From a virus, in the IMG/VR virus record IMGVR_UViG_3300020027_000273, positions 1 through 30,660 of that record: a DNA stretch of 30,660 nucleotides; one strand, written 5' to 3'. Below the pieces are notes generated by a model. The model was not told where the DNA came from, did no database searches, and saw nothing but the letters and a program-made list of their open reading frames with translations. Both the position numbers and the translations under genes were made by a program. The first letter of the stretch is position 1, and the number at the start of each line of letters is the position of its first letter. This document shows positions 1 through 30,660 of the stretch, piece by piece.

Positions 1-203
1 TGTCCGGAATTTGATTCATCTATTCTGGCGATTGGAAAATGTCGGTCCGGGCTTATCGACTCTATAAGATTGAAAGCATTGACAAAGACATCGATGTTGT
101 CAGGACTGGACGGTGTCAATGATTCATCAAAAAGAAGTGGGATTTTGACATTCTCATACGTCAGGATAAAATTCGTGCGTATTAAATGCCAAACGCCACC
201 AGA
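1..203 (-). pseudogene. Partial leftward ORF lacking a start codon (possible host gene fragment)
   Basis: The minus strand is open without a stop from position 203 to the left edge, about 67 codons. The translation looks like protein, containing IPLLFDESLTPSSPDNIDVF. An in-frame stop (TGA at 204-206) lies upstream, and no ATG, GTG or TTG falls between it and the well-composed part, so the 5' end seems to be missing. I do not recognise the family. The nearby large tyrosine recombinase suggests that this may be host sequence at the prophage boundary, but no attachment-site duplicate is visible in the window. Confidence 0.4.
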
Positions 204-296
204 TCATACGATTTAACGTTTAGTTGAATTTATCTGTAGCCCCGACAGGGCTCACTACATGCGTTTTCTATTCAGAATCGATGATTAATTGCGAAA

Positions 297-354
297 TAGG
301 GGTAATATTGTACAAAATGTAGGGGTAATAAGTTATTTTTGTTGTAGGGTTATT
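297..354 (+). repeat. Direct repeats over the integrase promoter region
   Basis: TAGGGGTAATA occurs at 297-307 and 320-330, and a related TAGGGTTATT at 345-354, so the spacing is 23 and 25 bp (about two helical turns each). In addition TATTCAGAAT occurs at 269-278 and 351-360. The repeats bracket the candidate integrase promoter. They fit operator sites or arm-type integrase-binding sites; which of the two is inference. Confidence 0.5.
308..341 (+). promoter_or_regulatory. Candidate Bacteroidota-type promoter for the integrase
   Basis: TATTTTTG at 334-341 matches the Bacteroidota -7 consensus TAnnTTTG. A TTG at 308-310 sits 23 bp upstream, within the usual -33 spacing range. It lies about 30 bp before the integrase start and overlaps the TAGGGGTAATA repeats. 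Confidence 0.4.
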
Positions 355-371
355 CAGAATTCCCGGCCTGC

Positions 372-2324
372 ATGAATGTCAATAATTTAACTGATCACCA
401 CCGCGTCTATCCGTCAGTAGACAGTCACCACCAAGAAAAGCAAGACACCTATGTTAACATCCGTGCGGTTGCTCGGAAGAACAGGAATAAAACTATCGAC
501 ATCGGTGTGTATCATTCAAACGGTGTACGAATGAAGGTAAAGCATGCATCTTTCTCAGAAGGTCGTGTTCGTAACGGTTATTACACGCCAGAAGAGACCT
601 CCACGATAAACGATAGAATATATGAAATTTGGAAAAAGGTCAAAGAATACCTGCATCAGAATCCCAATGCAACGAAGCAAATAATTGAAGACGTGACCTA
701 CGGTGGACATTTTTTGTCCACCCACAAAAAGGCCCGAACCAAGGAATTACACTTGCCGATCTATAACGCTCTAAAGCCGTCGGCGTATTTCTCCGAACTA
801 AGGCGAAAATATCCTAAGCGAAAGGAGACTGTAATAACTTCAGTCATCAACGAAGAAGGTTTTGAAGAAGACCACTATGATGAGGTGGTAATTGATCCAT
901 TGTCTCTTGATTCACCGGACTTTCCTAACAACTTTCCAAAAGACTTAAAGAAGCACCTAATAAAGAAATATGATTTAAAGGAATCTAACGACTTCTTTAC
1001 CAACCAGAGAATCAAACTAATCTGTAGTTCTCTTTTTTTCGAAAACCAGACCCTAAAGGAGATAGTAAAAATTGAACCAGAATTACTGGAACAATTTAAA
1101 AAGCAGGAACGTGTAAGAAGCGTTACTCCTTATTCTTACAATATCACGATTAATGGCAAAAAGGAACAAGGGGGTCACAAGGATAAATTGATTGCGCTCA
1201 AGCAAGCGGTTGATTTCACGAACACTGATACAGAAACTATTTACTCGACACAGGCATTCGACAAAAACAATCTGCTTCATATTTTTGGATCAGTTTACTT
1301 TGATACCTTAAGAAATCAGCAAAATGAACGCGTAATTATACGTCTATTTGACTATGTAGCCAATAGCAACGTCTCAACGCATGTGAGCCACTATAATCAA
1401 CAGTGGGCAACCAACTTTATTCATTGGATTAATAAGCATGGCTACATTGACATTTCAGCAAAGCAGTTCGATCCACTCAAGTACAACAAGGAAATATTTA
1501 TCGGGAAGGAACGGCAACAGTATCGTTCAGCCGGTGTCAAAAAGCAATTGGTTAGTATGAAGGTTGTAGGTAAGCATCTTCAGGATAAGGGGCTACTACC
1601 TCCGGTCAACTACGATGCAATAAAAATTAACCTATTTCGAGAATCAGTTGAAGAGGGGACAAGAAATACACATTATCTTCTATTATCTGAGTTTGATGAT
1701 TTGTTCAACTACGAATTCAAGTCAGCAAAACTCAAACAGTATGTTTCGTTATTCGATGAACTGCGCTCCCAAGAAGTATTAAAAGGTACATTCGCCAATG
1801 ATGTTAGTCTATCGACTTTGAAGTTGTATAGGGATATTTTCTGTTTTCAAATAATGATTGGAGGTTTGAGGGGATTGCCTGAATTTCAGACTATCGAGTT
1901 AATTGATTACGACAAGACAGGAAAAGTATTTAGATTTTTTCAAGAGAAAACTCAAAAGAGTAAGGAAACAAAACGCCATGTTTTGAATCCGACGAATAGG
2001 TATACTGAGATTCTTTTAAAACGTTATGGTAATAAGTTGCCTTCCGCTAAATCGGCGGAGGTGTTAAATGGCTACCTTAAGGTTATCGCCCATTCGATAG
2101 GACTGCATAGGGAAGTTGAGAAAGGAATGTCGGTAGCGAACACGATTAGCCAATATTGGGCTCGAAAAACTTTCGGCAATATTCTATTCAGTGAAGGCAT
2201 TAGCGAAGACCAGATCGCACTCTTTACCGGTCATGAGACCCGTAAAAGCGAATTGGGTAAGTCATACCTTGACTTACAGAATGTCTCTCTGAAGCGAAAA
2301 ATATATGACATGGTTGGTTTCTAG
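372..2324 (+). CDS. Large tyrosine recombinase (probable prophage integrase)
   Basis: A 650-residue protein whose last 160 residues form a tyrosine recombinase catalytic domain. Visible catalytic candidates are R500 (GGLRGLPEF), a lysine in QEKTQKSK (about 526-529), Y595 and R598 (YWARKTF, with Tyr where HxxR usually has His), H621 (LFTGHET) and the nucleophile Y632 (GKSYLDL). The 490 residues before it are unusually long for a phage integrase (normally 350-450 in total) and are rich in charged residues. It sits at the left end of the phage gene block, facing inward, beside repeats and a partial gene. That is the expected place for an integrase. An independent mobile-element recombinase is the alternative. 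Confidence 0.8.
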   Translation: MNVNNLTDHHRVYPSVDSHHQEKQDTYVNIRAVARKNRNKTIDIGVYHSNGVRMKVKHASFSEGRVRNGYYTPEETSTINDRIYEIWKKVKEYLHQNPNATKQIIEDVTYGGHFLSTHKKARTKELHLPIYNALKPSAYFSELRRKYPKRKETVITSVINEEGFEEDHYDEVVIDPLSLDSPDFPNNFPKDLKKHLIKKYDLKESNDFFTNQRIKLICSSLFFENQTLKEIVKIEPELLEQFKKQERVRSVTPYSYNITINGKKEQGGHKDKLIALKQAVDFTNTDTETIYSTQAFDKNNLLHIFGSVYFDTLRNQQNERVIIRLFDYVANSNVSTHVSHYNQQWATNFIHWINKHGYIDISAKQFDPLKYNKEIFIGKERQQYRSAGVKKQLVSMKVVGKHLQDKGLLPPVNYDAIKINLFRESVEEGTRNTHYLLLSEFDDLFNYEFKSAKLKQYVSLFDELRSQEVLKGTFANDVSLSTLKLYRDIFCFQIMIGGLRGLPEFQTIELIDYDKTGKVFRFFQEKTQKSKETKRHVLNPTNRYTEILLKRYGNKLPSAKSAEVLNGYLKVIAHSIGLHREVEKGMSVANTISQYWARKTFGNILFSEGISEDQIALFTGHETRKSELGKSYLDLQNVSLKRKIYDMVGF

Positions 2325-2361
2325 GTAGCGTGTCAGTGTTCGACTAATCTAATCGTTTTGT

Positions 2362-2369
2362 TATATTTG
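2362..2369 (+). promoter_or_regulatory. Candidate -7 element for the abortive-infection gene
   Basis: TATATTTG matches TAnnTTTG exactly and lies in the 143-bp gap after the integrase. The -33 region is weak. If used, transcription would start near 2376 and the leader would contain the terminator hairpin at 2423-2452. Confidence 0.3.
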
Positions 2370-2422
2370 AGTAATTGAAATGTTTGATTTGTCAGAGTTG
2401 TATAACTGTGATTGATCTGTGA

Positions 2423-2452
2423 GGGGTAGATTCAACGGTCTACCCCTTTTTT
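2423..2452 (+). terminator. Rho-independent terminator / possible attenuator
   Basis: GGGGTAGA (2423-2430) pairs perfectly with TCTACCCC (2439-2446) over an 8-nt loop and is followed by six T. It can terminate the integrase transcript. Only 15 bp separate it from the start of the next gene, too few for a promoter, so that gene must be transcribed through this hairpin. Confidence 0.85.
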
Positions 2453-2467
2453 AATCCCCAAGACCCG

Positions 2468-3334
2468 ATGGAAAAACTGTTTAAATTCTTTGAAAGCAAA
2501 GCCGGATTTTTAACGGCAATAGGCCTGATTCTTGGCATATTCATTTTTGGTGGTGCTATCATGTACTTCGGCTTTTATAGATCATGCCCAAGTGATGCCG
2601 GAACTTTTGGTGATATGTTTGGCGTAATCACGTCGCTTTTCAGCGCACTCACTGTGATTCTTGTGTTCTATGCTGCTCGATTACAAAAGAAGGAATTGAA
2701 TGATACGCGAGATGAGATGAAAACTCAAACCGGTATTTCATTAGCCTTAAGTCAAGCATCCAAAAAACAAAGTGAAGCAGCAATCGAGCAAAGTAAAGCC
2801 TCTATCAAACAGAATAAGAATCTAGTTCTGCAACGATTTGAAAATACCTTCTTCAACTTGATCACAATTCATAATCAGAATGTGGAGAATCTAAAACATG
2901 CAATTGGAAGTCCTCTTTTTCCTTCTCTATATACAAACATGCAAAGAAAGTTCCAGATGGAATTTACTGGAATTCCGAACTTCTTTACCGAGGACTATGG
3001 AGATTTCATACGATGGTACAACACAGAGCCTCAAGGTGGAGAGAATCTTACTCTACATTATTTCAAACACATTACGAATATCTTGACATTTATAAAGGAT
3101 GCCACTCTAAGTGAAAAAAGAAGAAGTTTCTATTTGAATACATTTCTGGCCTTGCTTTCATCCCACGAGTTGACGCTTTTATACTTTCATGTTGCATTTT
3201 ACAATAAACTCAACGATCGGAGCAAAGAAGTCAGTGAACTCAGGCTCTTCTGTTTGAGGTATAAAGTTTTCGATGACGTGGAGAATCTACCTAACGACAC
3301 GTACAAGAATATTGTCAAAGCATGGAGCAATTGA
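2468..3334 (+). CDS. Putative phage abortive-infection protein (putAbiC-like)
   Basis: A 288-residue membrane protein. Two predicted transmembrane segments lie at about residues 14-37 and 48-69, separated by a short CPSDAGTFGDMFG stretch. A polar, coiled-coil-like segment rich in Q, K and S follows (about 70-120), then a soluble helical domain with HYFKHITNILTFI. This architecture matches, from memory, the putative AbiC family of membrane-anchored phage-exclusion proteins. Its place between the integrase and the end of the late operon is a usual site for cargo genes that protect a lysogen. It ends 2 bp from the convergent tail-fibre stop, with no terminator between. Family membership is fairly likely; the mechanism is unknown. 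Confidence 0.65.
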   Translation: MEKLFKFFESKAGFLTAIGLILGIFIFGGAIMYFGFYRSCPSDAGTFGDMFGVITSLFSALTVILVFYAARLQKKELNDTRDEMKTQTGISLALSQASKKQSEAAIEQSKASIKQNKNLVLQRFENTFFNLITIHNQNVENLKHAIGSPLFPSLYTNMQRKFQMEFTGIPNFFTEDYGDFIRWYNTEPQGGENLTLHYFKHITNILTFIKDATLSEKRRSFYLNTFLALLSSHELTLLYFHVAFYNKLNDRSKEVSELRLFCLRYKVFDDVENLPNDTYKNIVKAWSN

Positions 3335-3336
3335 CC

Positions 3337-4513
3337 TTAGAAAACTGTTACTCCGAAGATGGTGCCAGAGAAGTTGTTTGACATATAACATGCAGTACCT
3401 GACGTAACAGTTACAACAAGTCGATAGTAGTTGCTTCCTGCTGACGCTCCCGTGTCCAAATAATCAATAATTGCAGTTGTCCAACTGTCGCCGTCTAACT
3501 TATAGGTTCTCGATGAAATAGTTGTGAATGGCCCACTGACTGAGGATGCTCTTTGGAGATCGAGTCTTACCACATCCGACCCACCGCTATCTCTTGCAAG
3601 TTGGCATTGCATACGAACCATTGGACGAATCCTGCCAGTGTTGGCTGAGAGAGTAAATAATTTGTTGCTATAGGTCTTTGTTGACAATGCGGTGATCGTT
3701 GAGAAGTCTACGGAACCGTCTGAACTTGAACCATTACCAGAAAATAAACCAGTTACAGAGGAATCCAATTTTTGTGTAGGAAACGGAACCATTTGCCAAT
3801 TTATTATTATCAACATTTCCATCTGCGATTTTGCTATTGGTTACTGCTCCATCGGAAATCTTAATCGCAGTTACGCCACCGGTGTTCAACGATATGAATC
3901 TATCACCATTACTCAGGTCTCCACCACCAACCAGACCATCATTGCCGAACACGCCTGTTGACTTGTTTGCTTTACCTGTCAATGAAGAGTTGATATTGTT
4001 GATCTCAGAATTTACGTTCAGACCGTTGCTGATAACGTCAGAAGTAAAATTCTTCTGTCCATTCACTGTCTGGTTACCAGACAGCCGCATGAATTGAGAT
4101 GCAAGTATGTCGCTGTAATTGCGTCCACCGGATGCAGACATAACAATATATTCACCTGCTCCCGGAACACTACCCACCAACTCTGCCTTCTGTAATGTTC
4201 TCTTGAATGCTGAACCACCCTGTTCAAGTGGGAAACTATCCATGTCAACGTCTGCTGCTTGTACCATGTATTGAGGGAAGGAAACTATTCCAGACTGTGA
4301 ACTGAACTGCATCACAAGGCCGTTAATAATGATCAAACCATCACCAACAGTATAATTTCCGGCTGTCCCGGTCACAATGCACCCTTGAAGAATAAATGCC
4401 CCTTGCCCAACATATTGTAATTGTATTGCCTTCAACATTTCTGATTGAAGAACTTCTAAATCCGTTTGGTGAATCTCTCGACCTCCGATCTGATCATAAT
4501 TGCCTAATAACAT
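3337..4513 (-). CDS. Tail fibre protein, split by a +1 frame change
   Basis: Two overlapping frames (3734-4513 and 3337-3822) join naturally into one protein of about 391 residues. The N-terminal frame runs through collagen-like fibre repeats (VTNSKIADGNVDNNKLANGS, then VSYTK) and then becomes out-of-place sequence ending FLCNWFIFW. The other frame continues LDSSVTGLFSGNG into a beta-rich C-terminal domain (SYYRLVV-like strands), probably the receptor-binding tip. The switch point is an A5 run on the coding strand (plus 3769-3773), where skipping one A restores the frame. It is the last gene of the late operon, as expected for a P2-type fibre. Whether the shift is programmed, phase-variable, a mutation or a base-calling error cannot be told from the sequence. 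Confidence 0.7.
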
Positions 4514-4530
4514 ATTCTTACTAAAACCAT

Positions 4531-5031
4531 TTAACTAAATATTATTTCAAACTGCTTGCCTGCCAACTTGTACTTGTTGACGTCCGCTTTCATTCTAACC
4601 TCTTGTGAGGTCAATGATACGGGTGCTTTAACAACGAAGTCAATTCCATCTGGCAACCCTGTACTATTCTCTCCTTCGATGTAAAGAAAACTTTGTGTTG
4701 CGCCTGTCTCCGGTTCGGTATATAGGTAGACTGGTGCTTGTCCCTCGCCCTCAACATACCAGTAAGCAGAGTTGTTTTGCTCATGTTGTATAATGATCCT
4801 TCTTAAACTTGGATCATATCTATCATTGAGCATCTTCTCCATGTAGATGGTCTGGCCATTGTAAGACAGTTCTACCAAAGCCTGATCTTTAAATGCATTG
4901 AATCTATCTTGTGAATAGTTAATGCCAGACAACAACGTCTCATACCAATTGAGATTGGTCGGGTTTCTCCACCTTGGAGGTGTTAACCTCTTAACAAGTT
5001 TCGAAAGGTTGTATCTGTATATCTGCTGCAT
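4531..5031 (-). CDS. Putative baseplate/tail protein in the gpI position
   Basis: A 166-residue protein starting 2 bp after the J-like gene stops, which suggests translational coupling. I do not recognise a domain. The N-terminus (NLSKLVKRLTPPRWRNP) resembles the start of proteins that follow baseplate J in other Bacteroidota prophages, and the rest is beta-rich (SAYWYVEGEGQAPVYLYTE). In P2-like phages the gene between J and the fibre encodes tail protein I, which links fibre and baseplate. The role is inferred from order alone. Confidence 0.6.
   Translation of the reverse strand: MQQIYRYNLSKLVKRLTPPRWRNPTNLNWYETLLSGINYSQDRFNAFKDQALVELSYNGQTIYMEKMLNDRYDPSLRRIIIQHEQNNSAYWYVEGEGQAPVYLYTEPETGATQSFLYIEGENSTGLPDGIDFVVKAPVSLTSQEVRMKADVNKYKLAGKQFEIIFS
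4535..4542 (-). promoter_or_regulatory. Variant late element ATATTTAG before the tail fibre gene
   Basis: One base away from GTATTTAG. It lies 21 nt upstream of the fibre start at 4513 and overlaps the end of the preceding gene. Confidence 0.25.
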
Positions 5032-5033
5032 GG

Positions 5034-5846
5034 TTATACCCCTGTGTAACTAATCAGTTCGTCGAATGAATAAGGTGAATCCGCTTCATTAATGTACCCC
5101 GCTGGCAGTTCAATGATCCTACCAACTGGCACAATGTCAAAACCAGTTTTGATACAAAGGTTGTCAACAGACACATCGTTCACGCCTGTTACATTTTGAA
5201 TTGTGTCGATCACATCATTGAGTCTCACTTTGCCATCGAATGGCAAAGACTTCATGTACGTTCTTAAAGCCAGTTCGACCGCATCTTTCACAACGGATGG
5301 GTCGTAGATTGAATCATAATAAACGGTTGTTCCTGACATAATCAATTGATCCGAGGCAAGAGAAACTATGTTGATCTTAGTCCCTGCTAATTTGATCTTG
5401 GTTATATACTTCGTGAATTGTGTCTTCTCTTGCGCTGTCAGTGCTTCCAAATCACCCGAAGAAACATTCTCCTTCGCTACCTTGATGAAAAGCGTTGATC
5501 CAGAATTCTCTGTTACCGATACTGCTTTAATGATCTGGCTTGTCGGATCATTCACAGGATAACTAAACCGTGTGCCTTGAAGTGTAAGGTCATAACCTAA
5601 CTGAAATTCGAGAGCCCGGTTATAATACCATTCGGGAGTTCCTATGAAATTGTTCCTGATCAACTCCGTTACTTCAGACTCGAACCTATCTTGGATAATC
5701 TCCAAGTTCTGTTGTGCATTGCTTGCAACGAAAACCCAGTTGCGCCAAATGGCCGCCTTTGAGGTTGAATTCAGTGAGTTCAATTCCGCTCTGGAATTCT
5801 TATCGCTAAATATGCTTTGTGCTATTTCTGTAAACGTTCTTGCCAT
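5034..5846 (-). CDS. Baseplate J-like protein
   Basis: A 270-residue protein of the baseplate J family, which forms the baseplate wedge in P2/Mu-type contractile tails. Supporting features are an N-terminal helical part (AQQNLEIIQDRFESEVTELI), the central beta region, and the C-terminal VKDAVELALRTYMKSLPFDGKVRLNDVIDTI..VTGVNDVSV pattern, which is the typical end of J proteins (a transition into the VxxVxV strand). It follows a small ORF and precedes a gpI-position gene, consistent with P2 order. The start at 5846 has GTATTTAG 7 nt upstream. Confidence 0.85.
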   Translation of the reverse strand: MARTFTEIAQSIFSDKNSRAELNSLNSTSKAAIWRNWVFVASNAQQNLEIIQDRFESEVTELIRNNFIGTPEWYYNRALEFQLGYDLTLQGTRFSYPVNDPTSQIIKAVSVTENSGSTLFIKVAKENVSSGDLEALTAQEKTQFTKYITKIKLAGTKINIVSLASDQLIMSGTTVYYDSIYDPSVVKDAVELALRTYMKSLPFDGKVRLNDVIDTIQNVTGVNDVSVDNLCIKTGFDIVPVGRIIELPAGYINEADSPYSFDELISYTGV

Positions 5847-5853
5847 GCTGATA

Positions 5854-5861
5854 CTAAATAC
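5854..5861 (-). promoter_or_regulatory. Candidate late element GTATTTAG before baseplate J
   Basis: Seven nucleotides upstream of the J start codon. It overlaps the stop codon of the small upstream ORF. Confidence 0.45.
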
Positions 5862-6030
5862 TATAGAACTGGACTAATTTCATATTCAATGCGCTTGCGT
5901 ACCAACGCTTTAGAACTTTGGTGCTATGATTTGGGTTGAACTTTATTCCTTTGCGTCTAGCATAGCCACCTAAATATTTATTAATAACCCTAATGCCACA
6001 TAGTCGAGTTGAAATCTTCATTATCTGCAT
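5854..6030 (-). CDS. Small basic protein of unknown function
   Basis: An ORF of 58 codons from ATG at 6030 (a second ATG lies at 6021) between the sigma-like gene and baseplate J. The protein is strongly basic (GGYARRKGIKFNPNHS..LKRWYASALNMKL) and has no family I recognise. The frame stays open upstream to 6153 inside the sigma-like gene, but the part beyond 6030 has poor composition, so the shorter form is preferred. It fills the 258-bp gap between two solid genes on the same strand. It may be non-coding. Confidence 0.4.
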   Translation of the reverse strand: MQIMKISTRLCGIRVINKYLGGYARRKGIKFNPNHSTKVLKRWYASALNMKLVQFYSI

Positions 6031-6104
6031 CCTTCGTCTAATTCTGCTAATACTAATCTTAGTTCGTATTAATAGGCACAGAGATAAGTACGCCTTCGAA
6101 AAAT

Positions 6105-6677
6105 CTACTTTTCTTCGGACAGATTTATAAGGACAGACAGAATGGAAACACAACCTTTGTCATAGGCGAACTCTCTCCTTTTCTTCAACAATTGCGCTAA
6201 CGCTTCGTTATATCTTTCTTCATCGAACTCATCGTTTTCATCTGAGACAATAACTGCTTTAGGTACAATAACACCTTCATCATTAACTGAGTATTCATCA
6301 ATCGATTCAAATACGTATCTCTCCTTTTTCTTTTTCTCTTGTCTCGATAGACTTAGTTTGTCCAGATAATAGTATTTGATACAAGCCTGAAAGTAACTAT
6401 AGGACTTTCCTTCATCGGGATTGTACTTAACCATCCCACGTTCGAAAACATGAGTGATTACATCCAGCACTAAATCAGTATTGTAATATTTACCGAAGTA
6501 TCGTTTGAGAATGGCATCAGCCATTGCATGTAATTGAGGATAGATATATCTTCCAAAGATGATGCTTCGTTTAATATGATCTGATTCATTCTTAAACGCT
6601 CGTATTGCATTGTCCTGTTCTTCGCCCCAATACTGCCCCCTCGCTGTAACCAGTTTTCTCTTTCTTCCCAACTTCAC
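6105..6677 (-). CDS. T4 gp55-like late-transcription sigma factor
   Basis: A 190-residue protein starting at GTG (6677). Residues about 24-125 follow the sigma region 2 pattern seen in T4 gp55: a helix with AIRAFK, a second with GRYIYPQLHAMADAILKRYF, then DLVLDVITHVFERGMVKYNP, then SYSYFQACIKYYYLDKLSLS followed by the basic RQEKKKKERY. In T4 gp55 the corresponding part reads [24 protein letters not shown]. An acidic tail follows and no region 4 is seen, again like gp55, which replaces the host sigma factor on core RNA polymerase at late promoters. It sits inside the baseplate cluster. The family call rests on remembered gp55 sequence and pattern, so it is likely but not certain. Confidence 0.55.
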   Translation of the reverse strand: MKLGRKRKLVTARGQYWGEEQDNAIRAFKNESDHIKRSIIFGRYIYPQLHAMADAILKRYFGKYYNTDLVLDVITHVFERGMVKYNPDEGKSYSYFQACIKYYYLDKLSLSRQEKKKKERYVFESIDEYSVNDEGVIVPKAVIVSDENDEFDEERYNEALAQLLKKRREFAYDKGCVSILSVLINLSEEK

Positions 6678-6699
6678 TTCGTGATTTACTCCAAGATGT

Positions 6700-6707
6700 T
6701 ATTTATA
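6700..6707 (-). promoter_or_regulatory. TATAAATA, identical to the T4 late-promoter core, before the sigma-like gene
   Basis: On the coding strand TATAAATA ends 22 nt upstream of the GTG start of the gp55-like gene and overlaps the stop codon of the fibre-like gene. It differs from the GTATTTA element found elsewhere, so it may be coincidence in AT-rich DNA. Confidence 0.3.
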
Positions 6708-7332
6708 CAAAAGATGATACCAGCCATTTGTTTATTGATGAAATGAACATTACTTCAAAGGCACCATAGTTTGAGTTGATGACTGCGAAACTATCCCCCT
6801 CAATCAACTTGCCGTTCCCGTTTACTGTCACGTTATGGGCGAGACCATTTCCCGAATCCTTAAACCTTACAGCCTGTTTGTTCAAAGGGCTAGCCGGTAG
6901 GTCGATATTGAGTGCATTGCTGCCAGTGTTACAGATAACAAGAAAGTTTCCCGTATTGCTTATTGAGGTGTTCCCCGATACAATCAGGATCGTTGTTTCA
7001 CCTGAGTAGGTGTTGGTGATCGTCTTATATGTCCCGTCTCCTGCTAGGTAGGCATTGCCTCCAAGATCATTACGAACGATTCCGATCTTTGCTTTCTCGG
7101 CAGCCGTTACAAACTTATGAGCGGTGATCGTATCTGAAATATCATCGGCATTCAGCGTAATAGTATTGCCTGTCTTGCCATTGACCGTAATGGTCTTCAG
7201 CGCAAGGACATCAGATACTTTCCTTTTGTAAGTATAAACATCCGCAGTTGGCTCACTATTGTAGAGGGCTAGGTAGTCGTTAAGGTCTAACTGACTGCTA
7301 TCTTCTAAATCTATAATTCTTTTTGTACTCAC
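6703..7332 (-). CDS. Phage tail/fibre-like structural protein
   Basis: A 209-residue protein starting at GTG (7332). The N-terminus STKRIIDLEDSSQLDLNDYL ALYNSE is the anchoring start seen in many Bacteroidota phage fibre-like proteins. It is followed by an NGKTGNTITLNADDI segment of the type seen in short tail fibres, and a C-terminal beta-rich domain with repeated strands (ILIVSGNTSISNTGNFLVIC, then AVINSNYGAFEVMFI). It lies after the LysM/SprB protein in the baseplate region. A role as a baseplate spike cap or adhesin is inferred. The 47-bp leader has no GTATTTA element. Confidence 0.6.
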   Translation of the reverse strand: MSTKRIIDLEDSSQLDLNDYLALYNSEPTADVYTYKRKVSDVLALKTITVNGKTGNTITLNADDISDTITAHKFVTAAEKAKIGIVRNDLGGNAYLAGDGTYKTITNTYSGETTILIVSGNTSISNTGNFLVICNTGSNALNIDLPASPLNKQAVRFKDSGNGLAHNVTVNGNGKLIEGDSFAVINSNYGAFEVMFISSINKWLVSSFV

Positions 7333-7379
7333 TCTGTTCGCATGTTCATCCGTTTATATTATGTTCTACTTTACGATAC

Positions 7380-7949
7380 CTATACAACTATCAAGTTACC
7401 ATGATCGTCCGTGACGAAATTTCCGAAATCATCAACTAGATAAGTATTGTTGTCCTGCGTAGATATGGTTAGGTTACTAAGTGTCACCTCTGTACCATCC
7501 GCGTCTATTACCGTCACGGAGTATGTGCCACCGGGAACAGCAACAAGGTTCTGACTGTTTGAAATAACCTGATCTGTATCCTGATTCTTCCATACGAATT
7601 GGAATGGTGCTTTACCTCCCATGATGTCAATTAAAATGAATCCATCACCCCCCACATTCTCGTTGCCAATCTGTTTTAGAATAATTTGAAGAGCACCTAT
7701 AATTCCAGTATCCTCGTAATCTGAATTATTGATAGTTGCCGGATAACGATTGAAATATTCTGTGATGGTGTTTGCACTCAGCGCGAGCCCATCCCTTATC
7801 AAGAGAACCTGACCTCCCTCTATATCAGTATCTAAGCCATCGGTGAAAGCATTATCGTCTACTAGTTCCCACACTCTGCTAATTGACCCGTACAGGTTTA
7901 CTGAAACGTCATAAATTGATTGACCATATTGTACTTCGTACTCCCTCAT
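7380..7949 (-). CDS. LysM/gpX-like tail protein with a SprB-like repeat
   Basis: A 189-residue protein with three parts. Residues 1-52 (YEVQYGQSIYDVSVNLYGSI ..VWELVDDN..GGQVLLI) resemble the LysM-type fold of P2 tail protein X. Residues about 108-160 (DIMGGKAPFQFVW..NLVAVPGGTYSVTVIDADG) match the SprB repeat of Bacteroidota gliding adhesins, of the form GGxxPYxYxW...GTYxVTVTDxxG. The C-terminus repeats DDFGNFV and DDHGNLIV. The start overlaps the upstream gene stop (TAATG), showing coupling. A baseplate or surface-decoration role is inferred from the LysM part and the gene order. Confidence 0.65.
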   Translation of the reverse strand: MREYEVQYGQSIYDVSVNLYGSISRVWELVDDNAFTDGLDTDIEGGQVLLIRDGLALSANTITEYFNRYPATINNSDYEDTGIIGALQIILKQIGNENVGGDGFILIDIMGGKAPFQFVWKNQDTDQVISNSQNLVAVPGGTYSVTVIDADGTEVTLSNLTISTQDNNTYLVDDFGNFVTDDHGNLIVV

Positions 7950-8266
7950 TATCCTTCTTCGTTTCTGCTGGTCTTCAATGTTATGTTGAATTGATCATTG
8001 TCAGTTTGCTGCTTTACGGCGACGCTAACCACATTGATGTTATCCTTTTGAAATTCCTTTCTTATAAGCCTTTCAAGTTCGGGTTTGCTTACTGGTGAAT
8101 TCTGAAAGTTTGTAATACCTACGCCTAAGTCTGGGAATTCTAAAAAATTACCTTTGTTCGCGTATAGTATCTCAGTCTCATCCTGCAAATCCGTATCGTC
8201 AACAAAGAAGTCACCCTGTCGTGTGACGAATTGATGGGTTACAATATTTAGTTTTATTCCTTTCAT
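7949..8266 (-). CDS. gp25-like (gpW) baseplate wedge protein
   Basis: A 105-residue protein in the position between spike and LysM protein that P2 W or T4 gp25 homologues take. Its N-terminal half contains FLEFPDLGVGITNFQNSPVS, resembling the gp25-family pattern of a glycine-rich strand followed by a helix. The second half (ELERLIRKEFQKDNINVVSV AVKQQ) gives the helix and final strands seen in that family. Length fits (100-130). It starts 2 bp after the upstream stop. The assignment is moderate, based on order and a short pattern. Confidence 0.55.
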   Translation of the reverse strand: MKGIKLNIVTHQFVTRQGDFFVDDTDLQDETEILYANKGNFLEFPDLGVGITNFQNSPVSKPELERLIRKEFQKDNINVVSVAVKQQTDNDQFNITLKTSRNEEG

Positions 8267-8268
8267 GC

Positions 8269-8511
8269 TTAACTAATAGCATTGTCGACAACAGCCGGAA
8301 CGCTTTGCGTCTGTGTGGCTGCTGATCCTGTGGTAATTATTGCTCCGCTCGGTATTGTAACTGTTGCTGATTGAATGGTTTCAATTATCCATTCAGCCAT
8401 TGCCTGAGCGTATTGTTCCTTTACATTTCCATCCGGTGAGGAATGGTCAAAGACCAACGCTTCTAACTTTTCCTTGAATGAGTTCTTAATTGATGTTTCG
8501 TCTAGTGCCAT
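8269..8511 (-). CDS. Small conserved-looking baseplate-region protein
   Basis: An 80-residue protein between the spike and gp25-like genes, coupled to both (gaps of 2 bp). The N-terminal half is helical (IKNSFKEKLEALVFDHSS.. QAMAEWIIETIQSATV) and the C-terminal half is Ser/Thr/Ala/Val-rich. No family recognised. Because it lies inside an uninterrupted baseplate operon it is probably a structural or assembly protein. Confidence 0.65.
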   Translation of the reverse strand: MALDETSIKNSFKEKLEALVFDHSSPDGNVKEQYAQAMAEWIIETIQSATVTIPSGAIITTGSAATQTQSVPAVVDNAIS

Positions 8512-8513
8512 AT

Positions 8514-8993
8514 TTATTGAAGGGTGCCAAGTATTTTGTCCAAGGCGTTATTAAGGTCTGTTATGTTTATAGGAGTTGAAGATTGACCGTGCACCGTCAT
8601 CACGGTTAGATTTGCCAAGGCAGTCTTTAGGTCTTCCATGCCGTCTTTCAGGTCATTCGCACCCACGGTTAATTTTAGACCGGTCCCATCCAGTTTAAAA
8701 TCTGTATTATCAAATAACATGGAGATAGAATCAATCTCGCTGAACATAAGAACATGGGGTTGTTCGTTGGCTGTCTGACCAACGATAACAAAACTTCCTA
8801 TGGTAGGGATTGGAATTATGCCAGACGTAGGACTCTCCACAGCCGACAACCTGACTTCTAAAATCTCTGGCTGATCGTCCAAGGGCTGAACCGTACATGT
8901 CTTGGATGACATATCAACATCGGTTACACTGCCAAGTATTGACTCAAATATGTCTTGTTTGGCAAGTTTTTGAATTGCATTCCTGATTTCCAT
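8514..8993 (-). CDS. Baseplate spike protein, gpV / gp45-like
   Basis: A 159-residue protein. Residues about 17-85 form an OB-fold-like beta segment (SILGSVTDVDMSSKTCTVQP ..VRLSAVESPTSGIIPIPTIGSFVIVGQ), typical of gpV/Gp5-type spikes, which includes the PTIGSFVIVG strand. A C-terminal region with DNTDFKLDGTGLKLTVGAND fits a short beta-helix or trimerisation part. It follows the hub gene, the usual order. The start has GTATTTAT 5 nt upstream. Function: central membrane-piercing spike of the contractile tail. Confidence 0.7.
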   Translation of the reverse strand: MEIRNAIQKLAKQDIFESILGSVTDVDMSSKTCTVQPLDDQPEILEVRLSAVESPTSGIIPIPTIGSFVIVGQTANEQPHVLMFSEIDSISMLFDNTDFKLDGTGLKLTVGANDLKDGMEDLKTALANLTVMTVHGQSSTPINITDLNNALDKILGTLQ

Positions 8994-8998
8994 CGAAG

Positions 8999-9006
8999 AT
9001 AAATAC
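8999..9006 (-). promoter_or_regulatory. Candidate late element GTATTTAT before the spike gene
   Basis: Five nucleotides upstream of the ATG at 8993. If it were a -10 element the transcript would begin at or next to the start codon. Confidence 0.45.
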
Positions 9007-9010
9007 TTTC

Positions 9011-9967
9011 CTAGACCCGTTCCGCTAACTCGATAGCCTGTCTAAATCCCGAAGTTCCAAAGGTGGTTTGTACTGCCTTGACTATATATCGGCCTGAACG
9101 TTCTTTGAAGAAATTGTCCGTTAGATTTACGATGTCGCCATGCTGGACATTGGGTTGTCCAAAAGTCGTGAATGATCCTGCATAGCCATCAAATTTGAAA
9201 TCAGTCAGGGCTTTGTTTGCCCTCTCTTCAAGTGTGGCTTTGTCAACATTGTAGAAGTGTATGGTTCGCTCAGTGCCTTCAAGATCGCCTTTGACTACTT
9301 CAATTTTGCTATTGTCTGGGAGAATAGAAGTCGCCTTAACCGAGAACTTGACATCCTCTGACTTCACGAACTCCAACGAGTTGTCAATGACATGCTTTTG
9401 GAAATGGAAATTGTGTTCTTTTTGTAATTCTGGAAAATAATTCAAACCCATGTAAAGAGTGCTATCCCTGAACCAACCATTTATTGAAAACTTATCTGAA
9501 AGATATTTAAGAATCTGTGAGGCAGTCACCTTGGTAAATCTTGCCTTTCCGAGCGTGATCTCACCGGGTAATTTGTATTGGATACCTGAAGGAAGAATAT
9601 CTTTCAACAGTTGATCCAATGAAAGTTTAGGATACGAAAGATTGAATGGTTTCGTCTCCTTCAGTAGGTATGCTGAGTCTTCACAAAAAATCTTTGTTGG
9701 AATTCCTGACTCTATACGCGTCACAAAGCCAGTGAACACAATTTGTTTGTTGTCATATCCGTAACCAAGTTTGACAACTACTTTGTCTCCCTTATTGAAC
9801 AAAGCATCCTTATCAACAAACACACTCTTTCCTTTGAACGATAATTTTCGTGGAATCGTAATCGTGCAAGTGTCCGTCAACGTTTCGTATGAAGAATTAA
9901 TTTCGACTTGTCCAATCTGCTTGAAAATGTAACTACCAATATGAACTTCAGAACTTAGAACTAACAT
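9011..9967 (-). CDS. Baseplate hub protein, late control D / gp27-like
   Basis: A 318-residue protein with the features of hub proteins of the late control D family. It has an N-terminal tail-tube-like fold (SEVHIGSYIFKQIGQVEINS, then TDTCTITIPRK), a GDKVVVKLGYGYD..IVFTGFVTRIE segment, and a C-terminal QPNVQHGDIVNLTDNFFKER..RYIVKAVQTTFG stretch close to the conserved end of D and T4 gp27 proteins. The hub connects the tail tube to the spike. It follows a tape-measure/initiator pair and precedes the spike. A weak AT-rich variant (AATATTTC) lies before the start. Confidence 0.8.
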   Translation of the reverse strand: MLVLSSEVHIGSYIFKQIGQVEINSSYETLTDTCTITIPRKLSFKGKSVFVDKDALFNKGDKVVVKLGYGYDNKQIVFTGFVTRIESGIPTKIFCEDSAYLLKETKPFNLSYPKLSLDQLLKDILPSGIQYKLPGEITLGKARFTKVTASQILKYLSDKFSINGWFRDSTLYMGLNYFPELQKEHNFHFQKHVIDNSLEFVKSEDVKFSVKATSILPDNSKIEVVKGDLEGTERTIHFYNVDKATLEERANKALTDFKFDGYAGSFTTFGQPNVQHGDIVNLTDNFFKERSGRYIVKAVQTTFGTSGFRQAIELAERV

Positions 9968-9979
9968 TGCATGAAATAT

Positions 9980-10552
9980 TTAACCGATGTTATTTTCTTC
10001 TGAAATCTCAAGATCGTATGGCTGATCGCTTACGCATGACAACGAGAATTGGACAAGCCCACGTTTTCCTTGAACCTCTGAGATTGAATAAGAGTTAACC
10101 ACAATATTGTATATACCGAAGTCATTTAAGAACGATGACACCTCAAGTGAGGTCTTTGCATTGGTGAGTCTTATCAAAACGTTCTTTTCTTCAACAGGCG
10201 CGACATTGATGAGATTCGAAATCAAAAGGCCGGAAATCTGAACTCGGTAGTCTCTATTGGAAATCAACTCTTTAATTGTGCCATCTCTTCCCTGCACTTC
10301 AGTTTCGACAATGTTCTTATCTCCTGAGACTTCAAATAGAGCACTATCAACACGCAAGCCAGAATATTTTATTATCTGTCCTGTTACTGGGTCTTGATAT
10401 TGTCCGTTCTTCAATTGTAAGTTTGAATAGATTGGAGTGCCTAAGTATGATGTGGCAATTGCTTGATCCGGCTCATAGGTAGACGGCTGTATCTTGTTTA
10501 CTCTTGTGTAGACAACATCGATTACGTTATCTTTAATAATGTTTAAAGCCAT
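9980..10552 (-). CDS. Tail/baseplate initiator-position protein (DUF6046-like)
   Basis: A 190-residue protein whose ATG overlaps the tape-measure stop by one base (TAATG). It lies between tape measure and hub, where LysM-type or DNA-circulation-type proteins sit in other contractile tails. The sequence contains VQISGLLISNLINVAPVEEK followed by FGIYNIVVNSYSI and a C-terminal LVQFSLSCVSDQPYDL. From memory this resembles DUF6046, a Bacteroidota phage family; I cannot confirm it. A structural role joining tube and hub is inferred from order. Confidence 0.6.
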   Translation of the reverse strand: MALNIIKDNVIDVVYTRVNKIQPSTYEPDQAIATSYLGTPIYSNLQLKNGQYQDPVTGQIIKYSGLRVDSALFEVSGDKNIVETEVQGRDGTIKELISNRDYRVQISGLLISNLINVAPVEEKNVLIRLTNAKTSLEVSSFLNDFGIYNIVVNSYSISEVQGKRGLVQFSLSCVSDQPYDLEISEENNIG

Positions 10553-12480
10553 TAGTTATAACTTTGTTCGAAATCTCTAACTGCATCGGTCAGGGCTTCT
10601 GCCACTGCTTGCTTCAAATCTTGTTGAAGATTGGCACCAGATATTGAAAGAGAATTAATAAGATTATTTATGTTAACCACAACAGATTTGCCTTCGCCTT
10701 TTCCACCAACGACATCAATTGCACCACCTTCGGTTTTTGTCTTACCCGCTGTTACAGCATTGGGAGCCATCAAAGGAGAACCTTTGCCTAGCATTGGTGA
10801 TAGTCCGGCATCTGGTTGTAATGATACTAATTGACCGGCTGTACCTTTCGCCTGTCTTGCTGCAAGGGAATCGCCAAATGTTTTTCCGGCATCCCCAAGC
10901 AAAGAAGAGATTCCATTTTTTATTCCTGAATATCCAGACTTTACTTTATCCCAATTCAGGGTAAATATTCCTTCAAGTAATGTTCCAACCGGAGTAAACA
11001 CCTTCATGATGTTGCCAGCCATGTTTTGCAGTGTATCCCAGAATGATTGCACGTACTGAATGCCAGTCTTGATACCATTCAATAGCCACAACCAAACATT
11101 AAGAAATGCCTTGATCCCTAGAGTTAAATTGTTGATGTTCCAAGCGAGAAACTTGAAGAAACCGCCAAGTAAATCAAAGTCGGAATTTGCAAGACCGACA
11201 GTTACCAGCAATTCTTTGATAGCATTCCAAACATCTCCGAGCAAATGCCATACTTCACCGATTGGTTTTGTTAAATCTGTCCACGCATCACTTAATCTAT
11301 TCAAGAATGTCGTTCCCATTTGAACGAAACCTCTAAATAGTCCTTCGCCTTGACCGAACATCTTCAATTGCAATGACTCCCATGCGCCGCCGAACTGTTC
11401 AACATCACCCGATAAGTTATCCAATTGGGTCTTGGCAATTCTTGCCGCTGTGCCTTGAGAATTCTTAATCTCACCTGTTAATGTTCGCAGACCTTCCGCG
11501 CCTGTCTTCATAAGAATATTCCATTCTCCGAAGGCATCAGCACCCATCAACGTGCTAATTGCACTGGCTTTCTGTTCGTCAGTGAATCCCTTCATTCTGT
11601 CCTCAAGCAAGGCAACAGAGTTGTTTATCCCAATGAACTTGCCCTCTGAATCGAAGAACTGAACATTCAGTTGCTTCATGACCATCGCCATCTTATCTGT
11701 AGGAGCGGACAATCTTTGAATCGAAGTCGACAACGCTCTTGTTGCTAGAGAACCTTTTAATCCGTTGTCAGCAAGAACACCGATAGAGGCAAGTGTTTCA
11801 TTTAATGGCACTCGCATGCTGGCCGCTGCTGGCCCGATATACTTCAATGCCTCGCCAATATCATTTAGCCCCGTGGAAGATTTTACCGAAGTGAAGGCCA
11901 ATTGATCAACGATACTGCTCATGTCGCCTGCCTTCAAGCCAAACTGTTGCATTGTTGATAAACCGATCTCAACGCTTTCTGCAAGTCCCAATTGAGATGA
12001 TGCAGCCAAGTCAAGATAACCGGGCATCGCTTGAATGATCTGATTGACACCTTGGCCCGCTTGGCCAGCAACGACCATCGCGTCCGCAACTTCACTACTG
12101 GAAAAAGAGGTGCTTGCCCCAAGACTAATAGCAGCGTCATTAAGTCTTTTGAATTCTTCAGTGTTTGCGTTGGTCAGTGCCTTTACATTGGACATAACCT
12201 TTGTAAAGCCTGCCCCTGTCGAGATCACCGACTTTAGACCAGCACCAAGTAAACCAATGCCAGCGGTGACACCACCTAACGGCAATAGCATGGAAGTCAA
12301 TCCACCTCCTACGCCACTTAATGATCCTAATAGACCACCAGAGGTCTTGCCAAGACTGGCCTTCGCTCCTTCAAGTTTTCCTAATCCACCAAGTGCTTTT
12401 TGGATTGTCGCGTTAAGCGAATTGGTAAGGTTATCTTTAAACCAGAGTTCAAATGCTACACTATTATTATCTAATGCCAA
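10552..12480 (-). CDS. Tail tape measure protein, TP901 family
   Basis: A 642-residue protein. The conserved TP901 core is visible at about residues 95-265: GASTSFSSSEVADAMVVAGQ, LDLAASSQLGLAESVEIGLS, QFGLKAGDMSSIVDQLAFTS, and IGVLADNGLKGSLATRALST. A glycine-rich hydrophobic stretch (about 55-90) and another near the middle (FLAWNINNLTLGIKAFLNVW) are the usual membrane-active segments. The start is TTG at 12480: an in-frame stop lies just upstream and the next Met is about residue 64. The length predicts a tail of about 95 nm (1.5 Å per residue), a general estimate. It follows the two chaperone reading frames. Confidence 0.85.
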   Translation of the reverse strand: MALDNNSVAFELWFKDNLTNSLNATIQKALGGLGKLEGAKASLGKTSGGLLGSLSGVGGGLTSMLLPLGGVTAGIGLLGAGLKSVISTGAGFTKVMSNVKALTNANTEEFKRLNDAAISLGASTSFSSSEVADAMVVAGQAGQGVNQIIQAMPGYLDLAASSQLGLAESVEIGLSTMQQFGLKAGDMSSIVDQLAFTSVKSSTGLNDIGEALKYIGPAAASMRVPLNETLASIGVLADNGLKGSLATRALSTSIQRLSAPTDKMAMVMKQLNVQFFDSEGKFIGINNSVALLEDRMKGFTDEQKASAISTLMGADAFGEWNILMKTGAEGLRTLTGEIKNSQGTAARIAKTQLDNLSGDVEQFGGAWESLQLKMFGQGEGLFRGFVQMGTTFLNRLSDAWTDLTKPIGEVWHLLGDVWNAIKELLVTVGLANSDFDLLGGFFKFLAWNINNLTLGIKAFLNVWLWLLNGIKTGIQYVQSFWDTLQNMAGNIMKVFTPVGTLLEGIFTLNWDKVKSGYSGIKNGISSLLGDAGKTFGDSLAARQAKGTAGQLVSLQPDAGLSPMLGKGSPLMAPNAVTAGKTKTEGGAIDVVGGKGEGKSVVVNINNLINSLSISGANLQQDLKQAVAEALTDAVRDFEQSYN

Positions 12481-12506
12481 CGTTCATTACTGCTATCAAC
12501 TTCATG

Positions 12507-13045
12507 TTATTTTTTATCGGGACTCTCGAAGATTCGACACCAGACAAATTCAGACCACAGTTTTGCAAATTCATTCTTGGATAAAGTCGAAGGATCAATT
12601 TTATAATGGTATCTGAGGAGTGCCATTTGCTTTCTTAGAGAGTCAATATTTTTGCTTGGCACAAGCGACCAAAACCTTAAATGTTGGTTGAGGTCGCTGA
12701 TATGTTTGGGATGATCTTCTGTATCTCCCTGTTAATGGCAATGGAGAATCCTATTTTGCCTGCTAGTTCAAGTAATTCATCATCGCCACCAACGAAGCAG
12801 GTTCTGAACATACCCACGCTAGAACTTACCGGAGCCGATTGAAGTGTGCTTAATGTTGCATCGAGTTCAGCCAAATTCGGTTCTCTTAGATATGCGACCA
12901 AAATTTCCTTTTTAACGGTAAACACAATCTTGGTTATGTCGCCAAATTGTTTCTTGAGTTTTTCCTCAAGCAATTTGTAATCCTTCTTGCCAGTAGTAGG
13001 TTGTAGTTTTTCTTGTGATTCTTCCTGCTGTTGTTCCTTCTTCAT
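12507..13045 (-). CDS. Tail assembly chaperone frameshift product (G-T type)
   Basis: Predicted -1 fusion of the chaperone ORF with an overlapping frame too short to stand out alone. Translation in frame 0 reaches ATC CCA AAC; slippage on CCCAAAC moves to CCC AAA CAT and continues HISDLNQHLRFWSLVPSK and QMALLRYHYKIDPSTLSK up to the stop at 12507-12509. The result is about 179 residues. The extension has clear coding character (FAKLWSEFVW) and ends just before the tape measure, as T domains do in lambda and many tailed phages. The fusion chaperones the tape measure during tail assembly. Known for the class; here inferred from sequence. Confidence 0.75.
12677..13045 (-). CDS. Tail assembly chaperone, frame 0 (G type)
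   Basis: A 122-residue protein, N-terminally Gln/Glu/Lys-rich (MKKEQQQEESQEKLQ). The core TKIVFTVKKEILVAYLREPN..LDATLSTLQ.. resembles the first domain of tail chaperones: a pair of beta strands then helices. It is placed between tail tube and tape measure, which is diagnostic. In other phages most ribosomes make this form and a minority frameshift to the longer form. GTATTTAG lies 17 nt upstream of the start and a terminator separates it from the tail tube gene. Confidence 0.75.
   Translation of the reverse strand: MKKEQQQEESQEKLQPTTGKKDYKLLEEKLKKQFGDITKIVFTVKKEILVAYLREPNLAELDATLSTLQSAPVSSSVGMFRTCFVGGDDELLELAGKIGFSIAINREIQKIIPNISATSTNI
12704..12710 (-). other. Slippery heptamer CCCAAAC for -1 frameshifting
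   Basis: On the coding strand it is C CCA AAC in the chaperone reading frame, matching X XXY YYZ exactly, and lies 24 nt before the frame-0 stop. The -1 frame is open on both sides. Confidence 0.75.
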
Positions 13046-13062
13046 AAGTGTTTTTCTTTCAT

Positions 13063-13070
13063 CTAAATAC
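13063..13070 (-). promoter_or_regulatory. Candidate late element GTATTTAG before the tail chaperone gene
   Basis: Seventeen nucleotides upstream of the start at 13045. It lies just downstream of the terminator at 13101-13130, which suggests that transcription is restarted here. Confidence 0.5.
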
Positions 13071-13100
13071 TAGCCCACATCGCCAAAAAAGAATGGACAT

Positions 13101-13130
13101 AAAAAACCACCGTACCTTTCGACACGGTGG
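13101..13130 (-). terminator. Rho-independent terminator after the tail tube gene
   Basis: Read on the minus strand, CCACCGT and ACGGTGG form a perfect 7-bp stem with a 10-nt loop, followed by six T. It lies 38 bp after the tail tube stop. It should cut abundant tube/sheath transcription before the chaperone and tape measure genes. Confidence 0.85.
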
Positions 13131-13167
13131 CGGGAAGAACTAATTCAGCAGAAATAGTCTTGTTATC

Positions 13168-13630
13168 TTAAATCCAAGGTTGATTGCCTCGTTTAATGCC
13201 TGCAATAATCAATGGGAGTTCGACGCTGATAACCTTGTCGTTCTGTGAGATTGATGTTGGATTGCTTGTGAACTGAACATTTTTTAACACTTCAGTTGTG
13301 ATTTTATCGGCAATATCAGAACGGTAGGACACTACAATTTCAAAATGGAGACATTAAAGTGATGTCACCAAAAGGTGCTGCATCTTGCAATCTCTTTACT
13401 TCATCTTTAAAGAGAGTAATACTTGCCTCATAGGTAACATTACCTGATGAACGCGCCACGGGCTGGTCACCAGCACCGGGTATATTTTCAAATTCACGAG
13501 ATGAAGAATAGTTGATCGCAGTAACTCCAATCATTGGAGTTGTCATGTTGCTAAACTGTGTTCTTATTTGCGCCCAGTTGTATGTCGACCCATTTATCAG
13601 GGTTGGTATTTCGTTAGGTATAACTTTCAT
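13168..13630 (-). CDS. Tail tube protein, split by a +1 frame change at TTT TGA
   Basis: Frame 0 runs from 13630 for 96 codons and stops at TGA (13340-13342) after LMSPF. The +1 frame continues without a break in sense: EIVVSYRSDIADKITTEVLK, then PTSISQNDKVISVELPLIIA and GNQPWI to the stop at 13168. Joined, it is about 153 residues, the normal size for a contractile tail tube protein, and it lies directly after the sheath gene. The switch can occur at CCA TTT TGA by re-pairing of tRNA-Phe on TTTT, with TGA in the A site, like the RF2 site CTT TGA. A single-base insertion in the T4 run is the alternative. GTATTTAG lies 14 nt upstream of the start. Confidence 0.75.
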
Positions 13631-13644
13631 AGTTAATATTTAAT

Positions 13645-13652
13645 CTAAATAC
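13645..13652 (-). promoter_or_regulatory. Candidate late element GTATTTAG before the tail tube gene
   Basis: Fourteen nucleotides upstream of the ATG at 13630. It lies immediately after the stop of the sheath gene. Confidence 0.45.
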
Positions 13653-13654
13653 GA

Positions 13655-14806
13655 TTACGCTAGACTAACTGCGAAACCAAGAGTTATGTTTATGAAACGA
13701 GCCACACCAACTGGTTGAATCTTTACATCAATATGAAGAGTATCATCACTAAGAACGTCTTGATTCGGGTTGATATAAATTCGATAGTTTGAAACTTCTC
13801 CCAATCTTCTCATTCCGTCTAATGCCTGCTCACATTTTGAAGTGAACTTGCCGACAGTTTCGATTCTAAGTTTTCCGTCATCATCGAGATACAACGGACT
13901 ATTGAGTTCTGGAAGCAACGCAGTTCGTAGAAGTTTACGCGCTTTGTTGATTACTCTGTTTCTTTCGAGAGAATAGTAATCACTTGCCTCGCTGTTTGCT
14001 ACAAACGAACTGTTGAAAAAACTGCCGTTCAGGCCATAATCTTTCAACAAGAAGATATACTTTTTGTCGTTCAATTGTGCTTGCTGTGTCTTAGTGACCA
14101 GTTTGTACTGTACACCGTTGGAAAAAGCGAGAGTGTTAAGTTCTGAACCGGGCATATCAAATTGTCCCTTCCATGATATTGACTCATGAACTGAACTAGA
14201 TGCTAATGCCCCAAGAGCAGCACCCAAAATTCCAACAGAGTAACCCTGTGTGTTATAAAGTGCAAAGCCTTTGTTTCCACCATCTTGTCCGATGGTAACT
14301 GCCACTTGTGGACAGTCATTACTAGAAAGGTCAGGCAATGATTGCAATGTCATGCCAGTTGTATTTGCTTGAAGGATAGATACAAGAGGAATGTCAAGTT
14401 CTTCTTTCAACTCAGTCATGATGTCCTGCAATGCAGTTACCATGCTACTGGAAAGATTGCGCTTCGTATAGATTCCAACTTGAGACAAATCTCCGTCACA
14501 ATCAGACACTAAATCCTTTACTTCTTCAAATGTGTGCGTACCACCAGTTGGGTAGTCAGCAAATCTCACTTGGAGTTGTCCAGAATCATTGACTCTGTAG
14601 AACTCCGATAAGTGGTAGTGTGGAACGGGCAAAGAAGTGGATGTAATCCCGTAGCCTTCAACCTCCTGAATACTGAACACTTGAAAAGTGTCACCAGTCA
14701 AGGGGTTTGAAGAAACATAGAATAACAAACCAGATTTGTTATCCTCGCTGGTAAGAATTCTATTACTGCCTTCCTGTTCGACTATTGATATTTTTGATAA
14801 TGCCAT
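13655..14806 (-). CDS. Tail sheath protein (DUF2586-like)
   Basis: A 383-residue protein upstream of the tail tube gene. It resembles, from memory, DUF2586-type sheath proteins of Bacteroidota phages. Visible features are an N-terminal beta domain (ISIVEQEGSNRILTSEDNKS GLLFYV), a central VAVTIGQDGGNKGFALYN region, and a C-terminal domain with RVINKARKLLRTALLPELNS and VKIQPVGVARFINITLGFAV. The last is typical of sheath C-termini, which interlock along the tail. Presence of sheath, J, gp25-like and hub genes makes the tail contractile. Confidence 0.75.
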   Translation of the reverse strand: MALSKISIVEQEGSNRILTSEDNKSGLLFYVSSNPLTGDTFQVFSIQEVEGYGITSTSLPVPHYHLSEFYRVNDSGQLQVRFADYPTGGTHTFEEVKDLVSDCDGDLSQVGIYTKRNLSSSMVTALQDIMTELKEELDIPLVSILQANTTGMTLQSLPDLSSNDCPQVAVTIGQDGGNKGFALYNTQGYSVGILGAALGALASSSVHESISWKGQFDMPGSELNTLAFSNGVQYKLVTKTQQAQLNDKKYIFLLKDYGLNGSFFNSSFVANSEASDYYSLERNRVINKARKLLRTALLPELNSPLYLDDDGKLRIETVGKFTSKCEQALDGMRRLGEVSNYRIYINPNQDVLSDDTLHIDVKIQPVGVARFINITLGFAVSLA

Positions 14807-14819
14807 TATTTAATGATTC

Positions 14820-14917
14820 ATTATTTTATGTTATGTATCGTTCAACCACGTAGTGGGTTTCAAAGCAAGGATTTTAACCCTTGCCCTTAACCCCTTTCAT
14901 TGTGGCTAAACAAGAAA
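14820..14917 (-). terminator. Weak hairpin(s) between capsid and sheath genes
   Basis: The 111-bp gap after the capsid gene holds, on the minus strand, GCAAGG and CCTTGC around an 8-nt loop, followed only by TTTG, and a small CCAC-TAC-GTGG hairpin. It could be a weak terminator or an mRNA-stabilising structure after the strongly expressed capsid gene. Confidence 0.3.
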
Positions 14918-15859
14918 TTACTTGTATCTGATTGCGACTTCTTCAGGCTTCACAAATGCTACACCGGCAGAAAGAACCATCTTAGCAAAGAACTTCTCAG
15001 AGTTATTTTGAAGTTTTTCAACTTTCAAAGTATCGGCATCCTGAACGCTGTTAACTGCCATCCATAGATCAGAAGAAACTGAGTTGTTACCAGCCGCAAA
15101 AATGAATGCATCATCTGAGACGTAGGCTTGTGGAACTACAGTAATACCAGCAAACATTTTTGGTGTTGCCTGTTCGTAAGAGATTGACTTGTTTGTCAAC
15201 GCCTTCAATGCTGCACCGTAAAGTTCAAATGTCTTGTAGGACATGAAGACTTTCATCTCTGGCTTATATGAAGCAATTCTGAAAGCATCGCTAGAACCAC
15301 GAGCAGTTGTTAGAGCAGCGTCAATAGTTGCCAAGATGTTGCCACTAGTAAGTGTAACACCGGATATCTTGACTGTGTCAGGATCGGTCTTCGCCAGTTT
15401 TTCGAAACCGTCAAAGTATTTCACGTCAGTTGAAAGAGCAGTGTCACCCTTCCAAGATATTTTTGACATGTGGCCACCTGTCTCATTAAAGACAAGCCCA
15501 AGCATAGTAGACTGAACGTCAGTCGGGAGTGAATGAAATAAGAATTCGCCTCCTGCGGGGGTATAAGGTGCCCAATATTGTTTGAGGTCAATTGGAAGAA
15601 ACTCTTGATAGAGCATCCATTTGCCAAGTGTTATTTTTCTGTCTTTGAACTGCTGTCCACCAAGCGGTGAAGAAGGAGTTGCGGCGTAATCCTGAATACT
15701 TGAGACAGTGTTATACGCAGTTGGAATGTTATATTTTCCTGAGATCGCTCCACCCTCAACGTGAATGTGAGGAAGAGTATCGTTTTCTTTTAAAAATCTG
15801 GCAATTAATCCTGAATAAAAATTCTCTTGTAACGTGTTGCCGGTAACTATTAATGACAT
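14918..15859 (-). CDS. Major capsid protein (HK97-fold type)
   Basis: A 313-residue protein directly after the protease/scaffold gene. Consistent features are an N-terminal arm, an E-loop-like segment (NTVSSIQDYAATPSSPLGGQ), a spine-helix region (TSGNILATIDAALTTARGSS) and the P-domain pattern MKVFMSYKTFELYGAALKAL, with a C-terminal FAAGNNSVSSDLWMAVNS strand. No sequence-specific signature is strong, so the call rests on size, position and overall pattern. An AT-rich AAATAAATAA lies about 30 nt upstream, not the GTATTTA element. Confidence 0.8.
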   Translation of the reverse strand: MSLIVTGNTLQENFYSGLIARFLKENDTLPHIHVEGGAISGKYNIPTAYNTVSSIQDYAATPSSPLGGQQFKDRKITLGKWMLYQEFLPIDLKQYWAPYTPAGGEFLFHSLPTDVQSTMLGLVFNETGGHMSKISWKGDTALSTDVKYFDGFEKLAKTDPDTVKISGVTLTSGNILATIDAALTTARGSSDAFRIASYKPEMKVFMSYKTFELYGAALKALTNKSISYEQATPKMFAGITVVPQAYVSDDAFIFAAGNNSVSSDLWMAVNSVQDADTLKVEKLQNNSEKFFAKMVLSAGVAFVKPEEVAIRYK

Positions 15860-15892
15860 CTTAAATCATGTACTTTAATTCTTTTGGGTTAT

Positions 15893-16315
15893 TTATTTGG
15901 TTAACATCAATTCTTGAATTGGATCAAGTTTGAATGGTCTTTGTTCTTCAGAGGTTTTTCCATCTGTGTCGATGATGTCTGACAATTTTTCGGTTTTTGT
16001 AAGAGCCTTAATGGCTTTACTTCCATTGTCAAAGTCGGTATCCAGAATAGACTTCCAGATCACCTTTCCTTCTGCATTAATCTGTCTGTTCTTGACAGCA
16101 TCTTCGAGAAGATTATTAATTTCAGATTCTCTCTTTGCCTTTTCTTTGGCTTCGAATGAGTCGACCTTTGCTTGCAATTCATTGATCTTAGTATCTCTGT
16201 TGGAGAGTTCCTGTGCTTTGATCGCAATTGCGTTTGTCATTTCCTGAACTTTCGCCATGACATCCTTCTCAGATGCGTCCGGTTGAAGACTCAAGACGTT
16301 TAGAATTTCTTCCAT
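15893..16315 (-). CDS. Possible internally initiated scaffold protein
   Basis: An in-frame ATG at 16315 begins MEEILNVLSLQPDASEKDVM, just where the protease domain ends and the coiled-coil scaffold begins. The 15 nt before it read GATAAATATACACGC, an AT-rich element reminiscent of the other phage starts. Separate translation of a scaffold from the 3' part of a protease gene is known in lambda; here it is inferred. Confidence 0.35.
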   Translation of the reverse strand: MEEILNVLSLQPDASEKDVMAKVQEMTNAIAIKAQELSNRDTKINELQAKVDSFEAKEKAKRESEINNLLEDAVKNRQINAEGKVIWKSILDTDFDNGSKAIKALTKTEKLSDIIDTDGKTSEEQRPFKLDPIQELMLTK

Positions 16316-16927
16316 GCGTGTATATTTATCTTTTAGGTTATTTATTTCATTAAATGAAGCGGAAGCAACTAGTTGCCTTACCTCGTGTTGATAACTGTCA
16401 ACCATTGACAGTTTGGTATTGATTAACTCTGTAGCCAAATTTTCTTGTAAGGCTTGTTTTGCTGTAAACCAAGTATCCTTGGACATCCAGTTCTTAATCT
16501 TATCCTTCGCTCTCTTGGTCACTGCCTTTACCAGATCGTAAATATTCTGATTGGTGTTTACCAACGCATCGTCAGTAGAACCATCGCTGTACTTAGCAGA
16601 ATGAAGCATCAACTGAGAATAGGAATACATTTTCCTTTTTGATCCTGCCAAGAATATCAACGCTGCCATGCTTGCGCCGACCGCATCAATAATTGTAGTA
16701 ACTGGCTTCGAAGAATTGGAAATCTTTGTGATTAAAGGAAGTCCCTTATAAACGCTGCCTCCCAAGGAATTGATTAATATCTCTATCTCATCAATTGAAT
16801 CGTCAGACTCCAATGCTTCGAACTCAATCAAAAACCTCTCGGATGTGTAGCCCTCAGAGTCTATTTCATTAAACAATCGCATTTTGCCAATGCGATTCTC
16901 TTTTGCTACAATGAATTTGTTTTCCAT
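15893..16927 (-). CDS. ClpP-like head maturation protease fused to scaffold
   Basis: From ATG at 16927 (344 residues; an upstream ATG at 16942 lies before the GTATTTA element and is less likely). Residues 1-175 form an S14 ClpP-like protease: LINSLGGSVYKG (oxyanion strand), nucleophile S86 in GASMA, H109 in LMLHS and D151 in KDTWFTA, which matches the position of the ClpP aspartate. Residues about 205-344 form a charged coiled coil typical of scaffolds. Met205 (16315) gives a possible internal start for a free scaffold of 140 residues, as in lambda C/Nu3. It would cleave scaffold and itself during prohead maturation. It directly precedes the capsid gene. Confidence 0.85.
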   Translation of the reverse strand: MENKFIVAKENRIGKMRLFNEIDSEGYTSERFLIEFEALESDDSIDEIEILINSLGGSVYKGLPLITKISNSSKPVTTIIDAVGASMAALIFLAGSKRKMYSYSQLMLHSAKYSDGSTDDALVNTNQNIYDLVKAVTKRAKDKIKNWMSKDTWFTAKQALQENLATELINTKLSMVDSYQHEVRQLVASASFNEINNLKDKYTRMEEILNVLSLQPDASEKDVMAKVQEMTNAIAIKAQELSNRDTKINELQAKVDSFEAKEKAKRESEINNLLEDAVKNRQINAEGKVIWKSILDTDFDNGSKAIKALTKTEKLSDIIDTDGKTSEEQRPFKLDPIQELMLTK

Positions 16928-16932
16928 TGAAT

Positions 16933-16940
16933 TTAAATAC
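16933..16940 (-). promoter_or_regulatory. Candidate late element GTATTTAA before the protease gene
   Basis: Five nucleotides upstream of the ATG at 16927. It supports that start over the ATG at 16942. It also lies in the short gap to the divergent plus-strand gene at 16949. Confidence 0.45.
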
Positions 16941-16948
16941 ACGCAACG

Positions 16949-17218
16949 ATGAAAAAGGAAAGGTTTACGGTAAGACTAAATTTGTTACATGCTGTATTTA
17001 TCTCCATGCATGAGACAGCGAACAGAATAAACGTTCTTCAGCAAGAACTTATGGGAGCAATTGAAATAAGAAATGGTGCGATCAGGAAACGTTACACGGA
17101 GATGTATAACATCAATACTTGGTACATGATCAAACTCAATTACGTTTACTCACAGATTGCAAAGGAGTTCGACTTGAAGGCAGCAACGGTCAAGAACATT
17201 ATTCTCTACAAAAAATAA
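16949..17218 (+). CDS. Small plus-strand protein with HTH-like C-terminus, antisense within the late operon
   Basis: An 89-residue protein encoded between portal and protease but on the opposite strand. The C-terminal IKLNYVYSQIAKEFDLKAAT VKNII looks like a helix-turn-helix of the kind that reads IAxxFxLxxxTVxxI. The N-terminal half is helical (SMHETANRINVLQQELMGAI). It has its own downstream terminator on the plus strand. It could be a small DNA-binding regulator or moron expressed in the lysogen. The family is not recognised. Confidence 0.6.
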   Translation: MKKERFTVRLNLLHAVFISMHETANRINVLQQELMGAIEIRNGAIRKRYTEMYNINTWYMIKLNYVYSQIAKEFDLKAATVKNIILYKK

Positions 17219-17275
17219 TGATTTGCAAAAGGCGAAGTATTTACTTTTGAAAATCGTTCAAATTTTCGGCTACGG

Positions 17276-17308
17276 GGAAGAGGGTGTCATTGCGGCATCC
17301 TCTTTTTT
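17276..17308 (+). terminator. Rho-independent terminator for the antisense small gene
   Basis: On the plus strand AAGAGGGTG pairs with CATCCTCTT (one G-T wobble) around TCATTGCGG and runs into a T6 tract. It lies 4 bp before the convergent end of the portal gene. Confidence 0.75.
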
Positions 17309-17311
17309 CAT

Positions 17312-19333
17312 TTACAGCAATCCATCAATTTCCTTCTTGTCTTCCTTGGAAAGTATCTTGAGATATGGGTGGTTCTTTGAAAACAGTTCCCCTGTCTTTC
17401 CCGGATTAAATCTAAAGTCGGGAGCAGCGATCTTCTTATATTCACTTCGCTCCTTCGCTGTTAACTTTGCTGGCTTTGCGTTCGGGACGGCAACTAGACG
17501 ACACCTACAATTCCAATCGAACGGAGGCACAAGAGAATTAAACAATGAATCATTCTTTTTAAGGATAAGTCCTTCCAACTTAGCATGTGATGGTCTTACT
17601 CTAGCATCCCCTACAGTTGAAAACATTAGCATGTCATCATTGTCATAGGATAGCCAATCACTTGCGGATTGCGCCTGACTGATTGCGGACTGGTATTCTG
17701 TTTTGAGATGGTTCTTGTTGAACTCCAACCCAATCTTTTTGCACTCCTGCTTGAACTGGCTGAACGATCTAAGATTCTTACCTTCGAAAAGCAGATCGTT
17801 GAACGACTGTACCAGTGCCTTATTCTTGCCACCAGTGAAATAGTAAATGTTTTGCTTCAACGCTGCAATAAAGTCAAGGTCTTCTGAATCAAAATTTGGA
17901 TTTGACAAATCTCCATCGAAGTTGAAAGAATCGAAGACTGCCTTTGACATGAGGTCGCCAACTCGTCGAATGTATTCCGGGTCTAATGGATTTACGTTAT
18001 TAGAGTAAACATCGCTTATGATCTGGTCAACGATGCTTTCCAACTCTCGGTTATACAAATCATCAACCTCGGACTCTACCGAATTGATAATGTCATGGGA
18101 GCAATTATCGTGGTGCTTATAGTATTCTTTTAGTTCGGCTAGTAGTTGTCCCGATTGGTTTGGACTTTTTTTTTGAAAGCCGTTGTCAGGAACGGACTGT
18201 TGTGTTGGCATCAACTCCACATCGAACGGTAAATCAAGATATTGCTTGATATCTTCACCTTCTGCTTGGTAGCCCGATAGTGTCAACTGATTTATTGTAT
18301 CCAACCTTTCTTGGTACGATCTCTTTTCCTTCGATATGAACTTGAAATGTGAGTTCTCAAGTCTGTAACCTAGAGCAATAAGTTTAGGGAATACAATATC
18401 GTTAATAATATAGGTCATGTATTCACGATCTGAATCAGATACTTCATCAGCAACGCGTTCATGAACCTCAGATTGTGACCTAGATGAACCATCATCCGTT
18501 GTCATGGTAACCGACAAAACCGCCTTCGACATTTCAGAATTACACAGGTTGATAAGTTCCGAGTATATTTTATGCGCATCGGTTGATGACGTGGCAATGA
18601 TCTCCAATTCATCGCTAAGGCCGGTCACAATATTGCGATTGGTAATCAGCCTTTGCATGTCTGCCTGATACTTGGCAGTCTGGTCGCGGTTATCTGTTTT
18701 CAAAACCGTCATCGGAATTCCAAATGTTTGCGCGTGGTCTCCCCACATGGCAATCGTAATACGTTTGATCAATGCATGCACCACCACGCTATTAAGGATT
18801 CCAAGATTCTGGGAGTCAACAAGGATATAATAATCAGAGTCATTGCGGCCATCGATAGGAATTAGTTGACCTAGATTAACCTGATATGGATTTTTAACGA
18901 TTGAGCGAAGTTCTGGAATTACGTTACCTCTTGAAATTAGTTTAACGTCCTTGATCTCACTATCGATCAATTCTTGAATCTCAACAAGGGAATAGCCGTA
19001 AAACTTTGAGTCTATGATTGCTTCCTGCAATTTATTGAACCATTGTTTTGAGAATAGTTTTGTTAGTTCGTCATCAATGTTGCCTCTATCATCCATTACA
19101 GCGAATTCCTCGCCAAGAACCTTTGACTTTCTCTGTTGGATCACACTGGATAAATGCGGATCAAGAAGTATTGAATCGTAAATATCTTGAAGAGGTTTTT
19201 TTATTGGAACCTGTATCTGTCCGTTGATCCTTTGAAGTTCCGCTCTTATGTGAGCACTGACCCAAGCCTGAATTGTTTTTCTTGAACGGTCGTAATATAT
19301 ATCTAGTTTGTCCGATAGTTTGTCTTCTGCCAT
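17312..19333 (-). CDS. Portal protein (DUF935/Mu gp29-like) fused to a MuF head morphogenesis domain
   Basis: A 673-residue protein. The N-terminal 400 residues resemble Mu-type portals (DUF935): DPHLSSVIQQRKSKVLGEEF, YGYSLVEIQ, then VVHALIKRITIAMWGDHAQT FGIPM and LSVTMTTDDGSSRSQSEVHE. The last 150 residues form a MuF domain of the SPP1 gp7 / Mu F type, with STVGDARVRPSHAKLEGLIL and the conserved PPFDWNCRCRLVAVP. Portal forms the DNA channel; MuF proteins bind the portal inside the head. In Mu these are separate genes. The start has GTATTTAA 4 nt upstream. Confidence 0.85.
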   Translation of the reverse strand: MAEDKLSDKLDIYYDRSRKTIQAWVSAHIRAELQRINGQIQVPIKKPLQDIYDSILLDPHLSSVIQQRKSKVLGEEFAVMDDRGNIDDELTKLFSKQWFNKLQEAIIDSKFYGYSLVEIQELIDSEIKDVKLISRGNVIPELRSIVKNPYQVNLGQLIPIDGRNDSDYYILVDSQNLGILNSVVVHALIKRITIAMWGDHAQTFGIPMTVLKTDNRDQTAKYQADMQRLITNRNIVTGLSDELEIIATSSTDAHKIYSELINLCNSEMSKAVLSVTMTTDDGSSRSQSEVHERVADEVSDSDREYMTYIINDIVFPKLIALGYRLENSHFKFISKEKRSYQERLDTINQLTLSGYQAEGEDIKQYLDLPFDVELMPTQQSVPDNGFQKKSPNQSGQLLAELKEYYKHHDNCSHDIINSVESEVDDLYNRELESIVDQIISDVYSNNVNPLDPEYIRRVGDLMSKAVFDSFNFDGDLSNPNFDSEDLDFIAALKQNIYYFTGGKNKALVQSFNDLLFEGKNLRSFSQFKQECKKIGLEFNKNHLKTEYQSAISQAQSASDWLSYDNDDMLMFSTVGDARVRPSHAKLEGLILKKNDSLFNSLVPPFDWNCRCRLVAVPNAKPAKLTAKERSEYKKIAAPDFRFNPGKTGELFSKNHPYLKILSKEDKKEIDGLL

Positions 19334-19337
19334 GTAG

Positions 19338-19345
19338 TTAAATAC
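19338..19345 (-). promoter_or_regulatory. Candidate late element GTATTTAA before the portal gene
   Basis: Four nucleotides upstream of the ATG at 19333, in the 33-bp gap after the connector gene. Confidence 0.45.
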
Positions 19346-19366
19346 TTGGCAGGATTCGATTCACCG

Positions 19367-19924
19367 TTAGTAATAAAGACCTATTCCACTATCGGGTTTG
19401 CCAGTGATATAGATGTTATATGTTCGGTCTTCGAGTTCTGGAAAGTCTGGACTTAACTTCTCGCATTGAATATTTTTTAGGAACATCATCACTTCTTGGT
19501 AAGAATTGGTGCGATGAACCGGAATGTTTTCCGGGCTGATACGTTCGTGAAGTTTATACAGTGAAATAGTTACCAACCAATCAACTATCAACGGGTATCT
19601 TGGTTCAACCATCATCCAATCAAATGAACCGGGCAGGGATGTCGTGGCCGACACTGGTGAATAGAGTAAGGCGCTGAAATTATCACCAGACGTAAACCAT
19701 ACCGTGTCACCGCTAAAGTATGTTTGGCCGTGCTGGTAAGTAGGGTATGATTTGTAAAGCGCATTCAGGTCATACCTCTTTCTCAAGTATAGGGAAATGA
19801 CTTCTTGAGCCTTTATCTCGCTGTCTAGGATCGACAGGTCTGGGTTCGAGTCTTCCTCAACCAAGGTGGTTAAATCGTCCTCACTAATTTTATACTTATA
19901 ATCAGAATCTCGAAGGTATCGCAT
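19367..19924 (-). CDS. Head-tail connector, Gp36-like (DUF1320 type)
   Basis: From ATG at 19924, 185 residues. The frame is open up to 20041, but the start at 19924 begins MRYLRDSDYKYKISEDDLTT L, the usual N-terminus of Mu Gp36-like connectors, and GTATTTAT lies 4 nt before it. Helical N-terminal part with DSEIKAQEVISLYLRKRYDL, a beta insertion (YFSGDTVWFTSGDNFSALLY), and C-terminal IVDWLVTISLYKLHERISPE plus YQEVMMFLKNI. The family pairs with DUF935 portals. It is the first gene of the minus-strand structural block. Confidence 0.7.
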   Translation of the reverse strand: MRYLRDSDYKYKISEDDLTTLVEEDSNPDLSILDSEIKAQEVISLYLRKRYDLNALYKSYPTYQHGQTYFSGDTVWFTSGDNFSALLYSPVSATTSLPGSFDWMMVEPRYPLIVDWLVTISLYKLHERISPENIPVHRTNSYQEVMMFLKNIQCEKLSPDFPELEDRTYNIYITGKPDSGIGLYY

Positions 19925-19928
19925 GGAG

Positions 19929-19936
19929 ATAAATAC
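19929..19936 (-). promoter_or_regulatory. Candidate late element GTATTTAT before the connector gene
   Basis: Four nucleotides upstream of the ATG at 19924. It decides this start over longer in-frame options, and it is the first late element of the block. Confidence 0.45.
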
Positions 19937-20077
19937 CCAGACATATTTGAGAATTCGACGGTTTTTGTTTATTTCGAACAACTGAATTTCACTCCCCACC
20001 CGGTCGCAATAGACCCCCAGCCCATCCATAGGTGAGTTCAACGTTTTTACTGAACTATACTAACCCCCTATATACCT

Positions 20078-20371
20078 ATGACCGCTACGGAACTAAAGGA
20101 CTTATTGATCTCTCGAAAGTGGGAATACAAGCCCGTTGTGTATTCATTCAACGCAACCACTATGTCGACCAGCAGTGGAGTAATGACACCTTACGAAATT
20201 GAAGAAAAGGATGACCTGTTACTTCTCACAAACACCGATCTCAGAAACAAACAACCTTTTAGGTTGACGGTAAAAGAAAATCACGGACTCACAGAGATCA
20301 CAATTGCTCCCGTAATCATTGGTGACACTGGTTTCTCGCCAATTATCCTAACTGAGATTATCCCTAACTGA
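20078..20371 (+). CDS. Small unknown protein, first gene of the cargo operon
   Basis: A 97-residue protein, 4 bp upstream of the nuclease gene. Predicted beta-rich in the second half (PFRLTVKENHGLTEITIAPV IIGDTGFSP) with a helical start (ATELKDLLISRKWE). No family recognised. Tight spacing suggests co-expression with the nuclease and HEPN genes; it could be a regulatory or protective partner. It could instead be an old phage gene at the edge of the head module. Confidence 0.6.
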   Translation: MTATELKDLLISRKWEYKPVVYSFNATTMSTSSGVMTPYEIEEKDDLLLLTNTDLRNKQPFRLTVKENHGLTEITIAPVIIGDTGFSPIILTEIIPN

Positions 20372-20375
20372 CAGA

Positions 20376-21383
20376 ATGGAAAACGTCTACTACTTTCAAC
20401 GCTATTCTCAGAAGGAGAATTGGGCGACAAACAATACCATGCTTTTGCTTTCCAGACTGTACCACTATGACAGATGGAAGTTTTCGGAAGTGATCAATAA
20501 AATATTGGAAGACGATGGAGCGGAGCCATTGGATATTGGAATAAACTTTTTCCAACAGGCTAAGGGACTTAAGAGCGTGCCCGACGCTTTAATTTCTCAA
20601 AGCAGTTTCGAATTACTGGTCGAAACAAAACGGCAGGATGATTTCACTTCTGACCAACTTATCCGACACCTAGACGCGTTCAAGATTACGTCATCAAGCA
20701 AAGTAATGTTAGCACTATCGCTCAATCCTTGCGACACTAAAATAAGAAAGGAAGTTGATGATCATATAAGGAAGGAGAAACTAAGCATCACGTTTGTCTC
20801 CACATCGTTTGAGAGACTTACTGATATTATTCGCGCAATTCTTGAGAGTCACGAAATTGAGTTACTGGAGATACTGGAAGATTATTTAGGATTTTGCAAT
20901 GACTCAGGGCTCATTCAGAATAAAGACCACACCATGCTTGTGGTAACTTCTGGTAAATCGATTACAGAAAACCTCAAGTATAACATATATTATGATCCTG
21001 ACACACGAGTGCACAAATTGCCTTTCAAATACATTGGCCTATACGATAAGAAGAATGTTGTAGCCGTTGGAAGGGTAACTAAACTTATTTACTGTGAATA
21101 TAAGAAAGGGAAACTCGTTCCTTCGATTTCCTCCGCGCCATTAAAATTAACACGCGACGAAGAGTCACGCGTAAAGGCAACAATAGAAGAAACAAGTTAC
21201 TACAATCTCAAAAATGATACTAAGTTCTTTCTCGTAGACAAATTCATCCCTACTAAATTTGAAAAAACGTCATGGTCGTCAATGCGAAGCAAACAATACT
21301 TCTTTCTAAACAAAATGGAAGGATACAGCAAATCGTTTGAAACTAAGCAGATTGCCGAATTCCTCAAACAACATACGTGGTAA
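20376..21383 (+). CDS. PD-(D/E)XK-type nuclease
   Basis: A 335-residue protein. The catalytic motif is clear: P69-D70, then 12 residues, then E83-T-K85 (SVPDALISQSSF followed by ELLVETKRQD), the PD-x12-ExK pattern of the restriction-endonuclease-like fold. An N-terminal helix with E38 and a later QLIRHLDAF fit the same core. The 180 residues after the nuclease domain form a second beta-rich domain with repeated strand pairs (KNVVAVGRVTKLIYCEYKKG), of unknown function and perhaps recognition or sensing. Spacing to neighbours is 4 and 18 bp. A role in DNA cleavage for phage defence is inferred from context. Confidence 0.7.
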   Translation: MENVYYFQRYSQKENWATNNTMLLLSRLYHYDRWKFSEVINKILEDDGAEPLDIGINFFQQAKGLKSVPDALISQSSFELLVETKRQDDFTSDQLIRHLDAFKITSSSKVMLALSLNPCDTKIRKEVDDHIRKEKLSITFVSTSFERLTDIIRAILESHEIELLEILEDYLGFCNDSGLIQNKDHTMLVVTSGKSITENLKYNIYYDPDTRVHKLPFKYIGLYDKKNVVAVGRVTKLIYCEYKKGKLVPSISSAPLKLTRDEESRVKATIEETSYYNLKNDTKFFLVDKFIPTKFEKTSWSSMRSKQYFFLNKMEGYSKSFETKQIAEFLKQHTW

Positions 21384-21401
21384 ACGCAAAACTAAAAGAA
21401 A

Positions 21402-22214
21402 ATGACGACTTGGAACCAATGTCAGCATCATTACGATTCTATCTTCGAAACGTTTCAAGACTATCTTGAAACGCAAATTGCAAATGTTAACGCAAATACA
21501 ATTGCACTCGGTGTACAACTGGCGATTCTACAGAAGTTTCAGATTAATATGATTTGTGCACGAGACTTTATACCGTATGTGTCAGAGGATCAAAAGAAAT
21601 TTCTTTCACTTGGACTTGTGCTAAGAGGCATTATTTCTGATGTAATTAATTACCGGTATTTGAATAAAGTTAGAACGAGCGTTGGGCTTGACGAATTTGA
21701 GATTGAATCAAAAGTGCTAGATCGAGACTTTGTCGAGGCGTATGGAAAGATGATTGGACAAGAAGCCATCCTTGCCAGTGCAGATCAGGAAACTAAGACG
21801 GCGATTGCAGCATCTTTTCAAAATCAGTTTGGGGCTCTTCACGTCGATAATAAACTTATGACTGGAACGCAGATTCGAAATTCTGAAACGTTTAAGGCAA
21901 ATATGTCTGCATACTTACAAACCATTAACAAACCTGATCTACACTACGCTAGGGAGGCGGGCAAACTGCAATTCGTTGTTGATGATGACTCTAGTATAAT
22001 TGAGATACTTTATAAGTACTTATCACAACTTCAACATTTTTCCCTGATTGGAAGAAAAATGTACACTATGGATGGCTTCTTGGATTTCAACCCACACATT
22101 ACTCTTTTGACCCTATTTTTGATGGCTAAGGTTATTAGGCAAATTGCACTTGATGTTGCGCCACATCAACCGACCTTGACTGCTTTGGACACATTTATCA
22201 ATGCATTTGTATAA
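21402..22214 (+). CDS. Helical protein, possibly HEPN-like (DUF5677-type)
   Basis: A 270-residue, nearly all-helical protein. LSLGLVLRGIISDVINYRYL and LYKYLSQLQHFS recall the conserved helices of DUF5677-type HEPN relatives, including a serine/histidine pair where those proteins have YRxLSxxxH, but a clear R-x4-6-H motif is missing. It lies 18 bp after the nuclease gene and overlaps or abuts the next. An inactive HEPN-like partner of the following HEPN protein is one possibility. I do not recognise it with certainty. Confidence 0.6.
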   Translation: MTTWNQCQHHYDSIFETFQDYLETQIANVNANTIALGVQLAILQKFQINMICARDFIPYVSEDQKKFLSLGLVLRGIISDVINYRYLNKVRTSVGLDEFEIESKVLDRDFVEAYGKMIGQEAILASADQETKTAIAASFQNQFGALHVDNKLMTGTQIRNSETFKANMSAYLQTINKPDLHYAREAGKLQFVVDDDSSIIEILYKYLSQLQHFSLIGRKMYTMDGFLDFNPHITLLTLFLMAKVIRQIALDVAPHQPTLTALDTFINAFV

Positions 22215-22218
22215 TGAC

Positions 22219-23565
22219 ATGGCAATAACCCTGAATGAGCACAAAGTAAAGCACATAGACCAAGAGTCATTGCTATTGATCGACCTTTTGGAAACGTCAA
22301 CGCTAATGCCGGACGATCCGGTTGCAGATGATCCTAAAAAGGAGAAACTGATTGATCCGCCTCCTATTTTGACTTTTACCATGCCAGACAATTACATTCT
22401 TACTAAAGGCAATCTTCCATTCGATTGTTTTAAGAGAACATGCATTGGATTCAATGAGGAGAATTACATTAGATTTAAAAAATTGGTTGATACGATACAT
22501 AAAGGGCATGAAGTAGGCACAAAAATCAGCCATGAATTTGTTCACAAGACAGTCTGGGGTTGGTTGATTCAAGCAAAACGGAAAGGTCAGAGTGATGGCA
22601 GTTTATCGGACTACCTTCATGAACAACTAAACGGAGCGATTAAAGAGTACAAGATGCACTTTACAATCCTGTATCTACATCCAAAGTATAAGTTCAATAT
22701 TGGCCTTGCTGAATTTGGTTCATTCTCAGGGGAATACTTTGATAAGTTTATTGACACCTTCAACAAGAATAAGCCGGGTCTGCCAAATGTGTTCGTGCGA
22801 ATGAAGAAAGAATATTTCGGCCAAAAATATGTGGCGGTCACCGTCGAGGGTGAGAAAATCCGGGCTCAACAAATTGCCGCAGACTATTGTGCAATCGCAG
22901 TTGATATTCTGAAAATATGCAGCGACACACTCGACCAACCAGATTTAAAAATTAGTTTTGATATTGATTTCAGGTCTCAGGAAAGCCCACAAGACAAGAC
23001 ACTTGTTGAAGCAATTAATTCGGAAGACGGGCTTACTACACAATTACGGCGAAAGCCAGCAAATTACGATCTTGAAGAACGACGAATGGCTGCAATTGAG
23101 AAAAGAGGGCTTAACACTTTTCGCGACTTTCTAATTTCGATTGAACAGGAGAAGCCAAGTGAATTACAGAATCTCATTCTTCGAGCCATTCGCAGGTTTG
23201 CCGATGCATTGACAAACACTGATCTTCATAGGCGCGTCGCATCGCTGTTCACGATACTTGAATCGTTGCTTTTGTTAGATCAGGATTCTCCGATTACTGA
23301 TAGCGTTGTCAAGTATACCACCAGACTGGTATCTAAGGACATTGAGACAAGAAAAATACTGTCAGTCTTGATCAAGGAATTATACAAGGTTCGAAGCAAA
23401 TGGGTTCACCACGCAATCGAGGAACCAATTCATGAAAAGGATTTAGCAGGACTTCAAATAGTTGTGCATACGCTCTTGAAGGTCTTGATAGGAAAAACGA
23501 AACAGCATAAAGAGAAGGCGACGATTTTAAAAGAGATCGACGATGCAATTTTAAGTGCTGGATGA
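22219..23565 (+). CDS. HEPN-domain RNase-like protein (ApeA-like)
   Basis: A 448-residue protein from ATG at 22219; an ATG at 22201 overlapping the previous gene by 14 bp is also possible. The C-terminal 140 residues look like an Apea-type HEPN domain, with RVASLFTILESLLLLDQDS and then LIKELYKVRSKWVHH. In the last, R-S-K-W-V-H gives the R-x4-H RNase motif (R392 and H397). The first 300 residues are mixed and not recognised; they may sense the trigger. HEPN RNases of this type cut tRNA or mRNA in abortive infection; here the defence role is inferred. It ends 13 bp from the convergent DUF2971-like gene. Confidence 0.65.
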   Translation: MAITLNEHKVKHIDQESLLLIDLLETSTLMPDDPVADDPKKEKLIDPPPILTFTMPDNYILTKGNLPFDCFKRTCIGFNEENYIRFKKLVDTIHKGHEVGTKISHEFVHKTVWGWLIQAKRKGQSDGSLSDYLHEQLNGAIKEYKMHFTILYLHPKYKFNIGLAEFGSFSGEYFDKFIDTFNKNKPGLPNVFVRMKKEYFGQKYVAVTVEGEKIRAQQIAADYCAIAVDILKICSDTLDQPDLKISFDIDFRSQESPQDKTLVEAINSEDGLTTQLRRKPANYDLEERRMAAIEKRGLNTFRDFLISIEQEKPSELQNLILRAIRRFADALTNTDLHRRVASLFTILESLLLLDQDSPITDSVVKYTTRLVSKDIETRKILSVLIKELYKVRSKWVHHAIEEPIHEKDLAGLQIVVHTLLKVLIGKTKQHKEKATILKEIDDAILSAG

Positions 23566-23578
23566 TGTGACCACCTTT

Positions 23579-24583
23579 TCACTTTTCAGTTTGACAATGA
23601 AAAAAGTTCTCGCTCACGTTGATCTGATACCCCAGAGTGAATAAGGCCATATCTTTGATCTGTTGTTTTACCTTTTCAAAGTCATCATTTGTCAATCCAC
23701 ATTTATCCCAGACTCGCACATCCACTATCTTTATTTGAGGATTACGCTTGAAGTATTCTTCCGGCAGTTGTTGCTTTATGGAAAGGTGTTCGTAGCCAAT
23801 AGGATCATAGACTCTATCATTGTCAACCCACAAGGGCAGTTCAATGTAAGTTGTTAATCTGTTACGCTTGTGGACTTTGTCAAATCTGTAATCGTGTTTT
23901 ACGTATTTGGTGTATTCGCTTTGATTACCGTAAGGCGCATATCGAAGCAGCCTTACTTCTCGTTCATCTCTGAAATGATCCATTTTATAGAAGCCTATTA
24001 GCCTGCTTGCATCCAAGTAAGCAGTTATGCCATATTTTTTCTTGAATGCGTCTAATTCAGACTGATAGTTCTCAAGGCCAGTGGGCAGTTTGTACTTGAT
24101 TTCTCCAAGATTATAATTGATCCATTGATCTGGCTCATTCACGATTTCAAATACGATTGCCGCTCCACCTTGGCCATAGTTTTGCCAGATATATGGATTA
24201 TCCATTTCCGTAGTTGGGCAAAACGATAGCGTGTAGAGTCTGGACTTCAAGTTCTGAATTGCCTCTTCGTTTATTCCCATTGCTTTGGCGGCATAACCAT
24301 ACTCCTGTTCGTCTGCCGAACTATGAAGGTCATACATTCGAAAAGCCCGGCTGGTTAGTATTGAGAACAGAAACCCCAGACCGGTCAGGTGGAAGAACTG
24401 CAAAGGCTTTGCATAGTAGTATTCCGTGTGACGGTAGTTAAAATTGTAAGAGGCAAGGTCGAGACGATAGTGTTCGCCGTTGACGTTTCCACCACCTTCG
24501 AATTTTACAATGCCGAAAGCCCGGTTGATTATTTCCTTGAACTCATCATAAATTTCTTTGTCTTCATAAGTTGTGCGCGGCAT
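23579..24583 (-). CDS. DUF2971-like protein (defence-island type)
   Basis: A 334-residue protein with the pattern of DUF2971: an early LGFLFSILTSRAFRMYDLHS SADEQE segment, LYTLSFCPTTEMDNPYIWQN YGQGGAAIVFEI, then FYKMDHFRDEREVRLLRYAP. Members are common in defence islands, with unknown activity; some are suggested to be ADP-ribosyltransferase-like, which I cannot judge here. The gene starts 20 bp after the serine recombinase stops and probably shares its transcript. It converges on the HEPN operon. Confidence 0.55.
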   Translation of the reverse strand: MPRTTYEDKEIYDEFKEIINRAFGIVKFEGGGNVNGEHYRLDLASYNFNYRHTEYYYAKPLQFFHLTGLGFLFSILTSRAFRMYDLHSSADEQEYGYAAKAMGINEEAIQNLKSRLYTLSFCPTTEMDNPYIWQNYGQGGAAIVFEIVNEPDQWINYNLGEIKYKLPTGLENYQSELDAFKKKYGITAYLDASRLIGFYKMDHFRDEREVRLLRYAPYGNQSEYTKYVKHDYRFDKVHKRNRLTTYIELPLWVDNDRVYDPIGYEHLSIKQQLPEEYFKRNPQIKIVDVRVWDKCGLTNDDFEKVKQQIKDMALFTLGYQINVSENFFHCQTEK

Positions 24584-24603
24584 GGAGGTGTTAGTTTTAG
24601 TAA

Positions 24604-25257
24604 CTATGAACGGTTTAAAATCCTTGAAACACTGATTGCCTCGAACTTACTGCCCTTGCTGGTCTTGTATTGGAGTTCGTTAAGCCTTTCAGCGATGGCC
24701 CGGTAACTCATCTTATCTTTCCTCAATAATTGTATCATGGCAAGGGCTTGAATATTGTTCTTGTTGGTTCTGGCTGCGTCCATTCTGGACTTGACGCCTG
24801 CCTTCCTTCCCTTGCTGGTCATGTTATCAGGACTGCCCAAAGGTTCTCCACGTCTACGCTTGGCCGCTAAGGCATCCTTGATTCGTTTACTGATGATCTC
24901 CCGTTCATGTTGTGCCATGCTTGCAAATATCCCTATGGTCAGGGTGTTTGCGTCTGGCAGGTCAAGGGCTTTGAAGTCCACCTTAGTATCTCGGAGAGTG
25001 AAGATAAAGGAAACATTCCGGGACAGTCTGTCCAGTTTGGCAATAAGCAGAGTCGCACCAACCTTCTTGGCGTGTTCTATTGCTTTCAATAGGTTCGGTC
25101 TGGAATCATTCTTCCCGGATTCGATGTCCTTGTATTCCGCAATCAAAGAGCGTCTCTTATCGCCTGAAATGAAGTCCTGAACGGTCTTTTGTTGGGCTTC
25201 TAGGCCAAGACCTGACTTGCCCTGTCTTTTGGTGGATACCCTGTAATATGCGATCAT
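24604..25257 (-). CDS. Small serine recombinase (resolvase/invertase family)
   Basis: From ATG at 25257 (217 residues; a GTG at 25266 would add three). Catalytic domain: MIAYYRVSTKRQGKSGLGLE with nucleophile S8, then LLIAKLDRLSRNVSFI with the conserved LDRLSR, and FASMAQHEREIISKRIKDAL. The C-terminus ends in a helix-turn-helix (MSYRAIAERLNELQYKTSKG), normal for resolvases of 180-220 residues. It lacks the long zinc-ribbon part of large serine integrases. A tandem-repeat array lies just upstream, a plausible binding or res site. It may mobilise the cargo, invert a segment, or be an accessory phage gene. Confidence 0.85.
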   Translation of the reverse strand: MIAYYRVSTKRQGKSGLGLEAQQKTVQDFISGDKRRSLIAEYKDIESGKNDSRPNLLKAIEHAKKVGATLLIAKLDRLSRNVSFIFTLRDTKVDFKALDLPDANTLTIGIFASMAQHEREIISKRIKDALAAKRRRGEPLGSPDNMTSKGRKAGVKSRMDAARTNKNNIQALAMIQLLRKDKMSYRAIAERLNELQYKTSKGSKFEAISVSRILNRS

Positions 25258-25273
25258 CTTTGCCACGTTTAAA

Positions 25274-25371
25274 GTTACTATTCCTAACTAAGATTGAAAA
25301 CTACCCTTAACTAAGAATGACGGGGAACAATTTCTAACTAAGATTACCCGTTACTATTCCTAACTAAGAAT
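25274..25371. repeat. Four-copy TAACTAAGA repeat array upstream of the serine recombinase
   Basis: The 12-mers at 25284-25295 (CTAACTAAGATT), 25307-25318 (TTAACTAAGAAT), 25334-25345 (CTAACTAAGATT) and 25360-25371 (CTAACTAAGAAT) all point the same way, with spacing 23, 27 and 26 bp. The outer two extend into a perfect 20-bp repeat, GTTACTATTCCTAACTAAGA, at 25274-25293 and 25350-25369. The array fills the gap between a terminator and the recombinase start. It fits recombinase subsites or repressor operators. Confidence 0.8.
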
Positions 25372-25372
25372 G

Positions 25373-25392
25373 AAAAAGGGGCTCGTGGCCCC
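25373..25392 (-). terminator. Rho-independent terminator of the LPD29-like gene
   Basis: Read on the minus strand, GGGGC and GCCCC form a stem with a CACGA loop, followed by five T. It lies 5 bp after the LPD29-like stop and before the repeat array. Confidence 0.85.
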
Positions 25393-25397
25393 TGTCA

Positions 25398-25799
25398 TTA
25401 CTTCTGGATAAATGGTTTGTCCCACCGTCCCACCTGATAATCGTAGTAGAACGCGCAATTGAAGTAGTCGGTCATTGAATCCGACTTATCCCAATGGTAC
25501 TTCTTTATGATCGTTTCGACGACTTCGAAAAGTCCCTTGGCCTCCACGGTCAAATTACTGTCCTCAGTGAAACTATACTGATTCACACCATAGCGGCCAT
25601 CAAATGGCTTGGCATTGTTGTCATAGGACATGTAGCCTCTATGAACGATCTCGTTCTTTACCACTGGTGCAAAAGGTGCTGAAATCAGGGCAACAGATAT
25701 ATGGTTGTAATCCGTGGTAACTGATACCTTGACACCCTTCAAAGACTTCACTGCTTCCTTGATTTCTTTGGCGATTTGCTTAGTTGACGTGCGATCCAT
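25398..25799 (-). CDS. LPD29-like protein
   Basis: A 133-residue protein. Its N-terminal helix (STKQIAKEIKEAVKSLKGVK) leads into VSVTTDYNHISVALIS, and its C-terminus is WDKSDSMTDYFNCAFYYDYQ followed by VGRWDKPF. From memory these fit LPD29, a domain that occurs as a small stand-alone protein or within large polyvalent proteins of phages and mobile elements, function unknown. It is leftward, alone, ended by a strong terminator, and preceded by an 11-bp palindrome next to its start, which suggests specific repression. Family call moderate. Confidence 0.6.
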   Translation of the reverse strand: MDRTSTKQIAKEIKEAVKSLKGVKVSVTTDYNHISVALISAPFAPVVKNEIVHRGYMSYDNNAKPFDGRYGVNQYSFTEDSNLTVEAKGLFEVVETIIKKYHWDKSDSMTDYFNCAFYYDYQVGRWDKPFIQK

Positions 25800-25807
25800 G
25801 TTATTCT

Positions 25808-25836
25808 TTGTTTTTGGTCATGTATACCAAAAACAA
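25808..25836. promoter_or_regulatory. Perfect 11-bp inverted repeat (operator-like)
   Basis: TTGTTTTTGGT (25808-25818) and ACCAAAAACAA (25826-25836) are exact reverse complements separated by CATGTAT. The site begins 9 bp upstream of the LPD29-like start and covers the ATG of a small plus-strand ORF. No T tract follows, so it is not a terminator. It could be an operator or a hairpin in the LPD29 leader. Confidence 0.7.
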
Positions 25837-25981
25837 CCACGATGTAACCTCTCTGTATCTACTGTTTCTGTTAAGTTATATCGTCTATTTACTGAACTAT
25901 GCGCTACAGAACCGCAACATGATAGTATTTATGGGAAGCGCGGGCACATCATTTGGTCACTTAGGCTTACAGGTCATTTGA
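25820..25981 (+). CDS. Possible small membrane protein before the terminase genes
   Basis: A 53-codon ORF starting inside the palindrome and ending 31 bp before the small terminase gene. It has one hydrophobic segment (SLYLLFLLSYIVYLLNYAL), then GSAGTSFGHLGLQV. No family recognised. The gap to the terminase is short, so co-transcription is possible. It may equally be chance coding in a regulatory region. GTATTTAT occurs on this strand at 25925-25932, 80 bp before the terminase start. Confidence 0.3.
   Translation: MYTKNNHDVTSLYLLFLLSYIVYLLNYALQNRNMIVFMGSAGTSFGHLGLQVI
25925..25932 (+). promoter_or_regulatory. Possible late element GTATTTAT upstream of the terminase genes
   Basis: The only plus-strand match located between genes and upstream of a phage gene. 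It lies 80 nt before the small terminase start, farther than in the minus-strand cases, so it is a weak candidate. Confidence 0.25.
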
Positions 25982-26012
25982 TTGATTTATGATCTTGCTT
26001 GCGGTTCGACAC

Positions 26013-26459
26013 ATGGCAAAACAATTAAACGAGAAGCAACTAGAGATACTTCGAAAACATCAGTTCAAGAAGGGCGAGGTGCAGCAGCCACAAGGCAGGA
26101 CATCACCCAATAAGATTAACCAGCATATAAGGGAAGTACTCTCCCATGCAGTACAGGACAATCTACCAGCAGTCAACAAGGCAATAGGATCATTACTAAA
26201 GTCTGAGAATGATCTAGTAAAGTCCAGAGGCGTTGATCTGTACTTGAGTTTACTTGAATTCTCCCAACCAAAACTTCAGGCGGTCGCTTTAAAAACTGAT
26301 GGGGCAAGCAACAGCATAATTGTCATCGGCAAACCTGCTGATCTTGAACTTCCAAGTTATGAGCCAAACGACCAGCAGGCAGACGATGGTTATTTACAGG
26401 AAGCCTCTTTAGTTGATCCCAACATAAATAACCCTAGTGATGATAGCCAAGAATATTAA
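26013..26459 (+). CDS. Putative terminase small subunit
   Basis: From ATG at 26013, 148 residues (an ATG at 25989 gives 156). The basic N-terminus (MAKQLNEKQLEILRKHQFKK) and helical core with INQHIREVLSHAVQDNLPAV fit a DNA-binding oligomeric small subunit, but no family signature is clear. The TAATG overlap with the next gene indicates coupling to the large terminase, which is the main reason for the call. Acidic, disordered C-terminus. Confidence 0.6.
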   Translation: MAKQLNEKQLEILRKHQFKKGEVQQPQGRTSPNKINQHIREVLSHAVQDNLPAVNKAIGSLLKSENDLVKSRGVDLYLSLLEFSQPKLQAVALKTDGASNSIIVIGKPADLELPSYEPNDQQADDGYLQEASLVDPNINNPSDDSQEY

Positions 26460-27838
26460 TGCAGGTCGACCTATCGAATTTACCCAAGATCGTTTCAAAA
26501 CACTTCTATCCTTTACTACCCAATAAAAAGAAGTACCTAATCTGCTATGGAGGTATTTCGAGCGGCAAGTCTGTCTTCATTGCGCAAAAACTTATCTACA
26601 GAATTCTTACCGATGGCGTTGAGCATAGAATTCTGGTTGTCCGAAAAGTATCGGAGAAACTTAGGCAATCGGTATTCACCGAATGTCTTCAGGTTCTAAG
26701 AGACATGGGCCTCTCCCCTTATGCAAATGTCACTACGTCACCATTGCAAATCAACCTATTCGGTAGCACGATTTTGTTTTCAGGAATTGATGAAAGCGAA
26801 AAGATAAAATCAATATCCCGTATAAGTGCTGTTTGGATCGAAGAGGCAACGGAACTGTTGGAATCTGACTTTGATGAGTTAGCAGACAGATTAAGAACAG
26901 ACTATCCTACCTACAAACAAATCATTCTTTCATTCAACCCGATCAGCAAAAGCCATTGGCTTTACAAACGGTTTTTTGAAAATGATGATCTGAAGAATGA
27001 TACTTCAATTCACAAATCCACTTATCTGGACAATGATTTCATCAATACCGAAGAGTTTGGTAACAGCATTAGAGCCAGATACAAGAACAATGCAAATGCT
27101 TATCAGGTTAAGGTTTTGGGAAACTTCGGTTCAGATCAGACCGGAGGTGAATTTTACGCTTCGTTCAATGCTGGCACCACTGTTACAAATGTTTCGTATG
27201 ACCCTGAATACCCGTTGATCCTATCATGGGATTTTAACGTCTTGCCGTTCAGTGCTTGCCTTATTGGTCAGTTGACCGGTAAGACATTAAACATCATTAA
27301 TGAAATCGCTCTCGAATCTCCATTCAACAGGCCGATAAACGTAATGCAAGAACTAAAGAGAAGATACCCTCACCATTATTCCGGCATATACGTTACAGGG
27401 GATGCTTCCGGAAAAGCGAATAGCACTAGGACTCAAGATAACGTAAACGATTACACCGTAATCTTTGAACAATTGAAAACCTATGTAGGTGTAAAGGATT
27501 TTGTTCCTTCGAAGAACGCCAATGTCTTTCAACGTGGAGAGTTTATCAACGCTCTGTTTGCTGGTGATGTTGAAGGCGTTCAAATACATATTGATCCTTC
27601 ATGCACAAAATTAATTGAAGACCTTTCAAATATTAAGCGATCAGAAGACGGATCAAAATGGAAACGTAGAATCAAGAGCAAAACAACAGGGCAAACTTTT
27701 GAAGAGTACGGCCACATGTCAGACGCGTTAGACATCATGGTAACTCAATTCATGAAGGAAGACTTCAAAAAGTATCTTAGAGGTTCCAATGCGGATTTGC
27801 ACGTAGGTAGCCGTTACGTGCCATTAAATCTCTATTGA
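26459..27838 (+). CDS. Terminase large subunit (PBSX / Terminase_3 type)
   Basis: A 459-residue DNA-packaging motor. ATPase: Walker A GGISSGKS (31-38) and Walker B AVWIEEA (124-130), with the coupling motif LSFNPI near 158-162. Nuclease: aspartates at D258 (ILSWDFN), D315 (YVTGDASG) and about D422-425 (MSDALDIM), the RNase H-like triad. Length is normal (420-480). PBSX-type terminases usually package by headful or cos mechanisms; which applies here is not visible. It is encoded on the opposite strand to the portal and separated from it by the 6-kb cargo island. Confidence 0.9.
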   Translation: MQVDLSNLPKIVSKHFYPLLPNKKKYLICYGGISSGKSVFIAQKLIYRILTDGVEHRILVVRKVSEKLRQSVFTECLQVLRDMGLSPYANVTTSPLQINLFGSTILFSGIDESEKIKSISRISAVWIEEATELLESDFDELADRLRTDYPTYKQIILSFNPISKSHWLYKRFFENDDLKNDTSIHKSTYLDNDFINTEEFGNSIRARYKNNANAYQVKVLGNFGSDQTGGEFYASFNAGTTVTNVSYDPEYPLILSWDFNVLPFSACLIGQLTGKTLNIINEIALESPFNRPINVMQELKRRYPHHYSGIYVTGDASGKANSTRTQDNVNDYTVIFEQLKTYVGVKDFVPSKNANVFQRGEFINALFAGDVEGVQIHIDPSCTKLIEDLSNIKRSEDGSKWKRRIKSKTTGQTFEEYGHMSDALDIMVTQFMKEDFKKYLRGSNADLHVGSRYVPLNLY

Positions 27839-28023
27839 CACGGGATTTCATTGTACGCATGAAACCCACCTGCAATCACAGTAAATAAATTAACACGCTC
27901 GGTCGATCCGAACGGGATGACTATCAGGTCACCGGTTTGAGCATCATTTCCAACGAATCTAAATCTAACGACAACACCTGTCGTCAATAAAACTGCATAG
28001 CAAAGGTCGAGTTCTAAAAACAT
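27832..28023 (-). CDS. Small unknown protein convergent with the terminase gene
   Basis: A 63-codon ORF overlapping the terminase 3' end by 7 bp. Composition is protein-like (TTGVVVRFRFVGNDAQTGDL IVIPFGSTERV), beta-rich, no known family. It is 21 bp downstream of another leftward ORF and may form a pair with it. A minor phage protein or non-coding. Confidence 0.4.
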   Translation of the reverse strand: MFLELDLCYAVLLTTGVVVRFRFVGNDAQTGDLIVIPFGSTERVNLFTVIAGGFHAYNEIPCQ

Positions 28024-28044
28024 ATATTATGACATTTATTTACA

Positions 28045-28233
28045 CTAATCTACCATAATGCCGTATGCAGCGGATAGTACAATTCTACTATCGCCGCGAC
28101 AAAGCACACCAATCAAAAGACGAATCGTTTTCTCTTGCGTCCAATAGAATTGGATAAGGCGAATCGCAAAGGTCGCCTCCCGAATATGAGATAAAACACT
28201 AATTGCGTACCTTCTGTAATCGGTAAATAGCAA
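28045..28233 (-). pseudogene. Leftward gene fragment cut by the IS21 element
   Basis: An open frame of 62 codons that runs up to the IS21 left end. Protein-like (FYWTQEKTIRLLIGVLCRGD SRIVLSAAYG), with no ATG start; the only possible start is TTG at the junction. This fits a phage gene whose 5' part lies on the far side of the insertion, outside the window. Unknown family. Confidence 0.4.
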
Positions 28234-28295
28234 TGCACCACTTTTGGCAATCAGGAATGCACCAAAAATGGCAACAAGAGTGCACCATTAAGAGC
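28234..28295 (+). repeat. IS21 left-end multiple repeats
   Basis: Three related units starting TGCACCA: TGCACCACTTTTGGCA at 28234-28249, TGCACCAAAAATGGCA at 28258-28273 and TGCACCATTAAGAGC at 28281-28295, spaced 24 and 23 bp. IS21 elements carry such internal repeats at their ends as transposase binding sites. Confidence 0.65.
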
Positions 28296-28326
28296 GAGAT
28301 TCGTGGGCTTAATAAACCCTCGGACA

Positions 28327-29886
28327 ATGAATGCACACTTAATCAAATTCCTGATGTATTACGAGATTCACCGCCTGAGACGGGAAGACCATTCGGTAAG
28401 GAAAATCACAGAACTACTAGGTATTAATCGCAGAACTGTAGGCAAATATCTCTCGATGACCGAGAAGGAGTACGAAGCCTTCCTGATCAAGCAGTCTGAT
28501 AGGAAGAAAGAACTTCAATCCTACGAGCCCTTTGTCAAAGAGAAACTGGAGCTTTTTCCTGATACTTCCGCAGCTCAGATGCACGATTGGCTGAAAGAGC
28601 ACCATTCTGACTTCCCTGAACTGAACGCTAAGACGATCTTCAACTTTGTTCACTGGGTACGAAACAAATACAATATTCCCAAGTTACAGGAACAACGTCA
28701 GCACAGCGTAGTAGAGGAACTGCCCTACGGGAAACAAGCGCAGGTAGACTTCGGAGAATATAGCCTGAGAAGTTCATCGGGTGTGAGAGTCAAAGTGTTC
28801 TTCTTCACATTTGTATTAGCACGTTCACGTTACAAATACATCTGGTTCACTGACCATTATTTTACCAGTGAACTGGCCATCCAGGCACATGAACAGGCCT
28901 TTGCTTATATCCAGGGAGTTCCTGATGAGATTGTCTATGATCAGGACAAGGTATTTATCGTAAGCGAAAACTGTGGCGACATCATTCTCACCGATGTGTT
29001 CCGGAGGTATACACGGACGCAATCCTTTCAGCTCTACTTCTGTCGTAAATCTGATCCTCAGAGTAAAGGTAAGGTCGAAAACCTGGTAAAGTATATCAAG
29101 CAAAACTTTCTCTACAACCGTACCTATTACAACATTGAAACACTCAATGACGATGTCATGGGATGGCTCGGTCGTACAGCTAACGCACTGCCACATGGCT
29201 TTACCCGGAAGGAACCACATGCGGAATGGATCAATGAACGCGTCTTTTTAAAACCATATGTGGTACAGCCAGTCGTGATCAAGGCTGTCGCCTATACTGT
29301 ACGAAAGGATAATACGATCTCCTGGAAAAGCAATCTTTACTCTGTTCCATTGGGAACCTACAGCGGAAGAGGTGCTCAGGTTACCGTACGAAGTCAACAA
29401 GAAGATCTGGTGATCTCCCATGCAGAGGGTCATGAATTATGTCGCCATAAGATTGCCGTCGGGAAGGGCCTTAAAATCATCAATACAGACCATAAACGAG
29501 ATAAATCAACGGGCATTGACGAAATGATCCACCAACTATGCGCATTGCTGGAGGACCCGGGATCTGGAAGAGCCTGGCTCTCAGCACTGCGAAATGCAAA
29601 GCCGCGATATGTCCGGGACCAGCTTTCTGCCATTCGGACAGTAATTGAAAAAAGTCCCGCACCATTGATTGAAAAGACGATCAAATATTGTCTGGACAAC
29701 AATATTACCAGCGCGATGGATTTTAAAGCAATCATCGTCCAGCAACAACAACGGTCAGTGGTTCAGGAAAAGATCATTCCATTAAACCCTCTATCGGGTA
29801 CCCGACCCCAAATCAATGAGCCGCAGAAAAGCTCGATTCAGGACTATCAGGATCTTATTAAAAAATCAACCAATCGTCAGAACTAA
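28327..29886 (+). CDS. istA: IS21-family transposase IstA
   Basis: From ATG at 28327, 519 residues (a GTG at 28303 is less likely). N-terminal helix-turn-helix with SVRKITELLGINRRTVGKYL (23-42). DDE integrase core: D141 (QAQVDFGEY), D205 (IVYDQDKV) and E251 (SKGKVENLVKYIK). The C-terminal domain contains KSNLYSVPLGTYSGRGAQVT V, typical of IstA. It catalyses strand transfer. It is followed 24 bp later by istB. Confidence 0.95.
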   Translation: MNAHLIKFLMYYEIHRLRREDHSVRKITELLGINRRTVGKYLSMTEKEYEAFLIKQSDRKKELQSYEPFVKEKLELFPDTSAAQMHDWLKEHHSDFPELNAKTIFNFVHWVRNKYNIPKLQEQRQHSVVEELPYGKQAQVDFGEYSLRSSSGVRVKVFFFTFVLARSRYKYIWFTDHYFTSELAIQAHEQAFAYIQGVPDEIVYDQDKVFIVSENCGDIILTDVFRRYTRTQSFQLYFCRKSDPQSKGKVENLVKYIKQNFLYNRTYYNIETLNDDVMGWLGRTANALPHGFTRKEPHAEWINERVFLKPYVVQPVVIKAVAYTVRKDNTISWKSNLYSVPLGTYSGRGAQVTVRSQQEDLVISHAEGHELCRHKIAVGKGLKIINTDHKRDKSTGIDEMIHQLCALLEDPGSGRAWLSALRNAKPRYVRDQLSAIRTVIEKSPAPLIEKTIKYCLDNNITSAMDFKAIIVQQQQRSVVQEKIIPLNPLSGTRPQINEPQKSSIQDYQDLIKKSTNRQN

Positions 29887-29910
29887 CCAACATGTAAAAC
29901 CAAAGAGAAG

Positions 29911-30660
29911 ATGGACCAAAAACAACAAGTCAAACAGTACTGCCAGCAGTTCAAGATTACCGGTATCAGCCGGCAGATCGAGGAGCTTATTGCAGCAGCA
30001 GAAGAGAAGAGCACGGGCTTTATGGATTTTACCGTCGCCATGTTTAAAGCCGAAGCCGATCACCGGCATGACAACGAACTCCAGCGACGCATTAAAACGG
30101 CTTCACTGCCAATTGCTAGTGATCTAAATACATACGATCATCAAGTAGAGAACGGCTTACCCAAGACACGACTCAATCAGTTACGTGAGCTCAACTGGCT
30201 GGATCAGATTTACAACATCATGCTCATGGGACCATCTGGAACCGGCAAAACCTTTTTGGCTGCCGGGCTCTGCGCGGATGCACTGGCAAAGGGCTATAAA
30301 GCCTACTTCAGAACCATGGAAGAACTCATGACCATGCTCAAGTTAAAAGACGTTACTAAGACGCACATGACCGAATACAAGCGGCTAAGTAAAGCAAATC
30401 TGATCGTCATTGATGACATTATGCTCTTCCCGGTAGAGAAGTTCCAGGCCGTAAGCTTTTTCAATTTTATCAATCAAATCTATGAGAGTACCTCCTTTGT
30501 CATCACCACCAATAAAATGCCAGCAGACTGGGCAAAAGTACTAGATGACGAGGTACTGGCCACTGCGCTTCTAGATCGCCTACTATACCGTTGTGAGATA
30601 ATTAACCTAACCGGAAAGAGCTACCGGCTGAGCAACCGAAAAACAATATTTGAATCCTGA
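29911..30660 (+). CDS. istB: IS21-family helper ATPase IstB
   Basis: A 249-residue AAA+ ATPase related to DnaC. Walker A GPSGTGKT (107-114) and Walker B LIVIDDI (164-170). Sensor region FVITTNKMPADWAKVL and DRLLYRCEII are typical. IstB binds target DNA and activates IstA. The stop codon is the last three bases of the window, so the ORF is complete but the right IS end is not shown. Confidence 0.95.
   Translation: MDQKQQVKQYCQQFKITGISRQIEELIAAAEEKSTGFMDFTVAMFKAEADHRHDNELQRRIKTASLPIASDLNTYDHQVENGLPKTRLNQLRELNWLDQIYNIMLMGPSGTGKTFLAAGLCADALAKGYKAYFRTMEELMTMLKLKDVTKTHMTEYKRLSKANLIVIDDIMLFPVEKFQAVSFFNFINQIYESTSFVITTNKMPADWAKVLDDEVLATALLDRLLYRCEIINLTGKSYRLSNRKTIFES

Follow-up and report, generated by a model that had tools for sequence, protein, structure and literature searches.

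The virion genes of a Mu-like and probably temperate phage of 30.7 kb raise the question of why one heptamer, GTATTTA, stands directly in front of so many of their start codons, and whether it marks a late promoter read by a sigma factor that the phage itself encodes. The sequence analyzed here (the window) is the whole IMG/VR record IMGVR_UViG_3300020027_000273, which has a length of 30660 bases and is possibly a fragment. Its Mu-like virion genes are located on the minus strand between 3.3 and 20 kb and comprise the connector, a portal fused to a Mu F domain, a Clp-like protease, capsid, sheath, tube, tape measure, hub, protein D, baseplate genes and a fiber. A prophage is suggested by a gene with weak likeness to integrases, together with a resolvase, an AbiC-like gene and an IS21-type pair. 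Relatives identified in a phage collection by the hub protein are two faecal records and phages of Flavobacterium and Winogradskyella, several of which have been assigned to the Winoviridae; portal matches are spread more widely, extending to records from Bacteroides, Porphyromonas and Vibrio. The host phylum is taken to be Bacteroidota. As described in PMC8776804, the core genes of the Winoviridae include Clp protease, sheath, protein D and head morphogenesis/portal, and homologs of all four are found in the related records L004, L005, L006 and L008. A neck protein and a major capsid protein likewise belong to the core of the family; the capsid protein of the window has no match in L004-L008, but has matches in several viral contigs related by hub protein. 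The terminase was rejected as a lineage marker, any other window protein being matched at 2 of 80 viral loci and 5 of 49 genome loci.

All seven minus-strand copies of GTATTTA listed in the original prediction are exact. The shortest spacing, 5 nt, is found at 19930..19936 in front of the connector gene (head-tail adaptor, Mu gp36-like; 19367..19924, ATG 19924) and at 19339..19345 in front of the gene for the portal fused to a Mu F-like domain (portal-MuF; 17312..19333, ATG 19333). The copies at 16934..16940 and 9000..9006 are each separated by 6 nt from the start codons of the Clp-like head maturation protease (15893..16927, ATG 16927) and the spike gene (8514..8993, ATG 8993), while 8 nt lie between the copy at 5855..5861 and the J-like baseplate wedge gene (5034..5846, ATG 5846). 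Larger distances are present at 13646..13652, 15 nt from the tail tube gene (13340..13630, ATG 13630), the frame of which is broken in the window in comparison with the related contig L143, and at 13064..13070, 18 nt from the gene in the tail-chaperone position (12677..13045, ATG 13045), whose sole match is a PHROG of unknown function. All of these genes are encoded on the minus strand. The label of the spike gene as gpV-like comes from the original prediction; its product has no PHROG or Pfam match, and homologs are similarly placed in relatives. Two starts were corrected, that of the connector to ATG 19924, which is residue 40 of a TTG ORF and the exact beginning of the PHROG match, and that of the protease to ATG 16927; the other five were kept as first given. 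With these starts, the nearness of the elements to the genes stands, and the spacing claimed at 4-17 nt is measured as 5-18 nt. An eighth copy, on the plus strand between protease and portal (16994..17000), lies 5 nt upstream of ATG 17006 of a small 70-aa ORF (17006..17218, plus strand).

The window contains 13 copies of GTATTTA against 4.7 expected (sd 2.2), a number that none of 100 shuffles reached. Between 3337 and 20041, all seven minus-strand copies end upstream of a late-gene start, within a zone of 18 nt that makes up 2.2% of the positions of this 16.7 kb region. The enrichment anticipated by the original prediction is found, as seven of 19 late genes carry the element at most 30 nt upstream, whereas no 7-mer was common to more than five genes in dinucleotide shuffles (2000 shuffles, of which 2 reached five) or to more than four in random minus-strand 30-mers (2000 sets). 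The same distance criterion is satisfied by 2 of 306 other minus-strand ATGs, both adjoining late elements that were already counted, and by none of the 13 non-late genes of the window. Among the latter is the terminase pair, whose small-subunit ORF is preceded by a copy at a distance of 57 nt. The plus-strand copies at 17237 and 25925 are compatible with chance. A second word, ATAACAT, precedes 4 of the 19 late genes and is borderline, some word reaching at least four genes in 49 of 2000 shuffles. GTATTTA is thus confirmed as specific to late genes and not a product of chance. Genes packed against an upstream gene were said in the original prediction to make up most of those without the element; none of the five packed late genes carries it, in comparison to 7 of 14 whose gap is 12 nt or more. 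The exact element is missing from the remaining seven gapped genes, for example major capsid, sheath and tape measure, so that the GTATTTA system may not cover every late transcript.

Sequence conservation extends beyond the heptamer. Alignment of the eight sites on the element reveals that the six bases 3' of it are conserved as nnTnCA, with T in 7/8 and C in 6/8 sites, and with A in 7/8 and a purine in 8/8 sites at base six, whatever the position of the ATG. At three sites the base-six A is the A of the ATG itself, and it is also A in four of the five sites with the ATG elsewhere. The hexamer holds 5.38 bits of information against 2.33 expected under a null that keeps the base-six A belonging to the ATG at three sites, a value reached by 1 of 20000 simulated sets. 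For the seven minus-strand sites alone, the values are 5.28 against 2.53 bits (13/20000), and for the five sites with the ATG elsewhere 6.12 against 3.37 bits (59/20000). The pattern GTATTTAnnTn[CA][AG], which was fitted to these sites and derived post hoc, after inspection, has seven matches in the window, all upstream of gene starts, and matches none of the five other GTATTTA copies; the J site deviates at the conserved T. The fiber gene (ATG 4513) is preceded at 22 nt by a variant, ATATTTA (4536..4542, minus strand), with matching downstream bases. In the 40 nt upstream of the eight sites, no 4- to 6-mer is common above shuffles, i.e. there is no conserved -35 block. The downstream bases are conserved at fixed distances from the element rather than from the ATG, as predicted for a promoter with a fixed start and not for a ribosome-binding element. 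The combination of a core, a conserved discriminator and an invariably placed purine, preceded at one site by a terminator-like hairpin, fits the anatomy of a promoter.

A candidate reader of this element is encoded amid the baseplate genes (6105..6677, minus strand; 190 aa). The original prediction of a gp55-like sigma factor is borne out by a match to phrog_234 (E=7e-4), which T4 gp55 itself matches with 234 bits (E=3e-69), and by profile comparisons with gp55 and phage homologs. A seven-member sigma profile aligns with T4 gp55 over 141 columns (E=1.1e-4), but with a probability of just 57, and a profile of phage homologs (immuto, Mel-JY01, LR756508, L250, L251, L140) matches the window sigma with E=9e-21 in a set of 302 sequences. 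These comparisons support the placement of the sigma-like protein with the T4 gp55 family. The Pfam model of sigma-70 region 2 has no match on the window sigma; this model (Sigma70_r2) is matched by two of four alignment members (best E 2.7e-5), and T4 gp55 itself reaches merely E=0.087. PDB sequence searches with the sigma and its family yielded nothing significant, and a single-sequence structure model had a mean pLDDT of 40.8, too poor for a fold search. The position of the gene recurs in other phages: the immuto sigma gene is found a few genes ahead of annotated baseplate genes, and those of L250 and L251 lie among genes that are baseplate-like as judged from translations. The T4 gp55 family is also marked by a clamp-binding epitope at the C-terminus and by activation through gp33 and the sliding clamp. 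Neither gp33 nor a sliding clamp was matched among the 30 window proteins scanned against PHROGs, in a record that may be incomplete. Two further candidates were rejected. A continuation of the sigma C-terminus in another frame was discarded, as a separate search of that piece matched nothing, and weak sigma matches in the genomes G074 and G031 are, according to their ORFs, ECF-type sigma factors beside host genes.

The distribution of element and sigma among relatives was surveyed in 84 sequences. GTATTTA occurs at most 30 nt upstream of 3 of 454 late starts, which are not independent because several contigs are near-duplicates, and letter shuffles yield a mean of 1.5 and a maximum of 8 in 200. 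This count uses one best match per gene and locus and excludes matches with a query start past residue 60, without a start codon or less than 40 nt from a contig end. Within single relatives, no 7-mer is common to more than three late genes. A sigma-family profile search of the same 84 relatives detected no homolog, an absence that is firm only in the records titled complete (L004, L005, L006, L008, L009), many of the other contigs being fragments. Members of the Winoviridae (Peternella, pippi8-1, FPSV-S1, fF4) share portal, protease, sheath, protein D and baseplate homologs with the window phage at about 21-38% identity, but differ from it in that a sigma homolog was not found and GTATTTA is not enriched. 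As far as seen among the Winoviridae-like sequences examined, the sigma and the enriched element appear in this phage only. The nearest relative, the 5.9 kb contig L143 (sheath 77% identical), ends short of the sigma-gene region and keeps one copy of the element. In the window, a terminator-like hairpin with an 11-bp stem and a T run (13106..13131, minus strand; -16.0 kcal/mol, z -3.3 by folding) is located between the tube gene and the chaperone-position gene, upstream of the element. In L143, GTATTTAGA is found at the corresponding place, and hairpin and chaperone-position element are kept amid a diverged spacer; the tube element is not kept. The L143 hairpin has 14 pairs (-19.1 kcal/mol, z -6.2; 0/200 shuffles as good). 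It was seen by folding and missed by a simple terminator scan, probably as a result of the stem continuing into the T run.

Homologous sigmas in other phages allow for a comparison of the words ahead of their late genes. Flavobacterium phage immuto (NC_055915) has a genome of 160 kb with T4-like head genes, and resembles the window phage in its homologous sigma, the location of the sigma gene and a sense-strand TATTTA core ahead of late genes. In three 50 kb stretches of the 160 kb (59 hand-picked late intervals), TATTTATA occurs at most 45 nt upstream of 14 of the 27 late genes whose gap is 25 nt or more, against 1 of 32 packed genes, and the best 8-mer in 1000 random sets reached 7. With 50 nt windows and hand-picked start lists, in which the other starts include endolysin and holin genes, it precedes 15 of 56 late and 5 of 66 other genes (p=0.006). 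The remark in the original prediction that no similar system is known in Bacteroidota phages is corrected by this related late element. The immuto element differs from that of the window in that it is without the G, is extended to TATTTATAA and lies mostly 12-32 nt upstream. Of the other sigma-bearing phages, Mel-JY01 (hand-picked gene list) and LR756508 yielded no late word in the 50 kb examined of each, and in the phage in genome G369 the recurrent word is AGAGAGA, with GTATTTA upstream of 0/53 ORFs. In the 84 relatives no sigma was found and the word is rare; Mel-JY01, LR756508 and the G369 phage have a homologous sigma and do not show the motif in the sequence examined. A sense-strand TATTTA core and this sigma family occur together in two of five phages examined, the window phage counted. 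The intergenic gaps of L250 and L251 are too few to judge a late word.

T4 late transcription, which employs the gp55 sigma, gp33, gp45 and the late promoter TATAAATA, shares with the window the sigma PHROG, late virion genes and a single AT-rich box without a -35 block. In a similar analysis of T4 with a hand-picked gene list, TATAAATA was recovered upstream of 7 of the 11 genes whose gap is 17 nt or more. Unlike T4, the window phage is small (30.7 kb), Mu-like and probably temperate, its box is GTATTTA, which lies nearer to the start codon, and its leaders would be short or absent. The window contains one copy of TATAAATA (6707, ahead of the sigma gene) in comparison to the seven GTATTTA late sites. 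The resemblance of GTATTTA to a reversed T4 element, also pointed out in the original prediction, carries no weight, as both the reverse and the reverse complement of the word are found in 0/19 late genes (30 nt upstream). In cyanophage S-PM2, a T4-type late box ahead of virion genes, NATAAATA, has been described (PMC2984593); here the T4 word is kept, and the hosts are different. According to PMC2988020, T4 late promoters lack a -35 block and consist of an 8-base box that starts at -13, one turn ahead of the transcription start. If this geometry is applied to the window, transcription of the three spacing-5 sites would start within the ATG, so that the window sigma would have to use a shorter spacer.

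The likely explanation is that GTATTTA(nnTnCA) serves as a -10-type element in late promoters specific to the phage, read by the phage's own gp55-like sigma and giving rise to leaderless or near-leaderless mRNAs. Host RNA polymerase with the sigma encoded at 6105-6677 would recognize TATTTA at about -11 to -6 and, with no conserved -35 block, would start RNA at the purine six bases downstream of the element. The predicted +1 coincides with the A of the ATG for connector (19924), portal (19333) and the small plus-strand ORF (17006), whose mRNAs would begin with AUG. Leaders of 1 nt are predicted for protease (+1 at 16928) and spike (8994, a G), of 3 nt for J (5849), of 10 nt for the tube gene (13640) and of 13 nt for the chaperone-position gene (13058). 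The remark in the original prediction that mRNAs would be almost leaderless if the motif had a -10 role stands: because the element lies 5-8 nt from most of the start codons it serves, the mRNAs would be leaderless or have leaders of 1-3 nt. Operons led by an element would also include the genes that are packed closely behind others. The recognition of GTATTTA by this sigma, the start positions, leaderless translation and the operons are inferred. In F. johnsoniae, an A at -3 favors initiation and most transcripts are leadered, as reported in PMC6847099, which would make leaderless mRNAs an exception in a host of this kind. The A(-3) is missing in 4/4 genes with a spacing of 5-6 nt and present in 11/15 others (p=0.018, a small and post hoc comparison), as if this context were unneeded where a leader is absent.

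Three other readings compete with the phage-sigma promoter. The element could be a -10 box recognized by the primary sigma of the host or by some other factor, with the gp55-like protein acting elsewhere. In favor of this reading, the connection of sigma and element consists of co-occurrence in one genome and the immuto analogy, and the word is missing in three other sigma-bearing phages. The primary promoter of Bacteroidota has a TAnnTTTG box with TTTG near -33. The sites do not fit this box; TTTG occurs in two of the eight 40-mers upstream of them (-17 and -13), and relatives in which the sigma was not detected are also without the word, which makes a host-sigma promoter unlikely. Alternatively, GTATTTA could act in the mRNA leader as a translation-initiation element, a substitute for the Shine-Dalgarno sequence where host ribosomes ignore it. 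Five of the seven late genes have a spacing of 5-8 nt, similar to that of a ribosome-binding site, and Shine-Dalgarno sequences are described as missing in Bacteroidota (PMC6847099). However, spacings of 15 and 18 nt at the tube and chaperone-position genes, downstream bases and a purine that follow the element and not the ATG, the 0/13 count for other window genes, the absence of the element from relatives and the mostly 12-32 nt distance of the related immuto word render this function improbable. Similarly improbable is an operator part for a phage regulator, such as the product of the small plus-strand ORF, with transcription by a host sigma: the identical 15-mer GTATTTATCTCCATG precedes both this ORF and the connector gene, as might be the case for an autoregulated gene, but the 7-base word has no dyad, its proximity to the start codon leaves scant room for a downstream host promoter at five sites, no second common element rises above shuffles in the 40 nt upstream, and the ORF product matches neither Pfam nor PHROG families.

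With a promoter read by the phage sigma as the preferred reading, a broader proposition can be made tentatively, and it is more doubtful than the promoter itself. Bacteroidota phages may hold a branch of gp55-type sigma factors that read a TATTTA-class box in place of TATAAATA, and in the window phage the promoter would abut the ATG, so that the start codon would serve as the initiator and the late mRNAs would be leaderless. Searches of open-access literature on late promoters in Bacteroidota and Flavobacterium phages listed no report of such a system. If the proposition is true, the occurrence in both a 30.7 kb Mu-like phage and immuto would mean that the gp55-type switch moves between phage types while its box diversifies, and leaderless late translation in Bacteroidota would become directly testable.

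Apart from the GTATTTA element, a second word, ATAACAT, is found upstream of 4 of the 19 late genes of the window, namely those for the sheath, the tape measure protein, protein D and the gp55-like sigma factor, none of which carries GTATTTA. The count is borderline, as 49 of 2,000 shuffles give some word with a count of at least 4. In L143, a 5.9 kb contig from the nearest relative of this phage, the form ATAACCT precedes both the sheath and the tape measure genes. The tail tube gene is intact in L143, whereas in the window (13340-13630) its reading frame is broken, with the homologous C-terminal part lying in another frame downstream, to about 13170.

The sole window copy of the T4 late word, TATAAATA, lies at 6707 (minus strand), just upstream of the sigma gene, and overlaps the stop of the gene preceding it. 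A further GTATTTA is located at 25925-25931 (plus strand), 57 nt 5' of the ORF for the terminase small subunit; this copy is devoid of the extended downstream bases and may be a chance occurrence.

The window also carries a putative abortive-infection gene at 2468-3334 (plus strand; putAbiC, Pfam E = 1.6e-10; PADLOC AbiP, E = 3e-6). The region separating the connector gene from the resolvase gene holds four genes on the plus strand (20078-23565) that are possibly cargo; Pfam and PADLOC searches returned no match for them, and one weak PHROG match was obtained.

Different words were detected in other phages that encode gp55-like sigma factors. For the phage in genome G369 (L238-L239), the word is AGAGAGA, which marks the start regions of 17 of the 53 ORFs and is positioned like a Shine-Dalgarno sequence. 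In Microcystis phage Mel-JY01, TAACAGGA precedes 7 of the 25 genes that are not on the late list, exceeding the maximum of 6 reached by any 8-mer across 300 random sets, and it possibly represents an early or middle signal.

Follow-up and report, generated by a model that had tools for sequence, protein, structure and literature searches.

A probable defence cargo block encoding a predicted PD-(D/E)XK-PUA nuclease and an ApeA-like HEPN protein in a Mu-like phage of Bacteroidota

Several described systems combine a nuclease domain with a reader of modified DNA. Bell et al. (2020) described YjbR-EVE fusions and predicted modification-dependent enzymes of the EVE-PD(D/E)XK type (PMC7641849); a figure legend in the same paper notes that certain classes of fusion can have the EVE domain at one end or the other. 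PvuRts1I consists of an N-terminal PD-(D/E)XK domain followed by a C-terminal SRA domain (reviewed in PMC12707154). For RNA-directed defence, the site pattern of HEPN RNases has been described (PMC3710099), as has the layout of ApeA, in which about 300 N-terminal residues precede a C-terminal HEPN domain (PMC3710099). The prophage-encoded HEPN anti-phage system Tha of Staphylococcus protects the lysogen (PMC11087260), and PD-(D/E)XK and HEPN nucleases have been reported as auxiliary BREX effectors (PMC12839542). We describe here a block of four genes in a virus record that carries predicted nucleases of both kinds.

The window (the whole stretch of DNA analysed, 30,660 nt) belongs, by its gene content, to a Mu-like phage of Bacteroidota. 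Its minus-strand modules include a portal with a Mu-F domain, a Gp36 adaptor, a Clp-type protease, a sheath and tail genes, and its plus strand encodes a terminase (Terminase_3). The best relatives of the portal are found in phages of Winogradskyella, Flavobacterium, Bacteroides and Porphyromonas, at 25-31% identity. In four related phages, the terminase, adaptor and portal genes adjoin one another or almost do; in the window, the adaptor (adaptor/portal, 17312-20041, minus strand) is separated from the terminase (26459-27838, plus strand) by about 5.9 kb, which bears out a cargo position between portal and terminase, as proposed in the original prediction. This interval holds the block (genes A to D, 20078-23565, plus strand), a weakly DUF2971-like gene on the opposite strand (23579..24583, minus strand; Pfam DUF2971, E 0.073; PHROG 1762, E 4e-8), a serine recombinase gene (24604..25266, minus strand; Pfam Resolvase, E 6e-25; PHROG invertase) and an LPD29-like gene. 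The DUF2971-like gene belongs to the inserted stretch but probably lies outside the A-D operon, and the serine recombinase, at the end of that stretch nearest the terminase, is a candidate mobiliser of the cargo. The GC content of the block did not contrast with that of its surroundings, and a DNA-level search for the block in phages and plasmids gave no match.

The four open reading frames are tightly packed on the plus strand, as originally noted: gene A (20078..20371, 97 aa) is followed after 4 bp by gene B (20376..21383, 335 aa) and, after a further 18 bp, by gene C (21402..22214, 270 aa), which overlaps gene D (22201..23565, 454 aa) by 14 bp. The neighbouring genes on either side lie on the minus strand, and no terminator-like sites were found on the plus strand within the block. 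These opposite-strand flanks and the terminator-free plus strand make a single transcript, and thus one transcription unit for A-D, likely. Sigma-70-like promoter matches at the block were set aside because shuffled sequences yielded more of them. Gene A, the first of the block, is an orphan, with no family match in Pfam, PADLOC or PHROGs; phages, viral contigs and the fetched loci yielded no relative of it.

The reading that we favour, with a probability of about 0.6, is that the block serves a temperate or transposable phage of Bacteroidota as a defence cargo (moron) cassette, in which two nuclease weapons, independent of each other, share a transcription unit. The product of gene B would act alone: its C-terminal PUA-fold domain would read a modified base on incoming DNA, and the PD-(D/E)XK domain at its N-terminus would cut phage DNA nearby. 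The N-terminal part of the gene D product would respond to a putative trigger of infection, whereupon its C-terminal HEPN domain, as a presumed RNase, would cut RNA and shut the cell down.

Gene D encodes an ApeA-like HEPN protein, with RNase activity predicted from its sequence. The motif R398-S-K-W-V-H403 (codons 23392..23409, plus strand) has the HEPN RNase site pattern; residues are numbered here from the start at 22201, and the R392 and H397 of the original prediction are counted from the ATG at 22219. Besides the start, Y395, R398 and H403 were the sole positions invariant in all ten distant relatives aligned, with E354, L356 and S399 nearly invariant, and the assignment of this protein to the R-x4-H HEPN type was borne out by the constancy of the arginine and histidine residues. 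Single-protein scans of viral contigs, phages and plasmids gave no match. A search of 395 Bacteroidota genomes yielded two relatives, one of near full length (23%) and one C-terminal, and the gene D profile matched three to four genomes per 241-390 searched, together with one viral contig. Its matches to catenin and stilbene synthase were judged to be due to chance. Gene D itself matched neither the Pfam HEPN_Apea model nor any PADLOC model; two of its relatives matched PF18739 (HEPN_Apea) over the HEPN stretch, with E values of 0.0085 and 0.027, below threshold. The family profile also aligned weakly (E 0.21) with Ec4ApeA over two collinear stretches, including the LYLLRNTIVH motif of Ec4ApeA. 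We refer to gene D as ApeA-like, rather than as ApeA, because it does not itself match the curated model and its two relatives do so only below threshold. The layout of ApeA nonetheless fits gene D: as in Ec4ApeA (PDB 9hxm), some 300 aa at the N-terminus are followed by a C-terminal HEPN domain with an R-x4-H motif and an upstream LExL stretch, although the gene D product, at 454 aa, is shorter than Ec4ApeA (619 aa). By description, Tha and gene D both encode HEPN proteins carried on phage DNA, but Tha is accompanied by an antisense inhibitor gene, whereas gene D is overlapped by the co-directional gene C.

Gene C is an orphan and its product is probably helical. No relative was found in phages, plasmids, viral contigs or the fetched loci, and this absence, like the scarcity of gene D relatives, refers to samples of genomes; gene C was also absent from 15 genomes bearing gene B and from 395 Bacteroidota genomes, in a search that is weak because it had no positive control. 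Matches to XylA and protein A were weak and were judged to be due to chance. Gene C had been proposed to encode a HEPN-like protein; this was not confirmed, as it has no homologue or family and its single-sequence AF2 model, with a pLDDT of 38 and helices only, was uninformative and was discarded; gene C may still encode an inactive HEPN protein. Given its overlap with gene D, gene C is the best candidate for a possible partner, regulator or restraint of D. It is conceivable, if rather unlikely, that C and D are partners in an abortive-infection or toxin-antitoxin module of two genes, in which C restrains D or senses for it, with B as a separate restriction gene and A belonging to neither. A 14-bp overlap is typical of coupled pairs and cognate partners are common among HEPN toxins (PMC3710099), but relatives of gene D, including the near full-length ones at two loci (L064 and L085), have no C-like gene beside them.

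Gene B carries the nuclease motif P69-D70-x12-E83-T-K85 (codons for D70 to K85 at 20583..20630, plus strand). Residues D70, Q75, E83, K85 and Q94 were invariant in all 55 sequences aligned, so that the recognition of a PD-(D/E)XK nuclease from its PD-x12-ExK motif stands. The same alignment gave an N-terminal consensus of HYFQRY(S/H)xKEN. In the PUA part, Y223, K226 and K297 are invariant and many aromatic residues are conserved; the median pairwise identity within the family was 38%. Scanning of viral contigs with the single protein gave no match. The first full-length relative was found on Macrococcus plasmids (29% identity), and a two-sequence alignment of this relative with gene B retrieved 56 loci from bacterial genomes of many phyla. 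The enlarged alignment retrieved 11 viral contigs, many of them with large serine recombinases beside the gene, and in all 69 loci from many phyla were found. One relative had a PDDEXK_4 match below threshold. Shedu (SduA) was considered for gene B and rejected, as there was no family match at Pfam E values up to 10 and PADLOC E values up to 1; LAGLIDADG-type matches in the PDB (E 0.04-0.1) were set aside, the aligned stretch lying outside the motif.

The AF2 model of gene B, inferred from an alignment that left out one plasmid-record sequence, had a mean pLDDT of 90.5 and a pTM of 0.83. It predicts a PD-(D/E)XK domain at about residues 1-180 and a PUA-superfamily (YTH/ASCH/EVE-like) domain at about residues 181-334. 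A Foldseek comparison of the model with the PDB ranked MspJI first, and VcaM4I and AspBHI were also among the six best entries, with E-values >0.001; all three are modification-dependent enzymes. PvuRts1I and AbaSI were absent among the fold matches listed, which is neutral with regard to kinship, and a full-length phage protein of similar fold carries the name PD-(D/E)XK. In VIA-align, the match of residues 181-334 to YTH, ASCH and EVE domains had a Z of 6.6-7.1 and an rmsd of 3.7-4.4 over 104-120 residues; residues 6-164 matched the cleavage domains of FokI and BspD6I (Z of about 6). The tool warns that a Z score below 8 may reflect a common arrangement, and each of these domain matches is therefore weak when taken alone; together, two separate domains that both fall on parts of restriction enzymes would form a coherent case. 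The C-terminal part matched no Pfam PUA model. This predicted PUA-fold domain, which was missed in the original prediction, suggests that gene B could recognise modified DNA without C or D.

In its predicted architecture, gene B resembles VcaM4I (EVE-HNH), the predicted EVE-PD(D/E)XK enzymes, PvuRts1I and MspJI in being a small stand-alone nuclease with a PUA-superfamily domain, and it shares with PvuRts1I the order of nuclease first and reader last. Like the PUA-superfamily modification-dependent enzymes, its family has a sparse, mobile distribution in defence islands. It differs from those enzymes in that the Pfam and PADLOC models for them gave no detectable match to its sequence; its PUA subfamily may be YTH, ASCH, EVE or SRA. 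The most likely identity for gene B is a modification-dependent (type IV-like) restriction enzyme from an unnamed clade.

The neighbours of gene B relatives include type I restriction-modification (RM) subunits, PtuA (Septu), AriA, MADS, type IIG and BREX genes, in keeping with the defence theme of the original prediction, and members of the family are also found in prophages. An HsdR-like protein was encoded within 6 kb of gene B in 10 of the 69 loci, and 29 of the 69 had a same-strand gene no more than 60 bp upstream; the settings in which gene B lies are unlike one another. No recurrent methyltransferase partner was found among the loci, a minority of which adjoin type I RM operons with an HsdM of their own; gene B is thus without an obligatory cognate methyltransferase. 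In some loci, a YjbR/MmcQ gene lies 17 bp upstream of gene B; one locus (L059) has YjbR and the gene B homologue in a single open frame, and in a BREX locus (L060) PglZ and BrxL are followed by YjbR/MmcQ and then by the gene B homologue. These neighbourhoods bear on the possibility, which we consider unlikely, that the PUA domain of gene B binds RNA or unmodified nucleic acid, in which case the protein would not perform modification-dependent DNA restriction and might act in phage competition or in replication. RNA is a frequent ligand of YTH and ASCH domains, which gave the top fold matches (PMC7641849), but the nuclease domain resembles those of DNA restriction enzymes, the chromosomal relatives adjoin DNA restriction and BREX genes, and YjbR, with which the family is associated, is a putative DNA binder.

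Gene B, as a member of an unnamed family of predicted modification-dependent nucleases, is the most interesting part of the block: the family is widespread over many phyla and sits beside type I RM, Septu and BREX, yet it lies outside Pfam, NCBIfam, PHROGs and PADLOC, none of which recognised gene B itself. If gene B does read a modified base, the family would be a new source of enzymes for mapping DNA modifications, and would be a direct countermeasure against phages with disguised DNA.

The two predicted nucleases were rarely found together. Sensitive searches of the fetched loci identified neither gene A nor gene C near the gene B homologues (0/69 loci), a D-like HEPN gene was present in only one of these loci, and gene D relatives stood alone, with no B or C nearby. 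The four genes had been predicted to encode a single sensing-effector system; this combination did not recur in the 69 loci, which leaves the notion of one new system unsupported. It therefore appears improbable that A-B-C-D constitutes one new multi-protein sensing-effector system, in which a DNA nuclease would work with a HEPN RNase and a second, inactive HEPN protein. In its favour are the close spacing of the four genes on one strand, with C and D overlapping by 14 bp, and the BREX locus in which a D-like HEPN gene accompanies a gene B homologue. Against it are the absence of A and C from the B loci and of B and C from the vicinity of D relatives, a PUA domain by which gene B may supply its own sensor, and a gene C model too poor to show a HEPN fold. 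We consider it just as doubtful, as a more far-reaching conjecture, that gene B founds an unnamed, widespread PD-(D/E)XK-PUA clade reading a modification beyond those of known enzymes and that B, C and D make up a two-step DNA-then-RNA defence, with the HEPN protein killing the cell if restriction fails; such an arrangement is hinted at by the BREX locus that carries both kinds of gene.

B and D are each found separately in other bacteria, which suggests that known kinds of weapon have been collected rather than one new machine assembled. The block is thus best read as a stacked, independent cargo of two nucleases, with C-D as a possible pair, although the 14-bp overlap of C with D and the 4 bp between A and B are also compatible with functional coupling. 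This case shows a phage stacking predicted DNA- and RNA-directed weapons within one cargo block. A parallel is provided by BREX loci with accessory nucleases: whereas the block in the window adjoins no BREX core gene, L060 holds, inside its BREX locus, a D-like HEPN gene about 5 kb upstream of the gene B homologue, which shows that both kinds of nuclease have been recruited into the same island, consistent with the reported auxiliary BREX effectors (PMC12839542).

In several viral contigs carrying relatives of the nuclease B, a recurring protein of about 323-342 amino acids precedes B by a few bases (L076, L078-L081 and L084). Stretch SFATKYCSHHNPLDYPIYDSYV is a feature of this partner protein, and large serine recombinases are present in the same contigs. 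The B gene lies at about position 8001 in L076, L078, L080, L081 and L084, and at about 975 in L079; in L081, the open frame of the partner protein is longer than this size range. Only the C-terminal part of the partner protein is common to L082 and L083. A Pfam search with one copy of this protein yielded no matches.

Other relatives of B lie beside different genes. In a BREX locus encoding PglZ and BrxL (L060:1569-9023), a D-like HEPN gene is located directly upstream of PglZ, and YjbR and the B homologue follow BrxL. The YjbR/MmcQ and B nuclease sequences share a single open reading frame in L059 (7242-8678), which suggests that this locus encodes a YjbR-PD(D/E)XK-PUA fusion. On Macrococcus plasmids, the B homologue is followed, 47 bp on, by a conserved, uncharacterised 197-aa protein (L002:5992-7694 and L003:6070-7019); in L003, the B homologue is shortened and mecB lies near the gene for the 197-aa protein.

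Within the window, the A-D block is flanked by a minus-strand gene for a 334-aa DUF2971-like protein (23579-24583; PHROG 1762, E 4e-8), for which a search of the phage collection returned no matches. Between the serine recombinase and LPD29-like genes, an imperfect direct repeat (ACTATTCCTAACTAAGATTGA, about 19-27 bp) occurs in four copies (25274-25376), which are possible recombinase or regulator sites. At the phage's other end, a plus-strand 288-aa ORF (2468-3334) represents a second defence-like cargo gene: at E 1.6e-10 it matches putAbiC, the Pfam family of putative abortive infection proteins of phages. An IS21-like istA/istB pair (28303-30660, plus strand) lies at the right end, immediately downstream of the terminase. 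The record is possibly part of a prophage, interrupted by an insertion sequence.
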